Assembly: GCF_014192335.1 (NCBI RefSeq)
Contig: NZ_JACHXU010000013.1
Coordinates: forward strand, 62,001-126,000
From: Aporhodopirellula rubra
GTDB taxonomy: Bacteria; Planctomycetota; Planctomycetia; Pirellulales; Pirellulaceae
Direction of reading: 5' to 3'
DNA length: 64,000 bases
Made by a program: the position numbers and the translations under genes. Shown piece by piece: positions 1 to 64,000 of this stretch. The notes beneath the pieces were generated by a model. The model saw only the letters and a list, made by a program, of their open reading frames with translations. It had not been told where the DNA came from and did not search any database. Each line of letters opens with the position of its first letter. The stretch's first letter is position 1.

Positions 1-1
1 C

Positions 2-2503
2 GTCAGTTCCATCGGCGATGCGGCGGTGTTATCGATGAGCCTCTCATCATCGGACAACGGTTCGTTCGGAATGAACACACCTGCGTACTTCGCGGTCGAC
101 AACGTGATGCTGGAAAGTGAATCGGAAACGCTGCCGACGTTGACGATCACGCGTAACACTTTGGACACGTCGGAGGCATTGGCTGTCAATCTCTCAGACG
201 ATCGTGCGGATGTTCTGTTGCCCTCATCGGTGACGATTCCCGCGGGGATGTCCAGTGTCGAGGTTCCGGTGACCTGGATTGATAACTCACTCTTTGATGG
301 CGGGGGAGTTTGGCATGTGAACGCGACCGCCGTAGGCCATGTTGACGGCAACGTGGATGTTTCGCTTGTCGATGATGACGTCAAAGTACTGACTCTGACG
401 CTGTCTCACGATTCGGTCAGCGAGTCTGAAGGTGTGCAGACGATCGGATTTGAAGACATTGGCGGATCGTTAAGTTCGGAGTCGTACAACAACGGATCCG
501 ACGGGCAGGGCGGATTCACTGCCGGATCGGTTTCGTTCCCAACGGCTTACAATTCGACCTGGGGCAGTTGGAGTGGTTGGGCGGCATCGAACGTGACGGA
601 CGTGAACACGGCGGGATTCACGAACCAGTTTTCAGCGTATACCGATGTGGATGGAACTCAGCCCGGCGGCGGTGCAAACGGATCGGAGACCTTTGCGGTT
701 GCGGGCGGATACGGAGTCTCGCCTTTGACGATTTCGATGCCCGGCGACTTTGCGGATGCATCATTCAGTTCGATCTCGATCACCAACACGACGTACGCGG
801 CGCTCTCGATGCTCGAGGGAGACGATTTCGCGAAACAGTTCGGTGGCGAGAGCGGTGACGATCCTGATTACTTCTTATTGACGATCGATGGGCTTAATGC
901 CGCGGGCGAATCGGTCGGCGTGATTGAGTTCTATTTGGCTGACTATCGTTTCGAAGATAACTCGCTCGACTACGTAGTCGATGAATGGACGACGGTCGAT
1001 TTGAGTTCGTTGTCGACCGCGTCGAGTTTGCAGTTCACGATGTCATCGTCGGATGTCGGCGATTATGGCATGAACACGCCCGCGTACTTCGCGATCGATG
1101 AACTGGTGATCGATCGTTCGGCGGCCCCCGCACCTTCGATGGTGATTCATCGCAACACGTCGGATGTCAGCGAAGCGTTGACCGTATCGCTGGAATCGAC
1201 CTTGCCGTCACGATTGTCCGCCCCTTCTTCGGTGGTGATCCCCGCGGGCGTGGATAGCATCCGAGTTCCGCTGTCGGTGATCGATGACGCCGAGTACTTG
1301 GGAGATGCAGTGGTGGAACTGGCTGCGAGTGCGGACGGATACATCGGTATGTCCGATGCGATCTCAGTCTTGGAAGATGATTTGCCGTCGTCGTTGACAC
1401 TGCAGCGGGTTGATGAATCCAACCGTTTAGTAGGAGGTGTGTCGGATGTGGTATTGGGCGAGTTTGGTGACGATGCCAACATCGACCTGATACTCAGTAA
1501 CGGCCCGCAGCAGTTCACGCTGAATCCAGTCGAGGCGGGATCGCTGACGGTTCGATTGTCGGGCGGCAGCGATTGGGCGCGGTTGAACAGCAAGACATTC
1601 GACGTTGTCGACGGCGGCCTCGGCGTCGACACAGTGATCATCTCGCCGACTGATTTGGAGGACGGTGAATCTGTCGATGTCGCGGCGTGGTTAAATGGTC
1701 GCGTCATCGGTTTTGAAACCGTGGTGTTGGGCGCTTCGGCATCGAATGACGGAGGCTTGTCGACGGTGTTCGATTTGGATCTGGCGGCGTTGACTGAATT
1801 GTTTGGAGATTCAATTCCTCGGATCATTTCAACCGCTGGCCAATCGCTAAACTGGATCGGTGAGTGGCGACTCGGTGGAATGACGTTGGATGGCGGATCG
1901 ATCGTTGCGACGATTCAATCTGGCGGTGTCGAGGTCACGGTCACGACAGACCAACCGTGGCGAAACCTCGTGCTCAATGCCGACGTTGATGCGAGCGGTG
2001 CTGTCACGGCTCGAGACGCGCTGATGATCATCAATCGGCTCAATTCCAATCCATCCTTCGAGCTGCCATTACCTCAGACAGCGGAAGAACTCGCCGGGAT
2101 TTATTATGACGTCTCCGGCGACGGCATCGTCACGTCGCTCGATGCCCTGCAGGTGATCAACTGGCTCAACGAACATGACAACGGGGCACCGACGTCCGAA
2201 CCTGCTGAAGGTGCGATCGTCGAGACGTCTCCCGTGGCGTTGCCATCGGACGCATCGGATTCCACTTCATTCGCCAACTCGACACTGGCTCGAAGTATCG
2301 ATGAAGCCTTGAGGTCAGCCGATTTCGACGTCGACGGTAACGCCCTCGTGTCGACTGCTTCGGTTCAGATTGAGTCTTCAGACACCGAAGTCGACGGGGG
2401 TGCTGCGGCAAATCGTATCGAACCCGCCTCAGTTGACGTCGCTATGAGCGAACTCGAATTGTTATCAACGGCATTCTCCCTACAATCGGAGATTCAACGA
2501 TGA
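2..2503 (+). CDS. Calx-beta / DUF4465 / dockerin surface protein, 5'-truncated by window edge
   Basis: Partial secreted, multi-module surface protein. The frame is open from base 2, and those first codons already match an internal repeat, so the true start lies upstream. Counting from the GTG at 26, residues 1-35 are the tail of a DUF4465-like beta-sandwich. Residues about 36-120 are Calx-beta-like (SEALAVNL, VTIPAG). Residues about 135-370 are a full DUF4465-like module with the WGSWSGWAASN hallmark, and about 375-455 are a second Calx-beta-like unit. Residues about 650-720 carry two dockerin type I calcium loops (DVDASGAVTARDAL and DVSGDGIVTSLDAL). The end of each DUF4465 copy shares MNTPAYFA. 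The likely role is adhesion or assembly of extracellular proteins, which is inferred from the domains only. The stop overlaps the next gene by ATGA. Confidence 0.8.
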   Translation, partial: VSSIGDAAVLSMSLSSSDNGSFGMNTPAYFAVDNVMLESESETLPTLTITRNTLDTSEALAVNLSDDRADVLLPSSVTIPAGMSSVEVPVTWIDNSLFDGGGVWHVNATAVGHVDGNVDVSLVDDDVKVLTLTLSHDSVSESEGVQTIGFEDIGGSLSSESYNNGSDGQGGFTAGSVSFPTAYNSTWGSWSGWAASNVTDVNTAGFTNQFSAYTDVDGTQPGGGANGSETFAVAGGYGVSPLTISMPGDFADASFSSISITNTTYAALSMLEGDDFAKQFGGESGDDPDYFLLTIDGLNAAGESVGVIEFYLADYRFEDNSLDYVVDEWTTVDLSSLSTASSLQFTMSSSDVGDYGMNTPAYFAIDELVIDRSAAPAPSMVIHRNTSDVSEALTVSLESTLPSRLSAPSSVVIPAGVDSIRVPLSVIDDAEYLGDAVVELAASADGYIGMSDAISVLEDDLPSSLTLQRVDESNRLVGGVSDVVLGEFGDDANIDLILSNGPQQFTLNPVEAGSLTVRLSGGSDWARLNSKTFDVVDGGLGVDTVIISPTDLEDGESVDVAAWLNGRVIGFETVVLGASASNDGGLSTVFDLDLAALTELFGDSIPRIISTAGQSLNWIGEWRLGGMTLDGGSIVATIQSGGVEVTVTTDQPWRNLVLNADVDASGAVTARDALMIINRLNSNPSFELPLPQTAEELAGIYYDVSGDGIVTSLDALQVINWLNEHDNGAPTSEPAEGAIVETSPVALPSDASDSTSFANSTLARSIDEALRSADFDVDGNALVSTASVQIESSDTEVDGGAAANRIEPASVDVAMSELELLSTAFSLQSEIQR

Positions 2504-2721
2504 CACGTTCCAACGAGCCGCTATTGCCGCCTCGCTCGCCGTGCATCGGGATTTGTCAGGTCAACGACCAACAAATCTGCGGTGGCTGCTATCGAACACT
2601 CAGTGAAATTGGACGTTGGTCGATTGCATCGACGGACGAAAAACGTTCCATTTTGAATTGCGTGCAACGAAGACGCTTTGAATCCGTTTTTCCTGCGTCG
2701 TGTGGGCAAGACGAAACCTAA
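2500..2721 (+). CDS. DUF1289 domain protein
   Basis: Small 73-residue cytosolic protein. It shows the DUF1289 cysteine pattern: SPCIGICQV at residues 14-22 followed by CGGCYRTLSEI, then a conserved Trp (GRW). Two closely spaced Cys pairs suggest metal binding, although no function is established for the family. The ATG overlaps the stop of the upstream surface-protein gene (ATGA), which indicates translational coupling, though a functional link is not obvious. The length is typical for the family. Confidence 0.8.
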   Translation: MTRSNEPLLPPRSPCIGICQVNDQQICGGCYRTLSEIGRWSIASTDEKRSILNCVQRRRFESVFPASCGQDET

Positions 2722-2756
2722 CACCGTCCGCTTCCTTTCCCTTTTGAAACACTGCT

Positions 2757-3362
2757 ATGAACACGATTACCACACGAATCCGCCGCTCGTTGTCCACGAT
2801 TTCGACGTCACAGGTTGCCATGATTGGTGCTGCGATGGCGGTTGCGGTTGCCGCTCGTCTGTTGCCTCACCCACCGAACTTCACCCCAATGGCGGCGATC
2901 GGGCTGTTCGCGGGCGCGGTTTGCCTGCGGCCTGTCGTCGCGGCGTCGGCGATCGTCGGTGCGATGTTGATCAGCGATTTGTTTCTCGGTTTCCACACGT
3001 TGATGCCAATCGTCTACGGTTGTCTGCTGGTGAACTTGGTCATCGGTGCTCGGTTCGTACGCGGGGCCAACGGGTTGCAATTTGGTGCGGCGTCGTGCGG
3101 CAGGATCATCGCGGGTAGCTTGATCGGCAGCGTGTTGTTCTTCCTTGTGACGAATTTCGCACACTTCCTGGCGTTCTACCCACCTACGATGGGCGGACTG
3201 GCCGCGTGTTACACCGCCGCGATCCCGTTCTTCCAGTTCACCGTAAGTGGTGACTTGGCCTACACCGGCGTCATGTTCGGTTCGCTCGCCTTGATTTCGA
3301 TCAAGTCAGGCTCGTTTGTAGGCACCCGCACATTCGCGACCCAATCTTTTAACGCACGTTGA
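2757..3362 (+). CDS. DUF6580-type integral membrane protein
   Basis: A 201-residue inner-membrane protein with about five hydrophobic segments. They lie near residues 18-37, 42-70, 75-95, 110-135 and 155-185. The motif FTPMAAIGLFAGA followed by SDLFLGFHTLMPIVYG matches my memory of DUF6580 putative transport proteins, which resemble the substrate-binding components of ECF transporters. The substrate is unknown and no energy-coupling partner is nearby. The first 17 residues are basic and polar. It ends just before a plus-strand hairpin terminator. Confidence 0.7.
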   Translation: MNTITTRIRRSLSTISTSQVAMIGAAMAVAVAARLLPHPPNFTPMAAIGLFAGAVCLRPVVAASAIVGAMLISDLFLGFHTLMPIVYGCLLVNLVIGARFVRGANGLQFGAASCGRIIAGSLIGSVLFFLVTNFAHFLAFYPPTMGGLAACYTAAIPFFQFTVSGDLAYTGVMFGSLALISIKSGSFVGTRTFATQSFNAR

Positions 3363-3483
3363 AACCAAACACGCGTTAGATCACTGACAGGAAGCGTGCC
3401 GGCAATGTCGTGAGACTTCGGGCGACTGAGTCCTAGTGAATGCTGCTGCCGTGAACGAGCACGTCAACACTTGAAGTGCCGTT

Positions 3484-3504
3484 GGAGCGAAGGCTCCTTT
3501 GTTT
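3484..3504 (+). terminator. Rho-independent-like terminator after DUF6580 gene
   Basis: A 5-bp stem (GGAGC/GCTCC) closes a GAAG tetraloop and is followed by TTTGTTT. It lies about 120 nt after the DUF6580 stop on the same strand. The stem is short, so strength is uncertain. Confidence 0.45.
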
Positions 3505-3562
3505 AGATAGGCCGTGTCACGATCGACAGGGCCTTTGAGAATACATGCCTAAAAGGCCTGGA

Positions 3563-3584
3563 ACGCGTCGCCGAGAGGACGCGT
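3563..3584 (-). terminator. Hairpin downstream of globin gene
   Basis: A perfect 7-bp inverted repeat (ACGCGTC/GACGCGT) with an 8-nt loop lies about 30 nt past the globin stop. A TTTT stretch follows several bases later on the minus strand. It faces the plus-strand terminator at 3484-3504 across a convergent gene junction. Confidence 0.4.
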
Positions 3585-3614
3585 GAATCGGCTTTTGGAC
3601 GAGCGAACGATCAC

Positions 3615-4031
3615 TTAGGCGGTCGCTTCGGTGCCACTGAGCATAGCGGCCGAGAGGGTCGAGTAGGTCAGCAGCCACGCTTCCTTGACGTCGTCAGTGA
3701 AGGCGTCGCCGAGTCCCTGCTGGAGCGTCCAGATGAGTGCTTCGCCCACGGTCGCGTAACTCGAGTCGGGTACGTTGTACTGTGCCGCGTGCTTTTGACC
3801 CAACGCTTGGACCGTTGGTAAGATCGTTTCGAGTCGGTCGAGCGATGCGACGGCGAGCGAGATCGTCGCCATCAGTTTCTTTCCTTGCTCGCTCATGTCG
3901 TTCTTGAACAGCGATTTCAGCTCGGGGTCGAGCATGAACAGTCGGCCGTAGAACAGCTCAGCGGCTTGTTCCGAAATCGGTTTGACTTTTTCCCAGCTCT
4001 CTTTGACGAGGGTGACTTGTTCGGGCGTCAT
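3615..4031 (-). CDS. Single-domain globin (flavohemoglobin/VHb type)
   Basis: A 138-residue heme globin that aligns over its full length with Vitreoscilla hemoglobin and the globin domain of flavohemoglobins. Expected heme-pocket residues are present: Tyr28 at B10 (in ELFYGRLF), Gln49 at E7, and proximal His81 at F8 (in LGQKHAAQY). No reductase domain is attached, so reduction must come from a separate partner. This family binds O2 or NO and often serves in NO dioxygenation or oxygen delivery. It is the last gene of a minus-strand run with a heme lipoprotein, a multiheme cytochrome and a NirB-like oxidoreductase, which fits nitrogen-oxide or redox stress metabolism (inference). An AAGAGAA sequence precedes the ATG. 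Confidence 0.9.
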   Translation of the reverse strand: MTPEQVTLVKESWEKVKPISEQAAELFYGRLFMLDPELKSLFKNDMSEQGKKLMATISLAVASLDRLETILPTVQALGQKHAAQYNVPDSSYATVGEALIWTLQQGLGDAFTDDVKEAWLLTYSTLSAAMLSGTEATA

Positions 4032-4175
4032 CGTGATGGTTCTCTTTGGAAAATGATTGCGAAATAAATACGACGTCGAAAAAACGGGCGTCCGTACCCA
4101 TGTTGGTTCCTTCCTTGTGCACGCTATGAAATGTCATGAGCGTATGAGAATTGGCGTCGGGAAGAACGTTCCGCG

Positions 4176-4805
4176 TTACTGCATCGGGACCCGGACGATC
4201 ACGCCGCCCATGACATCGTCTTTGACGAATTCGGGATAGTTGTCTTCGCGATTACCGTGGTCGTTGTGGCAACTCCAACATGCCTCCGCGACGGCTTTGT
4301 CGGCGTAGGCGGCGACAAAGTACTTTTCGCCACCGAGTTCTTCTTCGCCGTAAAAGTTCTCGTCGGGGTGTTCGACGAGATAGTCGAGAGCTTGGATTTC
4401 GAAATCACTCTTGGGACGGTTTTGTTCGTTCAGAGGCCACTTGCTCTTGAGCGCGTATGTGAAGCCGGCTTCCGGATTCTCGAATACCAATTCGGATCCC
4501 ATGCGGAACATTTGAGCGGGCAGAGGGATGGTGTGTTCTTCATCTTCCCAATACTCACTCGGTGTCACCGGGGCGTCTTGCTTTTTCAGACGCGTGACGA
4601 CTTTGGACGCGTACACGGTTCGGTCGGCCATCATGACCGCGTGGACGGCATCGGCGAACTTCTGATACGGGATGCCGGTTTCGGCAGGTGGTGATGGAGT
4701 CGCCGAAGCGGTCGCGGTGGTGTTGCCGCCGCATCCCGTGGTTGTTGCGGCCAGGAGGCACAGCAGACCGAGTAGTGAGAGTGATGCTTTCGTTTGAAAT
4801 TTCAT
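4176..4805 (-). CDS. DUF3365 (Tll0287-like) heme c lipoprotein
   Basis: A 209-residue secreted lipoprotein. The chosen ATG at 4805 starts a signal peptide (KASLSLLGLLCLLAA) and has an AAGGAA Shine-Dalgarno six bases upstream. An ATG at 4832 would add nine residues. The lipobox ends TTTGC (Cys25), with Thr at -3 instead of the usual Leu. One c-type heme site, CWSCH, sits near the C-terminus, as in DUF3365/Tll0287 proteins, which are PAS-like folds with one covalent heme. The likely role is redox sensing or electron transfer outside the inner membrane. It lies 101 nt behind the multiheme cytochrome gene, probably in the same transcript. Confidence 0.8.
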   Translation of the reverse strand: MKFQTKASLSLLGLLCLLAATTTGCGGNTTATASATPSPPAETGIPYQKFADAVHAVMMADRTVYASKVVTRLKKQDAPVTPSEYWEDEEHTIPLPAQMFRMGSELVFENPEAGFTYALKSKWPLNEQNRPKSDFEIQALDYLVEHPDENFYGEEELGGEKYFVAAYADKAVAEACWSCHNDHGNREDNYPEFVKDDVMGGVIVRVPMQ

Positions 4806-4811
4806 GATGAG

Positions 4812-4817
4812 TTCCTT
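4812..4817 (-). promoter_or_regulatory. Shine-Dalgarno deciding the DUF3365 start
   Basis: AAGGAA on the minus strand, spaced six bases from the ATG at 4805. This favours 4805 over the in-frame ATG at 4832. Confidence 0.6.
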
Positions 4818-4906
4818 GAGTGTTGATGCCATGGTGAGATGGCAGATATGGATTGTCGGCAGAGTTGCCGGGGCGTTGGATACCGGGACGTGGATATTGA
4901 TGATGT

Positions 4907-6304
4907 CTATTTCTTCTTCAAACGAGCCTCCCTTTTGCGTTGCTTTTCATCAAACCTCGCTTTAGCGAGATCGACACTTTCGATGTGTTGCGAGGGCGAC
5001 GTGGCGAAGCAATTCTGAATCAAATCTTGATCAGCGAGAGCGTCAATCGAGAACGCCAGTCCGTGGCAATTCATGCAAACCTCGCGAATCATTTTTTCGT
5101 TCGGACGAAGGTTGGCGTTTTGGTTGTGTTGAACCCAGACGTTGCCGTCGTCATCTTCGACGCGAGGGAGATGGCAGGTCGCGCAGGTCACGCCGCTGCC
5201 CACCGGAGACTCGCCAGCGAGTTCTTGCTGCCAAACGTCGTAGTGACTGGTCTGCGTGAACGCGTTGCTGTGATCGTCGTTATGGCATCCCAGGCATGCC
5301 TCGACCGACGCGTAGGTCGTGTCAAATCGGTGGCCTGAATGGCACGCATTGCAGTCGAGTTGTCGGTGGGCGGCGTCGACGTGCATCGGAATACGGGCTT
5401 CCGCCGGCGTCATCGCGGGGAGGTCTTGCGCCAATCGCATGCCATGATGTCCGAGTAGGAACGTGTCTCGTTCGCGTTCGTGACATTGCCCACACGTATC
5501 GAGCGAAACGGTTCGGCTCCATCGGAATTCATCGCTCGCACTGTCGGCCTCATGATTCGTGGTTTGATTTGCGGATTCGTTGAGTACTTCGGTCGCGTGA
5601 CAACCGCTGCAGTTCACCCCTGCGGCAGCGTGAGCCGTTGACGCCCAATCGTCGAGGATGGCGGCGTCACCCGATAAGGATTCGGGAGCGTCGGCGGCTA
5701 TTTGGGTGAGTTGACTCGCCGTGGGAGGGCTGGGTGAGGAGCGTGCGAGCCCCACCATTTCAGCGAGGAAGTCGTCTTCCCCGGCATGCTTGTTCAGGAA
5801 GTTTTCGTAGAGAGCAGTGTTGTCGTGGTAGTTGTGGCAACCCGCCGTTGCACAGGAGTCGAACGCGAAATCTGCGTGACTCGGTCGTGTTTCGAGCGTC
5901 TCTTGATGGCAGTGGTAGCAATAGTCAGCGGGCATCGTTAGCCCCATCACGAGCGTCTGCTCTTGAACATGTTCGCGGTGACAGGTCAGGCAATTGGTGG
6001 CGTCGAGAACGTTCAACAGGTCTGCATTGGACGGATCGTTGAATTTGCTCGACGGGTGTGTGTCTTTGGCGAGTCGGAGTTCCTCGGCGTGACAATCCAA
6101 GCATGCGTCCTCGCGAATGCCGTTGCCCTCGGTATGGCACACGTCGCAACGCATCTCGATCTGGTAGTGCCCGTGACTGGTCTCGCCTGGTAACAAGATC
6201 GTCTTGGTCAACGCACCCGGAGCTATCGCTGAATAAGCGATGATGCCGAACAAGATCACGTTGGTTCCGATCAACCAATACCACAGCCGTTTTGATCCTT
6301 TCAT
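4907..6304 (-). CDS. Membrane-anchored multiheme cytochrome c (10 CxxCH + one CX4CH)
   Basis: A 465-residue protein with an N-terminal anchor helix (residues about 7-28, WYWLIGTNVILFGIIAYSAI), followed by a periplasmic domain. Ten CxxCH heme sites are visible: CDVCH, CLDCH, CLTCH, CYHCH, CSGCH, CGQCH, CNACH, CLGCH, CATCH and CMNCH. An eleventh site is the expanded CATAGCH (CX4CH). Many extra His residues could be distal ligands. This resembles multiheme cytochromes c that relay electrons across the periplasm. The ATG at 6304 begins one base after the upstream TGA, so translational coupling is likely. A GTG at 6322 would overlap the previous gene. The electron donor is plausibly the oxidoreductase encoded just upstream. 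The terminal acceptor is unknown. Confidence 0.85.
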   Translation of the reverse strand: MKGSKRLWYWLIGTNVILFGIIAYSAIAPGALTKTILLPGETSHGHYQIEMRCDVCHTEGNGIREDACLDCHAEELRLAKDTHPSSKFNDPSNADLLNVLDATNCLTCHREHVQEQTLVMGLTMPADYCYHCHQETLETRPSHADFAFDSCATAGCHNYHDNTALYENFLNKHAGEDDFLAEMVGLARSSPSPPTASQLTQIAADAPESLSGDAAILDDWASTAHAAAGVNCSGCHATEVLNESANQTTNHEADSASDEFRWSRTVSLDTCGQCHERERDTFLLGHHGMRLAQDLPAMTPAEARIPMHVDAAHRQLDCNACHSGHRFDTTYASVEACLGCHNDDHSNAFTQTSHYDVWQQELAGESPVGSGVTCATCHLPRVEDDDGNVWVQHNQNANLRPNEKMIREVCMNCHGLAFSIDALADQDLIQNCFATSPSQHIESVDLAKARFDEKQRKREARLKKK

Positions 6305-6305
6305 T

Positions 6306-8315
6306 TCAATACCAGTACACACTCACAATGTGCCCCGCCAAAAGGGCCGGCAGGGGGACAAAAAGTGCGATATGAATCCATGTCAGTTTGGGACGCCACG
6401 CCCGAACGAACATTGCCGATTCGCCACTCAGTTTTGGTTCGAGCGATGAGGCGAGTCCCGCCAATCCGCCAACAAACGAGAGCGACAAAAACGTGAGGCT
6501 GAGTGCAAAGTTCAGGTTGCTGCCCATGCGGATGCCCGTATGCACAATTAATCCGAACACCATTGCCGTGCCCAATATCGCGTGAGCGGCACGCCATAAT
6601 CCGTAGTCACCACGACGGATCACTCGTGATCGCTTTCGCAGCGAAAACGTCAACGCGGCCAGCATGATGAATAGCAAACTGAACCCGGTCACTTGTTTCG
6701 TAAAACCGTCACGCCAGAACGCGTCGATTTTGCGCCAGCTGTCCTGGACGCTGGTGGCGAACGGAATCGGCGGCATGATCGCCAACGCAGCCGCTAGGCA
6801 GACGGCGATGAACGAGGCAACCAGGACCGCATTGGATCCACGGGTGTTGACCTTTTGTGGACCTTCGCCGACCAATTCGCATAGCAGGTTTTTACATGTG
6901 CCACACGCGGTTCCCGCCCCGGTCGCGAGAGATAATTCAGGTGCAGTACGGCAACCGTCGGCGATCGCGAGACCGAGTTGTTCGCGGGAGACGCCCATGC
7001 ACGAGCAAACCGTCGCATGGCCGGGCCACTGATGAATCGAAAGTCCTGCTCCGCCGGCGTAAGGCGTTCCGGTTTTCAGGAACCGAATCCGCTGCATCGG
7101 CCAAAGCCGTTTGTGCTGAGCGACGGACATGCGGATCAGGTTCACGTCGTCCCACTGACCGACGGATGCGGCGCCGACCATACGTCCCTGTTCCAGGATG
7201 ATTTTGCGATATCCTTCCGTGCCGGCGTGAGTGATCACGACGCCCGACGTCGATTCTCCGATCGCTTTGCCCAACGTAATAACGGGGACACCCAGTAATT
7301 TCAGTTCAACGGCTTCCTCGTTGTCAACGAATTCAGGAGTCTCGTCGGACAACCGCGCCGCCAATACATCGGCCATGCGGTAGCACGGCGCCACCAAACC
7401 GTGAATGTGTCCGTCCACGGCGGCGCATTCGCCGATTGCGTAGACGTGAGGATCGCTGGTTTCCAGACGCCGATTGACGGCGATGCCGCCCCGGGGGCCG
7501 AGTTGCAACCCTGCCTCCCGTGCGAGTTCATCACGTGGGCGAATGCCCGCGGCGACCAACACGATATCGACGTCGAGTGGATCGGCGTTTTCGAATTCGA
7601 GTCTCAGTTGGCCGTTGCTCGGAACGATGCGGTTGGTTCGCCGTGTGACATGCACATCGACACCGAGCGATTGAACTTTCTCTCGTAGGACTTTGGCCGC
7701 GTGAGCGTCGAGTTGGCGAGGCATCAATCCCGGTGCGACTTCGAGGATCGTCGTCGAAAGGCCGAGGTCTTTGATCACCTTCGCGGCTTCGAGACCGAGA
7801 AGCCCACCGCCGATGACCGCGGACGTTTTCGCGTTCTTGGCGTTGACGTAATCGCGTATAGCTTCCAGATCGTCGATCGTTCGGTAAACGAAAACGCCTG
7901 TGCTTTTTGTGCCCGCGATCGGTGGGACCCACGGATACGATCCGGTCGCAAGGACGAGTTTGTCGTATGGTTCGATGTTGCCTGCGTCATCGTGGATCTC
8001 GCGTCGTTGGAGATCGATCCGCGTGATCCGGCGGCCGGTGTGCAGTTCGATGGCGTTTTGTTCGTACCACTCTTTCGGTGACAGCAGCAGTTCGGACTCG
8101 TCACGACCAGCCAAAAGGGACGAGAGATTCACGCGGTCATACGCCGGGCGGGGTTCTTCGCCGAAAACGGATACGCAATACCGAGACCGATATTTTGATT
8201 CGATCATTCGCCGGCAAAAACCGTGTGCTGCCATTCCCCCGCCGACCACTACCAGACGCTCAGGCGATGAAACATCGACCGGGAGTGTGGCGGTAGGTTG
8301 TGGGGCACCGTGCAT
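6306..8315 (-). CDS. NirB-like FAD/NAD(P) oxidoreductase fused to BFD [2Fe-2S] domain and membrane domain
   Basis: A 669-residue fusion protein. Residues about 20-330 are a pyridine-nucleotide-disulfide oxidoreductase domain like the N-terminus of assimilatory nitrite reductase NirB/NasB. It has an FAD motif (VVVGGGMAAHGF, 22-33), an NAD(P) motif (AVIGGGLLGLEAA) and an ATG-type strand. Residues about 433-480 form a BFD-like [2Fe-2S] domain with Cys437, Cys439, Cys471 and Cys474. Residues about 493-669 hold about five transmembrane helices in place of the siroheme domain, with His residues that could ligate heme b. It probably takes electrons from NAD(P)H to the membrane and on to the coupled cytochrome. 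Starts at 8351 (ATG) or 8363 (GTG) are possible; 8315 was chosen as closest to the conserved fold. Confidence 0.8.
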   Translation of the reverse strand: MHGAPQPTATLPVDVSSPERLVVVGGGMAAHGFCRRMIESKYRSRYCVSVFGEEPRPAYDRVNLSSLLAGRDESELLLSPKEWYEQNAIELHTGRRITRIDLQRREIHDDAGNIEPYDKLVLATGSYPWVPPIAGTKSTGVFVYRTIDDLEAIRDYVNAKNAKTSAVIGGGLLGLEAAKVIKDLGLSTTILEVAPGLMPRQLDAHAAKVLREKVQSLGVDVHVTRRTNRIVPSNGQLRLEFENADPLDVDIVLVAAGIRPRDELAREAGLQLGPRGGIAVNRRLETSDPHVYAIGECAAVDGHIHGLVAPCYRMADVLAARLSDETPEFVDNEEAVELKLLGVPVITLGKAIGESTSGVVITHAGTEGYRKIILEQGRMVGAASVGQWDDVNLIRMSVAQHKRLWPMQRIRFLKTGTPYAGGAGLSIHQWPGHATVCSCMGVSREQLGLAIADGCRTAPELSLATGAGTACGTCKNLLCELVGEGPQKVNTRGSNAVLVASFIAVCLAAALAIMPPIPFATSVQDSWRKIDAFWRDGFTKQVTGFSLLFIMLAALTFSLRKRSRVIRRGDYGLWRAAHAILGTAMVFGLIVHTGIRMGSNLNFALSLTFLSLSFVGGLAGLASSLEPKLSGESAMFVRAWRPKLTWIHIALFVPLPALLAGHIVSVYWY

Positions 8316-8764
8316 TGAATAACCAGAGGCGTACACACACCGTCCACGCATGAACGTGTGCACTGGGTCGAGACGAGAAAAACGAATGAGTGGGTTTGTG
8401 TATCACGACAAAGCACACAGCATTCCAATTCTTTACGTCGGGGTGCTACATTTATCCGGGCTGCATTCCCTCACGCGTTTTGGGGGAAATGATCCACGAA
8501 CAGGGCGCGCCAATGGGAGAGATCGCAACGCAGCAAATTGGTTGCATCTTGCGCGGTCGGAGACGTTGGCGAGATCCAGCGGGGGGCGACGAGAAGTTAA
8601 GGCACATCAATGCCTAGGGGGCGTGCAACGGATGCGCGACTTTTAAGCTGCATCTGTTCGCTCGCTTACGGGAGCGACATGCGATCGTGATGCCGAGGTC
8701 GCATGCGGGGCATCACGCGGTGTTGCGGACGTTGAGCGGGAGAGGAGGCTGCAGCGACGGACGA
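8316..8764. other. Non-coding stretch between fliD and the redox unit
   Basis: About 450 bases with no credible gene; short frames here lack any recognisable pattern. It should hold the promoter of the minus-strand redox unit and the fliD 3' region. Two hairpins are seen: TCGCTC/GAGCGA at 8658-8677 and a longer one at 8686-8717. I could not find a clear FNR- or NnrR-type site. Confidence 0.5.
8686..8717 (-). terminator. Candidate fliD 3' hairpin
   Basis: A perfect 9-bp inverted repeat (CGTGATGCC/GGCATCACG) with a 14-nt loop that itself contains CGCATGCG. It lies about 50 nt past the fliD stop. No U-tract follows, so it may be a 3'-end stabiliser or a factor-dependent terminator. Confidence 0.35.
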
Positions 8765-11131
8765 TTAGTAATCGTTGCCGATGTAGCTGATTCCGGACGC
8801 GTACGAGGAGTTGGATTGGATCTTCGCGATCGCTTCTTCCATGGCGTAATAGTTCTTGAGCAGCTGTTCACGCTGTGATTCGAGCCGCGTGTTCATGGAG
8901 TCGACGCGTTCGTTGTTCCGCTCGAGTTGAGTGTTGAGCGTTTGGGTCTTGTTGATCAACATCCCGCTGTCGGAACCCGCATAACGATCTGCCAGATCGC
9001 TGAGCATTCCGACCATTCCGATGTTCTCGTCTTCGTCGTTGGTGCGGTTGAAGAACTCGTTCACCGCATCGGCGTCTTCGTTGAGTGCATCGGTGAGTTT
9101 GGTTTCGTCGACGGCGAGTTTACCGGTCTCGTCGAGGCGGATGCCGAGTTGCGCGAGCGACTTGATATCGCCGGCACCCGAAACGCTGCTGGTCAGCAAC
9201 CGGGAGTAGCCGTTTTGAATCCGCAGCGTTTCGGTCGAACCGAATAGCAGGCCGACTTCTTGGTTGTCGGCGTCGTAGAACGTCACTTCGTCGATAAGGT
9301 CGACGAGTTTGTTGTACTGTTCGGCGAATCGCTTGATCGCGGTTACCGCGGCACCGGGATCATCGGCGACGCTGACTTGGATCGGATTGGTCGAAACCTC
9401 TTTCACCGTGAAGTCGAGCCCGGTGATGGAATCTTCAAAAACACCGTCCGATGAATTCAAGAATCGGGTGGTACCGCCTTCGGTCGCGATCGAGATCACG
9501 GCATCGCGGCCCTGCGACGCGGTGCGTAGATTCAGTTCCAAGCCCGATGTGTTGACACCGATCCGTCCTGTTTCGCCGCCTTTATTAGCCCGGATTTGCA
9601 ACGAGTAGGTGCCGTCGTCGTTAGCGATGACGGACGCATCGGCGTAACGGCCGGACTCGTTGATCTTATCGACGATGGAATCGAGCGTGTCGTCGGCGGT
9701 GATTTCGATCGTTGTCGCTTCACTGCCGACGAGTGTGTCGGATTCGGCGGTGCCTTCGATGCCGAGGTTGGATGCGACTTCTCCGGTGCCGGTGTCGCTG
9801 ATCTTCAACGCTCCCGTTCCGGCGGCGTTATCGGTGATCACGATCCCGTCGCCCGCTTCATTGATCGACGCGGTGACGTTGATGCTGAGCCCGTTGATTT
9901 TGTCGATCAGGTCGCCGACCGTTTCGATCTCGTCGACGGAGATGTTGATCGCGCCGGTGTCGCCATCGGAATCGGTGATCGTGAAGCTGCCCGTGCCGAC
10001 GCCGCGGCCCTGATTGAGGTCGGACAGTTGAGTGTCGAGCGAGACCGTTTGCAGGTTGAGGTCGGCGCCAACGATGATCGAGTCGTCCGTTGTTCCGTCG
10101 ATGCCCAGGTTCGCAGCCGTTTCGTCGGAACTGCTGACGGTGAAGGAGCCGGCGCCGCCGGAAACATCACGCAACCGGATTCCGTTGCCGGCGTCGTTGA
10201 TCCGTGCGATCAGTTCGAGACCGCTGCCGTTGATCGCATCGATGACCTCGCCGAGTGATCCGGCGGAGGAGACGTCGATGTTGGCGGAGGTTCCGTCGGC
10301 CAGTTCGATGTCAAAATCGGTGAGGGTGCCGAGTCCCGAGCCGCCACCGAGCTGCGTCAGCGAGGCGCCTTGCAGGGAAGTGGTTCCTTCGGGCAGGTCA
10401 ATTTCTTTTCCGTCGACCGTCGAGGAGGCTTCGTCGATGCCCCACAGTCCGAGGTCGGCGGCGGTTTCCGCGTTGCCGAGCTGTTCGACGCGGAGGTTGG
10501 AGTCTGTTTTTCCCGTTTGGTCGATTAAGCGGATCTTGCCGTTGCTGGTCGTCGCTTGAATGTCGACGCCCGAATCGTTGATCGCGTCCAAGACGTCATC
10601 GATCGTGCGAGCGGAGGAAAGGTCGACTTCCGCGGTGGCGCCCGACCGGTCTGTCAGGCGAATTTTTCCTGCCTGGACGCCGAGCCCGTCGTTGAGGGTG
10701 GACAAGAGGACTTTGTCATCGACAAAACCGCTCGGCTGAATCGTCAAACTTCCGGTCAGGCCGAGAGCCTCGTCTTGGGCTTCGTAACGCTGTGCCGATT
10801 GGATGTTGTGGGTGGCAGCCGTTTGCAGCGTCCGAACGGTGTGTTCGCCTGCGATCGCGTTATCGTTGGTGCTGACCGACAGCGCATCGGTGTTCGATGA
10901 AGTCGCTTTTTTGCTGCGAAACAGCGACGCGGAACCCAACGAGTCGCCCGCCAATTGCACACCAATCACGGTCGCCGTCAACGACGCGATTTGTTGCTGT
11001 TGTCCCTGGATTTCCGCGGCTTTGCTGAGCAATCGGTCGCGAGGCTGCGCACTGATGGCCATCAGTTGATCGACCGTGCCGACAATGTCGGTACCAGTAA
11101 CGAGTCCGATAGAAGATTGAATGCGACCCAT
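8765..11131 (-). CDS. fliD: Flagellar filament capping protein FliD (HAP2)
   Basis: A 788-residue flagellar cap protein that assembles at the filament tip and directs flagellin folding. The N-terminal D0/D1 region opens with the family pattern SSIGLVTGTDIVGTVDQLM. The C-terminal coiled region (LNTQLERNNERVDSMNTRLE...) ends with a typical MEEAIAKIQSN segment. Between them are four flagellin hook IN-type repeats. Examples are LGEVIDAINGSGLELIA, VGDLIDKINGLSINVTA and LDSIVDKINESGRYADA. The protein is longer than enterobacterial FliD (about 470 residues) because of these repeats. No other flagellar gene is in the window. A FliA-type -10 element lies about 80 bases upstream. Confidence 0.95.
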   Translation of the reverse strand: MGRIQSSIGLVTGTDIVGTVDQLMAISAQPRDRLLSKAAEIQGQQQQIASLTATVIGVQLAGDSLGSASLFRSKKATSSNTDALSVSTNDNAIAGEHTVRTLQTAATHNIQSAQRYEAQDEALGLTGSLTIQPSGFVDDKVLLSTLNDGLGVQAGKIRLTDRSGATAEVDLSSARTIDDVLDAINDSGVDIQATTSNGKIRLIDQTGKTDSNLRVEQLGNAETAADLGLWGIDEASSTVDGKEIDLPEGTTSLQGASLTQLGGGSGLGTLTDFDIELADGTSANIDVSSAGSLGEVIDAINGSGLELIARINDAGNGIRLRDVSGGAGSFTVSSSDETAANLGIDGTTDDSIIVGADLNLQTVSLDTQLSDLNQGRGVGTGSFTITDSDGDTGAINISVDEIETVGDLIDKINGLSINVTASINEAGDGIVITDNAAGTGALKISDTGTGEVASNLGIEGTAESDTLVGSEATTIEITADDTLDSIVDKINESGRYADASVIANDDGTYSLQIRANKGGETGRIGVNTSGLELNLRTASQGRDAVISIATEGGTTRFLNSSDGVFEDSITGLDFTVKEVSTNPIQVSVADDPGAAVTAIKRFAEQYNKLVDLIDEVTFYDADNQEVGLLFGSTETLRIQNGYSRLLTSSVSGAGDIKSLAQLGIRLDETGKLAVDETKLTDALNEDADAVNEFFNRTNDEDENIGMVGMLSDLADRYAGSDSGMLINKTQTLNTQLERNNERVDSMNTRLESQREQLLKNYYAMEEAIAKIQSNSSYASGISYIGNDY

Positions 11132-11210
11132 GATGCGTCGAATCGTGACCGAGGGAAAAACGAGACGAAAACGGATGTTTCGCCGGATGCAACTGCGTGG
11201 ACATTACCTA

Positions 11211-11218
11211 TTATCGGC
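11211..11218 (-). promoter_or_regulatory. FliA (sigma-28) -10 element of fliD
   Basis: The minus strand reads GCCGATAA, identical to the sigma-28 -10 consensus, about 80 nt before the fliD ATG. The -35 position does not show TAAA, so the match is half complete. Late flagellar genes such as fliD are classic FliA targets. Confidence 0.5.
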
Positions 11219-11318
11219 AGGTTTGACGCCTGCGCACGGTCGAGTCCAGAGAATCTGGTTGTGAATTCGTTGCAGTGAAACTTAGGTGCGCCCGTTCACT
11301 AAGGACGGACTGCGCAGC

Positions 11319-11342
11319 AAAAAAGCCGCCCCGGGCTGGCGG
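11319..11342 (-). terminator. Rho-independent terminator after small secreted protein gene
   Basis: On the minus strand a GC-rich stem (CCGCC/GGCGG, 7-nt loop) is followed by CTTTTTT. It lies about 100 nt downstream of the 11445 gene and upstream of the fliD promoter element. Confidence 0.55.
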
Positions 11343-11444
11343 ACCCAAGGCGACTTTGAAGGTTATGACGTCTGACGGGCCTCGCGATCGTCGCGGGAAA
11401 GCGTTTTCACGCGAGGCCTCGTATCTGATGAAATCCCGTAGAGG

Positions 11445-11828
11445 CTACCAAGGGCCTCGAACGTTATAGATTCCGTATTGATCGGTGTGGCTGGGCCAAT
11501 TCGGCGTGGGGCGAAACTGGCCGGGAGCCGCGGCACCAGGGCTGGACGCGTTGCGGCCGAACTGGTGGTGAACCGGATACATCAGGTTTTGGCTGACGCC
11601 CCACGAGTAGGTTTGCCGCATGCTGACCGTGGGGGGCACGACCAGGGCGGTCGGTTGACCGTAGGGTGCGTAGTAGTAATTGCCGTGCCAGGGACGCGTT
11701 TGGGCGTAATTCAGGTTCCAAACGTGAGTCATCCCGTAAATGTCGCTGGCTTCCGCTTTCGGTGTCGTTGTAGACGACGAGCAGGCGGCCGCGATCACGG
11801 CGAGACAGAGCAGTGTTCTTCGAATCAT
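11445..11828 (-). CDS. Small secreted Tyr/Pro-rich protein
   Basis: A 127-residue protein of unknown function. It has an N-terminal signal sequence (RRTLLCLAVIAAACSSS) with a possible lipobox ending AAAC or a cleavage site near AEA-SD. The mature part is rich in Tyr, Pro, Asn and Gly (YYYAPYGQPTALVVPP), a composition I associate with planctomycete extracellular or wall proteins. It follows the 11895 gene by 66 nt on the same strand, and both mature proteins contain Gly/Tyr/Pro-rich, low-complexity stretches, so they may act together. Confidence 0.65.
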   Translation of the reverse strand: MIRRTLLCLAVIAAACSSSTTTPKAEASDIYGMTHVWNLNYAQTRPWHGNYYYAPYGQPTALVVPPTVSMRQTYSWGVSQNLMYPVHHQFGRNASSPGAAAPGQFRPTPNWPSHTDQYGIYNVRGPW

Positions 11829-11894
11829 GACATTGTTTCCCCATGTTTTGGGGAATCCCTGTGTTTCGAGGGGCGATGAGGGCGAAACCGCGAG

Positions 11895-12455
11895 CTATCG
11901 GGGTAACCGCAGCACGTTCCAATAGAAATTGCTGACGGCCGTTTTGACCGGTGGATACGAGTACGAAACCCGCGTCCGGTTCATTCCCCGACCCCCGTCA
12001 TAATAGTTGTGAAACTTGTCGGTATGCTTATAAAGCATCTCGTGGGGGTAAAACGGCTGGTACGTCAGGAACGTATGGCCCACGTGGGGTGGTGTCGGTA
12101 CGGGCGAAACATACATCTGAGCGTTGGCCGAATTGGCTCCGCCCTGCGTATAGAAGTTGTAAAACAGGTCTGGTTGCCCGTATTCGCGGTTTTGTACCGC
12201 ACCGGCACCGCCACCGCAGTTTCCGCTGGCACAGTCGCCGCCGACGTATTCACCGCCTTCGTACGATTCTCCGACAGCGACGTCACTGACGACTTCCGAG
12301 CTGACGATTCGCTCGCCGCCGTGCCCGCCGAACGCCTGAGCCGATGAGGCTCCGGTCAGCAGCGATGCCCATGCGGCGAGGGCGATGACGAATTTTTTGT
12401 AACGTCGCGAGCTGGCTGAGGCCGTCGCCACGGCTTGTTTGGTTGTTCGCTTCAT
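11895..12455 (-). CDS. Secreted Gly/Tyr-rich protein of unknown function
   Basis: A 186-residue protein. A long basic N-region (KRTTKQAV...RRYKK) precedes a hydrophobic segment (FVIALAAWASLLTG) and a likely cleavage site at AQA-FG. The mature part has a Gly/Cys-rich stretch (GGDCASGNCGGGAGA) and then a Tyr/His/Pro-rich half. It resembles no enzyme I know; a structural surface role is a guess. The start is well supported by a very strong Shine-Dalgarno, AAGGAGGAA, seven bases upstream, unusual in this window and suggesting high expression. A large inverted repeat lies just further upstream. Confidence 0.65.
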   Translation of the reverse strand: MKRTTKQAVATASASSRRYKKFVIALAAWASLLTGASSAQAFGGHGGERIVSSEVVSDVAVGESYEGGEYVGGDCASGNCGGGAGAVQNREYGQPDLFYNFYTQGGANSANAQMYVSPVPTPPHVGHTFLTYQPFYPHEMLYKHTDKFHNYYDGGRGMNRTRVSYSYPPVKTAVSNFYWNVLRLPR

Positions 12456-12462
12456 GTGCGCG

Positions 12463-12471
12463 TTCCTCCTT
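12463..12471 (-). promoter_or_regulatory. Unusually strong Shine-Dalgarno
   Basis: The minus strand reads AAGGAGGAA seven bases before the ATG of the 11895-12455 gene. Most other genes here have weak or no such site. Confidence 0.7.
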
Positions 12472-12486
12472 GAACGACGACCCTGT

Positions 12487-12536
12487 AATTGATTCCTACC
12501 GGTGGTTTCGGTCGCCGGGACCCCGAGGAATCAATT
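12487..12536. promoter_or_regulatory. Perfect 11-bp inverted repeat upstream of a divergent gene pair
   Basis: AATTGATTCCT at 12487-12497 and its exact complement AGGAATCAATT at 12526-12536 flank a 28-nt centre that can itself pair (GGTC/GACC). It sits 32-81 nt upstream of the minus-strand secreted-protein start and about 160 nt before the topoisomerase A start. It could be a 5'-UTR hairpin or an operator; the sequence does not decide which. Confidence 0.5.
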
Positions 12537-12693
12537 GATGACCGGGGCTCGCGATGATCGCCACTTTAGGGGCATTCGACAATTCCGGTCGATCTTCCTT
12601 GATCGTTAGGGTTTCGCTACCAAGCAGAAGGTCGCTATAACCCCTGAACCTCGCAATTTTTCTCGAAAACTAACACGATAGGGACCACCAGGC

Positions 12694-15138
12694 GTGGCAA
12701 AACGGCGTTCTTCCTCCTCTTCATCTCGCAACGGATCGAAAAACAGCAAATCCAAACGCGGTATCCCCGATGAATCCCTGTTTCAGGAGATCGAAAACAT
12801 TCCGCTGCGGATGGCCGCCCAAGACCGCTATCTGAATTATTCGCTCTCGGTGATCACGTCCCGAGCGCTCCCCGACGTCCGTGACGGGCTAAAACCGGTC
12901 CAGCGGCGGATTCTCTACACGATGTTTCAACAGCGGCTCGACTCGTCGGCCAAACATCGCAAGTGTGCCAAAGTCGTCGGTGACGTGATGGGTAACTATC
13001 ACCCGCACGGCGACAGCTCGATCTACGAAGCCCTCGTTCGGATGAGTCAGCCGTTTTCGCTGCGGATGCCGATGATCGACGGTAGCGGCAACTTCGGCAG
13101 TATCGACGGCGACAACGCGGCGGCGATGCGGTACACCGAATGTCGCATGATGCCGATCGCGTCGGAGGTCCTCGCCGATTTGTCGACACGGACCGTGGCG
13201 TTCAAACCGAGCTATGACGGGACTCGTGAAGAGCCCGTAGTGCTGCCCTCTCGTGTACCCAACATGTTGGTCAACGGCGCGACCGGGATCGCCGTCGGGA
13301 TGGCCACCAACATCCCACCACACAATTTGAAGGAAACCTGCAACGCGCTACTGAAATTGTTGCGTGACCCCGAGATCAAGGATTATCAACTCGTCGCCGG
13401 CGACGCGATCCAGGGACCCGACTTCCCTACCGGCGGTTTGATCGTCAACACGAAAGAAGAACTGCGCGAGATCTACGCCACCGGAACCGGCACGATCAAA
13501 CTTCGTGGCGTCGGCGAAATTGCGGAGTCGACGAAAGCAGGTGATATCTTGCGAATCACCGAAATCCCGTTCGGTGTCAACAAAGCCACGATGGTCGAGC
13601 GGATCACGGAACTCGTCTACGCCAACAAGCTGCCATTGGTCGAAGAGGTTCGCGACCTGTCGAGTGAAGACATTCGCGTCGATCTGTTGTTGAAGAAAAA
13701 CGCGGACCCGGAAAAGGTGCTCGCGTATCTCTACAAACACACGCCGTTGCAAACGAACTTCAACGTCAACCTGACGTGTTTGACACCGACGGAAAACCCC
13801 GAGGTCGGTTCACCGCGTCGGCTCTCGCTCAAAGAGATTCTCTGGTACTTCCTGAAGTTCCGGTTCGATGTTCTGACGGCGCGGCTGACCAATGAACTTA
13901 ATTCGTTGCTCAAACGGATTCATATCCTCGACGGCTTCGCACTGATTTTTGACGCTCTCGACGCGATCATTAAAATCATCCGCTCGAGCGAAGGCAAAGC
14001 CGACGCCGCAGCCAAGATCATGAAGCGGTTTCCGGCCGCGAAGGGTGGGCTCGATGCCGAACAGACCGACGCGATTCTCGAGTTAAAACTGTATCGGCTC
14101 GCTCGGCTGGAAATCAATCTGATCCTTGACGAGTTGAAAGCGAAACGTAAACGCGTCAAAGAGATTGAAAAACTACTCGCCGACGACCACGAAGATTTCG
14201 CGTCGTCAGGCCGTTGGAACATCGTTCGCGATGAACTCACGCAACTGGTCACGCAGTATGGCAGCGACGCGACGTCACGCCGGCGTAGCAAGATTATGGT
14301 TCCGACCGAAGAAGTCGAGTACACGGAAGAAGACTTCATCATCGCGGAAAACTGTCATGTGTTGATCACAGTCGATGGTTGGGTCAAACGGCAAAAACTG
14401 ATTGCCGATCCGTCTAAGAGCCGGTTGCGACAAGGTGACAAAATTCTCGCCTGCGTGGCCGGGAACACTCGCGAAACGATCGCGTTTTTCAGCTCACTCG
14501 GAGTTTGTTACACCGCGCGGATGCAGGACATTCCCGCGTCGACCGGATTTGGCGAACCGATTCAGAAGCTGTTTAAGTTCAAAGACGGTGAACGGATCGT
14601 CGCGGCGATGTCGTTGGACCCGCGGATCATCGGAAACATTGCCGAAGATCCCAAGGGCGCTTACTACCCCGAAACGCATGCCCTGGCTGCGTCGAGCGAC
14701 GGCTACTCGTTGCGATTCGGTTTGCAAGGATTTGTCGAGCCGTCGACCCGCGCAGGACGTCGCTACGCCCGCGTCAAAGCCGGTGCATCGATTGTCGATG
14801 TGATGCCGATTCACGGAACCGAAACCGTGCTGGCCGTTTCGGCCGATGCCCGTGCCATGGTGTGTCCGGTCGACGAGATCAATTATCTCTCCGGTGCAGG
14901 CAAAGGTGTATTGTTGATGAAGCTCGCCGCGAGCGATCGATTGCTCGGCTTCAAACCTTCCACCGGCGATCGTGATTTGTTGACGGTCGTCACCAACCGC
15001 GGTGCCAAGAAAACAATTTCAACCGCGAAATATCGCACGACCTCCCGAGGTGGGCGTGGGATCGAGCTTCAGAAGAACGGCAAGATTGCCGAAATCGTCG
15101 ACGCCCCCATCGAACCGCCCAAGAATTTCGAAGAGTAG
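12694..15138 (+). CDS. DNA gyrase / topoisomerase IV subunit A
   Basis: An 814-residue type IIA topoisomerase breakage-rejoining subunit. A Ser/Lys-rich tail (residues 1-25) precedes the winged-helix/tower core beginning at [11 protein letters not shown]. The catalytic Tyr147 lies in AAMRYTECR. Signature stretches include [19 protein letters not shown] and [14 protein letters not shown]. The C-terminal beta-pinwheel starts near residue 540. A canonical GyrA box (QRRGGxG) early in that domain is not visible; only SRGGRG occurs, at residues 784-789. This leans toward a topoisomerase IV-like decatenase, but I cannot settle it. The start is GTG. The B subunit follows on the same strand, an A-before-B order. 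Confidence 0.9.
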
Positions 15139-15230
15139 GTTTGCTGCCCGTTTCGGCGTATCTCCGAGGCGATCGTCATCACGCCTTCGTTCCCCACACG
15201 AAATTGCTTCTCGCTAATCAATATCAATTC

Positions 15231-17153
15231 ATGTCCACCGTTACCAAACCCAGTAGCCAATACAACGCCAAAGACATCGTCGCGCTCGAGGGCCTTGATC
15301 CGGTCCGCAAACGCCCCGGGATGTACATCGGTGGTGTGAACTCGGCAGGGCTTCATCACCTGATCTGGGAAATCGTCGACAACTCGGTCGACGAAGCGAT
15401 GAACGGCTACGCGTCGGAGATCACCGTCACGCTGCACAAAGATGGTCAGACGGTTTCGGTCAGCGATAACGGTCGCGGCATCCCGGTCGACAAACACCCG
15501 AAGACGAAAAAGCCCGCACTCGAGATGGTGCTCACGGTCCTGCACGCGGGCGGTAAATTCGAAGGTGCCAACTACAAAACGTCAGGCGGTTTGCACGGGG
15601 TGGGGGCATCGGTTGTCAACGCGCTCAGTAAGGAACTCACCGCCGTGGTCAAGCGTGACGGTGCCCAGTACCGCATGACGTTCGCCAAAGGCATCGCAAC
15701 TTCGCGTTTGCAAAAACTCAAAGGAGCGGTTCGCGGTACCGGAACCACGATCACGTTCAAACCCGATCCGACGATCTTTCCAAAGACGACGTTCAATAGC
15801 GAGACCATCGTCGCGCGGCTCGAGACGGCGTCGTTCCTGCACCGTGGCGTGAAGGTTACCTACGTCGATGAGGTCGCCGGAACGAAGGTCACCTATCTGC
15901 ACGAAAACGGCATCGTCGATTACCTCGCCAAAGTCATCAAGGAACGTGGCGCACGCACGATTCACGAAACGCCGTTCACCTACCGCATCGACGATAGTGA
16001 ACGTCTGGAAGTTTCGTTGCAGTGGACCGAAGCGACGGACGAGCACGTGCGTTCGTACGTCAACGGTATCCCGACCGCCAATGGCGGTTCGCACGAAAAC
16101 GGTTTCCGTGGCGGGCTCGTCAAAGCGGTGCGAAACTACATTGATACCCATGACCTGACGCCTCGCGGCGTGAAAATCACGCACGAGGACATTCGCGAAG
16201 GTCTAATCGCGATCGTTTCGCTGTTCATCGCCGAGCCTCAATTCCAGGGGCAAACGAAAGATCGCCTTAATAATCCGGAAGCACACGGCGTCGTCGAATC
16301 GAACGTCCGGGGCGCGATGGAACAATGGCTCAACAACAACCCCAGCGTTGCTGACGGAGTGATCGCGCGGGTTATCGCGGCCGCTCGTGCACGCGCGGCC
16401 TCGCGTGCAGCGAGCGAAGCGGTCTCGCGAAAAGGTGGCTCCAAACGAGTCATGCTGCCGAGCAAACTGGGCGATTGTGTTTCCGGCGGGAAGGGCCGTT
16501 CGGAACTCTTCATCGTCGAAGGTGACTCGGCCGGTGGGAGTGCGAAACAAGGACGCGATCGAAACTATCAAGCGATCTTGCCGCTGCGTGGGAAGGTGCT
16601 CAACACCGAGTCAGCGACTCTCAAGAAAATCTTGGACAATAAAGAAATCCAAGACATGATCGCCACGCTGGGATGCGGCATCGGGCCCAGCGTCAACCTC
16701 GCCGATTTGCGATACGACCGTATCATCTTGCTCGCCGATGCGGATTCCGACGGTCATCACATTACGACGTTGTTGCTGACATTCTTTTACCGGCACATGC
16801 CTGCCTTGATTGCCGACGGTCGTTTGTTCATCGCCGTGCCACCGCTGTACCGCGTCGACATCGGAAAAGAAACCTACTGGGCCGCCGATGAACCGGCTCG
16901 CGATGAAATCGTCACCAAACACGGCGGCCGTGCCGAACCTAAGATCACCCGGTTTAAAGGTCTCGGGGAAATGGATCCGAAAGTATTGTGGAACACGACC
17001 CTGGATCCGAGCAAACGACGACTGCTCAAAGTTGAGATCGATGACCATATCGAAACCGACCGAGCGATCAGTGACCTGATGGGCCGCGACGCGTCGGCGC
17101 GGTTCCGGTTCATCATGGAACGGGCCGAAGACGCCAGCGAAATCGACGTTTAG
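15231..17153 (+). CDS. DNA gyrase / topoisomerase IV subunit B
   Basis: A 640-residue ATPase subunit partnering the A subunit encoded 92 nt upstream. The GHKL ATPase domain shows EIVDNSVDEAMNG, DNGRGIPV and the lid GGLHGVGASVVNALS. The TOPRIM domain has EGDSAGGSA (Glu430) and the metal-binding DADSD (Asp503, Asp505, Asp507), followed by FKGLGEMDP. The length is that of GyrB/ParE proteins without the large E. coli GyrB insert. The ATG at 15231 gives the usual family N-terminus (YNAKDIVALEGLDPVRKRPG); an upstream TTG at 15141 would add 30 unlikely residues. Confidence 0.92.
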   Translation: MSTVTKPSSQYNAKDIVALEGLDPVRKRPGMYIGGVNSAGLHHLIWEIVDNSVDEAMNGYASEITVTLHKDGQTVSVSDNGRGIPVDKHPKTKKPALEMVLTVLHAGGKFEGANYKTSGGLHGVGASVVNALSKELTAVVKRDGAQYRMTFAKGIATSRLQKLKGAVRGTGTTITFKPDPTIFPKTTFNSETIVARLETASFLHRGVKVTYVDEVAGTKVTYLHENGIVDYLAKVIKERGARTIHETPFTYRIDDSERLEVSLQWTEATDEHVRSYVNGIPTANGGSHENGFRGGLVKAVRNYIDTHDLTPRGVKITHEDIREGLIAIVSLFIAEPQFQGQTKDRLNNPEAHGVVESNVRGAMEQWLNNNPSVADGVIARVIAAARARAASRAASEAVSRKGGSKRVMLPSKLGDCVSGGKGRSELFIVEGDSAGGSAKQGRDRNYQAILPLRGKVLNTESATLKKILDNKEIQDMIATLGCGIGPSVNLADLRYDRIILLADADSDGHHITTLLLTFFYRHMPALIADGRLFIAVPPLYRVDIGKETYWAADEPARDEIVTKHGGRAEPKITRFKGLGEMDPKVLWNTTLDPSKRRLLKVEIDDHIETDRAISDLMGRDASARFRFIMERAEDASEIDV

Positions 17154-17288
17154 GCTGATCGCCGGGGGACGCCGATCCTACGTTGGAACGGCCAAGTCGA
17201 TCGACTACCATGCGGTGAGAATCTTCGCTGGCGTGAGTCCTGTAATCGAACGCCGGCGAGGTTGTTCGATCCCTACTCAGGTAGTCAG

Positions 17289-18692
17289 ATGCAATCTCTC
17301 TTTCAGATCCGATGCCGCTCGTTTGTCATGGCGGTCCTCGGCTTGCTCGTCACGTTGCCGTTCCCCGTTGTCGCACAGGAAACGAGTCCGTCTGCGACGG
17401 TGGGGCAGGACCGAATGGATTGGTGGCGCGACGCGAAATTCGGGATGTTCATTCATTGGGGCGTCTACTCCCGCGCCGGCGGTGAATGGAATGGTGACAC
17501 GGATCACGCCGAGTGGTTGCAGTTGACCGCTAAGATTCCGTTGGCGGAATACACCGAGTACGCACGAGATTTCAATCCGGTGCAGTTCGATGCCGAACGT
17601 TGGGTCGGAATCGCAAAGGACGCCGGGATGAAGTATTTCGTCATCACGGCAAAACATCATGACGGATTCGCGATGTATGACTCCGCGAGCAACGATCACA
17701 ACATTGTGAAAGTGAGCGAATTCGGACGTGATCCTCTAAAGGAACTGGCGGCAGCGTGTCAGAAACTGGGTATCCGATTCTGTGTCTATTATTCGTTGGG
17801 CCGAGATTGGGAAGACCCCGACGTGCCAACGGGTTGGGGCGACCGGCTCGGATGGCGAAGCAACCTGATCGACTTTCCAAACGAATCCGAAAAAGACTTT
17901 CAAAAGTACTTCGATCGAAAGGTCAAACCGCAAGTCCGCGAGCTTCTGACTTCCTACGGGCCGATCGGCGTGATGTGGTTTGATACGTTTGAACAAATCA
18001 CGCGGGAGCAAAGCGAAGAGTTGATTGCGATGATTCGCGAGTTGCAGCCGAACTGCATTATCAATGACCGTGTCGGTCGCGACCTCGGTGACTACAAAAC
18101 TGCCGAACAGGAAATTCCTTCGGGTGCTTCGGGGGATCCGTGGGAAACGTGCATGACGATGAACGGTCACTGGGGCTATAACCGTGCGGATGATGATTGG
18201 CGTAGTACGCAGAACCTGCTTCAAAATCTGATCGATATCGTTAGCAAAGGTGGCAACTATTTGCTCAACGTCGGCCCGACCGGCGAAGGCGTGATTCCGA
18301 AACCGAGTGTGACGCGTTTGAACGAGATCGGTGATTGGCTGTCGGTCAACGCAGACGCTGTCTATGGCTGCGGACCGACGCCGTTCGGCGAAGAAATTGG
18401 CGGCTACAGTGAGACCGAGAAGGACAGCAAGGGCAGAGCCAAGTTCATTTCAAAGTGGCAATGGCGAGCGACGACCAAACCGGGAAAGATTTTCGTGCAT
18501 GTCTTCGAATGGCCTGACGGAGACCTGATATTGCCGAAAATCGAACGTAAGGTGAGTGTCGTTTCCGTATTATCGGATCCGGAACGAAAACCGTTAACGT
18601 TCAAACAAGCGCAAGACGAAGTCCGGATCACGCTGCCGGAGCGGAAGTCCACTTTGCCAACCGTTCTGTGCATCGAAACGCTGGAAGAATAA
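17289..18692 (+). CDS. GH29 alpha-L-fucosidase, secreted
   Basis: A 467-residue retaining fucosidase with a signal peptide (FVMAVLGLLVTLPFPVVAQE). GH29 signatures are present: FGMFIHWGVYS near residue 55, ITAKHHDGFAMYDS, and the nucleophile Asp232 in GVMWFDTFEQ. Glu286 in PWETCMT is the candidate acid/base. SKGGNYLLNVGPTGEG precedes the beta-sandwich C-terminal domain. It would release terminal fucose from fucans or fucosylated glycans outside the cytoplasm. This is the first gene of the fucan locus and the only plus-strand fucosidase. It converges on another GH29 gene. The ATG at 17289 was chosen over a TTG at 17262. Confidence 0.93.
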   Translation: MQSLFQIRCRSFVMAVLGLLVTLPFPVVAQETSPSATVGQDRMDWWRDAKFGMFIHWGVYSRAGGEWNGDTDHAEWLQLTAKIPLAEYTEYARDFNPVQFDAERWVGIAKDAGMKYFVITAKHHDGFAMYDSASNDHNIVKVSEFGRDPLKELAAACQKLGIRFCVYYSLGRDWEDPDVPTGWGDRLGWRSNLIDFPNESEKDFQKYFDRKVKPQVRELLTSYGPIGVMWFDTFEQITREQSEELIAMIRELQPNCIINDRVGRDLGDYKTAEQEIPSGASGDPWETCMTMNGHWGYNRADDDWRSTQNLLQNLIDIVSKGGNYLLNVGPTGEGVIPKPSVTRLNEIGDWLSVNADAVYGCGPTPFGEEIGGYSETEKDSKGRAKFISKWQWRATTKPGKIFVHVFEWPDGDLILPKIERKVSVVSVLSDPERKPLTFKQAQDEVRITLPERKSTLPTVLCIETLEE

Positions 18693-18806
18693 GGCGTCCG
18701 AATCGGATGTCGTCGAGACTTTTGGCGGACGGCGTGTGTGGTGGGTCCTGGTTTTTTTATTGGTTGCGACTGACGCCGTTATTTCGGATGGATTGAAAGT
18801 GAATAG

Positions 18807-18832
18807 CCGTAGGTCGCGCAACGCACCTACGG
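18807..18832. terminator. Bidirectional hairpin between convergent fucosidase genes
   Basis: A perfect 8-bp inverted repeat (CCGTAGGT/ACCTACGG) with a 10-nt loop that can pair further (GCG/CGC). It lies between two GH29 genes transcribed toward each other. A T-rich stretch follows on the plus side. Confidence 0.5.
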
Positions 18833-18922
18833 ATAATTTCTTTGATCCCTTTGGGAAACCTGCATGATTCGTTGTTTGACAACAGTTCAGGCCGGTTCCC
18901 GCTGCGTCGGCGTGGATTCACG

Positions 18923-20500
18923 CTACGGTGAAGCCAATGTTACCTTGAAGCCGACGACGAGCTCGTCGCTGAGTGATTTCGGTAGCTCGATCGTCATGCC
19001 TTTTTCCGAACGGGTCCACGAGATCGTTTCATCACTGCCCATCATCGAAACGCTTTCGATCGTCTTGTCGAGTACGCCACCGGTAGCGAGTGTTTTGATC
19101 ACGATGTCCTCCGTCGGTGTTGCCAACACAAACGCGTAGAGGTTTCCATCCTTGGTGGTCAACCGAATGTCGGCTTGGGAATAGTCTTTCTTGTTCTCGC
19201 CCTGCCGTCCCGTCTTGATCTCCAACGGACCTTCGCCGTAGACCTTCCATGGCCGGGATCCATAAATCCCTTCCGCATTGGTTCGCAACACCTCGCCAAA
19301 CGCCGTCAGATAGGCGGCTTGGTTTTCTGGAATCGTGCCGTCGCCTCGCAGTGCGATGTTCAGCATCACGACGCCGTTCTTGCTGATCGCGTCGATGGCG
19401 TTGCCGATCATCACGGGGATGCTCATTCGATTGACCGCGGTCGCACGATAGAACCAACCGCCCGAAAGATCGGTGGCCCACATCCAAGGCGTCGGCTGGA
19501 TTTCTCCTGAACTGCCTCGTTCGAGATTGTAGGTGAATCCCGCCCGGTCGGCCTTCGCGTCTTTGCATGACAGCACCACCGTCTGCTCGCCGTTGTTCTC
19601 TTGGAGATCGCGGTTGAGATAGTCGCTGAACAGTTTCAGACCCAAATTGTTTCCCGTCTTCGCAGAAGGGTACGGGCTGTCGTTGTTGAACATGTCGGGG
19701 TCGTATTTTTCGATCACATCCCAACACCGTGCGTACCAATGCTCGTTCCAAGTGTCCTGACTGGCGTACCCACGTTGGTCGTAGTCCATGTTGAAGAGTG
19801 ACCATTCCGGAGTGCCCGGTTTTTGATATTTACGGGCGTTGGCAAAGAACCGAGGTGACCAGTACAAGTGCGTCGAAACACCGAATTTCAGTCCGTGCTT
19901 TTTCGCTGCCGCTTTCCATTCCTTCAACGTGTCACGTTTGGGGCCCATTTTGACCGCGTTCCAAGGGTGGAACGAATCGTACATGTCAAAGTTGTCGTGA
20001 TGCGTCGCGACGGGCATGATGAAACGCGCGCCGTTGTGCTTGACAAACTTAGCCAGAGAATCTGGATCCCACTTCTCCGCTTTGAACAGCGGGATCAATT
20101 TCTCGTAGCCAAATTCGGACGGATGGCCGTAGCGTTCGGTGTGCCACTTCGTCAACGTTTCGCCCATGCCCAATTTTCCGGTGAAGTCATCCGGAACGAC
20201 CGAATACATCAATCGACCGTAATGCGATCCGTCATTGGGGCGGTTCTCATCAGCGGCCGATGGAATCCCCCAGTGCATCCAAACGCCGACCTTCCCATCG
20301 ACAAACCATCCCGGAACGTGGTAACGCTCGGCCATCGATTCCCAATTCGGCTCGATGGTCGGAATATCGGAGCTTGCGTTTGTCTCGGTCGCGGTTGAGG
20401 TCGATGTCGAGATCGCTGCGGTTGGGGGAGCAGCGTCGAGAGTTCCTCGATGGAACGTCAAAACGATTAGCGGAAGAAGGGCGAGTAAGTTTTTAAGCAT
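18923..20500 (-). CDS. GH29-type alpha-L-fucosidase with atypical nucleophile region
   Basis: A 525-residue secreted protein with a signal peptide (LKNLLALLPLIVLTF) and a Thr/Ser/Ala-rich linker to about residue 48. The GH29 fold is visible in WFVDGKVGVWMHWGIPS, PVATHHDNFDMYDS and AISKNGVVMLNIALRGDG. The usual WFD strand reads KYDPDMFNNDSPYP. By alignment with KYDPDLLYFDGG-type family members the nucleophile is probably Asp274, but the Trp/Tyr-Phe before it is Asn-Asn. YNLERG...PWMWATDLSGGWFY matches the ERG...PWQTD-type subgroup. Substrate preference may differ from that of its neighbours. It is the last gene of the minus-strand array. Confidence 0.85.
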   Translation of the reverse strand: MLKNLLALLPLIVLTFHRGTLDAAPPTAAISTSTSTATETNASSDIPTIEPNWESMAERYHVPGWFVDGKVGVWMHWGIPSAADENRPNDGSHYGRLMYSVVPDDFTGKLGMGETLTKWHTERYGHPSEFGYEKLIPLFKAEKWDPDSLAKFVKHNGARFIMPVATHHDNFDMYDSFHPWNAVKMGPKRDTLKEWKAAAKKHGLKFGVSTHLYWSPRFFANARKYQKPGTPEWSLFNMDYDQRGYASQDTWNEHWYARCWDVIEKYDPDMFNNDSPYPSAKTGNNLGLKLFSDYLNRDLQENNGEQTVVLSCKDAKADRAGFTYNLERGSSGEIQPTPWMWATDLSGGWFYRATAVNRMSIPVMIGNAIDAISKNGVVMLNIALRGDGTIPENQAAYLTAFGEVLRTNAEGIYGSRPWKVYGEGPLEIKTGRQGENKKDYSQADIRLTTKDGNLYAFVLATPTEDIVIKTLATGGVLDKTIESVSMMGSDETISWTRSEKGMTIELPKSLSDELVVGFKVTLASP

Positions 20501-20652
20501 CGTGAACGTCCGGGTGGGGAACTCGGGTGGGGATTGAATGGAACTCCGACGATCGTGTCGTCGACGTCGTCGTTCATGCTAACTCGACTCGCTCGTAATG
20601 ACTGTCGTCTGTTTAGACGACGGTCGGCCGAATCGGTTGGTAGCGGATGCGT

Positions 20653-22824
20653 TCAGTCGTCCTGTCGCAATCCGATTTTTGAGAGATCGATGGGAACGAT
20701 TCCCATCTCGAGGGCTGGCGAATCGGGACGGAACCGAAAGTCACCGTTTTCTGGATCGACGAACAGCGGATCAACCGCATGGCTGTTGGCGTCGACGCCG
20801 TCGCGTTGTTGTTTTTCGAGCATTTCTTTCGCCACATTGGGATCTGTCGTGCAAAAGTAAATGTTGAAGTCGGTGTCCGCATCGGCGGCGCGTGCGAGTG
20901 CTCGGCCTCTTCGGTCTTCACTCTTCCGACCGTTGGCGGGAGGCAATTCGTCGATGAAGTGACACTCAGGGTCGGCGGAATAGAAAATGTTTCGTTGGAT
21001 AGTCGCACCCGTTAACGGACCTTCACGCACGGACAAGTAGTAGCCGCGGGGTGGGGCGATCACGTTGGCGACGATGTTGTTTTCGACGCGAGTATTCAGT
21101 TTCAACATGATCCCCTGCGACGTGCATTGGTAAATCAGGTTCTCTGCGATCAGCGTATCTCGCTGTCCGCCATCGGTGCGTAACGCGCACTGCATGATCA
21201 TGGGGGCTACCAAGTGATGAATGTAATTGCGTCGGATTACATTTCCGGCACCCGCACCGCGAATGTAAATCGCGTTGCCGTCCCCGAGTTCTTCCATCAC
21301 ATGATGAATTTCGTTGTACTCGATCAGGTTATCGTGGGTGTGCAAGAACGGTCGGACTTCTTCGAGCGTTTTCTTGGACCGTGATCCACCGATCTCATGC
21401 CAACGGATGGTTCGTGTGAGTTCTCGTCCTGACTTGGAAAAGAAATCGGTCATGCAACCCGAAACAATCAATCCCGTGTAAGGCGTGTGATGGATCAAGT
21501 TGTTCGCAATTCGGTTCTCACCACTTTGCCAAACCATGATGCCGGGCGCGTGAGAGTAGATCCGCCCGGTGTGGTGAATGTGGTTGTTGTAAACGACGTT
21601 CTCGGCGTTGACGTCTTTTGTGCCCGGACCATAGCCGCAGAGCAAAATCCCGGAACCGCCGAGGTGTTCGATATGGTTGCTCTTGATTGCGTTTTTAATC
21701 CCATGGAGATCAACGCGGATCGCGCCAACACCGCTATGGGCGAAGTGACATTTTTCGACGACGCAATTCTCGGTTCCACGGAGACGCAGCATCGCGGTGT
21801 CTTTGTCGTGCATCTCCCAGTCATGCTGGAGTCCTGCATCGTCGGTGGCGAGCGTGTACCGGTCGGCATGAGTGAAACCGATCCCTCGAAAACACAAGTT
21901 GCGAACCGGCTCGTCCTCGGGCCCCGCTTTGTCGATCGATCCCTCGATGCGTACCAGTTCTCGTAGTTGTGGAGCAAAAACCGTTGACTGATTTCGCGGC
22001 CACAGATAGAGCTTGCCCTCTTTGGAATTGAGCACCCATTCGCCCGGTTCGTCGAGTTCCTCCAGGACGTTCTCGACCCAGCACGATTCCGTCTTGGGAA
22101 GAAAATGAAGCGGGTTCATCGCGTACGTCGCGTCGATCGACGTGCGAGCCACGTTTGCACTGGCATTAACGGATCTTAGAGGCAAAACATTGACAATCCA
22201 CGCGTGGTGGGGACGCACGATGATTTCGACGTCTTCCACGTTGTCCCAATTTCGCAATACGCCGGGTGGCGCATTCAACGCGGTGCGACTGCCGCCCCGG
22301 CGCGGAATGAAACCAGCCGACCGAGCCCGCGGCAGCATTCCGTCTTCGTCGAAGAGACATTTGAAATTGCCTTCGACTTCGGCGACCAGGATTTTCCCTC
22401 GAGCCTTTGCCGGTAACCCCGGAAGATCGCTTTCCACACGCCGCCAATTGCTGATCGCTCGACCAGATGAGAGCACGGGCGTCTCGTTTGGATAAGCGGC
22501 GTACGTGATTCGTGCATCGCTACTACCTGAGTCTTGCAGTCCGAACACGACAGTGTCACTAAGTGGGTAGGTGCCGCCGCGGATGGAGACCAGAATGTCG
22601 TCCGCTTGCCACTTCTTCAGTTCACGCACGGCGTCACGTGCCCGCAGGAGCGTCGCAAACGGCCCATCGGTTTGGGATTGATTTGGATCGCTTAACGTTC
22701 CTGACCAAGAGTCTGACCCGTCGGGTGAGACATAGAAGTCCGCGACCGTGTTGGCATCCGCGGCCTCGGTGATTGCGGCGTGACCGATGGTGAGAACAAA
22801 AAAGAGGGTGGATGCCAGTTTCAT
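20653..22824 (-). CDS. GH141-like right-handed beta-helix glycosidase
   Basis: A 723-residue secreted protein. The start at 22824 gives a clean signal peptide (MKLASTLFFVLTIGHAAITEA). The longer frame from 23034 would add 70 residues and overlap the sulfatase gene. The N-terminus DFYVSPDGSDSWSGT, then GPFATLLRARDAVRELKK, RGGTYPL and QDSGSSDARITYAAYP, is the pattern of GH141 (alpha-L-fucosidase/xylanase) and related parallel beta-helix proteins. Helical coils rich in Asn and His (NHIHHTGRIYSHAPGI, IHHVMEELGDGNAIY) follow from about residue 330. Fucosidase activity suits the locus, but specificity cannot be read from the sequence. Confidence 0.75.
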   Translation of the reverse strand: MKLASTLFFVLTIGHAAITEAADANTVADFYVSPDGSDSWSGTLSDPNQSQTDGPFATLLRARDAVRELKKWQADDILVSIRGGTYPLSDTVVFGLQDSGSSDARITYAAYPNETPVLSSGRAISNWRRVESDLPGLPAKARGKILVAEVEGNFKCLFDEDGMLPRARSAGFIPRRGGSRTALNAPPGVLRNWDNVEDVEIIVRPHHAWIVNVLPLRSVNASANVARTSIDATYAMNPLHFLPKTESCWVENVLEELDEPGEWVLNSKEGKLYLWPRNQSTVFAPQLRELVRIEGSIDKAGPEDEPVRNLCFRGIGFTHADRYTLATDDAGLQHDWEMHDKDTAMLRLRGTENCVVEKCHFAHSGVGAIRVDLHGIKNAIKSNHIEHLGGSGILLCGYGPGTKDVNAENVVYNNHIHHTGRIYSHAPGIMVWQSGENRIANNLIHHTPYTGLIVSGCMTDFFSKSGRELTRTIRWHEIGGSRSKKTLEEVRPFLHTHDNLIEYNEIHHVMEELGDGNAIYIRGAGAGNVIRRNYIHHLVAPMIMQCALRTDGGQRDTLIAENLIYQCTSQGIMLKLNTRVENNIVANVIAPPRGYYLSVREGPLTGATIQRNIFYSADPECHFIDELPPANGRKSEDRRGRALARAADADTDFNIYFCTTDPNVAKEMLEKQQRDGVDANSHAVDPLFVDPENGDFRFRPDSPALEMGIVPIDLSKIGLRQDD

Positions 22825-22945
22825 CGAATCTCGAATGATTGCGCGCGTGGTGGTCCAACGCCAATTGCGAGTCGATGTCCCGCCACGCGTGGAGGGCAGA
22901 TTGAGTATTTGTCGCGTTGTTGGATTGGACAGTGGATGCATGACG

Positions 22946-24343
22946 CTATTTTCTCTTGGTGACACAACAGGATTCGTTTGGCGCCGTTGGGAGAGTGGAT
23001 TCCCACGCGGTGATCTTTTGTGTGAGTTGCTCAACGATCTCCGGGTTCTGCTGAGCGACGTTTTGAGTTTCTGCCCAATCGTTCTGCTCGTCGTAGAGTT
23101 CGATTCGTTGCTGTTCGTGGTTGACTAGTAATTTCCATCGTCCGTCGCGGATTCCAGTTGAGGGCCACGTGTACTCTTTGGACTCGCCTCCCCGCCACTG
23201 CCAGAAAATGGGTTTGGTGCGACTGATTGGCGTTCCTTGGAAGGCCGCAAAGACATTCTCGCCATCGGGGGCGAAGCCTTCGGGAAGCGATACACCGGCG
23301 ACATGCAGGAAGGTGGGCAGGAGGTCGACCGCCGTGATGACGGAGGTTTTGTCGACACGTCCGGCCGGAACAACCGCCGGCCATCGCACGATAAAAGGAA
23401 CGCGGATGCCGCCGGCGAAGAGAGATCGCTTTCTGCCTTTGAGTCCACCTGATTCGCCGACCGAATAGTAACCGCCTAAACCCGGTTCTCCCTTTCGATG
23501 AATCTTGTCGCCTGGACCTCGAGTCGCTTCCGGCCCATTGTCGGTGGAGAACACGACGAGCGTCTTCTCATCAATGGCGAGTTCCTTAAGCAGCGACAAG
23601 ATGCGACCGACACCCTCGTCGCCTTCGGCAATGATCGACGCGTAGACCCTTTGTTGCTCGTTGAGCTCGCTGAACTTTTGAAGGTATCGTTCCTGCGGGA
23701 AATGGGCGAGGTGAGCTTCGTGAAGCCAGAGATTTACAAAGAACGGTTCGTCTTTGTTGGCCCTCATGAACCTCTCCGCATGATCAACCGATGCCAATCC
23801 GTCTTTTTTGATTTCCTTCTTCTTCGATCCGTTGAACGTCGCAAAGTCGTCGTAGCCGTATTGGTCTTCCGTGGGGACTCCCGCCCCGCCGCCGAGATGC
23901 CACTTTCCGAAATGTCCCGTTTTGTAACCGGCCTGCTGTAGCATTCGTGGCAACGATGGCCCCTGCGGATCCAACCAATCGGGCATGCCACGTTTGCGGT
24001 TGGATGCGACGCCCGCGAAATGTTGATGGATGCATTGCCGGGCAGGAAACTGTCCCGTCATCACGGCGACGCGGCTGGGCGAGCACACGGGACTGTTGAC
24101 GGTGAAATTGGTGAAGTCGATTCCCTCGGCGGCCATTTGGTCGAGAGAGGGCGTTTGGCAAAATGAACTGCCGTGACAACTTAGGTCGCCATATCCCCAA
24201 TCATCCGCGAAGATGAAAATGATATTCGGTCCTGCAGGCGAGTCATCCGCCTGAACCGTTGCCGCGGGGTTGGGCAGCAATAACGAAACCGCGACGATCG
24301 GTAGCCATCGTGCGATAGAATATAACGGTTGCATGGGATTCAT
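22946..24343 (-). CDS. Sulfatase, FGly type (CSPSR)
   Basis: A 465-residue secreted sulfatase (alkaline-phosphatase superfamily, PF00884 type). The signal peptide covers about residues 1-32. Metal-binding Asp47-Asp48 is in IFADDWGYGD. Cys87 in VCSPSR is the residue converted to formylglycine. GKWHLGGG carries the conserved Lys/His pair, and STDNGPEA the second Asp-Asn metal site. The active-site helper region reads LHEAHLAHF, unlike the NAPHGP type of some neighbours. It ends in a Cys-Cys-containing tail (NESCCVTKRK). The upstream neighbour is another sulfatase and the downstream one is the GH141-like protein, so it probably desulfates fucan side groups. Confidence 0.92.
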   Translation of the reverse strand: MNPMQPLYSIARWLPIVAVSLLLPNPAATVQADDSPAGPNIIFIFADDWGYGDLSCHGSSFCQTPSLDQMAAEGIDFTNFTVNSPVCSPSRVAVMTGQFPARQCIHQHFAGVASNRKRGMPDWLDPQGPSLPRMLQQAGYKTGHFGKWHLGGGAGVPTEDQYGYDDFATFNGSKKKEIKKDGLASVDHAERFMRANKDEPFFVNLWLHEAHLAHFPQERYLQKFSELNEQQRVYASIIAEGDEGVGRILSLLKELAIDEKTLVVFSTDNGPEATRGPGDKIHRKGEPGLGGYYSVGESGGLKGRKRSLFAGGIRVPFIVRWPAVVPAGRVDKTSVITAVDLLPTFLHVAGVSLPEGFAPDGENVFAAFQGTPISRTKPIFWQWRGGESKEYTWPSTGIRDGRWKLLVNHEQQRIELYDEQNDWAETQNVAQQNPEIVEQLTQKITAWESTLPTAPNESCCVTKRK

Positions 24344-24530
24344 CCTGCTCGATCGCTGAGGGCAAGTTTTGTTTCCAGGGCGAGCGAAATCACACAGTTG
24401 GAGAATTTCGATTTGCGGTTAGTTGAACCTTTTGGGGACGCCGTTTGGTGACGGCGGAATCGACGGGTGGTTGGGCGTGCATCGAGCGAGTCGGCGTCCG
24501 GCGACTCGCAATGCGGTCACGGTTTGGGGC

Positions 24531-26321
24531 TTAGAAGGATTCAACTTCGGTGAAATAGGCTCCACCTGCTTTGCCGTTATTGTCGTAGAACCACGTCACT
24601 AATTCGGTTGGTCCGGTCGGCAGTTCGATGTCGAACACAACTCCGCGGCTGTCCGGTTTCACGTCGAGTTCATGCGTTTGACCGGCGATCTCCAACTTGG
24701 CTCGAACGGCAACGATGGGCTTGTCAGCCTCTTTAGGCATCTGCCGTAGTGTGATGCGATAGCGTCCCGCTTTCCTGACATCGAGCATCCAAGGTCCGGT
24801 GACGCGGGGGCGTCTGGCAATCGAGCCGAAATTCCACGGTGGGTTTCCACTCGGCATGTACCAATCCTGTGAGCAGAGCACGGTTGGGTTGTTCGTCGGA
24901 TTTCCAACATCGATGCGAACGGGTGTGAGCCTCGGTGATACTTTTTCCCAAAATGATTGGTACGCAGTCCGTAGTCTGGTCACGACTTCCGGGTGTTCGT
25001 CGGCGACGTTGTTTCGTTGTGCCGGATCGGCGAGAATGTCAAACAAGCCTTGTCCGTTCGAATTGACCAAACGCCATCGGTGATCCATCACGACGGAGTA
25101 CTCCAATGGCTGAGGCGGGAATGCTCTGGCGTGGGCGCCCGCGTGGAACTGCACCACATGATGATCGCGAGGGAGTTCCGGTTCCGATTCGCTGCGTTGG
25201 GCGTCGTCGAGTTTGGTGTGCTCGAGCAACGGTTTCAACGAGATTCCGTTGGGTTTGTAATCGTCCGAAACTGGGATTCCGCAGAGGTCCGCCAACGTTG
25301 GCAGGACATCGATATGAGCCGCCTGCGTGTGGACGTCTTTCCCGCCGACGAGACCAGCCTGAGGCCAATGAAGAAAGAACGGCACGCGGTGCCCACCGTC
25401 GTAGAGCGAGGATTTCTTGCCTCGCATTCCGGCGTTGTATCCCAATTTGGCTTCCGAGTCCAAACCGTCGAATTTTGCTCCACTGGCCGTGCCGTTGTCG
25501 GTCATGAAGATCAGAATCGTGTTCTCGGCGAGACCGAGTCGAGCGATTCGATCGCGGAGGATTCCAACGTTGTGATCGATGTTCGCGATCATCCCGTAGA
25601 AGTTAGGATTGGTTACTGATCGATTGCCGGTGTACGGTTCCGCCCACTCAGGCGGCACTCGATAAGGACCATGCGGCGCATTGAGTGCGAGGTAGAGGAA
25701 GAACGGTTTCGTTTGATTCTCTTCGATGAATCGGATGCCCTCGCGGAACCACACGTCGGTGCAATAACCTTCGAACTTTTCGAACCGACCGTTGCGTTCG
25801 TATGTGTCGTCGAAATAGTCGTTGCCCCAATAGTCCGACGCTTGACCAACCCCACCACACCGGTGCCAGACGACGTCTTGGAATCCTCGGTCTTGGGGAC
25901 GATGCGGGGCATTATCACCAAGATGCCATTTGCCGACCATGCCGGTGACGTATCCGTTGTCGCCGAAGAGATTCGCGATAGTCTTTTCATCGCGATGCAT
26001 CATCGTGCGTCCCGAACTCGTTCGATACGCTCCGGTATATCCCGGATAGTTACCCGTCATCAGCGCCGCACGTGTTGGGGTGCAGAACGGACTGACATGA
26101 AAATCGGTGAAGCGAATTGAATTCGCACTCAGGCGATCGATGTTGGGCGTCTTCAGGATTGGATTTCCGTGACAACTCAGATCCCCGTAGCCTTGATCGT
26201 CCGTCATAACCAACACCACGTTCGGACGTGTTGCCGAATTGGTATCTGCATTGACGCGTACGAGTGAATGGCAGGATGTTCCCAAGAGAATCAGGAATGC
26301 GATCGTTCGAATAATCATCAT
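24531..26321 (-). CDS. Sulfatase, FGly type (CTPTR), with C-terminal domain
   Basis: A 596-residue secreted sulfatase. The signal peptide lies within residues 1-25. Asp41-Asp42 is in [16 protein letters not shown]. Cys80 in FCTPTR is the FGly residue, with Thr rather than Ser at +3. GKWHLGDN and LNAPHGPY complete the site. It is a clear paralogue of the 36493-38310 sulfatase: both have the CGGVGQ/AGGVGQ...[12 protein letters not shown] and FEGYCTD segments. Both also carry an extra C-terminal beta-rich domain (here from about residue 455, GPWMLDVRKAGRYRITLRQMP) that may bind carbohydrate. A hexanucleotide tandem repeat begins 23 bases upstream of its ATG. Confidence 0.92.
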   Translation of the reverse strand: MMIIRTIAFLILLGTSCHSLVRVNADTNSATRPNVVLVMTDDQGYGDLSCHGNPILKTPNIDRLSANSIRFTDFHVSPFCTPTRAALMTGNYPGYTGAYRTSSGRTMMHRDEKTIANLFGDNGYVTGMVGKWHLGDNAPHRPQDRGFQDVVWHRCGGVGQASDYWGNDYFDDTYERNGRFEKFEGYCTDVWFREGIRFIEENQTKPFFLYLALNAPHGPYRVPPEWAEPYTGNRSVTNPNFYGMIANIDHNVGILRDRIARLGLAENTILIFMTDNGTASGAKFDGLDSEAKLGYNAGMRGKKSSLYDGGHRVPFFLHWPQAGLVGGKDVHTQAAHIDVLPTLADLCGIPVSDDYKPNGISLKPLLEHTKLDDAQRSESEPELPRDHHVVQFHAGAHARAFPPQPLEYSVVMDHRWRLVNSNGQGLFDILADPAQRNNVADEHPEVVTRLRTAYQSFWEKVSPRLTPVRIDVGNPTNNPTVLCSQDWYMPSGNPPWNFGSIARRPRVTGPWMLDVRKAGRYRITLRQMPKEADKPIVAVRAKLEIAGQTHELDVKPDSRGVVFDIELPTGPTELVTWFYDNNGKAGGAYFTEVESF

Positions 26322-26342
26322 AACGGCTTGTCGAGATGAATG

Positions 26343-26379
<37 letters not shown>

Positions 26380-26456
26380 TGTGGGACTGGTTCAGGTGCG
26401 GCAAGTTCAGGCAGACGTTTTCGATGGGGGTGGTCCGCCGGTATTTTTAGACCTAA

Positions 26457-27911
26457 TCATTTCTTGGTTGTCGCTCGTTCGGCGATGTCGGGACGCCGTG
26501 GTTGAGGATCAAAGAATCTTGCGTTTTCGCCGGTGCGGTCGTGATCGCCTATGTCACGGCGTGCGAACTCGACTTGTTTCATCAACTCCGCCACGACTTC
26601 CGGGTGCGATGCGGCGACATCGTTGGTTTCACCGATATCCGCATTCAGGTCGAATAGCATGGGGCGATCGATCGCAGCTGCATCCTCCGCCCGGTTGAAG
26701 TGTGCCCACTTGGTGTCGACGGGCGAGGGGACGTGCAGTTTCCATTTTCCTGATCGCACGGCTTCGAGTCGTGTGCGTCGATAGAAGAAGAATGCCCGCG
26801 TGGGGCTGGTGGCGTTGGGTTTCGCGTGCAGGAGATCTCGAATGTCATGCCCGTCGATCACGCGATCGGTCGGTTCCTGGCCGCCGGCGAGTCGTGCAAA
26901 TGTCGGCAAAATGTCCATCGTCGATGCGATTTCGGAACACTCTTCGCCGGCAGGAATGCGACCGGGGGCACGAGCGATGAAGGGGACGCGGAGTCCACCG
27001 TCCCAAGTAGCGGTTTTGGCGCCTCGTAATGGAACGGCGGAACCTCCATGAGCGACCGCATCTTTACCAAACCGTTTTTGATGCCCTTTGCTGCGTCCGA
27101 AATACCACGGCCCGTTGTCGCTGGTGAAAATGACGTAGGTATTATCGTCGATTCCGGATTCTTTGACGGAGGACAAAATTCGACCGACGTGGAAGTCAAT
27201 TTCTTCGACCACGTCGCCATACAATCCGCCCTGCGATTTCCCGGCGAACGATTCTGCCACGGCGAGTTTTACATGGGGCATCGTGTGGGCAAGGTAGACG
27301 AAGAACGGTCGATCCTTGTTTTGCTGAATGAACTTGATCGCCTCGTCGGTGTACCGGCGAGTCAATTCCCCCATGTCGGCTTTGGTTTCAATGACGGTTT
27401 CGTCTCGAAGTAGATTGACGATACTATCGTTGCTGGTTGGTGTGCCAAAGAAGGTGTCGAAGCCTTGTCGGGTCGGCAACAGTTCGGTCGAGTAATCCGT
27501 CTGAGAATGTCCCGCCAAGTCCCATTTGCCGATCGCAATCGAGGCGTAGCCTAACGGTCGAAGTACTTCGGCGATTGTGATTTCGTCGGTGTGCAGGTGA
27601 GGGTGGATCTCGACCACATTCTTCTCGATCGCGACTCTCAACGGATAGCACCCCGTCATCAACGCTGCTCTCGAGGGACCACAGACCGTTTGCGCGTAGA
27701 AGTCGGTGAGACGGATGCCTTCGCGGGCCATCTTGTCGAGATGCGGCGTTTTGATCGTGGGCGATCCGAAGCAACCCAAGTCTCCATAACCTAAATCGTC
27801 TGCAAAGATGACGATGAAGTTTGGCTTGGCTGATTCTGCGTGCGTTGCAATTGGCGTGGCAACGCTACAGAAGATCGTAATCGTGAGTGCGTATCGGAAC
27901 AGTGGATTCAT
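26457..27911 (-). CDS. Sulfatase, FGly type (CGPSR), with His-to-Asp change in the GKWHLG motif
   Basis: A 484-residue secreted sulfatase. The start at 27911 yields a signal peptide (LFRYALTITIFCSVATPIATHA). Asp38-Asp39 is in FADDLGYGD, Cys77 in VCGPSR is the FGly residue, and AHTMPHVK and FTSDNGPWYF are present. The motif that reads GKWHLG in the other seven sulfatases here (GKWHLN in one) is GKWDLA (Asp131). The His that normally contacts the FGly is therefore replaced by Asp through a single-base difference (CAC to GAC). Activity could be altered or lost. A G11 homopolymer lies 55 bases upstream of the start; a longer frame from 27995 would read it as prolines. Confidence 0.9.
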   Translation of the reverse strand: MNPLFRYALTITIFCSVATPIATHAESAKPNFIVIFADDLGYGDLGCFGSPTIKTPHLDKMAREGIRLTDFYAQTVCGPSRAALMTGCYPLRVAIEKNVVEIHPHLHTDEITIAEVLRPLGYASIAIGKWDLAGHSQTDYSTELLPTRQGFDTFFGTPTSNDSIVNLLRDETVIETKADMGELTRRYTDEAIKFIQQNKDRPFFVYLAHTMPHVKLAVAESFAGKSQGGLYGDVVEEIDFHVGRILSSVKESGIDDNTYVIFTSDNGPWYFGRSKGHQKRFGKDAVAHGGSAVPLRGAKTATWDGGLRVPFIARAPGRIPAGEECSEIASTMDILPTFARLAGGQEPTDRVIDGHDIRDLLHAKPNATSPTRAFFFYRRTRLEAVRSGKWKLHVPSPVDTKWAHFNRAEDAAAIDRPMLFDLNADIGETNDVAASHPEVVAELMKQVEFARRDIGDHDRTGENARFFDPQPRRPDIAERATTKK

Positions 27912-27966
27912 GATTGCTGTATCAAGGGAAAACGGCGAGCGAGATGTATTGCTTACCGGGTGTCGT

Positions 27967-27977
27967 GGGGGGGGGGG
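27967..27977. repeat. G11 homopolymer tract upstream of sulfatase
   Basis: Eleven consecutive G on the plus strand (C on the coding strand of the downstream sulfatase), 55 bases before its ATG. Two frames that read through this stretch agree on a count of 11. Such runs are prone to slippage. Confidence 0.85.
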
Positions 27978-28138
27978 CAAGTTTTCGGAGGTCAATGATC
28001 CGGGCGGAGGGTGAGGCGTCGAGGAAACCTGCTTTGATGGCGGTCTTCCATTGGCACATTGTCGCGTTGACCAACGGAATGTTTCGCCACCTCATTGTCA
28101 GTCTCAAGGGCTGTCGATCGTTCAGGATGGATTCAATT

Positions 28139-29992
28139 TTAGTTGTCTTCCAAGACGGCTTCGATTGCGTATCCGTTTTCGCCCGTCTCTACGCCTGTGA
28201 AGTCGATTTCGAGAGCCTGGTTCGTTTGTGTCCATTTCAATTCTTGGTCGCTGCCGAGCAAACGCAACTGGGTGATTCGGCCCGCGGATTGGTTCAGGGA
28301 CAGAACCCGCACCACTGAGTCGCCCGGCACCAATGACATCGCGTACACCTTGGCGTCTTTGGCACTGAACCAAAATTCCGTTGGCTTGGATGGTGAGTTT
28401 TTCACCCTGTCCACGCCTTCGCTGAACGTCGTCCAACGCTGCGTGCCGAAGATCGCATCGGAATTGGTTTTCACCCACTCACCCATTTCTTCGAAACTTT
28501 TCACGCACGGTACGGGGACTCGGCCTTTGCCGTCGGGGCCGATGTTGAGCAGATAGTTGCCGCCTTTGGAGACGATGTCGACGAAATTTCGCAGTAACTC
28601 GTTGGATGATTTCCAATGGTGATCGTGGGCCTTGAAGCCCCAGGAATGGTTCGCGGTTCCGCAAGTTTCGAAATGTTTGGCGGCCAGTTGATTTTCGGTC
28701 GGTGTCTTATTGTCACCGGCGTCGACATAGTCGCCAAAGTCATAGCCGATCCGGCGATTGACGATGATGTTCGGGTTCAGTTGGTAAACCAGACGATAGA
28801 ATTCGAACGCTTGTTTTTCGGTGATCAAACCTTCCCCGTCGAACCAGATGATCCGCAGTTCAGGCAGGCGTTTGATCAATTCGGTGATCTGAGGATAGGC
28901 CTTGTTGCTCAAATAGTCGGCATGAGTAATGGGGCTGGGATCCCAAAGGTTCTTGCCTTGTTCTTTAGTCGGCACGCCGATTCGATCGTTGCGTGCTTTC
29001 ACGTTGGCATAGTTGCCGTCTCCACCTTCGTTCCAGTCATTGCCGTGTGAGTAGTAGATTCCGAACTCGATGCCTTCGGTGCGACAGGCGTCGTAGAGTT
29101 CTTTGATCAGGTCCCCGTCATACGGCGTTGAGTCGGCGATGTCGAATTCGGAATGAACCGAATCGAATAGGGCGAAGCCGTCATGGTGTTTGGCCGTGAT
29201 GACGAGGTATCTCATGCCGGTGTCTTTTGCGAGGCGTGCAATGTTCACGGCGAACGACGGGGCTGGATTAAAGCGTTCCGCAAACGCTCGGTATTCTTTT
29301 CTCGGTATCTCGAACGCGTTCATGATCCATTCCGCCACCTTCGGACCCTGGCCCTTTTCAATGCGTGTGTTCTTCCAGCTTCCCGCGGCTTCGGAATAAA
29401 CGCCCCAGTGGATGAACATGCCGAAACGTGCTTCTTTCAACCACGCCAACGCAGCCTGCTTTTTAGGCGACTGGTGCATCAGGAGCCAATCGTCGAAGTA
29501 GCTCTCCGAGCTGATCAATATTTTGGATTGAACGTATCCTGTTGGAACGAGCCTTACCGTTTTGATCGAATCGCCGTTGGCAATCGAGATTGTGTGTTTT
29601 CTCGTCGGGGTCAGATCAAGTGATTGGTCGTGCTGCCATACCAAACCGTCTTCGATGAGATAGACCTTCTTCCAGTCACGACGCAGAGGTTGATTATCCA
29701 GTACAACCGTCGCGGGAGATTCAACATCCGAAACATGAATCGACGAGACAACCTGGACGGTGAAAGTCCCGGGGTGTTCGAGCTCGAATTCCCATTCCAA
29801 ACGTGATTTGTCGTTGTGTGCCTGACTCACATTCAACACAACGCAACCGTCTGCACGTTGGTTAACACTCCCGTCGGCGAGGGACACGTTGACGAAAGGG
29901 AGTGTGAGGGAGGCGACGAGGCACGCCATCGCCATCACCGATGGGAACGTAGGGAGTGTTTTTGAGTGGGAAGGGGGGGATGGAATGTGCAT
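28139..29992 (-). CDS. GH29 alpha-L-fucosidase with extra N-terminal beta domain
   Basis: A 617-residue secreted protein. After the signal peptide (residues about 18-39), residues about 45-155 form a beta-rich module (WEFELEHPGTFTVQVV...PATVVLDNQPL). Such modules often precede GH29 catalytic domains in marine bacteria and may bind carbohydrate. The GH29 domain runs from about 175 and has FGMFIHWGVYS, ITAKHHDGFALFDS, the nucleophile Asp385 in IIWFDGEG, FETCGT as the acid/base region, and SKGGNYLLNIGPDGKG. The start at 29992 is five bases after the upstream sulfatase stop, so the two are almost certainly co-transcribed. An ATG-less longer frame from 30019 would overlap that gene. Confidence 0.92.
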   Translation of the reverse strand: MHIPSPPSHSKTLPTFPSVMAMACLVASLTLPFVNVSLADGSVNQRADGCVVLNVSQAHNDKSRLEWEFELEHPGTFTVQVVSSIHVSDVESPATVVLDNQPLRRDWKKVYLIEDGLVWQHDQSLDLTPTRKHTISIANGDSIKTVRLVPTGYVQSKILISSESYFDDWLLMHQSPKKQAALAWLKEARFGMFIHWGVYSEAAGSWKNTRIEKGQGPKVAEWIMNAFEIPRKEYRAFAERFNPAPSFAVNIARLAKDTGMRYLVITAKHHDGFALFDSVHSEFDIADSTPYDGDLIKELYDACRTEGIEFGIYYSHGNDWNEGGDGNYANVKARNDRIGVPTKEQGKNLWDPSPITHADYLSNKAYPQITELIKRLPELRIIWFDGEGLITEKQAFEFYRLVYQLNPNIIVNRRIGYDFGDYVDAGDNKTPTENQLAAKHFETCGTANHSWGFKAHDHHWKSSNELLRNFVDIVSKGGNYLLNIGPDGKGRVPVPCVKSFEEMGEWVKTNSDAIFGTQRWTTFSEGVDRVKNSPSKPTEFWFSAKDAKVYAMSLVPGDSVVRVLSLNQSAGRITQLRLLGSDQELKWTQTNQALEIDFTGVETGENGYAIEAVLEDN

Positions 29993-29997
29993 GGCAA

Positions 29998-31470
29998 TCA
30001 CAGCGTTTCTGGTGCCCACTCGGGAATGCTTTTTTCTTTGAGCTGGTTGTGATATCGAATCGCCAGCGGTTGTTCGGCGGGAGCAACTTTGGGGAGGTTT
30101 TCATTGACCAGAAGGGGAGTCAGTGTTGCCCACCATCGGTCGTATGATTGACGCAGTTTCGCAACCACCTCCGGGTTTGTTTGAGCGACATCGGTCGTCT
30201 CGCTCGGGTCGGCCGAAATGTCGTACAGTTCCGCGTTGTTGACGAATCGCCAACGTTCGGTCCGGACGGCACACTTCTTAAACTTGAAATCGTCTCGCCC
30301 GCCCGTCGGCCAGCGACCGCAATGGACGAACAGTTCGCGGTCCGGCCACTTCGCATCGGCATCCTTCAATAAAGGCAACAGCGATCGACCGTCAATGTCC
30401 TGCACGTCATCGGGCAATTTCGCGGAGGCCAATTCGCAAAATGTGGGATAGATGTCGATGTGTGCGGTCAACGCATCAATGTCAACTCCTTCGCCGAGCA
30501 CACCTTTCCAGTACCAGAATGCCGGCACGTGTGATCCGCCCTCGTTGGGCGAATTCTTGCCGCCTTTTAAGTTGGCGTTGAAGTGTCGGACCCTTAGGCC
30601 GTTTAACTTGCCGCTCAAATGTGTCGCGCCGTTGTCGGTCATGAAGATGACGAGCGTGTTGTCGAGCGAATTCCATTCGCCCAACTTCGCCATTAAGCGG
30701 CCGAAGTTGTCGTCGATGTTCTCGATCATGCCATAGCGACCGGCCGTTCCCTGGTCGTAGCCAAGTTCCAGGAAACGTGCTGTGTACTTTTCGGGAGCAA
30801 CGAGTGGGCCATGTGGGGCGTTGAGTGCAATGTAGGCGAAGTACGGATCGCTGGTTTCGAGTTGATTCTTGATCCATGCCAATCCGGATTGGAAAAACAC
30901 GTCGGTGCAGTAGCCTTTCGTTTGCACGATTGTGTCGTTGTGCAACAGCACGTTGTCGAAATAGACGTTCTCCTTATTCGGAGGAAAGTCGCCCAGAGTG
31001 ACTTGGCCGATACCGCCGGCTCCATGAATCAAGACTTCGTCGAAACCTCGATTGCCCGGCAGGTACGCGTCTTCGTCACCTAAGTGCCACTTGCCAAAAA
31101 TTCCCGTTTGATAGCCTGCGGTCTGCAATGCCTGCGGCAACGTGAAGGTGTCCAGTGCCATCCGTTCCCGCTGCATGATCGTGTGGGTCACGCCATTTTT
31201 GAACGGAGCCCGCCCGCTCATGATTGCGGAACGAGTCGGAGCACACGTTGGGCTGACTTGGAAATCAGTGAAGCGTGTTGACTGTTCGTAGAACCGATCG
31301 ATGTTCGGAGTCCGAACGACTTCGTTCCCCATGCAGGAGAGGTCGCCCATGCCCTGGTCGTCGGTCATCACGAGAACGATGTTGGGCCGGGTGCCATCGA
31401 GAGCGTGTACGTCGCTAGAGGAAACGCAAAAGCTTAACGCCGCGAGAGCGATGGGGATGAGATATTTCAT
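29998..31470 (-). CDS. Sulfatase, FGly type (CAPTR)
   Basis: A 490-residue secreted sulfatase. The start at 31470 begins a signal peptide (MKYLIPIALAALSFCVSSSDVHA); the longer frame from 31599 adds 43 residues with no pattern. Asp37-Asp38 is in MTDDQGMGDLSC. Cys76 in TCAPTR is the FGly residue, again with Thr at +3. GKWHLGDE, LNAPHGPLV and MTDNGATH follow. It shares the TDDQG/CxPTR/NAPHGP combination with the 24531 and 36493 sulfatases but lacks their C-terminal extension. It is 41 bases downstream of the 31512 gene and 5 bases upstream of a GH29 gene, a tight operon. Confidence 0.92.
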   Translation of the reverse strand: MKYLIPIALAALSFCVSSSDVHALDGTRPNIVLVMTDDQGMGDLSCMGNEVVRTPNIDRFYEQSTRFTDFQVSPTCAPTRSAIMSGRAPFKNGVTHTIMQRERMALDTFTLPQALQTAGYQTGIFGKWHLGDEDAYLPGNRGFDEVLIHGAGGIGQVTLGDFPPNKENVYFDNVLLHNDTIVQTKGYCTDVFFQSGLAWIKNQLETSDPYFAYIALNAPHGPLVAPEKYTARFLELGYDQGTAGRYGMIENIDDNFGRLMAKLGEWNSLDNTLVIFMTDNGATHLSGKLNGLRVRHFNANLKGGKNSPNEGGSHVPAFWYWKGVLGEGVDIDALTAHIDIYPTFCELASAKLPDDVQDIDGRSLLPLLKDADAKWPDRELFVHCGRWPTGGRDDFKFKKCAVRTERWRFVNNAELYDISADPSETTDVAQTNPEVVAKLRQSYDRWWATLTPLLVNENLPKVAPAEQPLAIRYHNQLKEKSIPEWAPETL

Positions 31471-31511
31471 GAAGGTCGTACGTTGGGATTCGGGGGACAG
31501 GACGCTCGTGA

Positions 31512-32918
31512 TCAGTAGCTGAGGGTGGCACCGCGTGACGGTTTTTGACGTTCGCTCTCCCACCACTGGTTGGGGCCTTCGGTTGTGATGTCGTTCCAAA
31601 CCTGCAGGAGAATGTTTTTCATCTCGTCAGTCTTTTCGGGCAGCTTCGTTGCCAAATCATTTTCTTCCTTCCAGTCTTTCTGGATCTCATAGAGCTGGAA
31701 TTCGGTCAGTGTGTCATTGCCAACGATTTTCCAGTCACCGATCCGCATGGCGACGCGGTTGTCGCCCGACGAAACGTGAGTACGCCAGAACAATGGCACG
31801 CTGCGTTGGACCGGTTGGCCGGCAAACGCGGGCAACATACTGACGCCGTCAATCGTTCGGTCCTTTGGTAGGGGAATGTCAACGATATCCAGTATCGTTG
31901 CAAAGACATCGGTGCCGACCACGGGAACATCACTGGTGGTTCCGGCAGGGATATGTCCCGGCCAGCGAGCGAGTCCTGGGACGCGGATGCCGCCTTCGTG
32001 GTCACTGCGTTTGTGACCTCGCAATCCACCGGTGACGCCGCCAAACCCGGGAACAGGACCATTGTCGGAGGTGAAGAACAGCAGCGTGTTGTCGCTGACG
32101 CCCTGAGCATCCAACGCGTCCATCACCATTCCTAACGCGTTGTCCATTTGAGTGATGTTGCCCATGTACTTGCTGTTCTTGTGCCCGTCGTACAAGGCTT
32201 CAAAGCGGGAGTCGGTCGCAATCGGTGAATGGGGTTCGTGTACCCATACCGACATCGCGAACGGTTTCGCGGGATCGTGAATCTCCTTTAACCAACGTGT
32301 TGCTTCGCTGGCGACCAATTGAGCGGAATAACCAGTGAGTTGTCCGACGGGCTCGCCATTGCGTACGAAGTTGTCTGGGTTCTCGTGGCTCGGGCTCGCG
32401 TTGTTGTGCGTAATCATCCAATAATCGAATCCATGATCGCCGGGTTGGGGGAAATCGGGATTGTTGAACTGCTGACGTGAGTTGAGGTGCCACTTACCGA
32501 CGTGGCACGTTTCATAACCAATCTCTTTCAATAGTTCCGGATAGGTGATTTCGCTGGCCCGTAAATGGGCGTCGTGGACTCCCGACAGGTGCCGCCAAAC
32601 ACCGTTGCGGTAAGGAGTTCGCCCGGTCAAGATTGCCGAACGCGAGGGTGAGCAAACTCCACATGCCGAATAGCACTGAGTGAACTTCACTCCCTCTGAC
32701 GCGAGTCGGTCCATGTTTGGGGTCTGAATGAGTTCATTGCCATACGTCGCCGAGTCACCCCACCCCATGTCGTCAGCCACAAAGATCACAATGTTCGGCT
32801 TGGTCGCGGACGGTTCCGTCGGTTGCTGTGCCAGGGCATTGGTCGAGAGACAGATCAGTACCGAGGTGACGACGAGTCCTGCCCAGCGAGCGAGGGCGGA
32901 CGAGTTTGGCTTTCTCAT
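31512..32918 (-). CDS. Sulfatase, FGly type (CSPSR)
   Basis: A 468-residue secreted sulfatase. The start at 32918 gives a signal peptide (RWAGLVVTSVLICLSTNALAQQ). The frame back to 33176 overlaps the upstream sulfatase by more than 200 bases and is rejected. Asp49-Asp50 is in FVADDMGWGDSATYG. Cys89 in VCSPSR is the FGly residue. GKWHLNSR has Asn where most have Gly after HL. VHEPHSPI and FTSDNGPVPG complete the site. The N-terminal ADDMGWGD and ACGVCSPSR patterns set it apart from its neighbours, suggesting a different sulfate position as target. Gaps to adjacent genes are 41 and 49 bases. Confidence 0.92.
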   Translation of the reverse strand: MRKPNSSALARWAGLVVTSVLICLSTNALAQQPTEPSATKPNIVIFVADDMGWGDSATYGNELIQTPNMDRLASEGVKFTQCYSACGVCSPSRSAILTGRTPYRNGVWRHLSGVHDAHLRASEITYPELLKEIGYETCHVGKWHLNSRQQFNNPDFPQPGDHGFDYWMITHNNASPSHENPDNFVRNGEPVGQLTGYSAQLVASEATRWLKEIHDPAKPFAMSVWVHEPHSPIATDSRFEALYDGHKNSKYMGNITQMDNALGMVMDALDAQGVSDNTLLFFTSDNGPVPGFGGVTGGLRGHKRSDHEGGIRVPGLARWPGHIPAGTTSDVPVVGTDVFATILDIVDIPLPKDRTIDGVSMLPAFAGQPVQRSVPLFWRTHVSSGDNRVAMRIGDWKIVGNDTLTEFQLYEIQKDWKEENDLATKLPEKTDEMKNILLQVWNDITTEGPNQWWESERQKPSRGATLSY

Positions 32919-32967
32919 GTGGGGCCTTTGGGGAATGAGTTCTGTCACCGAGAGCGATTGCGGCGCA

Positions 32968-34449
32968 TCACTTTTTGATTTTTTTCTTGGGGGTGGCTCT
33001 GTCAGGGTGACGAGCGAGTTGTTCTTGATGGATTGATTTCCGGGTTTCCTGATCGACGGAGGGCCAGTCCTTTCCATGACTGACGACGGGAGCATCGGCG
33101 ACGGCGGTTCCGGTTGGTCGTTGGTCGGTGCCGCGTTGATTGAATTCACCCAACGACTCGCGAGCATGCTCCGCAAACTCGATCATTTGTTCGACGAGCT
33201 CGGGGTTCGCGTCCGCAACGTCTCGTGATTCCGCACGATCGGTTTGCAGGTTGTAAAGAACCGGTTTTTTCAAGCGAAAGAACGCAGTGTTCTTTTCCCA
33301 GAACGGTACTTGCACCTTGCTGCGAGGAAGATGCAGTTTCCAATCGCCGTAACGCACCGCTTGCAAGTTCTCGCAGTTGTAATAGTAGAACGGTTGCGTT
33401 TCCGGACGGGCGAGAGTTTTGCCCTCGAGTAGAGGCAGCAAACTCACGCCATCAAATTCGCGATCTGAGGGCAGCGGTTCGCCGATGATTTCCGACAAAG
33501 TCGGAAACAGGTCCATCGCCACGACCGGGATATCTAGCTCGGCACCTGCCTTGATCTTGGCGGGCCAATGGAAGATGAACGGAACGCGTTGGCCGCCTTC
33601 AAATGAGACATACTTCGTCCCGCGATAGGGATGTGCGTATTGCGGTTTTACCGGACCGTTATCTGACGTGAAGACAACGATTGTGTTCTCGGCGATGCCT
33701 GACTTCTGGATCGCTTTCATGATTTCGCCGAGTCCCCAGTCGAGTTCTTGAATCACGTCCCCGCGAACGCCATCGCGGGAGGATCCAGCAAACGCCTTTC
33801 CGGCTTTGTAGGGCGTGTGAGGGTAGTTGTGGGCGAAGTACATGAAGAACGGTTGGTCACCGTGTTCTTCGATCACGCTGATCGCACGGTCGGTGTACAG
33901 TTTGGTTAACCGATCCAGTGGAGCGTCCGAGAAAATCTCATCTCTGCCGTCGAAGAACTTGGGCGAATGTCCCACGTTGTTGGGCATTCCGTAATAATTG
34001 TCGAACCCTTGGCCGAGCGGATGAAATTCCGGTTCGCTGCCGAGATGCCATTTGCCGATCATGAACGTTTGGTAGTTCTGTTTTTTGAACTGTTCGGCCA
34101 ACGTGATTTCATCGGGATGCAGACCGAGGAACCAATGCTCGGCCCGGTTCTCGTTGATGCCCATGTAGAGGCCACATCTCTGAGGATAGGCTCCCGTTAG
34201 GAAAGCGGCCCGAGAGGGAGAGCAGATCGACGCACCGGTGTGGAAGTCGGTGAACTTGTAACCCTCTGCGGCCAATCGATCAATGTTCGGCGTTTTTACC
34301 TTGGTGGCACCATAGCAACTGATGTCCGAATAGCCCAAATCATCAGTTAGGAAGAAGATGACATTCGGCGGTGATTGGGATTGGGCGTAGCCAACAGGCT
34401 GTGTTTGGACGAGAACGCAGATCAATAGGGCGGCGAGTAAGAACTTCAT
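32968..34449 (-). CDS. Sulfatase, FGly type (CSPSR)
   Basis: A 493-residue secreted sulfatase. Its signal peptide is MKFLLAALLICVLVQTQPVGYA. Asp36-Asp37 is in LTDDLGYSDISCYG. Cys76 in ICSPSR is the FGly residue. GKWHLGSE, AHNYPHTPY and FTSDNGPVKP are intact. The C-terminus is very basic (RHPDRATPKKKIKK), which may aid binding to polyanionic substrate or the cell surface. The ATG overlaps the stop of the upstream sulfatase by four bases (ATGA), so translation is coupled. Confidence 0.93.
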   Translation of the reverse strand: MKFLLAALLICVLVQTQPVGYAQSQSPPNVIFFLTDDLGYSDISCYGATKVKTPNIDRLAAEGYKFTDFHTGASICSPSRAAFLTGAYPQRCGLYMGINENRAEHWFLGLHPDEITLAEQFKKQNYQTFMIGKWHLGSEPEFHPLGQGFDNYYGMPNNVGHSPKFFDGRDEIFSDAPLDRLTKLYTDRAISVIEEHGDQPFFMYFAHNYPHTPYKAGKAFAGSSRDGVRGDVIQELDWGLGEIMKAIQKSGIAENTIVVFTSDNGPVKPQYAHPYRGTKYVSFEGGQRVPFIFHWPAKIKAGAELDIPVVAMDLFPTLSEIIGEPLPSDREFDGVSLLPLLEGKTLARPETQPFYYYNCENLQAVRYGDWKLHLPRSKVQVPFWEKNTAFFRLKKPVLYNLQTDRAESRDVADANPELVEQMIEFAEHARESLGEFNQRGTDQRPTGTAVADAPVVSHGKDWPSVDQETRKSIHQEQLARHPDRATPKKKIKK

Positions 34450-36086
34450 TTCTGTCTCGCCTTTCCTTGGCGTGATTGGGATGCGGATGTTTTCGAGCGA
34501 TAGCTCTGAAGCAATGCTTCCATCTCCTCCACGACTTCAGGATGCTGGCGATAAACGTTCTCGGTTTGCAGGAGGTCGATTTCGAGATCGTAGAGTTGTG
34601 CCGGAGGTGAGTTCGGTTTAATCTTTCCGTTTATGATGTCGCTGTTCACGTTGCCGGCGAACGCTGCGGCGGGCGGACCGCCCCACGCGTGATGATCGGG
34701 TTTGGATCCGGTGAAACCGCCGCTGCCTTTTCCGCCGATATACATCCACTTGCCCTTGCGAATGGAGAGATTGGCATCTTTGCGTGGAGCCAACAGAAGT
34801 TCCGAGCGAATCGGAGCGGTTGGGTTGTCGATTAGTGCGGGCAACACATTTACGCTGTCTTTGTTCTCGAGGGTTCCGGGGTCTTGGTCGGTCAATGCCA
34901 TGAAAGTTGCGAGCATGTCGACGTTGCAGATCAATTGATCCGACTCGCTGCCCGCTTCAATGGTTCCTGGCCACTTTGCGATGAAAGGCACGCGATGGCC
35001 GCCCTCCCAAACTCCGAATTTAAAACCCAGCAGTTCGCCGTTAATTCGGTGCCCCGCTTTCATCGCGATTCGGCCGCCGTAATTCAGCATGGCGCCATTG
35101 TCACTGGTGAAGATCACGAGCGTGTTGTCGCTCAGTCCGTTTTCTTCGAGCGTTTTCATTAGCTCGCCGACCATCCAATCCAGTTCGTGGATGTAGTCGC
35201 CATAGAGTCCACACTGGCTCGTTCCCTTGAAACGTGGTGCAGGCGTGAATGGGTGATGAATGTTGGTTGTTGCGAAGTACAGGAAGAACGGGTTGTTCTT
35301 GTTATCTGAAATCCACGACATTGCTTTTTCGGTAAGCAGCGTTCCCGTCTTTTCATCGTCGTAGATTCGGTGTGCCGCCAGTGCACCGGTGAACTTGTTC
35401 GGGCTCTTGACCGACGCTTCGGCGGGGAATTGGGGTGTGGGCGAAGGAGGGCTGCCTTGTTTCAGCGGATCGGCGGGATCGTATCCGACAATCGTGTCGT
35501 TCTCGACGTAAACGTAGGGGCTGCCGCTGTTGACGAGGGGAACGCCAAAGTAGTAGTCGAACCCGACGTCGTTGGGGCCGGGGCGTAACGGGACGGACCA
35601 GTCGTTTTGATTTTCCCCAAACCCGAGATGCCATTTGCCCAGGCACGCGGTCGCGTAGCCTTTGTTCTGGAACACCTTTCCGATTGTTGGAGTGTTCGTA
35701 TCGATGATTAGTCCCGAGAACGGTGAAAGCGGTCCCCAGGCACCTTTGCCCCCGAGCGCTCTGATTGGATATTCACCCGTTAGGAGCGCGTATCGCGATG
35801 GTGTGCAAACCGCAGACGCGGTATGGGCGTCGGAAAACTTCCGCCCCTCTTTGGCGAGGCGATCGATGTTTGGCGTTTGCACTTTCGTCGCCCCGTAACA
35901 ACCGAGGTCGCCGTAGCCCAAATCATCGGCAAAAATAAACACCACGTTCGGAGGAGTGCTTGAATTGGATCCGGCCTCGCTGGATCGCGCGGCATCGGGG
36001 CTGGGTTCACTGGCAGTCGCAAGGCCGCTGCCGTTCACGAAAAAGAGTGACAGTAACGCGACGTACCTGAGGTCAGCGAATTTCAT
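34446..36086 (-). CDS. Sulfatase, FGly type (CTPSR)
   Basis: A 546-residue secreted sulfatase. The signal peptide ends near residue 25 and is followed by a Ser/Ala-rich linker. Asp54-Asp55 is in IFADDLGYGDLGCYG. Cys94 in VCTPSR is the FGly residue. GKWHLGFG, TTNIHHPFTP and FTSDNGAML follow. An insertion near residues 190-260 (YVENDTIVGYDPADPLKQ...) and a Gly-rich stretch (IGGKGSGGFTGSK) are characteristic of a sulfatase subgroup common in planctomycetes. The basic tail (KTSASQSRQGKARQK) parallels the next gene's. It begins a coupled pair after a 406-base gap, so a promoter may lie just upstream. Confidence 0.92.
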   Translation of the reverse strand: MKFADLRYVALLSLFFVNGSGLATASEPSPDAARSSEAGSNSSTPPNVVFIFADDLGYGDLGCYGATKVQTPNIDRLAKEGRKFSDAHTASAVCTPSRYALLTGEYPIRALGGKGAWGPLSPFSGLIIDTNTPTIGKVFQNKGYATACLGKWHLGFGENQNDWSVPLRPGPNDVGFDYYFGVPLVNSGSPYVYVENDTIVGYDPADPLKQGSPPSPTPQFPAEASVKSPNKFTGALAAHRIYDDEKTGTLLTEKAMSWISDNKNNPFFLYFATTNIHHPFTPAPRFKGTSQCGLYGDYIHELDWMVGELMKTLEENGLSDNTLVIFTSDNGAMLNYGGRIAMKAGHRINGELLGFKFGVWEGGHRVPFIAKWPGTIEAGSESDQLICNVDMLATFMALTDQDPGTLENKDSVNVLPALIDNPTAPIRSELLLAPRKDANLSIRKGKWMYIGGKGSGGFTGSKPDHHAWGGPPAAAFAGNVNSDIINGKIKPNSPPAQLYDLEIDLLQTENVYRQHPEVVEEMEALLQSYRSKTSASQSRQGKARQK

Positions 36087-36492
36087 CGGGTGACGTTTCC
36101 TTAAGGAGATGCGAGCAATCCTCGACGCGTCACGCCGGCATGATGCGCTGCGAGGGAGGTTGTGGGAACCACTGAAATGACGCGGATGCTCCCTTAGATT
36201 GCTTGCGAGGGGAGTATAGATTGCGTTGGTGGTGGTTGCATGTCATCTGTTTAGAGGACGTGCAAGGACGATCGATCAAACTCAACGACGAATTGCGGCA
36301 TCGACGGTTGCAAAGAGCGGTGTACAAAACGATGCATCGATCAGTGCCGTGATCTACACCGCTGCGAGTGTGAACGCATTCGTTAAAACGGGCCGCATCG
36401 TGAGACGTACCCGCTGGCGTTGATTCACGGTTTTGTCGCGGTGCCACGTCGAAGAGGCACCGGAGAGGTTTAACGTAATCGATCGTGTTGCA
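36087..36492. other. 406-base intergenic gap within the fucan array
   Basis: No credible gene. This is the largest gap inside the minus-strand array and the best candidate position for an internal promoter driving the 34446-36086 gene. I see TATACT on the minus strand but no well-spaced -35. CTTAAGGA lies close to the start codon side on the plus strand and has no clear role. Confidence 0.4.
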
Positions 36493-38310
36493 CTACCGCT
36501 CTTGCATTTGAGGCGGGATGCGTCCGTAGTCGGGATCGTAGACCGGGATTCCCATCCCTGCCGGGGTTTGCCAACCGGGTTCAGGGCGATGGGTGACATA
36601 CGCGTAATAAGGCGTCGCTGTCAGATCTGGACCGATGAATGTCGGCGCGAGTTGGGTGATCCCTTTCTTGAGTGATACTCGGAACGTGACCTCTTTGGCA
36701 CCGTTGGCAATGTCTTTGGTCACGTCGACCTCGCCGATTTTCAGTCGAGCCGTTTGGTAGTTGTAGGCTTTGCCGTAGGTGCCATCGTTGATCGCTTTGT
36801 CGGCTTCGACCGGCCAGCGCCGCAGCGAGATTTCATATTCGCCGTCTCGCTCAACTTCGATTGCCCAGAACGACTCTTCGGCGACGTCTCCGTTTCGAAC
36901 ATGGTTTTGATGCCACGGCGGGAGCATGTCGATCAGCCAGTCGTGGGACGAGAGCGACACGATGGGTGAGTGGTCTGATCCAATCACCATGTAACTGGTC
37001 ATGTCGTGTTCTTGAGAAACGTCGTTCCAGAAGTTCTCGTACTCGTCACGCAGTCGCTTCAAAACTTCGGGGAACTGCGCCGCGAGATCGTTCTGTTGTT
37101 TGGGATCGGCGTCGAGGTCGTAGAGTTCGGTGCCGTTGACGAGTCGCCATCGGTCGGTCATGACCGCGCTCTTACGCCATTTGATCGGAGTGACCACACG
37201 CTGGGATTCAACGACCAAGGCGCGTTCGGGCCACTGTTCACCGTCGGTGTAGAGCAGGTCTGCGATGTCGCTGCCGTCGAAATCGATCTCGGGCGCCTTC
37301 AAATCGCAAAGGCCAATGAACGTGGGCAAAATATCGATATGTGCCGTCAACTGATCGACTGTTTTACCGGCTTCGATTTTTCCGTTTGGCCAACGAATGA
37401 TGAACGGCACGCGGTGGCCACCGTCGTATTCGGAGTTCTTGGTGCCCCGCATGCCGCCGTCGTATCCCCGACCGTTTTTTAAGCCGGCGGCGGTACCGTT
37501 GTCGGTCATGAAAACGAGGATGGTATTATCGGCGATGCTTTCGTCGTCCAGCATCTTCATGAGCTTGGCGAGATTGTCGTCGACGTTCGTGATCATGCCG
37601 TAGAACTCCGCAAGTGAGACCTGCGGGTTGTTCTCGTATGGTTTGGAGTACTCCTCAGGACAGTAGTACGGACCGTGGGGAGCGTTCGTTGCAATGTAGG
37701 CGAAGAATGGCTGGTCTTTGTTTTTCTTGATGAACTTCATTCCTTCGTCGAACCAGATGTCCGTGCAGTAGCCTTCAAAACGTTGGTGTTTTCCGTTAAC
37801 GATGTAGGTGTCGTCAAAATAGTCGTTGCCCCAGTAGTCCGGAGCCTGTCCCACGCCGCCGGCCTGGTGGTAGACACAGTGTCCAAAGCCGCGGTCTTCG
37901 GGACGGTAGGGGTAGCAGTCGCCGAGGTGCCATTTCCCAAACATACCGGTCGCGTAGCCGTTGTCTGCGAACACGTTGGCCATCGTGACTTCGCGGCGGC
38001 GCAACATGCTGCGGCCTTGCACGGTGTGCCAGACACCGACGCGATCGGAATAGCGACCGGTCATTAATGCCGACCGCGTGGGGGCACAGGTTGGGTCGAC
38101 GTGAAAGTTATTGAGCAGCGTTCCCTGGGTGCAGAGTTTGTCGATGTTCGGAGTCTTAATCGCAGGGTTACCGGTGAACGCCAAGTCGCCATAACCCTGA
38201 TCGTCGGTGATGACAATGACGACGTTTGGTTTGGTTTGCTCCGCGTCGGTAGTGGACACGATTGAGGTAACGGTGAGCAGCGCGATAGCAATTCGCTTGA
38301 GTGGGTTCAT
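36493..38310 (-). CDS. Sulfatase, FGly type (CAPTR), with C-terminal domain
   Basis: A 605-residue secreted sulfatase and close paralogue of the 24531-26321 gene. The signal peptide covers residues 1-23. Asp36-Asp37 is in [14 protein letters not shown]. Cys75 in TCAPTR is the FGly residue. [17 protein letters not shown] and [10 protein letters not shown] complete the site. Shared landmarks with the paralogue are [25 protein letters not shown] and a C-terminal beta-rich domain ([21 protein letters not shown]). The N-terminal motif has Ala-Phe (GDLAFTG) where others have Ser-Cys. A perfect 8-bp inverted repeat lies 17-50 bases upstream of the ATG. Confidence 0.92.
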
Positions 38311-38326
38311 GTTTCTCTCGGTGTTG

Positions 38327-38360
38327 CCGACCGGTGTTTGCCCTGGGCGGTGCCGGTCGG
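38327..38360 (-). promoter_or_regulatory. Hairpin in the 5' region of a sulfatase gene
   Basis: CCGACCGG and CCGGTCGG form a perfect 8-bp inverted repeat. The 18-nt loop contains GCCC/GGGC that can extend the structure. It sits 17-50 nt before the 36493-38310 start and about 145 nt after the preceding stop. No U-tract follows, so it fits mRNA processing or 5'-end stabilisation better than termination. Confidence 0.4.
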
Positions 38361-38503
38361 ACGGTCATTGATGGGGATGCGGTTTGATCGGGACAGCTTA
38401 ACTCTTTTATACGCAGCGTGGCGACAGAGGGCAGCAGCATGAAGTGGCCTGGCGGGGTGATGTTACAGAGTAGCCGGCGTCGCAGCACTCGTACCGTGCC
38501 GCG

Positions 38504-39688
38504 TTAGTCTCGCAGCCATTGAATTCGGGCTTTTCGGTTCTCCAGATCCACCGCTACGTTTGCGTGCTCGAACTCGCGGCGGAAGATCCAACCGTCGCGT
38601 CGGGCTCGGGATTTCGGTGCGCCGAGCGGCTTGCGATACTCGGGGTAGTCGACCAACTGACCATCATCGATTCCGTATCCCCATCCGTAGCAGAAGTAAC
38701 TGTTTTCTTCGGCGCCGATCAGATAGCAGGCCAGCGGGTAGGTGATCTTTTCGCGTGCGAACGCTTCTTTCTTCGCTGGCGATTGGGACATGAACTTACG
38801 GTTGAGCCAGTTGATGTCGTGATCGGGCCACGCTTTGTAGAGAACGATCTTGCTGTCTTTCGCCGCGGTCGCTGCCATCTTCCAATAGGCCACCATGTCT
38901 TCTTTCGTGATCGAGCTGAGTTGATCGAAGTGTTCGATCTGGGCTCCATCGGAATAGGGTAGGAATTCGGTGCCTGCGGCTGCGTTGTTGTCGGGGCCAC
39001 CGGATTTCGATCGGAAACCGTTGTAGATCAGTAACCGGTTGTCGCCGATGATCGCTTTCGTCTGCCGCATCATGTCGACGGCGGCGGCATCCAATTCATC
39101 GGCCTTGTCGAATCCCCATCCTTTTTGCAGCCACAACGGGCGTTTGGATTGAGAGACGGCGTCCATGAACACACCATCGAAATTGAATTCGTTGACCGCG
39201 CCGCCGATGGTGTCGGCCCACCATTTACGGACGTTAGGATTCAGTAGATTGTATTGGTAGACGGGCGTTGAGCCGTGCATCGCCTTGAGCAACGGTTCGC
39301 CCGTGCTCCGGTCGCGGAGCGTCCAGTTTTCGGGATGCGAGTCGGCAAAATTGGAGTTGTAGGACGTGAACGGCCACGCGATGAGCGTGTTCCAGTACAT
39401 CAAGATCTTGGCGTCGGGATTCGCGGTCTTAATGCGTTGTGCGTCCTCAGCCGCGATCCGCTCGGGGTGTTCCCGGTCGGTAGTGCGGCCGTGTGCTTTT
39501 TCCAGGCAGATGAAGTTGGACAGCCTCGCGGCGGTTTGCACTTCTTCATCGGTCATCCTTGTGGGGCTGCCAAAGTGCAGATAAACCGGCGCGGTGTCCC
39601 ACGAAAACGCAGGCATTTGCGCAAACGCGGGAGCTAACCAAAGACACGAGAAAACCGCTACGAGGCGGCAGAATGCATTTTTGATCAC
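38504..39688 (-). CDS. Putative glycoside hydrolase, GHL15-like TIM barrel
   Basis: A 394-residue secreted protein with a signal peptide (AFCRLVAVFSCLWLAPAFA). The pattern matches the hypothetical glycosyl hydrolase family 15 (PF14885-like) as I remember it: FICLEKAHG, DAKILMYWNTLIAW, then FDGVFMDAVSQSKRPLW with acidic residues at strand ends, and DGAQIEHFDQLSS. Asp in FMDAVS and Glu in QIEHFD are candidate catalytic acids. No activity is established for the family. The ATG overlaps the stop of the upstream GH29 gene by four bases, so the two are translationally coupled and probably act on the same glycan. Confidence 0.7.
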   Translation of the reverse strand: MIKNAFCRLVAVFSCLWLAPAFAQMPAFSWDTAPVYLHFGSPTRMTDEEVQTAARLSNFICLEKAHGRTTDREHPERIAAEDAQRIKTANPDAKILMYWNTLIAWPFTSYNSNFADSHPENWTLRDRSTGEPLLKAMHGSTPVYQYNLLNPNVRKWWADTIGGAVNEFNFDGVFMDAVSQSKRPLWLQKGWGFDKADELDAAAVDMMRQTKAIIGDNRLLIYNGFRSKSGGPDNNAAAGTEFLPYSDGAQIEHFDQLSSITKEDMVAYWKMAATAAKDSKIVLYKAWPDHDINWLNRKFMSQSPAKKEAFAREKITYPLACYLIGAEENSYFCYGWGYGIDDGQLVDYPEYRKPLGAPKSRARRDGWIFRREFEHANVAVDLENRKARIQWLRD

Positions 39689-41151
39689 GAGGCGGGGGTA
39701 TCCGAGGCTGCTTGCCCGCTCAATTGGACTTTGACGACGGTGTCGTATTCGTCGACGTTGGCTTTGGGGAGAGTGATCCGAAGCACGTCGTCGGATTGCG
39801 AGAATTGTGCTTTTTCGCCTGTTGCAAGAAACACCGCGGACTCGATGATTCCAGGAACTTCGTTGAGCGTGATGGTTCCCGAGGGAGGTGCGTCAAGGAC
39901 GTGCAGGTAAAGCGTCGTGCCATCTTTGCTGGCGGAGATGTCGCCCCATTCAGGTCGCGAGGGCAATGGGTTGCGTTTGGCTGCGTAGATCGATTCCCCG
40001 TTTACATTCAACCATTCGCCGATCACGCCGTAGAGACGAATCGCTTCGGGATCGAGTCGGCCGTTGCCCATCGGCCCGTTGTTGAGCAAGTAATTGCCAC
40101 CGGCGCAAACGGTGTGAACAAATCGTTCGATCAGTTCTTCTTCCGTGTGGTAGTAACATTTGCCCTTTGTCTTGTACCCAAACGAGGAACTGACACTGTC
40201 GGGCGATTCAACATAGAGCGGGAGCTTTCGCGTGGGGACCTCTTTGTCGCCGATCGAGCTGTAGTCATAGAGTGAAAGGAAAGTCGCGTCGACTTTGTCT
40301 TTGCCGCCATGAATGAGGCGTGAGTTGATCAGGCAATCCGGTCGGTGCTTGCGTACCGTGTCACTGAATTGCTTGGCACGTTCCATCGTCATTCCCGACG
40401 GGGTGTCGAACCAGATTAGATCGAGTTCATAGTGCTTCACGAGTTCTTCGACCTGAGGCAGGCTCTTCTTCGCGATATAACGATCCATGTCCGGTTTGAA
40501 ATCGGCAGGCAGATCAGGGTGAATGAACTTGCGGGTGCCTTCGAGACGCGGGGCGATGTAGGGGGCGTCGGGTTCGTCCCAGTCCTGGGCCTGCGAATAA
40601 TAGACGCCGAATTTCAGGCCTCGACGGTGGCAAGCCTCGCTCAGTTCTTTGATGATGTCGCGTTTGAATGCTGTGTAGTCGACGATGTTGTATTCGCTGA
40701 CCAGGGACTTAAAGAGTGCAAAACCGTCGTGGTGTTTTGACGTGATGACGACGTAGCGAATGCCCGCGTTCGCGAAGGTTGTCGCCCACTCATCGGCGTC
40801 GAACTCCGCAGGGTTAAAACGCGAGGCGACTTGGTGGTATTCGTCGGCGGGAATTTTGGCTGAAACCTGAATCCATTCCGAGTACCGGTGCTGGGACCCG
40901 CGCCCTTCGTATTCGCCTTCCAAGGTCGAATAGACGCCGAAGTGAATGAAGGCACCGAATTTAGCGTCGCGAAACCATTGGTCTTGGCGAGCGATTGAAT
41001 CGGCGGTCTGTTGCAAGTTGTCGTCGAACCGAAATTCAAAACTCGTGTTGCGAGTCGCCTTCTTGGCGGCTTTCTTTTGAGTCTCCGCCGCGTCAGTCGC
41101 CTGTGCGGCTACGACGAGAATCAATAGGAGGAATCGTATAAGGCAGGTCAT
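39685..41151 (-). CDS. GH29 alpha-L-fucosidase, secreted
   Basis: A 488-residue protein with a signal peptide (CLIRFLLLILVVAAQATDA) followed by a short Lys-rich stretch (KKAAKKATR). GH29 signatures are FGAFIHFGVYST (Phe replaces Trp in the usual HWG), ITSKHHDGFALFKS, the nucleophile Asp249 in LIWFDTPSG, and CAGGNYLLNNGPMGNG. The acid/base region reads YVESPDSVSSSFGY, so the acid/base is probably Glu of VES rather than the WE type. The C-terminal domain has few repeats and ends with a short polar tail. It is coupled to the downstream GHL15-like gene and is 127 bases after another GH29 gene. Confidence 0.92.
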   Translation of the reverse strand: MTCLIRFLLLILVVAAQATDAAETQKKAAKKATRNTSFEFRFDDNLQQTADSIARQDQWFRDAKFGAFIHFGVYSTLEGEYEGRGSQHRYSEWIQVSAKIPADEYHQVASRFNPAEFDADEWATTFANAGIRYVVITSKHHDGFALFKSLVSEYNIVDYTAFKRDIIKELSEACHRRGLKFGVYYSQAQDWDEPDAPYIAPRLEGTRKFIHPDLPADFKPDMDRYIAKKSLPQVEELVKHYELDLIWFDTPSGMTMERAKQFSDTVRKHRPDCLINSRLIHGGKDKVDATFLSLYDYSSIGDKEVPTRKLPLYVESPDSVSSSFGYKTKGKCYYHTEEELIERFVHTVCAGGNYLLNNGPMGNGRLDPEAIRLYGVIGEWLNVNGESIYAAKRNPLPSRPEWGDISASKDGTTLYLHVLDAPPSGTITLNEVPGIIESAVFLATGEKAQFSQSDDVLRITLPKANVDEYDTVVKVQLSGQAASDTPAS

Positions 41152-41278
41152 TGGTGTGCGTCGTGATGTAGTTGAAGTGGTTGCGTTGGTGGGAGGCGGC
41201 CGGACCGAAAACGAGGCACACGAGAACGGTTGTGGGTTTCATCCGTTTGCTTGTGTGCCTCACGATGGGTGAGCGGTT

Positions 41279-43093
41279 CTATTTTTGCGAATTCCTACTA
41301 GTGGATGCTTGGAGAAGCGTTTCGCTGAACTCGTTCAATGGGGTCAATCGGATCGATCTCAGTTCCGCGTTTCGGATATTGCCTTCGAGGCACGAGACGG
41401 CGATCTTGTAACGTCCCGGTGTCGGGAAATTAAGCCATCCGATCGGGAACGTTTGGTAGTTGTGCGACGCGTTCTGTTGGTTTTGGATGTGTTCGCCGCC
41501 AACGACGTCGACGCCCCAAACCAAACGGCCTTCGCCGGTGTAGCTCAGTTCGACGTCATAATCGCCGGGGACGAGGATGTCGATTTCCCAAACCGCTTTT
41601 CCGCCTTTGGTCCACTGAGTCGCGGGGTACTCACAAACCCATTCGCCGAATTTTTCCATCCATCGGTCTTTGGCGATTTTGGCTCCGGTGATGGATGAGA
41701 ATTCGGCGCGGATCTCAGTTCCCAAGTTCGGGTCGATCCCAAACGTCGAATCGACATCGGGTTCCCCCGCGAGGATCAATTCGATGACCGAAGCGAGTTG
41801 TTCCGGTGCAACCGAAGGTACTTCCAGGAGAGTCCATCCGTTTGCTCGCTTGAATGACAGTTCGGTGTGTTCTTTTCCATCGAGAAGGCGTGCCGATTTG
41901 ATTTCTGTATTCAATCCCGGTAGGAACAGTTGACCGGATTCGGGCCAATCGAACACCGACAGGAAAAGACGGTTGCCTTTGACGGTGATGTCACCCCAAG
42001 GCATCGCGTGTCCCCATGGCGAGGCGTCCGTTCCGTAGACGACTCGTGGGTATCGACGAATCCACTCGCCCGCCTCGCGGAGTGAACGAGCGGCCCGTTC
42101 GGGAACCACTCCGTTGCCGTCGGGGCCGACGTTGAGCATGTAAGTTCCGCCACGACCGACGCAGGAGATCAGGCGGTGTAGGATTTCGTGTGGCGTTTTC
42201 CAACGTTGGTCGTACCACGCGTATGCCCATGAATCATTGGTCGTGTCGACGGCTTCCCACATTCCCTCAACGTTGTGGTGAGGTACTTCCATATCGCCGA
42301 GTGTTTGGTAGTCGCCGAGATCGTGTCCGGCACGTCCCGAGACGAGCGCATGTGGTTGATTTCTGCGAACGATGTCGACCAATTCTTGGACGTATTCTTT
42401 TTTCATTCCGCCGGGAGTGTCGAACCAGATTAGTTCGATGGGACCGTACTCGGTCGTGAGTTCCTTGACTTGGGGAACGCATTTTTTCGTGAAGTAGTCC
42501 TCAAAGGTCGCCGGGTTTCCATCGGCATCGACTGTTGGTCCCTTTCGTCCGCCCGGGAACGTCCAGTCTTGGCTGTGTGAGTAGTAGAATCCGAATCCGA
42601 GTCCCGCGTCGCGGCAGGCCGCGGACAATTCTTTCATCGGGTCGGTTTTCCAAGGAGTGGCGTCAACGATGTTGAAGTCACAGGCCGCGGAATCGTACAT
42701 TGCGAACCCGTCATGATGTTTGGCCGTGATGACGATGTATTTCATCCCCGCGTCCTTGGCCAGTTTGGCGATGGCCTCGGCATCGAAATCGACGGGATTG
42801 AATGTGCCGGCGAGTTCTTTGTATTGATCGACAGGGATCCCGGCCATTTTGGGATCCATGATCCATTCGCCGATGCCGTAGTAGGTTTTGCCGTCGACTT
42901 GGTTGCCCAACTGCGAGTAAAGGCCCCAGTGAATGAACATCGCGTAGTTGCCTTCGTCGAAGAGTTCTCCGCGTTCGGCATTATCTGCGCGTAGTTTGAC
43001 GGTGGATTCACCCCATGAGGCGTCCATTTCCTCGGCGAATGTGTTTCCCGCCAACATTACGACGGCGAATGCGAGGGCTAGTGACTTGATCAT
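41279..43093 (-). CDS. GH29 alpha-L-fucosidase with C-terminal accessory domain
   Basis: A 604-residue secreted fucosidase with a short signal peptide (KSLALAFAVVMLAGNTFA). GH29 landmarks are YAMFIHWGLYS, ITAKHHDGFAMYDS, the nucleophile Asp225 in LIWFDTPGG, MWEAVDTTND as the acid/base region, and RGGTYMLNVGPDGNG. Residues about 435-595 form an additional beta-sandwich (WEIDILVPGDYDVELSY...FPTPGRYKIAVSCLEG), longer than the usual C-terminal domain and possibly carbohydrate-binding. It is the promoter-proximal gene of the 14-gene minus-strand array. AGGAA lies about eight bases before the ATG. Confidence 0.92.
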   Translation of the reverse strand: MIKSLALAFAVVMLAGNTFAEEMDASWGESTVKLRADNAERGELFDEGNYAMFIHWGLYSQLGNQVDGKTYYGIGEWIMDPKMAGIPVDQYKELAGTFNPVDFDAEAIAKLAKDAGMKYIVITAKHHDGFAMYDSAACDFNIVDATPWKTDPMKELSAACRDAGLGFGFYYSHSQDWTFPGGRKGPTVDADGNPATFEDYFTKKCVPQVKELTTEYGPIELIWFDTPGGMKKEYVQELVDIVRRNQPHALVSGRAGHDLGDYQTLGDMEVPHHNVEGMWEAVDTTNDSWAYAWYDQRWKTPHEILHRLISCVGRGGTYMLNVGPDGNGVVPERAARSLREAGEWIRRYPRVVYGTDASPWGHAMPWGDITVKGNRLFLSVFDWPESGQLFLPGLNTEIKSARLLDGKEHTELSFKRANGWTLLEVPSVAPEQLASVIELILAGEPDVDSTFGIDPNLGTEIRAEFSSITGAKIAKDRWMEKFGEWVCEYPATQWTKGGKAVWEIDILVPGDYDVELSYTGEGRLVWGVDVVGGEHIQNQQNASHNYQTFPIGWLNFPTPGRYKIAVSCLEGNIRNAELRSIRLTPLNEFSETLLQASTSRNSQK

Positions 43094-43693
43094 CTGTTTC
43101 CTGTCGATGTTGGCTGTACGGACGGCTTTGCGTCTTCAGGCAAATTGAGTTTGGTGGTTGGCGGGTTGAGAAAAGATGCCAGCCGCGATGTGGTCGTCAT
43201 GCGGATACGTATCGGCCGACGTTCCCCCCTGTGTTGCCCCGTGCCCCAGCGTTGCCCCCAGTGTTTTCTGTTCCCGTGTATTCTTTTGTGCCCCGCATCC
43301 CGCCGTCGGGAATCGTTTGGCTGATGGTTGTCGGTCTTGTCGTTTGTCAAAGGCGTTTGCGTTGTTGTTCGATTCGATGGTACGGCGGGTTATGGATTCC
43401 GGGGCGAATTGCGTCGCCGATTTTTCATCTTTAACCAGACACGCACGCGAGTGAGTCAACGAACTTTTGTGTTGGCGTCGCGGACTAGTAAATCAGTGGT
43501 TCGATATCGCACTGCCGCTGTAAGCCTGACGCGTTGGTTCGCGTCATAGCGATGGATTTCAGGTCTGGAACGGAGCGGATGTCGTTAAGACACGAGGCGG
43601 TCAGACATGTTCTCGTGTTGGGATGTACGCCGTCGTTGGCGTCGCATTGCCTGGAAACGCCTGCCGCCGCTGATGTGCTCGATTCGTTTCGGT
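43094..43693. other. 600-base non-coding region at the head of the fucan array
   Basis: No credible gene. It should contain the promoter of the long minus-strand array starting at 43093. A perfect 7-bp inverted repeat with a 6-nt loop (TGACGCG/CGCGTCA) lies at 43528-43547. It could be the 3' hairpin of the lipoprotein gene or an operator. Part of the region has unusual G-run bias (runs of 4-6 C at 43225-43310). Confidence 0.45.
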
Positions 43694-43885
43694 TTAAGGG
43701 GTTTCTTCTGCTTCTTCGCTTTCCTCGTCCGCACCGAAGTCATCTTGTCCCTGTTGGTTCAATCGATTGTATTCTTCGATCTTTGCCGCATCGGCATCTT
43801 CAGCGACGTTGACCGGTTGCGGATCAGAACAGCCACAAGCCACCGTCAATGCGACGACGCAAATGGTTGAGAGTAATGTCTTCAT
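43694..43885 (-). CDS. Small lipoprotein paired with DUF1559 gene
   Basis: A 63-residue lipoprotein. The start at 43885 gives a signal peptide MKTLLSTICVVALTVACGC with a lipobox-like VACGC. An acidic mature part follows (NQQGQDDFGADEESEEAEE). GGAAA lies about nine bases before the ATG; the longer frame to 43975 has no supporting pattern. Planctomycete DUF1559 genes are commonly followed by a tiny lipoprotein gene like this one. The function is unknown. A strong hairpin separates the two genes. Confidence 0.7.
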   Translation of the reverse strand: MKTLLSTICVVALTVACGCSDPQPVNVAEDADAAKIEEYNRLNQQGQDDFGADEESEEAEETP

Positions 43886-43933
43886 TAGGTTTCCAAGGAG
43901 TGAGACGTGGGGACAAAGGAAAGTGAGAAAATC

Positions 43934-43969
43934 AACGCCCGGCCCAAATGAAATTTGAGGCCGAGCGTT
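43934..43969 (-). terminator. Intrinsic terminator/attenuator between DUF1559 and lipoprotein genes
   Basis: Nested pairing AACGC/GCGTT, GGCC/GGCC and CAAAT/ATTTG around a 3-nt loop, with small internal loops, forms a long stem 13 bases after the DUF1559 stop. GATTTTCTC follows on the minus strand. It would reduce expression of the downstream lipoprotein relative to DUF1559. Confidence 0.7.
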
Positions 43970-43981
43970 CGTCACGAGTTT

Positions 43982-45163
43982 CTAAAACTCGGATTCGATA
44001 ACTTCTTTGGAGGCCCGGGTACCGAGAGCACCCCAGAGCCCATAGGGGCTTTGCGAGCCGGGCTTGTTGTTCAGCCAAATGTTGCGAGCTTTCGGGTTGC
44101 CCGCTTCGATCGAGTCGGTGATGAATTTGATCGCACCGTCTCCCATCAAAACATGGGCACCGCCTTGGTGCCGGCTGGACATGGTCGCGACCATCGTCGT
44201 GCCCGCTGCGTTGTAGGCACCGCAGAGTTCGCGGTTAGGCGGAAGGATCGTCATGCAGCCCGTGTAAAGGGGTTGGAAGTCAGCCCATTTGTAACCGCGT
44301 CCGTGGGTCGCATTGACGTTGACGGTATGAGCCGGATCCCAGAATTGAGGACGATCAGGGAGGACTTTGCCAACGCACGCCGATGGGTTGTTACGAACCT
44401 GACCAAACGTTGGTGTTCGGTTCGAATTGTCACGCCAGCCGACAGTCCGTTTGTCGTCGTCACCAAGTGCGGTGGCAATTTCTCCAGCGGCGATCGTGTT
44501 GGACAAGCCGTCGAGGCAATCACGGAATCGAGTCCGGTCTACCGGCTTGAAGAATCCGCGGTGTGCGGCTCGAGCTCCTTCTTGGCCGTTTTTGTTTGTC
44601 CGGTTGCCGTTCCAGGGGCCGTTGTTCTGGGCAACGATCGAGTCGCCGACGCATGCGGCATAGTTCGTCCGTCCGAGTGCGGGGAGGCCTTGGCCCGGAT
44701 CGCTCGGGCAGCGGAATCCCGGAATGTCGGTTGCCCATGGTCCGTACGCCAAACGATCAGGAGTCGGTCCCATTGCCGGGTATGTTGTTCCGGTGGGATT
44801 GGATATCTGTTCCCACAGTGCTTGTTGCTCAATAAACGGTGTGATGCCCACGAGCATGCTGAGGCGGTAACGGTTGCCTTGGTCGGATGATCGCCAGGAG
44901 GCCCAAGGGCCGTTGACGGTGTTGTTCGCGCCGACCAAGGGTTGGGTTCCGGTGCCGTGTGTTGGCAATTGTTTGTAGGCGGAGTGATAGTTGTGAATGG
45001 CGAGCCCAATTTGCTTGAAATTGTTGCTGCAGCTCATTCGCCGTGCCGCCTCTCGTGCCGCTTGGACCGCGGGGAGAAGAAGCCCGACCAAAACACCAAT
45101 AATTGCGATGACGACGAGTAATTCCACCAGCGTGAAGCCGCGTCGAATTTTTGACTGAGTCAT
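43982..45163 (-). CDS. DUF1559 domain protein with type IV pilin-like N-terminus
   Basis: A 393-residue protein. The N-terminus RRGFTLVELLVVIAIIGVL is a prepilin peptidase substrate with Glu5 after cleavage at G-F. It is followed by LLPAVQAAREAARRMSC, the classic start of DUF1559. The C-terminal motif HVLMGDGAIKFI is the family's H-X3-DG signature. Planctomycete genomes carry tens to hundreds of these, and they are thought to form surface fibres or pseudopili; the function is unproven. Its place between the fucosidase array and the sensor kinase suggests a surface role in substrate capture, which is inference only. Confidence 0.9.
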   Translation of the reverse strand: MTQSKIRRGFTLVELLVVIAIIGVLVGLLLPAVQAAREAARRMSCSNNFKQIGLAIHNYHSAYKQLPTHGTGTQPLVGANNTVNGPWASWRSSDQGNRYRLSMLVGITPFIEQQALWEQISNPTGTTYPAMGPTPDRLAYGPWATDIPGFRCPSDPGQGLPALGRTNYAACVGDSIVAQNNGPWNGNRTNKNGQEGARAAHRGFFKPVDRTRFRDCLDGLSNTIAAGEIATALGDDDKRTVGWRDNSNRTPTFGQVRNNPSACVGKVLPDRPQFWDPAHTVNVNATHGRGYKWADFQPLYTGCMTILPPNRELCGAYNAAGTTMVATMSSRHQGGAHVLMGDGAIKFITDSIEAGNPKARNIWLNNKPGSQSPYGLWGALGTRASKEVIESEF

Positions 45164-45568
45164 AATAAGAAACCTTGAAGAAGAGAGTTAAACGAACCAG
45201 GGTCTTCGTTCGAACGTTGCACCACCTGAGCGAATCCCTCCCGCGATATCCTCCAGCTCTGAATCGCGGGCTCGTTTGGGAATGGATTGGTAATGAAGTG
45301 TTGTTGTGCCTAGGTTGCGTCTTATGGACGCATTTTACCCCTCGTGTGGGATTCCGTCTGTCGTCTGTTCGGATGACAAAACGTATTTATTTGACTGGTG
45401 CGGGGACCAACCTGGCTGATTAGGTGGGATAGGTGGCCACTTGCGCGTTTTGGCAATGCCGCAGTGAGGAGCTGTTCCGCCAGGCGGAAAAGATGTGTTT
45501 GTTCACTTCGGTGGCGGGGGCGTCAGTCGGTTGCCCGTGATAGCAGTCCGTGATCGCGTGTGGGCTAC

Positions 45569-45596
45569 GGAGAGGAGGCTGCGGAGAGGAGGCTTC
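45569..45596. repeat. 14-bp tandem repeat
   Basis: GGAGAGGAGGCTGC is followed directly by GGAGAGGAGGCTTC (13 of 14 identical). A third copy of the first unit lies at 8739-8752 downstream of fliD; one extra 14-mer match in a window this size can be chance. Confidence 0.5.
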
Positions 45597-45670
45597 GATC
45601 ACCGTGCTCCATTTCTTGAAGACCGGCGATGCGGTGACCGTCGGGAGATGATCGCCGTGATAATCTCGTT

Positions 45671-45712
45671 CCAGCGTCATCTTGTAACTGCCCAGCGTCA
45701 ACCTGTAACTGC
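45671..45712. promoter_or_regulatory. 21-bp tandem direct repeat upstream of sensor kinase
   Basis: Two adjacent 21-base units (45671-45691 and 45692-45712) match at 19 of 21 positions; both begin CCAGCGTCA and end TGTAACTGC. The 21-base period is two helical turns, as expected for a regulator binding one DNA face. They lie about 210-250 bases before the kinase start. Confidence 0.55.
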
Positions 45713-45714
45713 AT

Positions 45715-45726
45715 TGTCTCGAGACA
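45715..45726. promoter_or_regulatory. 12-bp perfect palindrome TGTCTCGAGACA
   Basis: A perfect dyad directly after the 21-bp tandem repeats and about 190 bases upstream of the kinase gene. It is a plausible dimer-binding operator. Confidence 0.45.
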
Positions 45727-45918
45727 GAATTACCTAGGTGCTAGTGTCGATACGGCAACGGCGCACATGCTGATTCACGCGGGCTCTTGCGGACGCATCG
45801 ACGTCTCGGGCGTGATCGTCGGCGGGGATCGATTTTGTTATCGTACCGCATCGTTTACTGCCCGGTCGGTCCTCGCCGCGGATGACATCAGAAGATCGTT
45901 CCACGATAGAATGAGTCA

Positions 45919-47961
45919 ATGGTTCGATACCGTCTCTCGCTGCTGTTGCTATGCCTTCTGTTTGTTGCTCATTACGCGGGTCTGCGTGTTGCGCACGCGG
46001 ATGCCGGATTGTATGGAACGGTCGGTGCCAAGCCGATTCCTGTTCGTGAATTGAAGTTGCAGTTGAGCAAACTTTCGCTGACCGAATTGGAACGGCGTCT
46101 CGAAACGATCGATAGCCAACTCGAATGGTTGTGTCCGATCAGTCTTCGCAGTGGGGTCGGTGCGGTCGGCATCCGTTCGTCGGTGCGATCGGATCCGCAT
46201 CACGCGGAGTGGTTTGAGGTTGAGTTGGCTGAGGCGGTGCCGGTTCATTACATCGCATTGGTGCCGACGATTTGGCGTGACACGAAGACAGGGTTGCGTG
46301 CGGACGGTTTTCCGATTGAGTTTCGTGTTGTGGTGGGGACCGATGGCGACTCCGAGGGAACGGTCGTGGCGAGTTATTCCGCCGAAGACCGTTTGTTGCC
46401 TCGAATCGCACCGCTGGTGGTGGAGTGTCCCGGGATTATCGCATCGTGGGTGCGGGTGGAGGCGATCGAGTTGTCGCCTCGTTTGTGGGATTCGCAATAC
46501 GTGTTCCAGCTATCAGAGCTGTTCGTGTTCAGCGGCGATGAGAACGTGGCGCAAAGCCGACCGGTGCGAACCTCTTCGAGTTCAGTGGCCGAGGGCAGAC
46601 ACCGTCGATACCTCGTCGACGGTTTCGTCCCGTATCTGATGGACGCCCGGGAAGGCGAGCAGAGCATTGCGTTTTTGCGTGAAGGTGCAGCGGATGGCGA
46701 CTACGAATTTACGATCGATCTGGGTGCGACGAGGCCACTGAATCGTATCCATCTTCATGCGATCGACTTGAGTGATACGATCCCGCAAGCAAACCGAGAT
46801 GGCATCGGTATTCCAAAACAGATGCGGTTGGAAGGAGCCAATCAGCCGGATTTTTCAGACGCGGTGCTGTTGCAAGAATTTGACTTCCCCACGGTTTACG
46901 ATTTGGGCCCGATCATCATGCGTCGGTTTCCCAAAACACCGTGTCGCTATGTGCGTTTGACTGCGATCGAGCCCGACGCGATCATGCGAGGTGGCAAGCT
47001 AACTCCCCGGATCGGGTTTGCCGAAATCGAGTTGTTTTCTGATGAGAAGAACGTGGCCGCTGAACTCCCCTTCGAGGCCAATTTCGTCGTCTATAACCCA
47101 ATGCGACCTTTGTCGGCGTTGACCGACGGTCGGAATTTCTATGGTACGATTCTGCCGATCCGCGAATGGATGATTGAATTAGCGCTTCGGCATGAGTTAG
47201 AGACCGAGCGTCCGTACGTGGCAGAAGAACTGAATCGACGTTACTCGCAACAGAAAGTTCACCTGACGTGGTTAACGTGGTTGGCTGTGTTGCTGGCCGT
47301 CGGTATTGGTGTCACGATCATGATTGACCGAGTGGTTCGCATGCGTCAGTTGGCGAACTTGAAGGAGCGATTTGCAGCGGACCTTCACGATGAGCTCGGC
47401 GCGAACTTGCACGTGATCGGGTTGCTCGGCGATCTCGCGCAGGCCGCGGTTGGTTCGCCGAAAAAATTGAAGAGTCTGCATCAGCGGATTCGCGTCATGA
47501 CGGAGCGATCGGGAACGGCGGTGCAGTACTGCACGAACATCTTGGAAGCCAAGGGACTGTACCAAGATTTGTACGAAGACATGCAACGTACGACACAGCG
47601 GATCATGGCCGACATCGATGGTGAGTTATCGTTCGAGGGAGACGCGGACGTCCTCAAACGACTCGGCCCCCGTACGCGAGCGGACTTATTTCTGTTTTAC
47701 AAAGAGTGTTTGGTGAATATCAGTCGTCATAGTCAGGCGACTCAATTCGACGCGCATTTGACCGCGTCGGGGAGTGATCTTTCGCTGGTGGTGAGCGATA
47801 ACGGGCACGGACTGACGGCTCCATTGGCGAACAAGGTTCCCCCATCGCTGCAACGTCGAGCACGGTTGCTCGGTGCCCAGGTCACCGCGAAGCATCCCAG
47901 CGAAGGTGGGACACACATTGAACTCAATCTGCGTACCCGGAAATGGGGACGCCGCAAATAG
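45919..47961 (+). CDS. Sensor histidine kinase with discoidin-like extracytoplasmic domain
   Basis: A 680-residue membrane sensor. The signal peptide (RLSLLLLCLLFVAHYAGLRVAHA) is followed by about 400 residues of two beta-sandwich units resembling F5/8 type C domains: WFEVELAEAVPVHYIALVP, then YEFTIDLGATRPLNRIHLHA and CRYVRLTAIE. These folds commonly bind sugars. One transmembrane helix (about 452-471, LTWLAVLLAVGIGVTIMI) leads to a HisKA_3 helix with phospho-acceptor His490 in AADLHDELGANLH. A HATPase domain (DNGHGL; no long lid) follows, so it is a NarL-family kinase. The response regulator begins nine bases after the stop. Sensing of fucan fragments is inferred from the position. Confidence 0.9.
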   Translation: MVRYRLSLLLLCLLFVAHYAGLRVAHADAGLYGTVGAKPIPVRELKLQLSKLSLTELERRLETIDSQLEWLCPISLRSGVGAVGIRSSVRSDPHHAEWFEVELAEAVPVHYIALVPTIWRDTKTGLRADGFPIEFRVVVGTDGDSEGTVVASYSAEDRLLPRIAPLVVECPGIIASWVRVEAIELSPRLWDSQYVFQLSELFVFSGDENVAQSRPVRTSSSSVAEGRHRRYLVDGFVPYLMDAREGEQSIAFLREGAADGDYEFTIDLGATRPLNRIHLHAIDLSDTIPQANRDGIGIPKQMRLEGANQPDFSDAVLLQEFDFPTVYDLGPIIMRRFPKTPCRYVRLTAIEPDAIMRGGKLTPRIGFAEIELFSDEKNVAAELPFEANFVVYNPMRPLSALTDGRNFYGTILPIREWMIELALRHELETERPYVAEELNRRYSQQKVHLTWLTWLAVLLAVGIGVTIMIDRVVRMRQLANLKERFAADLHDELGANLHVIGLLGDLAQAAVGSPKKLKSLHQRIRVMTERSGTAVQYCTNILEAKGLYQDLYEDMQRTTQRIMADIDGELSFEGDADVLKRLGPRTRADLFLFYKECLVNISRHSQATQFDAHLTASGSDLSLVVSDNGHGLTAPLANKVPPSLQRRARLLGAQVTAKHPSEGGTHIELNLRTRKWGRRK

Positions 47962-47969
47962 GCAGCAAC

Positions 47970-48641
47970 ATGAATAATCGAATTCGAGTGATGTTGGTCG
48001 AAGACCACCCTGAGTACCGCGAAGTCATTCAATTGGCTCTCGAGGATGAGCCCGATATTGAGTTGGCCGATCAGGTCGGTTCGTCCGAGCGGGCGTTGTC
48101 GGTGCTGCAGCACAGTGGTCACCGTGAGATGCCTGACTTAATTTTGTTGGATCTGAACTTGCCGGGCGATTCCGGTTTGGACGTGTTGCCCGCGTTTCGT
48201 TCCATCACGCCCGAAACGAAGGTCGTGATCCTGACGCAGTCGGGCAAAGAGGCTGATGTGTTGCGGGCGATTCGAGAGGGAGCGTCGGGATACCTACTGA
48301 AATCATCGACCGTGACCCAAATTGTCGATGCGATCCGCACGGTGGCGTCCGGTGGGGCGATGCTGGACAGCGGTGTGGCGAAGTATGTATTGGATACATT
48401 GCAATCGAGCGTCAAGCAGCCCGAGTTGTTGCATTCGCTTTCGCAACGGGAATTAGAAATTCTTCGCTTGCTAAGCGAAGGGTTGGTGAAAAAAGAGGTC
48501 GCACATCAACTCGATATCAGTGTTAGTAGCGTGGCCACGTATATCCGTCGAGTCTATGAAAAACTCGATGTCCAAAACGCGCCGGCAGCCGTTAACAAAG
48601 CCTATCGATTAGGTATCTTCCCGACGGACGGTGGCAATTGA
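47970..48641 (+). CDS. NarL/FixJ-type response regulator
   Basis: A 223-residue DNA-binding regulator. The receiver domain (residues about 5-120) has the acidic pair Glu11-Asp12 (VEDHPE) and phospho-acceptor Asp61 in LILLDLNLPGD. Thr and Lys switch residues are in VILTQSG and GYLLKSS. The C-terminal LuxR-type helix-turn-helix is SQRELEILRLLSEGLVKKEV...VATYIRRVYEKL. The ATG at 47970 follows the kinase stop by nine bases; an ATG at 47943 overlaps the kinase gene and adds nine residues. It is the cognate partner of the upstream kinase and a likely regulator of the fucan genes on both sides. Confidence 0.93.
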   Translation: MNNRIRVMLVEDHPEYREVIQLALEDEPDIELADQVGSSERALSVLQHSGHREMPDLILLDLNLPGDSGLDVLPAFRSITPETKVVILTQSGKEADVLRAIREGASGYLLKSSTVTQIVDAIRTVASGGAMLDSGVAKYVLDTLQSSVKQPELLHSLSQRELEILRLLSEGLVKKEVAHQLDISVSSVATYIRRVYEKLDVQNAPAAVNKAYRLGIFPTDGGN

Positions 48642-48661
48642 GTCTTTAGAGAGGGCTGATC

Positions 48662-48678
48662 GCGTAAACGAATTACGC
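48662..48678 (+). terminator. Hairpin after response regulator gene
   Basis: GCGTAA/TTACGC, 6 bp with a 5-nt loop, 21 bases past the regulator stop. No U-tract follows, so it may be only a weak pause or processing site. Confidence 0.3.
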
Positions 48679-48914
48679 AGTCGCGAAGTCAATAGATCGG
48701 GTTCGGTTCGTTGAGGCGTTGGCGAGCGTCCAACGCGCATGCGATCAGGGCGATCACTCGGCGGGGTTGTTAGAAGGGGAGTCATTGGGTCGCGTGTTGC
48801 CCCGGTAGAAAAGCACCTCTTCTTGGAGTTTAATTGCGCTTCCCCTCCTGGCCGTATCGGCCGATCCCAGCGACTGTCTCGCAGTCGTCCTGCCTCCCAA
48901 TCCCACCAAATAAA

Positions 48915-51311
48915 ATGTACGCACGCGTCGTTTTCTCGGTTTTAAGTTTGAGTCTTGCCGTGGCCGCGAACGGTCAGGCGATCGAACAGCCGGCACATTC
49001 GTTTCCTGAATACAATCAGCGATTCATTGAGAATCAACTTGCGCCCATTAGGGTGCCAGGAAAGAGTTTTTATGTTTCTCCATCGGGCGAAGAAGGGGAC
49101 GGGTCCCGCGAACGCCCTTTCCACAGCTTGGAAGCGGCTCGTGATGCGGTTCGTGAGCTTAAGAAGACCGATGGGTTGCCAGACGGAGGCGTGCAGATCC
49201 GTTTGCTAGCGGGGAACTACACTCGTGGAAAAACGTTCGTTCTCGAAGAGCAGGATTCCGGAACGGATCACGCTCCGATTGTCTATCGCGGACAGAGTAC
49301 CGACACCGTGATCCTGTCGAGTGGACAGCCATTGCCTGCGAGAGAATTGAAGGTTGTTGAGGACAGCGGCGTTTTGACATGGCTGCATCCGTCGGCGCGT
49401 GGACGAGTGATGTCGATGAAGGTGTCCGACGAGGTCGCGGCGAGTCTTCCCGGTGAAGGCAATTACGGAATGCTCTCGATGGACGGGCATTTGTTGCCGT
49501 TGGCTCAATGGCCCAACCGCGGATACAACCACATTGATCAAGTGATTGAAGAGGGGCCAAAGACGCGGCACTTGGGGCCTGGCGAAGCACCGGTCGCCTA
49601 CAGCAAGGAGAACCCAACGGGCGGAATTTTCAATACACGCGAATCATTGTCTCCGATGGTCGCGAAGGAGTTTGAGCGGACCGGCGACATGCAGGTTCAA
49701 GGCTATCTGCACAATGATTGGTATTTTCAAGCCGAGCCGATTGGCGGGGTCAACGAAGGCGAGATTCAGTTACTGCGTTACACGCGATATGGGATCGCAC
49801 AGAAGATTCATTCGATTCCACGGCGAGTCCGGTTGGTAAACGTGTTGGCGGAACTGGACGAACCGGGCGAGTGGTATTTTGATCGCAACGAAAAGCGATT
49901 ATTCGTGTGGCCGATTCCTGGATTTCATCCGGAGCGTTCGAGCATGGTCGTGCTCGGGAGTGCGGCGGCGGAGTCGAGCCGATCGGGAGACGGGGAATCC
50001 GCGGATGAGTTGATGATCGATTTGCGGGGGACGTCGTACGTTACGCTGCTCAATCTCACACTCGAGAACTCAGGGCGTCTCGGGGTGCGAATCTCAGGTG
50101 GTGAATACAATTTGATCGGAGGGTGTCGAGTCCGGAACGGATACAGCAAGGGAGTGTCGATCGAGGGAGGCTCTCATAACGGGATCACGGGGTGTGAGTT
50201 TCATGACCTCGAGTCCGCGTTTAGTATCTCGGGCGGAAATGTTCGTCAGCTAGAACGTTGCTACAACTTTGCTACCAACAATGACATTCATTCCTGCCGC
50301 AGGCGTGGATACGGAATGATCGGTCTCAGCGGTGTTGGGATCTACTTCGCGCATAATGTTTTGCATGACATGAACGGTGCGGTGAACTACGACACGGTCG
50401 ATGCGTTGTTGGAATACAACGAGTTTTTCAACATCGGTTATGAGATGGGCGATTTCAACGTCGCGTATTGCGGTGCCAAATGGCACATGATGAATAACGT
50501 CGTGCGGTACAACTTCGTTCATCATTTGCTCGAGCCCGGGGGGCACCCGGTCTTCCCGTTTCGAAATGACGATGGCGGGATGGGGCTGCAGATTTATGGC
50601 AACGTTTTCTATCGCTCGGGACGCGGCGGCGGTCAATTTGCGGGGCCGCTGAACTCCTTTCAAAACAACATCACTTTGAAAGGCAGCGTGATGTGGTGGA
50701 CGAACAAGCGTGCAATCACGCCCCAAGAAATCGCCGATGAATGGAAGAGTCTGGAGAAATTTGGACGGGATTTACCGCATGGTGACAAAGGGGACAACAT
50801 CTATCTATTGAACCGATTGCTGGGAGAGAGGGGTTGGGAAAAAAGTCCCTGGATCGATGAGTTTCCTCGGCTCGCGGAGACGATCGAAACGAACCCGTTC
50901 TCGCAGACGTTTTGTCAAGTCAACTTGAACTATGTCCATGAGGTCCGAGAGCCTTTTCACATCCATGGTGGGGACGGCACGGTCGAGGGGATGGAAAGTA
51001 ACGCGATTGGGCAGTTCAAGGATCTGCCGAAGAACGGATCGTTTCTTTTGCCAGAGGAGATCGACCTCAACGCTTTTGCGAGCGTTCCGAAACTCGATTT
51101 CAGGATGAAACAGGGTTTCCGTCCGATGCCGGGTTTTAAGCCAATCCCGTTTGAGGGTATTGGTTTCCAGCGCGACGAGTTTCGGCCGAATCCACCCAAC
51201 AAAGACGCGTATCGATCCAAGGTGTTCCGGAAATTTTTCAAGGATGCGGGGGGGCGATATCATTCTGAGCGTGTGAACGCGAGATACCCGCAGCCTTCGT
51301 ATCTTCCCTAA
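48915..51311 (+). CDS. GH141-like right-handed beta-helix glycosidase (second copy)
   Basis: A 798-residue secreted protein. The ATG at 48915 gives a signal peptide (YARVVFSVLSLSLAVAANGQA); a TTG at 48834 would add 27 unlikely residues. The N-terminal fold is FYVSPSGEEGDGSRERPFHSLEAARDAVRELKK in pattern (about residues 50-85), then LLAGNYTRGKTFVLEEQDSGT. The coil region (NSGRLGVRISGGEYNL, NGYSKGVSIEGGSHN) and the HHLLEPGGHPVFPFRNDDGG segment match the 20653 protein in architecture, but the sequences are clearly diverged. It likely acts on fucosylated or xylosylated polysaccharide. It follows the regulator on the same strand with a 273-base gap that probably holds its own promoter. Confidence 0.75.
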   Translation: MYARVVFSVLSLSLAVAANGQAIEQPAHSFPEYNQRFIENQLAPIRVPGKSFYVSPSGEEGDGSRERPFHSLEAARDAVRELKKTDGLPDGGVQIRLLAGNYTRGKTFVLEEQDSGTDHAPIVYRGQSTDTVILSSGQPLPARELKVVEDSGVLTWLHPSARGRVMSMKVSDEVAASLPGEGNYGMLSMDGHLLPLAQWPNRGYNHIDQVIEEGPKTRHLGPGEAPVAYSKENPTGGIFNTRESLSPMVAKEFERTGDMQVQGYLHNDWYFQAEPIGGVNEGEIQLLRYTRYGIAQKIHSIPRRVRLVNVLAELDEPGEWYFDRNEKRLFVWPIPGFHPERSSMVVLGSAAAESSRSGDGESADELMIDLRGTSYVTLLNLTLENSGRLGVRISGGEYNLIGGCRVRNGYSKGVSIEGGSHNGITGCEFHDLESAFSISGGNVRQLERCYNFATNNDIHSCRRRGYGMIGLSGVGIYFAHNVLHDMNGAVNYDTVDALLEYNEFFNIGYEMGDFNVAYCGAKWHMMNNVVRYNFVHHLLEPGGHPVFPFRNDDGGMGLQIYGNVFYRSGRGGGQFAGPLNSFQNNITLKGSVMWWTNKRAITPQEIADEWKSLEKFGRDLPHGDKGDNIYLLNRLLGERGWEKSPWIDEFPRLAETIETNPFSQTFCQVNLNYVHEVREPFHIHGGDGTVEGMESNAIGQFKDLPKNGSFLLPEEIDLNAFASVPKLDFRMKQGFRPMPGFKPIPFEGIGFQRDEFRPNPPNKDAYRSKVFRKFFKDAGGRYHSERVNARYPQPSYLP

Positions 51312-51422
51312 CGACGAGAAGAAATTCTGTGAGTTTCGCGATCAAAGGAGCGCGACATCTCGTTCGCCCGGTGTGTGGATTTTCCGGGAATGTGAAGTCG
51401 CACGACGTGAGTTTGCGAGAAA

Positions 51423-52088
51423 CTATTGAGGCGACGGGATACTGAGTTTTTGGAGAGCTGCGATGATGTCGTCGGGCTCGGCTCGGGTTCGGTAGTCGAC
51501 GTTGACATATCGCCATGTGACCACGCCATCGTTGGAGAGGACGAAGGTCGCCGGGATGGGAAGGACGTTACCGTTGCCGTTGTTGATCTGTGCGAGTTCG
51601 AGTCCGCGATCTTTCTTCATGTGATCGAGCAAGAGATCGGGAACTTGCCAGGCGACGCCGTATTGTTCGGCCACGCGTGCGTCTTGATCGGAAAGGACGA
51701 CGAAACCGAGGCCGTCTCGCTCGGTTTGCGACAATGATTCGTCAGGCATCTGCGGACTGATCGCGACCAATTCGGCACCGAGGTTGTGAAGTTCGGGGAG
51801 CCGTTCCTGCATCGCTCGGAGTTGCAGATTGCAGTACGGGCACCAGTTTCCGCGATAGAAGGTGACGACGACGGGGCCGCGTTGAAGCAGGTCGTTGAGC
51901 GACACGTTTTTGCCGCGTGCATCGGGGAGTTCGAACGAGGGAGCCACGCCTCCGATCGCGACTGCGTTGGCTCCCTGTTGAAACTCATTTGCCGACGCGA
52001 GAAGGTCGTCGACCGATTTCATGAATTCCGGTTTCGCTTGGCGAGTCTTGGCGATCTGGGCATCGGTTTGTTGTTTGAGATTGGTCAT
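51423..52088 (-). CDS. Peroxiredoxin-like (AhpC/TSA) protein
   Basis: A 221-residue thioredoxin-fold protein. An N-terminal helical extension (residues 1-45) precedes the AhpC/TSA core: GGVAPSFELPDARG, then VVTFYRGNWCPYCNLQL with Cys83 and Cys86. The CPYC active site differs from typical peroxiredoxins (single peroxidatic Cys in PxxTxxC) and matches the peroxiredoxin-like subgroup with a thioredoxin-style CxxC. PIPATFVLSNDG carries the cis-Pro loop. The likely role is peroxide reduction or disulfide chemistry in the cytoplasm. The ATG at 52088 is preferred to a TTG at 52103. It converges on the GH141-like gene. Confidence 0.88.
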   Translation of the reverse strand: MTNLKQQTDAQIAKTRQAKPEFMKSVDDLLASANEFQQGANAVAIGGVAPSFELPDARGKNVSLNDLLQRGPVVVTFYRGNWCPYCNLQLRAMQERLPELHNLGAELVAISPQMPDESLSQTERDGLGFVVLSDQDARVAEQYGVAWQVPDLLLDHMKKDRGLELAQINNGNGNVLPIPATFVLSNDGVVTWRYVNVDYRTRAEPDDIIAALQKLSIPSPQ

Positions 52089-52357
52089 GGTTTGGTTTTT
52101 CAATTATCGCTTTTGCGGAGGCTGGTTTTCGTGGCGTGTGTGGGAAGTCGTGTCCCAGCGGTGATGCACTCGATCGGTGCGGCGTCGAGGCGAGTCCGTT
52201 TGATCTGAGAATGCCAAAGATGGAGATGCATCCGCCATGTTCGGCGAATTTTGACGGCGTCAGAAATGATCGCCGAGCAACTCTCACGCCGCTCTTTCGA
52301 TGCGTGCAGACGTTCGTTAAACTCGCGTCGAGCGTTTTCGCAGCCGAAATAGATTGG

Positions 52358-53815
52358 CTATTCGGCTGCGTAGCCGAACGCGTTGGCGAATTGTTTGTCA
52401 TCGTCTGAGAGGCGATCGAGAGGGACGACGACTTCTTTTTGGTTTTCGACTCGCCGGAGCGTGACGTTGAGTCGATCGGTTTTGACGAGGTAGGCTTCGA
52501 CGGAGAACGACCCTACCGCGGTTTTCCAAGTTCTCGGCTTCTCTCGTGCGTCGCGGCTGATCTCCGTCCAGTAGCTGAGGATTTCTTGGCTTTCGGGGCT
52601 GTTGAGTCGCTTGAGTTGAGACATCAACTCTTGATCCGTCCACGCCGGATACGACATTTTGAGCAGTGACAGGCTGCTCGTTGGCAGTTTTCGGGACCGT
52701 TGAATGATCCGCATGACGATGTCGCGTCGCTGTTTTGTGAGTGGATAGAGGCGTTCAAATTTCTGCGGCAGTTTGGGGGCGTTGCGGAGTTGTTCTGCGT
52801 TGAGGGTTACGTCTTCCAACTCAACACCAACGGGCTGGATCCTGAGCGACAGTCGGGTGTAGGACAATTCGACGACTTCACCCGCCTTCATGCCGGGGAC
52901 TTTCACGGGATCGTCAATGAACTCGCCACCTCCTCGGAAAGTGAACGGCATGCCCGTTTCGTTGTCGAGGGCAAGCAAACCAGAAAAATACCACTGCATC
53001 CGTGAGCGTGGCCCTGTCGATCTCTCGCCTCGTCGCATCGGTGTTAACTTTGCGATGCTGGCGTAGTCCGATCCGACGTGCAGGATTGAAAGACGGTATG
53101 TATCGTGAGCCTTTGCTTCGGGATGGGTTGGGGCCTGGGTTGAACGGAAGATTTCATAAACGCGTTCGCGGGCTTCTGCGGAGGCGCCATCCGCGTTCAC
53201 GGCAGCAGGCACGCGTCGGATCGGGTTCCAAGAGATGTCATTGGTGGGCGACAGTGGAAGGATCGGCAATTCGGCGAGTTGTGCGAATCGTGCCGGAAGT
53301 GAAGTGTCAGCGGAGTTGGAAAGGATTTCACCATGAGAGCTCACCACCAAAGTGCCTGTCACTTTGTTAGTGAGGCAAGGATAAAGCCGACCGATGATCG
53401 GGTTGAGGTTCTCCCAACCGGCCTTGGATGCTGTGCTGCGCCCGGTTGGCGGGGGCATCGTTTTCAAACCTAGTTTCGGAGCGGTTTGGGCGGACGCTGA
53501 ACGAATTTCGAGCGTGTAGTCGGCCGTCCATTGGGAGGCGTCTGATTGCCGGATGTTGTAGGTTAATTGCCAATTGAAATTGGCGCGAACCTGGAACTCC
53601 GATCCTTTTCCATCGAGATCCATGGTGATCTCGTAAAGAAATTCTTTGCCGGCGGTGGGGTGATAGCGTCGCATGACCGACGAATCCGTGACCGCATCTT
53701 GAGCGGATGAATTCGGGAAAATGCTGGCTGGCCCTATTCCGATGACCACCGCCGTGAGCCCTGTGATGGTGGTGAGGATGCCAGCGCGAAGAATTCCGGA
53801 CACCATTGGTTTCAT
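52358..53815 (-). CDS. Secreted protein with C-terminal SHD1 domain
   Basis: A 485-residue protein of unknown function with a signal peptide (AGILTTITGLTAVVIGIGPA). The middle (residues about 50-340) is beta-rich without a recognised domain, including an unusual PPPTGR stretch. The last 55 residues (RTWKTAVGSFSVEAYLV...VVVPLDRLSDDDKQFA) are an SLA1 homology domain 1 (SHD1), a small SH3-like fold frequent in planctomycete exported proteins. In eukaryotes SHD1 binds NPF(D)-type sorting peptides; its bacterial role is unknown. The gene is flanked by intergenic hairpins and has no operon partner. Confidence 0.75.
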   Translation of the reverse strand: MKPMVSGILRAGILTTITGLTAVVIGIGPASIFPNSSAQDAVTDSSVMRRYHPTAGKEFLYEITMDLDGKGSEFQVRANFNWQLTYNIRQSDASQWTADYTLEIRSASAQTAPKLGLKTMPPPTGRSTASKAGWENLNPIIGRLYPCLTNKVTGTLVVSSHGEILSNSADTSLPARFAQLAELPILPLSPTNDISWNPIRRVPAAVNADGASAEARERVYEIFRSTQAPTHPEAKAHDTYRLSILHVGSDYASIAKLTPMRRGERSTGPRSRMQWYFSGLLALDNETGMPFTFRGGGEFIDDPVKVPGMKAGEVVELSYTRLSLRIQPVGVELEDVTLNAEQLRNAPKLPQKFERLYPLTKQRRDIVMRIIQRSRKLPTSSLSLLKMSYPAWTDQELMSQLKRLNSPESQEILSYWTEISRDAREKPRTWKTAVGSFSVEAYLVKTDRLNVTLRRVENQKEVVVPLDRLSDDDKQFANAFGYAAE

Positions 53816-53873
53816 CTCTCAAGAGAACATCTCGTGCCGATAAGCACGATCGAGCGTGCGCCCGCACGTACTC

Positions 53874-53896
53874 AGTCGGCGGCTAAATAGCCGACT
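53874..53896 (-). terminator. Hairpin between HTH-repeat gene and SHD1 gene
   Basis: AGTCGGC/GCCGACT, a perfect 7-bp repeat, encloses GGCTAAATA, which offers an alternative inner pairing GGCTA/TAGCC. It is 40 bases past the stop of the 53936-55027 gene. No clear U-tract. Confidence 0.4.
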
Positions 53897-53935
53897 CGGT
53901 CGTGTTGGCTTGCATGCATTCGACGCAGCGGTCGA

Positions 53936-55027
53936 TTATTCGTCGCGGAAGGCGGGGATTTTCAAGTATTGGCGTTTGCTAGCCACTTTAATGACATCGA
54001 TTTCGAGCGAATCGGCGATGTCTTGATCCGGTTCTTGCCCGAGGCGGCTGACCGCTTCGTCGGTCCATCGGAACTGTGTCGTGCGTGACGAAATTCCATG
54101 ACGGACACGGTATCCGCGGACGGATGCGACCGAGATGCCGGTGCGTTTGCTGACTTCGGTGTCCGACAGTTTGCCGAGCATCGCGACGACCTTCGGTGTC
54201 CACCGGGCTTCGTTGGCCGCCACGACGGGAGATTGAATTCCGAGTGATTGCCGCATCGCGATCACCTTGCGACGTGGGATTCCGTACTTCTTCGCGATTT
54301 GTGTGTCAGGGATTTTTCCCAACAGTGACAATTCTTTCTTGCTCCACGTGCGGCTGCGTCGGCCTTTGCGGTGCGGCGAGATTCCCAGCGAAGTTCGTTT
54401 CGCGCCGACGGTGGAGGAGTCCAATCCGACGCGGCGTGCGACTTCGACATCGGACAATTTGCCGAGCCACTTGAGTTCCTTCGCCGTCCACTGATGGGGG
54501 TTCAGTTTGGTGGAAGGCGTGTAGGATTCGATGCCATTGCGTCGGCGTCGAGCGCTGACGGCGTTGACGGTCAGGCCGACTTTCTTAGCCACTTCGGCGT
54601 CGGGCATGGTACCGAGCATCGCGTCGGCTTCCTCAGTCCAGTTGTTCCAGTGCAACGGTTTGATCGCGCGACGTTGTCGTTCGGCGCGGACCGCGGCGAC
54701 GGGCAGGCCGTACTCATCGGCGAGTTGTTGGTCGCTCTTTTTGCCGAGAGCGGAGGTGACGCCACGGGGCAACGACGCTGCGCTGGAGCGGCTGGTTTTC
54801 TTCGCGGAACGTTTGACGGCAACCTTGGCGGCTTTCTTTCGCTTGCCACCGGTCGTGGGGGTCTTGGTTTTGGCCCGTTTGGTTGCCGTCTTCTTTTTAA
54901 CGGCTTTCTTTTTCTTAGTCGTTTTCTTAGCAGTAGTTTTCTTGACGGCTTTCTTTTTGGCAGCCTTTTTTGTCACAGGCTTTTTCGACTTCTTCTTCGA
55001 TGTCGAGGGGCGTTTTTTCTTGGCCAT
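53936..55027 (-). CDS. Histone H1-like tail plus six HTH-type repeats, DNA-binding
   Basis: A 363-residue basic protein. Residues 1-85 are almost only Lys, Ala, Thr and Arg (KKAVKKTTAKKTTKKKKA), like histone H1 tails or bacterial AAK-rich DNA-binding proteins. From about 90 onward come six units of about 45-48 residues. Each follows the scheme W[ST]xxxxxxLGxxxDxxIAxxxGxxxxxVxxxRxxxGI, with examples EVAKKVGLTVNAVSARRRRNGI and QIAKKYGIPRRKVIAMRQSLGI. The units look like helix-turn-helix or SANT/Myb-like folds in tandem. A nucleoid-organising or transcription role is inferred. It is monocistronic. Confidence 0.75.
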   Translation of the reverse strand: MAKKKRPSTSKKKSKKPVTKKAAKKKAVKKTTAKKTTKKKKAVKKKTATKRAKTKTPTTGGKRKKAAKVAVKRSAKKTSRSSAASLPRGVTSALGKKSDQQLADEYGLPVAAVRAERQRRAIKPLHWNNWTEEADAMLGTMPDAEVAKKVGLTVNAVSARRRRNGIESYTPSTKLNPHQWTAKELKWLGKLSDVEVARRVGLDSSTVGAKRTSLGISPHRKGRRSRTWSKKELSLLGKIPDTQIAKKYGIPRRKVIAMRQSLGIQSPVVAANEARWTPKVVAMLGKLSDTEVSKRTGISVASVRGYRVRHGISSRTTQFRWTDEAVSRLGQEPDQDIADSLEIDVIKVASKRQYLKIPAFRDE

Positions 55028-55173
55028 GGTTTAACAGCGATAAGTTTGTGCAATAGAGAAGAAAAGGAGCACTGAATTCGGAGGCCGGTGTCGCTCACTT
55101 CGCGTCAACGCCACTTCCTCGTACAATAATTGGCCAGACGAACGAATTTAACTCGCGAGCGAAGGAGAGTGCC

Positions 55174-57534
55174 GTGACCGATGGTCCGACCCCAGGAGAG
55201 AACCGAGCCCTAAGGGAGTCGGTTTTGCCGCCCGCGAGCCACAACGATGTAGGCCCGGCCTCACAGATTAACGTAAAACGAACGCCCGTGAGTGATTACA
55301 AGGGGACAGAACTAGAAAAAAATGGTTCGATTGGTCGTGCCCGGCAAGTCCTCGGGAGGGTATGGGGTTTCGACGAGTTCCGCCCGTTGCAGGAGGAAGC
55401 CGTCACCGATGTGATCGAAGGCCGGGACAGCGTCGTCGTGTTGCCGACCGGCGGTGGAAAATCTTTGTGTTATCAGGTGCCCGCGTTGGTGCGTGAAGGC
55501 ATGGCCGTGGTGGTCTCGCCGCTGATTTCGCTGATGAAGGATCAGGTGGATTCGCTGGTCAGTAACGGGGTGGCCGCGGCGCTCGTGAACAGCACTCAAT
55601 CGGAAGAGCAAAAACGTGATACCGCTGCGAGAATCCGCAAGGGTGAAATCGATTTACTTTACTTGGCGCCGGAACGGCTGCTGACAAATCGAACGCTCGA
55701 TTTTCTGACTACTGTTCCGATCTCGTTCTTTGCGATCGACGAAGCCCACTGCGTTAGTAATTGGGGGCATGATTTTCGTCCGGAGTACCGTGGGCTGCGT
55801 GCGTTAAAGCAACGGTTTCCTGACGCGTCGGTGCATGCGTTTACCGCGACGGCGTCGGAGCGGGTTCGCGATGACATTGCCGAACAACTGAATTTGGAAT
55901 CGCCGAGCGTGCTCGTCGGCAGTTTTGATCGGCCGAACTTGACTTATCGTATGATTCGTCGCGACAACGCGTTGCGGCAAATCATGAACGTCATTGATCA
56001 GCATCGTGGCGAATCCGGAGTCGTTTACTGCATCACCCGGAAAGAGGTCGAGCAGACTGCCGCGGCGTTAGCAGCCGAAGGCATCTCGGCGCTTCCCTAT
56101 CACGCGGGGCTCGATGATCAGACGAGGCAGGACAATCAGGACGCGTTTATCCGAGAAAAGGTCGACGTGATCGTCGCGACAGTTGCCTTCGGCATGGGGA
56201 TCGATAAATCGAATGTGCGGTTCGTGATCCATGCGGGAATGCCGAAGTCGATCGAGCATTATCAGCAGGAGAGCGGCCGGGCCGGTCGTGACGGATTGGC
56301 GTCTCAGTGCATCTTGCTCTACAGCGGCGGGGACCTGATGACGTGGAAGCGTATTCTTGAGATGGGGGACCGATCGAACTTCGACGAAGCGATGCAAAAC
56401 ATTAACGCAATGTCGGATCTCTGCACGGGAGTGAAGTGTCGGCACGCGGCGATCGTGAATTACTTTGGCCAAGAGTTCGATGTTGAAAATTGCAACGCCT
56501 GTGACGTTTGCCTCGGGGAACTCGATACCGTCGAAGATCCGATCACGTTGTCTCAAAAAATCTTATCCTGTGTCGTGCGGTTGAAAGAACGGTATGGCGT
56601 TGCCTACACGGTGAAGGTCCTGACGGGGTCACGCGATGCCAAAATTATGGAGGCCGGGCACGATCAACTGAGCACGTACAACCTTCTCGGTGACGAGTCG
56701 GCCAGTTCGGTACGGACATGGGTTGAGCAATTGGTGTCGCAAGGTTTTCTGGAGCGATATGGCGAATACAACGTGCTGCGATTGACGTCCGAGGGGCGTG
56801 ACCTGTTGCAGAGAAAGGGGACGGTGACGTTGACTCGGTCGACGAAGTCTTCTGGCGGGCGTTCATCTCGGTCGCCGGTTGCGGAATCATGGGAGGGTGT
56901 CGATCGAGGATTGTTTGATCGGTTGCGAGCGTGCCGGAGTGAGTTGGCCGCACAGCGGAAGGTGCCCGCGTACGTGATCTTCGGCGACGCGGTGTTGCGG
57001 GATTTGGCGAGAACGCGTCCGGCATCACAGGCGGGGCTCGCGAGGATCAAAGGCATCGGAGAACGCAAGCTCGCCGAGTTTGGGGAATTGTTCTTGAACG
57101 AAATGGATGCCTATTGCCAAGAGAATTCGCTTTCTCGGGACGTGACCGTCGTGGTGGGGGCGTCGGCACCGATGTCCAAGCCGCCTCGACCTAAATCCGT
57201 AAAAGGTGCTGCGGCGCTCAAAGAAGTGTTTGCTCTTTTTGAGCAGGGGAAGACCATCGCTGAGGTGGCCGAGTCGGTGGGCCGAGCGGTTTCGACGGTC
57301 CGTGGTTATCTGAACAGCTATATCGCCGAGACCGGATCAACGGATGCCTCCGTGTGGGTCTCGCCGGAGAAGATCACGGTAATTGAATCTGCCATTTCTG
57401 CGAGTGAAGACGGGCGGCTGAAGCCGATTCACGAGGCGATCGCCTCGGACGATTCGGTCTCATTTGACGTCTCGTATGAAGAGATTCGGATCGTGGTCGC
57501 GTGCCACAGCAATCGAGTCACCAGCGGCGCGTGA
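55174..57534 (+). CDS. recQ: ATP-dependent DNA helicase RecQ with C-terminal HTH domain
   Basis: A 786-residue 3'-5' DNA helicase of recombination and repair. After a 55-residue leader, the SF2 core has the Q-motif FRPLQEEAV, Walker A TGGGKS (92-97) and DEAH (189-192) in IDEAHCVSNWGHDFRP. Motif VI is QESGRAGRDG. The zinc-binding cysteines (CTGVKCRHA...NCNACDVC) and winged-helix RQC region follow, then an HRDC domain (about 585-665). Last comes an HTH_40-type domain (about 685-740, GKTIAEVAESVGRAVSTVRGYL), as in some planctomycete and Bacteroidetes RecQ proteins. The start is GTG; a later in-frame start cannot be excluded. Confidence 0.95.
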   Translation: MTDGPTPGENRALRESVLPPASHNDVGPASQINVKRTPVSDYKGTELEKNGSIGRARQVLGRVWGFDEFRPLQEEAVTDVIEGRDSVVVLPTGGGKSLCYQVPALVREGMAVVVSPLISLMKDQVDSLVSNGVAAALVNSTQSEEQKRDTAARIRKGEIDLLYLAPERLLTNRTLDFLTTVPISFFAIDEAHCVSNWGHDFRPEYRGLRALKQRFPDASVHAFTATASERVRDDIAEQLNLESPSVLVGSFDRPNLTYRMIRRDNALRQIMNVIDQHRGESGVVYCITRKEVEQTAAALAAEGISALPYHAGLDDQTRQDNQDAFIREKVDVIVATVAFGMGIDKSNVRFVIHAGMPKSIEHYQQESGRAGRDGLASQCILLYSGGDLMTWKRILEMGDRSNFDEAMQNINAMSDLCTGVKCRHAAIVNYFGQEFDVENCNACDVCLGELDTVEDPITLSQKILSCVVRLKERYGVAYTVKVLTGSRDAKIMEAGHDQLSTYNLLGDESASSVRTWVEQLVSQGFLERYGEYNVLRLTSEGRDLLQRKGTVTLTRSTKSSGGRSSRSPVAESWEGVDRGLFDRLRACRSELAAQRKVPAYVIFGDAVLRDLARTRPASQAGLARIKGIGERKLAEFGELFLNEMDAYCQENSLSRDVTVVVGASAPMSKPPRPKSVKGAAALKEVFALFEQGKTIAEVAESVGRAVSTVRGYLNSYIAETGSTDASVWVSPEKITVIESAISASEDGRLKPIHEAIASDDSVSFDVSYEEIRIVVACHSNRVTSGA

Positions 57535-57713
57535 TGGGCGTTTGTAATTGTCGCGTCGAGCCTTTACGATTTGCCGCAGCCAAGGCGGTGTTGAATTGAC
57601 TCGGCCGGGCGTAGGATGCGTTCTTGTTTTTGAATGTTCCTGGCCACTTTGTGTGGTCGTTCCCGCTGTCACGCGTTTGCGTGTTTTCCACGATACTCCT
57701 CTAGTACTGTTTT

Positions 57714-58523
57714 ATGCGATTTGCACTTTGTAACGAAACGTTTCGCGACACACCGCTTGCCGACGCGGTTCGTTTGACCGCTGATTTGGGTTACACGGGC
57801 TGGGAAGTTGCCCCGTTTATGTTGGCCGATCACGTTGACAAAATCTCCGCCGAGGAGCGAACGGAGTATCGGAAAGTGGTGGAGGATGCCGGGTTGGAGA
57901 TTATCGGGTTGCATTGGTTGCTCGCTGGCACCGAGGGGTTGCACCTGACGACGCGCGATGAGGAGACGCGGAAGCGGACGGCGGAATACTTCAAAAAACT
58001 CACGCATCTTTGCGGGGATCTCGGTGGGCATTTGATGGTGCTCGGTTCACCGGTGCAGCGAAATCGAACTGAGGGGCAGACCACGGAGGAGGCACTCGCC
58101 AACGCGGCGGAGATTCTGCGTGATGTCGTGCCGACGCTGCATGAGCGAAATGTTCGGATTGCGATCGAACCTCTCGGTCCGGAAGAAGGTGACTTTCTCA
58201 ATACGGCGGATGAAGGGTGCGATCTGATCGACGTGATCGGTGACGACCACATCGGCCTGCACTTGGACGTCAAGGCAATGAGTACCGAGAGCGAACCGGT
58301 CGACCAAATCATTCGTCGACACGCGGACCGTATGATCCACTTCCACGCCAACGACCCCAACCGGCTCGGGCCGGGAATGGGGGAGGTTGAGTTTCAACCG
58401 ATCATGCAGTCGCTGCGTGACGTCGGATATGACGGGTGGGTCAGCGTCGAAGTGTTCGACTATTCACCCGGGGCTGAAGCGTTGGCTCGAGAGAGTATTC
58501 AGAACTTGCAAGCGGCGATGTGA
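57714..58523 (+). CDS. Sugar phosphate isomerase/epimerase-type TIM barrel
   Basis: A 269-residue cytosolic protein of the xylose isomerase-like (AP endonuclease family 2) superfamily. Strand-end residues expected to bind a divalent metal are seen: Glu in VRIAIEPLGP, Asp in GLHLDVKAM, His in MIHFHANDPN and Glu in WVSVEVFDY. This fits ketose/sugar 3-epimerases and related isomerases; the exact substrate is not readable. No signal peptide is present. It could act on sugar products of polysaccharide breakdown, but it is 6 kb outside the locus. Its 3' end overlaps the convergent dockerin gene by 83 bases. Confidence 0.85.
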   Translation: MRFALCNETFRDTPLADAVRLTADLGYTGWEVAPFMLADHVDKISAEERTEYRKVVEDAGLEIIGLHWLLAGTEGLHLTTRDEETRKRTAEYFKKLTHLCGDLGGHLMVLGSPVQRNRTEGQTTEEALANAAEILRDVVPTLHERNVRIAIEPLGPEEGDFLNTADEGCDLIDVIGDDHIGLHLDVKAMSTESEPVDQIIRRHADRMIHFHANDPNRLGPGMGEVEFQPIMQSLRDVGYDGWVSVEVFDYSPGAEALARESIQNLQAAM

Positions 58524-60864
58524 GATCCTCGTTTGAATCGGCTTCACCTTCGAGGCGTGATTCCTTCGGTGTCGCGGTTTGCAAGTGAGAGGCTGGTCGA
58601 CCGGTGGAGGCGAGCGGGGGCGGTGTGGCGTTGAGTGGTCGCGAAATCAGTTCGGTTTCCACGGGGTCAATGTAGGGCTGCGTTGTTGGTGGGGTCGCGG
58701 CGTTTGTCTGTGTTTGGATTGGCGTGAATGGGACGGGCGTTGCAAGGAAGTCCGTCGGCGGTTCCGGTTCGATCGGTTCGCTTGTCGCGTGTCCTCTCGC
58801 GTTGAGGTAATTGATCACACGGAGTGCGTCGAGTTCGGAAATGAACCCTCCGCCATCGACATCGAGAAACGGTTCGGTGGTCCGGTTCGGATCGTCGTTG
58901 CCGTTGGATCGGGCGTTGAGTTCATTGATCACTCGTAATGCGTCGACCGCCGTTGTTTCCCCGTTGGCGTTTGTATCAGTGGGTTCGAAGATGTTGGTCG
59001 GCGCGAGGTGAGTGAGGGATGTGTCGCCGCCGGTGGATTGCAGTGTGATTGTTTGATCGGTTGTGAGAGCTTGCGACACGATCGCGTAGGTTTCTCCTGA
59101 CTGGACTTCGGCAAAAACGGAGTTGCCTTGTCGACTGCCGACCGATTTTTGGTCCGCATCGACGATGTGCAGTGACCGGCCAAATGGCGTGGCGTTGGTT
59201 GTGGTTGCGGTGATCGTGGCGTCGGACAACGCTTCGAAAATGATCGCTGTCCCCGTGAGGTCGCTGTCCGAGACGCTTGCGATGAAATGTTCCGTGGCGA
59301 CGGCCGCTGGGACGATGATGCGTGGGCGAATGGGCGAAGTGATTTCGTGAGCGAAACGCACCTCATCGACGGTGATGTTGGCGTTGTCCGATGGGCTGTT
59401 GGTGAGGCGGAACGTCAAGGTGTTGACCGAGTCCGCGTGGGATCCGATTGAAGAAGAAAGCGTGAGGCCGCCGTTCGCAGCGAGCGTTCGTTCGAGCGAA
59501 GTGTATTGATCGATCGCGAGCGAGTCGACGAGCGTGTCGCCGATGAGGACCTGAAGACTCCCGCCGGTTGTGCTGATCGGGATGGTGATGTCGTAATCCA
59601 GCAGCGCGATGTCGTTGGGAATGTAGGTCCAGTTATGAGTGCGTGAGTCGTTGGAGCTTTGCAGCGATAGGGCGGCGTCGGGGTTCGGTGTGATCTCCGC
59701 GTTGCCGCCGCCTGAGTGGAAGGCCCATCCCGGTACTTCGCTACTGCGGTTGCCCACAAACGCGAAACCTGCATTGTTGATTTGCGGGTTCCAGGCGGGG
59801 GCCCATCGTCCCGCGGTGATTTGCGCTGACGTCAATCCGTTCGCGTCGAGTCCGGTCGAGTTGGGCATTCCGTTGTCGCGGTTCACGATCGCATCGGGCG
59901 TGTGGTCGTGATCTTGATCGCTGCCGTAGAAACGCGGTTCCGGTCGGTCGACCGCGTTGTCGATTCGCGAGCTGAATGCGTAACCGGTCGTGGACGAGGG
60001 ATCGTTGATCGAGGCGAGGTAGTATTCGTTCCAGACCGCACTATGTGGGAACGAGGCCTCGGATGTTTCGGCGGTGACGGAGGCGTTGTAAGCGCCCGGG
60101 ATGGGGCGACCGCCCGGGTTGGTGGAGAAGAATCCGAGTGGGTTGGTTTGGTAGTAGACGTCGGCGAAATCGACGTTGTCCCAAACGGTGGCGCCGTAAA
60201 CGGGGGACTCGTTGATCCGGGGCAAACCGAGCGTATCGAGGTCTTGTGATCCGTCGATGGGCAAACGGGATTGGTCGAAGTCGTGAGGGTCGAGATAGGT
60301 CAGGTGGTCGACGGGGATCTCGAATGCTGCGAGTCGTTCGACCGCTTCGCTGGTGACCGCGGTGCCGAAACTGTGTCCGATGAAATGCAGGTCGGTGGTG
60401 TTGGCGGGGCCCGCGGCGGGGGCGATGATGCCGAGACCGACGGCGATGCTGAAGAGTGCGTCACCGGCGGCTTCGCCCCATCCGGCGGAGTCGTTGTTGG
60501 AGGCGTCGCCCCAATCAAACAGCAGCACGAGTTCGGATCCAGTTTTCGAGACGCTCTCGAAGAGGTCGAACGTGCCCGGGCCGCCGTCGGTGTTCACGTC
60601 GAAGTCGACCAGCAGCCCGCCGTTGCGTTCGACGATCGCATCGGCCAGCGGAATCAGCGAGTCGCCGGCGCCGTCGAGTTGAAAACCGTGGGTGATGATC
60701 GTCGCGGAAGAAAACTGCCCCGAGATTTCGTCGCGCATGTCTTCGAGCGAGAGGCCCGATTGCGTCATCGCGGCGAGCAGTCGCCGGGGCTCGAGGTGTT
60801 CCATCCTCAGGCGGAAGACGTTGCGTCCGGCGATCCGTCGCCGGTTGGTCAGAATCGATTCCAT
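58441..60864 (-). CDS. Secreted lipase-like protein with LEPRRLLA motif and dockerin
   Basis: An 807-residue exported protein. The N-terminus MEHLEPRRLLA is a motif found at the start of many large planctomycete surface proteins. Residues about 55-260 look like an alpha/beta-hydrolase: ATIITHGFQ, VLLFDWG and HFIGHSFGTAVTSEAV, with the GHSFG nucleophile elbow, and YLDPHDFD supplying an acid/His region. The middle (about 330-600) is beta-rich, and a dockerin type I pair lies near 625-690 (DTNANGETTAVDAL, DVDGGGFISELDAL). A Pro/Thr-rich tail follows. The substrate is unknown. The C-terminal 27 codons overlap the convergent isomerase gene; both frames carry coherent protein sequence there. Confidence 0.8.
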   Translation of the reverse strand: MESILTNRRRIAGRNVFRLRMEHLEPRRLLAAMTQSGLSLEDMRDEISGQFSSATIITHGFQLDGAGDSLIPLADAIVERNGGLLVDFDVNTDGGPGTFDLFESVSKTGSELVLLFDWGDASNNDSAGWGEAAGDALFSIAVGLGIIAPAAGPANTTDLHFIGHSFGTAVTSEAVERLAAFEIPVDHLTYLDPHDFDQSRLPIDGSQDLDTLGLPRINESPVYGATVWDNVDFADVYYQTNPLGFFSTNPGGRPIPGAYNASVTAETSEASFPHSAVWNEYYLASINDPSSTTGYAFSSRIDNAVDRPEPRFYGSDQDHDHTPDAIVNRDNGMPNSTGLDANGLTSAQITAGRWAPAWNPQINNAGFAFVGNRSSEVPGWAFHSGGGNAEITPNPDAALSLQSSNDSRTHNWTYIPNDIALLDYDITIPISTTGGSLQVLIGDTLVDSLAIDQYTSLERTLAANGGLTLSSSIGSHADSVNTLTFRLTNSPSDNANITVDEVRFAHEITSPIRPRIIVPAAVATEHFIASVSDSDLTGTAIIFEALSDATITATTTNATPFGRSLHIVDADQKSVGSRQGNSVFAEVQSGETYAIVSQALTTDQTITLQSTGGDTSLTHLAPTNIFEPTDTNANGETTAVDALRVINELNARSNGNDDPNRTTEPFLDVDGGGFISELDALRVINYLNARGHATSEPIEPEPPTDFLATPVPFTPIQTQTNAATPPTTQPYIDPVETELISRPLNATPPPLASTGRPASHLQTATPKESRLEGEADSNEDLTSPLASSEYSLEPTLQPRVNSRTLRR

Positions 60865-60948
60865 TCAGATGCCCAAGGTTCGTGGCCGATTGATTCGTGG
60901 CGGATTAATTTGAAGCCCGCGAACGGGCCGCCCCACGATGCGGGCAGT

Positions 60949-61926
60949 TTAGTTACGGGTCAGGTCCCAGGCGTCGAGCCAAGTCGTGTCGGTCGGTTCC
61001 ATTTCGAAATCGGTCACCAGGCGATCGGCCATGTCCGGCAGGTGGCCGGCGCCATAGAACACGGCGGCCGAATTTGTGTCCCCATCGAGTTCCTCTTGCA
61101 GGATCTCAAAGGCCTTGCGGTTGCGGCCTTTGATTAGTGTGTTCTCGCCGTTGGCGTCGTCGAGTCCCGCGGAGACCATTTCGATGTCGATCAGTTGTCC
61201 CGCCATCGCTCGTTTCATCATCTTCGATCGGTCTTTGCTGAACAGAGCCATCAGCAGTCCGGTCTCGGCGTTGGCGGATTGGGTGGCGAGGCCGGCGCCC
61301 ATCATGCGGGCGACCATTTTCCAAACGCTGTCGCCGCGGCGTTCGAGGTCCTCGACGAACTCATCGGGGCTCATGTCGGCGTGGCGAAAGTTTTCCGCCA
61401 TGTAGTCGATCTTTTCGAGTTGGTACTCCAGGTTCAGCATGTCTTTCATGCCGGTCTGCATCGACGCCAGGAGTGATCGGCGTTTTTGCAAATCTTCAGG
61501 ACGGATTCGGGTGCCGTCGGGGGCGACTAATTCGTAAAGGACTTTGTCGTATCCGCTGAGTTGTTCTTTGAGGGCTTCGTAGTACTCGGCTTGACCGATG
61601 TGGACGACTCCAACGAGGTCGACGATTTTGCCCGCGTACTTGGTGCCCGGCTTTCCGACGTAACGGACGGTTGCCGTTTGCATCGCGAGCGGGGCGTTGT
61701 CGTCGTCGCGGTGAATGCGAACGTAGAGTTCTTCGGGGGCGTCGGATTCGTCCGAGGCGTCTGCGGAGCCGGTGGCGGCTTCTTTTTTCTCGCTGGAATC
61801 GTCGGTTGTTTGCGTCGGCGGTTCGGCGACTTCTTGGGCCGACCCCGGGCGGGCGAACGCGAGTTGCCAAATCAGCAGCAGCATCGCGCACAGGAACCAT
61901 GCGATGGTTTTCAGGCGTTTGGTCAT
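60949..61926 (-). CDS. Secreted TraB/GumN-like protein
   Basis: A 325-residue protein with a signal peptide (IAWFLCAMLLLIWQLAFARPGSAQE) and an acidic Ser/Thr-rich linker to about residue 60. The core VGVVHIGQAEYYEALKEQL...KVLYELVAPDG and the late GAGHLPDMADRL match the TraB/PrgY/GumN fold, which has conserved His and Glu residues proposed to form a metal-dependent hydrolase site. Function and substrate are unknown. The long frame back to 62580 lies inside the upstream synthase gene and is rejected; an ATG at 61953 is an alternative. It follows the OleA-like gene on the same strand by 92 bases. Confidence 0.8.
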   Translation of the reverse strand: MTKRLKTIAWFLCAMLLLIWQLAFARPGSAQEVAEPPTQTTDDSSEKKEAATGSADASDESDAPEELYVRIHRDDDNAPLAMQTATVRYVGKPGTKYAGKIVDLVGVVHIGQAEYYEALKEQLSGYDKVLYELVAPDGTRIRPEDLQKRRSLLASMQTGMKDMLNLEYQLEKIDYMAENFRHADMSPDEFVEDLERRGDSVWKMVARMMGAGLATQSANAETGLLMALFSKDRSKMMKRAMAGQLIDIEMVSAGLDDANGENTLIKGRNRKAFEILQEELDGDTNSAAVFYGAGHLPDMADRLVTDFEMEPTDTTWLDAWDLTRN

Positions 61927-62018
61927 GCGAGCACTTCGGTATGAATGAGTCATCTTCAAGGACTTTTGGGGTGTGGTTCGTTGCGGTGGATCGAGGCCGA
62001 ACGTTTCGCCGACTATCG

Positions 62019-63143
62019 TCACCTTAGCGCAGGGGCAGGGGGACGACAATCCTCGCGCGAATCGAGCAGTCCCGACCATTGTCCGGAGACCGGGGTGCGG
62101 CCCCACTTCGACGCGATCATGACACTGTTGATGCCCGAGCCGATGCCGAGCAGTGCCGTTCGGTCGCCCTCGTTTAGTTCGCCGCGGTCGATCGCGGCGG
62201 CCACCGTCAGGGGCAGTGCGACCGAGCCGGTGTTGCCAAGTACGGGGTAAGTGATCGAGTCGTTCTCTGTTGGCAGGCCCATCGCCTCCAGCATCGCCGC
62301 CCGGTGTCGCGTTCCGACTTGGTGGCAGACGGTGCGGTCGAACGAGTCGCGTTGCCAGTTCGATTCTGACACTAATCGGTTGAGTGCCGAGACGCCCGTT
62401 GCGATCCCTTCGGCCATCAGTGTTTCTGAGTCCGTGTCCATCAGCGGTCGCATGTCGGCGCCGGCCGTGTCTTGGTTGCTGCGGCAGAGGTGATGGAAGG
62501 AGGTGTTCGCTTCGGCGATCGCAAACTCGATCGGGGTGCCGTCCGGGCAGAGGTCGCGATGGCAGAGCAGCCACGCGCAACTGCCGGATCCGATCGTCAG
62601 GGAGGCGAACGCCGGTTTGACGCTTTTGCGAGTCAGCGACTCATCGCCGTTGAGTGATTCGATGGTGGCTTCGAGCAGCGGGCGGCTGTTCTCGGTTCCG
62701 ACCACGACGCCCGCGCGGATCATTCCGGCCGAGATCATCCCGGCGATTTGGACCGCGCCGTTGAGGACTCCGAGGCAGGCGTTCGAAACGTCGTAGACCC
62801 AGCAGTCGCTGCGGAGTCCCATTTCGTGATGCACTCGCGAGGCCGTCGCCGGTTCGAGGAAGTCACGACAGACGCTCGCGTGGATCAGGGCGCCGACGTC
62901 GGCGCGGTCGATCGAGGCGGCGTCGATCGAGGCCAGGCCGCTGCGGATGCTCGGCCCGCTCGGCATCGTTCCCGGTTCCCAGGCTCGGCGCTCGTCGATG
63001 CCGCTCATCAGGCCGAGTCGTCCCTCGGGGAGTCGCAGTCGCGAGTAGAGAGGTTCGAGTTGTTGCTCGATCGCATCGCTCGACCACACTTCCTCTGGGA
63101 TGGTCACTCCGATCCCCGCCAACACCACATCACCGAAACGCAT
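62019..63143 (-). CDS. OleA-like / 3-oxoacyl-ACP synthase III
   Basis: A 374-residue thiolase-fold condensing enzyme. The catalytic triad is complete: Cys123 in VSNACLGVLNG, His274 in VCHQVGTRH and Asn304 in LGNTGS. A glutamate at position 97 (CRDFLEPATA) is 26 residues before the cysteine. As I recall, this is the same spacing as the catalytic Glu117/Cys143 pair of OleA from Xanthomonas. OleA performs head-to-head Claisen condensation of fatty acyl-CoAs to beta-keto acids in long-chain olefin synthesis, while FabH makes acetoacetyl-ACP. No OleB, OleC or OleD is in the window. The ATG at 63143 gives the family-like MRFGDVVLAGIGVTIPEE; a TTG at 63170 adds nine residues. Confidence 0.85.
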   Translation of the reverse strand: MRFGDVVLAGIGVTIPEEVWSSDAIEQQLEPLYSRLRLPEGRLGLMSGIDERRAWEPGTMPSGPSIRSGLASIDAASIDRADVGALIHASVCRDFLEPATASRVHHEMGLRSDCWVYDVSNACLGVLNGAVQIAGMISAGMIRAGVVVGTENSRPLLEATIESLNGDESLTRKSVKPAFASLTIGSGSCAWLLCHRDLCPDGTPIEFAIAEANTSFHHLCRSNQDTAGADMRPLMDTDSETLMAEGIATGVSALNRLVSESNWQRDSFDRTVCHQVGTRHRAAMLEAMGLPTENDSITYPVLGNTGSVALPLTVAAAIDRGELNEGDRTALLGIGSGINSVMIASKWGRTPVSGQWSGLLDSREDCRPPAPALR

Positions 63144-63533
63144 CAATCGCACCCACGCTGTCTGAATCAAAAAAGGTCCATCGCTTTGATCGACCGTCCG
63201 AGTGTCAGCATACCGCCATCGGCGTCGTGTCCGAAGGTCAGCGGTGAAGCGAGAGTCCAGAAAAAAACTTGGTCAATTTCATTGACTCGGTCGGAGTGGA
63301 CACTTGGCTGGCAGGCAGTTTTGCCGTGCTTAAAAACCGAGCAGTCCGGCGAGCCCCCTCGAGATGGCGGGCTGCGTAAAAAAGTGGCGGGGCGTGCCTG
63401 GTGACGTAAGTGCTTTTGCTAGCAATGGTTGTGGAAGGCTGTTTGGCACCCCTTTCAAGATGCACCTAATCACGCAGGCCGGAACGATGGCTCTCATCAC
63501 CGGCGACCAGGACAATCGCATCTCGGAACTGAA
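63144..63533. other. 390-base divergent intergenic region
   Basis: No gene seen. It lies between the minus-strand OleA-like gene and a plus-strand gene that leaves the window, so it should hold two promoters. A GG-N11-GC sigma-54-like sequence at 63310-63324 is one base too long to be convincing. Confidence 0.4.
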
Positions 63534-64000
63534 ATGAACTCGAAGGCCGAAACAGGCAAGTCGACCGCCAGTAAAAATGCTCGCGACATCGATGGCGCTG
63601 ACACTACCGACCGCAGGAAAACAACCGCCGCTCGCAAAACGGGAGCCGGGGCAAGGAAGTCGCGTGCGGCCGGAACTCGCAAGAAGGAAGCCGCGGGGCC
63701 TCCGGTCTACGCCAGCGATGTGGTGGCGACGAAGGCGGGTGGCGCGGCCGGTGCGAAGGACGCTCCGACGATCCCGGCAGTGCTCGAGCCGCCCAAGCAA
63801 GACGAGTTGCAGTTGTCGCCGATCGAGGAGGATCTGCCGCTGGAGTATCGTCCTGCACAGGTGCTGAAGTTGGCCGAAGAGGCTTTCGCGAAAACGGGCA
63901 GTTGGGTGGTTTTCTATCGCACGATGTTGGCGCCCGGCGGCGTGGTCGACCGACTGTACAGCGATCCCGAGTCGCGTCGGTATTTTGAAACGACGCGCGA
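63534..64000 (+). CDS. Unknown protein with Lys/Ala-rich N-terminus, 3'-truncated by window edge
   Basis: The ATG at 63534 opens a frame with no stop to the window end (155 codons). GGAAC lies about nine bases upstream. Residues 1-65 are low-complexity and basic (RRKTTAARKTGAGARKS), followed by a Pro/Ala linker. Then comes an ordered part from about residue 95 (ELQLSPIEEDLPLEYRP and AEEAFAKTGSWVVFYRTML). I do not recognise the family. The basic tail could be a flexible nucleic-acid-binding extension, which is speculation. Confidence 0.65.
   Translation, partial: MNSKAETGKSTASKNARDIDGADTTDRRKTTAARKTGAGARKSRAAGTRKKEAAGPPVYASDVVATKAGGAAGAKDAPTIPAVLEPPKQDELQLSPIEEDLPLEYRPAQVLKLAEEAFAKTGSWVVFYRTMLAPGGVVDRLYSDPESRRYFETTR

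What the first reader, a model, noticed from the sequence alone, without database searches (positions are those of the whole stretch)
17289..51311. 34-kb sulfated-fucan degradation locus
Eight sulfatases, five GH29 fucosidases, two GH141-like beta-helix proteins and one GHL15-like protein are packed with a sensor kinase/regulator pair. Fourteen enzyme genes run in one minus-strand array with overlaps or gaps as small as 4-5 bases. The dominance of fucosidases and absence of other glycosidases point to a fucose-rich sulfated polymer such as fucoidan. The specific gene set and its uncharacterised members (GHL15-like, GH141-like, atypical GH29) may define a new pathway variant.
Basis: partly seen in the sequence, partly recalled or inferred. 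Interest (0 to 1): 0.85.

Follow-up and report, generated by a model that had tools for sequence, protein, structure and literature searches.

The report
Planctomycete locus for eating fucoidan
This stretch of a marine bacterium's genome packs together the enzymes expected to strip sulfate from, cut up and finish off fucoidan, the tough sulfated sugar polymer of brown seaweed; such loci are known in related bacteria, and the least familiar part is the sensor gene beside it.

Summary
In detail: 8 sulfatases, 5 GH29 fucosidases, 2 beta-helix proteins and one "GHL15" protein, 14 of these 16 genes in one minus-strand array, beside a sensor kinase and a response regulator. The fucan reading is supported and sharpened. 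The GHL15 protein is a GH168-type endo-fucanase: its model matches 9f9v from "Planctomycetota strain 892" at 94% identity, and it keeps the Asp changed in a GH168 endo-1,3-fucanase mutant structure. So "no other glycosidases" and "uncharacterised GHL15" fail; the set is the known GH29/GH141/GH168/S1 fucoidan kit. Rhodopirellula sallentina has a smaller version at the same address. The less ordinary part is the sensor: tandem discoidin-like domains plus a DesK-like kinase. Relatives occur across Planctomycetota and Verrucomicrobiota, followed by a NarL-type regulator in 73 of 78 loci. In planctomycetes GH29, beta-helix and DUF1559 genes lie near them more often than in random regions, but sulfatases are not significantly enriched. 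Four literature searches showed no description of this sensor family. Verdict: a new member of a known kind of locus, with a possibly new kind of glycan sensor.

The parts
17289..18692 (+). GH29 alpha-L-fucosidase, convergent with the array
   Evidence: PF01120 E 2e-92; in R. sallentina only about 500 bases separate gyrB and the beta-helix gene, so it is missing there
18923..20500 (-). GH29 fucosidase with C-terminal domain
   Evidence: PF01120 E 4e-68, PF16757; nearest solved chains 7ljj, 7lnp (exo-alpha-L-galactosidase) and 7snk (alpha-L-fucosidase)
20653..22824 (-). GH141-like right-handed beta-helix enzyme; mechanical ORF runs to 23034, likely start at the signal peptide near 22824
   Evidence: PF13229, weak GH141_M; 9rx2 E 1.5e-298 and BT_1002 (5mqp) E 7e-9
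22946..24343 (-). S1 sulfatase, CSPSR motif
   Evidence: 75% homologue in R. sallentina
24531..26321 (-). S1 sulfatase, CTPTR motif
   Evidence: absent from the matching place in R. sallentina
26457..27911 (-). S1 sulfatase, CGPSR motif (ORF to 27995)
28139..30019 (-). GH29 fucosidase with an N-terminal extension of about 180 residues
   Evidence: PF01120 E 2e-72 at residues 183-520
29998..31470 (-). S1 sulfatase, CAPTR motif (ORF to 31599)
31512..32918 (-). S1 sulfatase, CSPSR motif (ORF to 33176)
32968..34449 (-). S1 sulfatase, CSPSR motif
34446..36086 (-). S1 sulfatase, CTPSR motif
36493..38310 (-). S1 sulfatase, CAPTR motif; lies within a few genes of the GH168 gene in three genomes
   Evidence: 83% in R. 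sallentina and 81% in G001
38504..39688 (-). GH168-type endo-fucanase (Pfam GHL15)
   Evidence: PF14885; AF2 model pLDDT 85.7; 9f9v 94% id, 9nhf, 8rg3, 9joo, 8ya7; Asp176
39685..41151 (-). GH29 fucosidase; R. sallentina has none at this place
   Evidence: PF01120 E 4e-79
41279..43093 (-). GH29 fucosidase, conserved in R. sallentina (84%)
   Evidence: PF01120 E 3e-72; 9rzy E 8.5e-223, 9rzx E 7e-218
43694..43975 (-). small putative lipoprotein (likely start at an internal ATG; ...VACGCSD lipobox judged by eye)
   Evidence: ORF; reading frame conserved in R. sallentina; no NCBIfam hit
43982..45163 (-). DUF1559 (SBP_bac_10) pseudopilin-like protein
   Evidence: PF07596 E 2e-64, N_methyl; pre_pil_HX9DG and IV_pilin_GFxxxE; 94% in R. 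sallentina
45919..47961 (+). sensor kinase: signal/TM, tandem discoidin-like domains (about residues 72-400), TM about 451-475, DesK-like HisKA_3/HATPase (H490, N600, D627, G629)
47943..48641 (+). NarL/LuxR-type response regulator, overlaps the sensor gene by 19 bases
   Evidence: PF00072, PF00196
48834..51311 (+). second beta-helix protein, distantly GH141-like
   Evidence: PF13229; 9rx2 E 9e-18, BT_1002 E 6e-7; 75% in R. sallentina

Best explanation
This is a fucoidan (sulfated alpha-L-fucan) utilisation locus of a marine Rhodopirellula-like planctomycete. Proposed sequence of events: the GH168 endo-fucanase, and probably one or both GH141-like beta-helix proteins, cut the backbone; eight formylglycine-type S1 sulfatases remove sulfate at different positions; five GH29 fucosidases release L-fucose. 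The sensor kinase detects the glycan or its fragments through two discoidin-like domains outside the cytoplasm and signals through its NarL-type partner to transcribe the DUF1559-lipoprotein-enzyme array. Shown here: the families, the near-identity of the GH168 protein to a solved planctomycete enzyme, its catalytic Asp by alignment, the sensor's architecture, and conservation of much of the locus in R. sallentina. Inferred: substrate, order of attack, ligand of the sensor, the regulated promoters, and any role of DUF1559.
For: Families. GH168: the model has as its 17 best PDB chains 9f9v plus chains titled GH168, endo-1,3-fucanase or PbFucA; sequence searches agree; the residue changed in the endo-1,3-fucanase mutant 9jp3 (D171A) aligns with window Asp176, invariant in 23 of 23 aligned homologues. 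GH141-like 20653 and GH29 41279 are close to solved chains 9rx2, 9rzx, 9rzy. Fusions in the same genome: beta-helix plus GHL15 in one 1112-residue frame; GH29 plus sulfatase in one frame of about 1279 residues. Same-address locus in R. sallentina. Sensor: internal repeat, hhalign probability 99.5; F5/8C models hit in 17-18 of 22 members and HisKA_3/HATPase_c in 22 of 22 at E up to 1; neuropilin-2 discoidin domain by profile, E 8e-4; DesK kinase by fold and profile. Relatives reported to grow on or degrade fucoidan: PMC12642873 (passages), PMC12078418 (passages).
Against: No activity or expression data. GH141 and GH29 members act on several glycans, so the polymer could be a fucan of animals or diatoms. 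GH29 18923-20500 has exo-alpha-L-galactosidases among its nearest solved chains. GH141_M is below Pfam's cut-off for 20653 and absent for 48834. The window sensor itself gives no F5/8C hit. Sulfatases are not significantly enriched round planctomycete sensors (7 of 13 vs 14 of 40 random, p = 0.19), and 4 of those 13 stretches hold none of the four enzyme families, so the sensor family is not fucan-specific. The sensors lack the F-type-lectin fucose motif as I recall it (0 of 22). BMC shell genes occur in all 13 genus genomes, so they do not track the locus.
Confidence: 0.8

Rival explanations
1. The locus targets a different fucose-containing sulfated glycan (diatom polysaccharide, fucosylated galactan, sea-cucumber or sea-urchin fucan) rather than brown-algal fucoidan.
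For: Many of the solved GH168 homologues are titled endo-1,3-fucanase, and one complex (9jog) holds a fucotetraose said in its title to be from the sea cucumber Holothuria tubulosa; the PMC12786026 introduction names animal and diatom fucans as fucoidan-like polymers; exo-alpha-L-galactosidases are among the nearest solved chains of one GH29.
Against: A kelp-surface Rhodopirellula isolate grows on purified kelp fucoidan (PMC12642873, passages), and the 94%-identical enzyme 9f9v is from a planctomycete. Neither was tested for this strain.
Confidence: 0.25
2. The sensor-regulator pair is an envelope or pseudopilin (DUF1559) regulator that only happens to lie beside the enzymes.
For: DUF1559 lies within 2 kb of 8 of 13 planctomycete sensors vs 3 of 40 random intervals; DUF1559, sensor and regulator are the best conserved proteins of the locus between the two species (94, 91 and 91%); 4 of 13 sensor stretches show none of the four enzyme families.
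Against: GH29 in 5 of 13 vs 1 of 40 (p = 0.002) and beta-helix in 4 of 13 vs 1 of 40 (p = 0.01), window included; in named genomes the immediate upstream neighbour is a sulfatase in 12 of 67 and the downstream one in 11 of 65, though without a matched control.
Confidence: 0.25
3. The array is a relic or a pile-up of local duplicates with little joint function.
For: The genome has 156 sulfatase and 23 GH29 matches, so clusters could arise by local duplication; sulfatase 24531 is no closer to any fetched homologue (45%) than to its neighbour 36493 (44%).
Against: The 8 sulfatases share at most 44% identity with each other, while 7 of 8 have homologues of 63-84% in other genomes; all 8 active-site motifs are intact; part of the gene order is kept in R. 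sallentina.
Confidence: 0.04

Closest known systems
Fucoidan gene clusters of marine Planctomycetota (Perez-Cruz et al. 2024, Nat Commun 15:10906; paper not held; known here only through a citing passage)
   Same: A marine planctomycete with a fucoidan gene cluster; the window GH168 protein is 94% identical to 9f9v from Planctomycetota strain 892. That strain 892 belongs to this paper is recalled, not checked
   Different: Gene order could not be compared; the window strain differs from strain 892 at this gene
Rhodopirellula sallentina SM41 locus (G012 contigs C90 and C273; equated by contig number, length and match)
   Same: Same address: gyrAB on one side, recQ on the other; beta-helix, sulfatases, GH168, GH29 41279, lipoprotein, DUF1559, sensor, regulator, second beta-helix
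   Different: Lacks 4 of the 5 GH29 genes and sulfatase 24531 at the matching places; has an acetyl-xylan-esterase-like gene between sulfatase 36493 and GH168, where the window has a 193-base gap; the middle falls in a contig gap
Bacteroidota fucoidan cluster of Wenyingzhuangia fucanilytica (PMC12786026, abstract and introduction)
   Same: GH29, GH141, GH168 and S1 sulfatases are the families it lists for fucoidan degraders; its GH141 enzymes are endo-fucanases
   Different: No SusC/SusD-like or TonB hit among the 30 window proteins scanned
Hybrid two-component systems (HTCS) of Bacteroides (recalled)
   Same: Membrane sensor with an outer glycan-sensing part, encoded in a glycan locus
   Different: Here discoidin-like domains, DesK-type kinase and a separate NarL-type regulator
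Pontiella agarivorans (PMC10880615, passages)
   Same: Histidine kinase (PF07730, PF02518) and regulator noted near GH and sulfatase genes in some cases
   Different: The passages seen do not describe the sensor domains or a family

Membership tests
GH168 (endo-fucanase) | Sequence and fold of characterised members | tested here: met
   9f9v, 9nhf, 8rg3, 9joo, 8ya7 by fold and by sequence
GH168 (endo-fucanase) | Catalytic Asp | tested here: met
   Position changed in mutant 9jp3 aligns with Asp176; invariant in 23 of 23
GH168 (endo-fucanase) | Endo-cleavage of sulfated fucan | not testable with these tools
   needs an enzyme assay
GH141 | Sequence relation to characterised GH141 | tested here: inconclusive
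   20653: BT_1002 E 7e-9 over about 100 residues, GH141_M 21.4 bits under the cut-off of 27, strong match to 9rx2 whose activity is not stated; 48834: BT_1002 E 6e-7
S1 sulfatase | PF00884 and C-x-P-x-R formylglycine motif | tested here: met
   8 of 8
GH29 | PF01120 above cut-off | tested here: met
   5 of 5
PUL in the strict sense | SusC/SusD-like pair | tested here: not met
   none among 30 window proteins scanned; the window's remaining ORFs were not scanned
HTCS | Sensor, kinase, receiver and AraC domain in one protein (recalled definition) | tested here: not met
   separate kinase and NarL-type regulator
DesK/HisKA_3 sensor kinases | HisKA_3 phosphoacceptor His and HATPase with N and G boxes | tested here: met
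   22 of 22 members by Pfam at E up to 1, window member itself below the cut-offs; H490, N600, D627, G629 invariant; DesK
Discoidin (F5/8C) domain | Profile match and tandem repeat | tested here: met
   17-18 of 22 members, not the window member itself; neuropilin-2 by family profile, first domain only; internal repeat; strand-rich model

The most novel reading that the evidence does not exclude
The sensor belongs to a PVC-superphylum family of tandem-discoidin, DesK-type sensor kinases with NarL-type regulators that detect polysaccharides and switch on glycan-degradation loci: a counterpart of the Bacteroidota HTCS, with a DUF1559 pseudopilin and a lipoprotein as conserved partners in planctomycetes where Verrucomicrobiota loci often carry a TonB-type receptor.
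Probability: 0.4. Interest if true: 0.65.

Novelty: new member of a known kind. Interest (0 to 1): 0.42.

Why it matters
Fucoidan is a slowly turned-over carbon store that few bacteria degrade. The enzyme set here is of a known kind, so it adds a well-defined member and a natural comparison (window strain versus R. sallentina) of which genes are core. The sensor family, if it does sense glycans, would help to answer how planctomycetes and verrucomicrobia decide when to express their very many sulfatases and hydrolases, and would give a marker for predicting their substrates.

Tried and rejected
GHL15 as an uncharacterised family: overturned by fold and sequence. Sensor as an F-type fucose lectin: a motif recalled by me was found in 0 of 22. 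A simple insertion of the locus between gyrB and recQ: in the single-contig genomes G002 and G003 the two genes lie more than a megabase apart, so no empty site was defined. Sulfatase enrichment round planctomycete sensors: not significant. BMC genes as a co-occurring marker: present in all 13 genus genomes, so uninformative. A regulator binding motif: only two orthologous intergenic regions were aligned; long blocks are conserved and no motif is claimed.

Limits of counts. Its neighbour families use profiles built from window proteins at E 1e-6, the GHL15 and sensor profiles from single sequences (sulfatase in 44, GH29 in 24 of 78, many loci cut by contig ends). Of 68 upstream neighbours 67 were scanned, one dropped for length; all 65 downstream neighbours were scanned. 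For planctomycete neighbours 74 of the 81 listed were scanned; only the top 25 families of each tally are printed. The 13 sensor stretches include the window, one broken sensor (L074), one stretch of 17 kb and several probable orthologues (L075-L078; L069 and L070), and come from five genomes, while the 40 random ones come from two; its p-values therefore overstate the evidence. The one random region with GH29 and beta-helix is the window locus itself. DUF1559 anywhere in the stretch: 9 of 13 vs 9 of 40 (p 0.003).

Papers: PMC12786026 abstract and introduction; PMC10880615, PMC8857213, PMC12078418, PMC12642873, PMC13380512 and PMC5765458 passages only; Perez-Cruz et al. 2024 not held. That the sensor family is undescribed rests on searches, of which only the listings (15 of 42 papers) and passages of PMC10880615 and PMC8857213 were seen; the library misses most subscription journals.


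Full report
OBSERVATION. The window is G000:C13:62001-126000 of an 8.55-Mb, 75-contig genome. Fourteen enzyme genes lie on the minus strand. The clustering is far above the genome's own rate of about one sulfatase match per 55 kb: 8 in 15.4 kb. Of 40 random 20-kb regions from G000 and G001, only the one that fell on this locus had 8.

ENZYMES. All 8 sulfatases keep the C-x-P-[ST]-R motif. They share at most 44% identity with each other, while 7 of 8 have homologues of 63-84% in other genomes and the eighth, 24531, one of 45%. The GHL15 protein was modelled from 23 sequences (pLDDT 85.7, pTM 0.86). Its best PDB match is 9f9v, "892_05174 from Planctomycetota strain 892" (94% identity, TM 0.89/0.97), followed by a GH168 enzyme (9nhf), PbFucA (8rg3) and the endo-1,3-fucanases Fun168E, Fun168A and Fun168D; the next matches, alpha-galactosidases, fall to E about 1e-10. 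Sequence searches agree. The residue replaced in the D171A mutant 9jp3 aligns with window Asp176, invariant in 23 of 23 homologues. The beta-helix protein 20653 is close to the solved chain 9rx2 (996 bits; its activity is not stated) and distantly related to BT_1002; the beta-helix protein 48834 is more distant. GH29 41279 is close to 9rzy and 9rzx. GH141 members from a Bacteroidota fucoidan cluster are endo-fucanases (PMC12786026, abstract), so the two beta-helix proteins are candidates for a second endo-activity; this is inference. In the same genome, contig C14 carries a beta-helix/GHL15 fusion and a GH29/sulfatase fusion, which supports a shared substrate.

EVOLUTION. R. sallentina has the locus at the same address. 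On contig C90, gyrA and gyrB are followed by the beta-helix gene (76%) and sulfatases 22946 (75%), 26457 (74%) and 29998 (75%). On contig C273 lie sulfatase 36493 (83%), an acetyl-xylan-esterase-like gene, GH168 (70%), GH29 41279 (84%), the lipoprotein, DUF1559 (94%), sensor (91%), regulator (91%), the second beta-helix (75%) and recQ (79%). At the matching places it lacks GH29 17262, 18923, 28139 and 39685 and sulfatase 24531; the middle is in a contig gap. Whether the window strain gained these or R. sallentina lost them is open. In 6 other genus genomes the 16-17 kb downstream of gyrB hold no close homologue of locus genes, only single distant sulfatases (26-32%) in three; in G008 the contig ends there, and four genus genomes were not examined. 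GH29 numbers in the genus are split: 10-25 matches in five genomes counting the window's own, 1-4 in the other eight.

SENSOR. The 680-residue sensor has a signal or TM segment, two repeats of one domain (hhalign probability 99.5), a TM helix near 451-475 and a kinase. Among 22 family members, HisKA_3 and HATPase_c are hit in 22 and F5/8C models in 17-18 at E up to 1, best 2e-18; the window member itself has no F5/8C hit. A family profile of the outer part finds the neuropilin-2 discoidin domain (E 8e-4). The kinase half resembles DesK by fold and profile. A NarL-type regulator follows on the same strand in 73 of 78, and the upstream neighbour is divergent in 53 of 68. Immediate upstream neighbours are sulfatases in 12 of 67 and TonB-plug proteins in 12 of 67; downstream, sulfatases in 11 of 65. 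In planctomycetes, against 40 random regions: GH29 5 of 13 vs 1 of 40 (p 0.002), beta-helix 4 of 13 vs 1 of 40 (p 0.01), DUF1559 within 2 kb 8 of 13 vs 3 of 40 (p 2e-4), any of the four enzyme families 9 of 13 vs 14 of 40 (p 0.03), sulfatase 7 of 13 vs 14 of 40 (p 0.19). Several of the 13 are probable orthologues and one is the window, so these p-values are optimistic; 4 of 13 had none of the four enzyme families. Neighbours of planctomycete sensors also include GH95 (2 of 74), GH115 (3 of 74), esterase-like BD-FAE (3 of 74) and DUF2961 (4 of 74) proteins, so the family probably senses various glycans rather than fucan alone.

MECHANISM. Most likely, fucan fragments bind the outer discoidin-like domains, the kinase phosphorylates the NarL-type regulator, and the regulator activates the divergent DUF1559-lipoprotein-enzyme unit and itself. 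Only the architecture and gene order are shown; ligand, phosphotransfer and promoter binding are inferred. DUF1559 is pseudopilin-like, and the genome has 112 such matches. It stands where the named, mostly verrucomicrobial loci have a TonB-plug protein in 12 of 67, which suggests, but does not show, a role in glycan capture.

KNOWN OR NEW. GH29, GH141, GH168 and S1 sulfatases are the standard fucoidan kit (PMC12786026 introduction). Gene clusters for fucoidan in marine planctomycetes were published (Perez-Cruz et al. 2024, not held, cited in PMC12078418), and a kelp Rhodopirellula grows on fucoidan (PMC12642873, passages). The locus is therefore a new member of a known kind. A histidine kinase and regulator near such genes were noted in Pontiella agarivorans (PMC10880615, passages), without the sensor domains in what I saw. 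Searches showed no description of the discoidin sensor family.

Noticed in passing
G000:C14:186001-224000 (L092, L093): A second sulfatase/GH29/GHL15 cluster in the same genome, with a beta-helix/GHL15 fusion of 1112 residues and a GH29/sulfatase fusion of about 1279 residues.
   Followed up: partly
G000:C13:230660-232645 (L074): A sensor paralogue in the same genome is interrupted by a stop codon and is split in two pieces, flanked by DUF1559 genes.
   Followed up: no
window 53936-55027: A 363-residue protein hits several helix-turn-helix families at different places along its length, divergent from recQ.
   Followed up: no
L063:3167-4423: R. sallentina has an acetyl-xylan-esterase-like gene between sulfatase 36493 and GH168, where the window has only a short gap; acetylation of the substrate may differ between strains.
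   Followed up: partly
named loci L099-L176, upstream neighbours: 12 of 67 immediate upstream neighbours of the sensor relatives are TonB-plug proteins, a possible uptake partner, mostly in Verrucomicrobiota-type genomes.
   Followed up: partly
G000:C12:20223-20806: Two BMC shell matches; all 13 genus genomes have two, regardless of the fucan locus.
   Followed up: partly
window 58441-60864: An 807-residue protein with a dockerin type I domain outside the locus.
   Followed up: no
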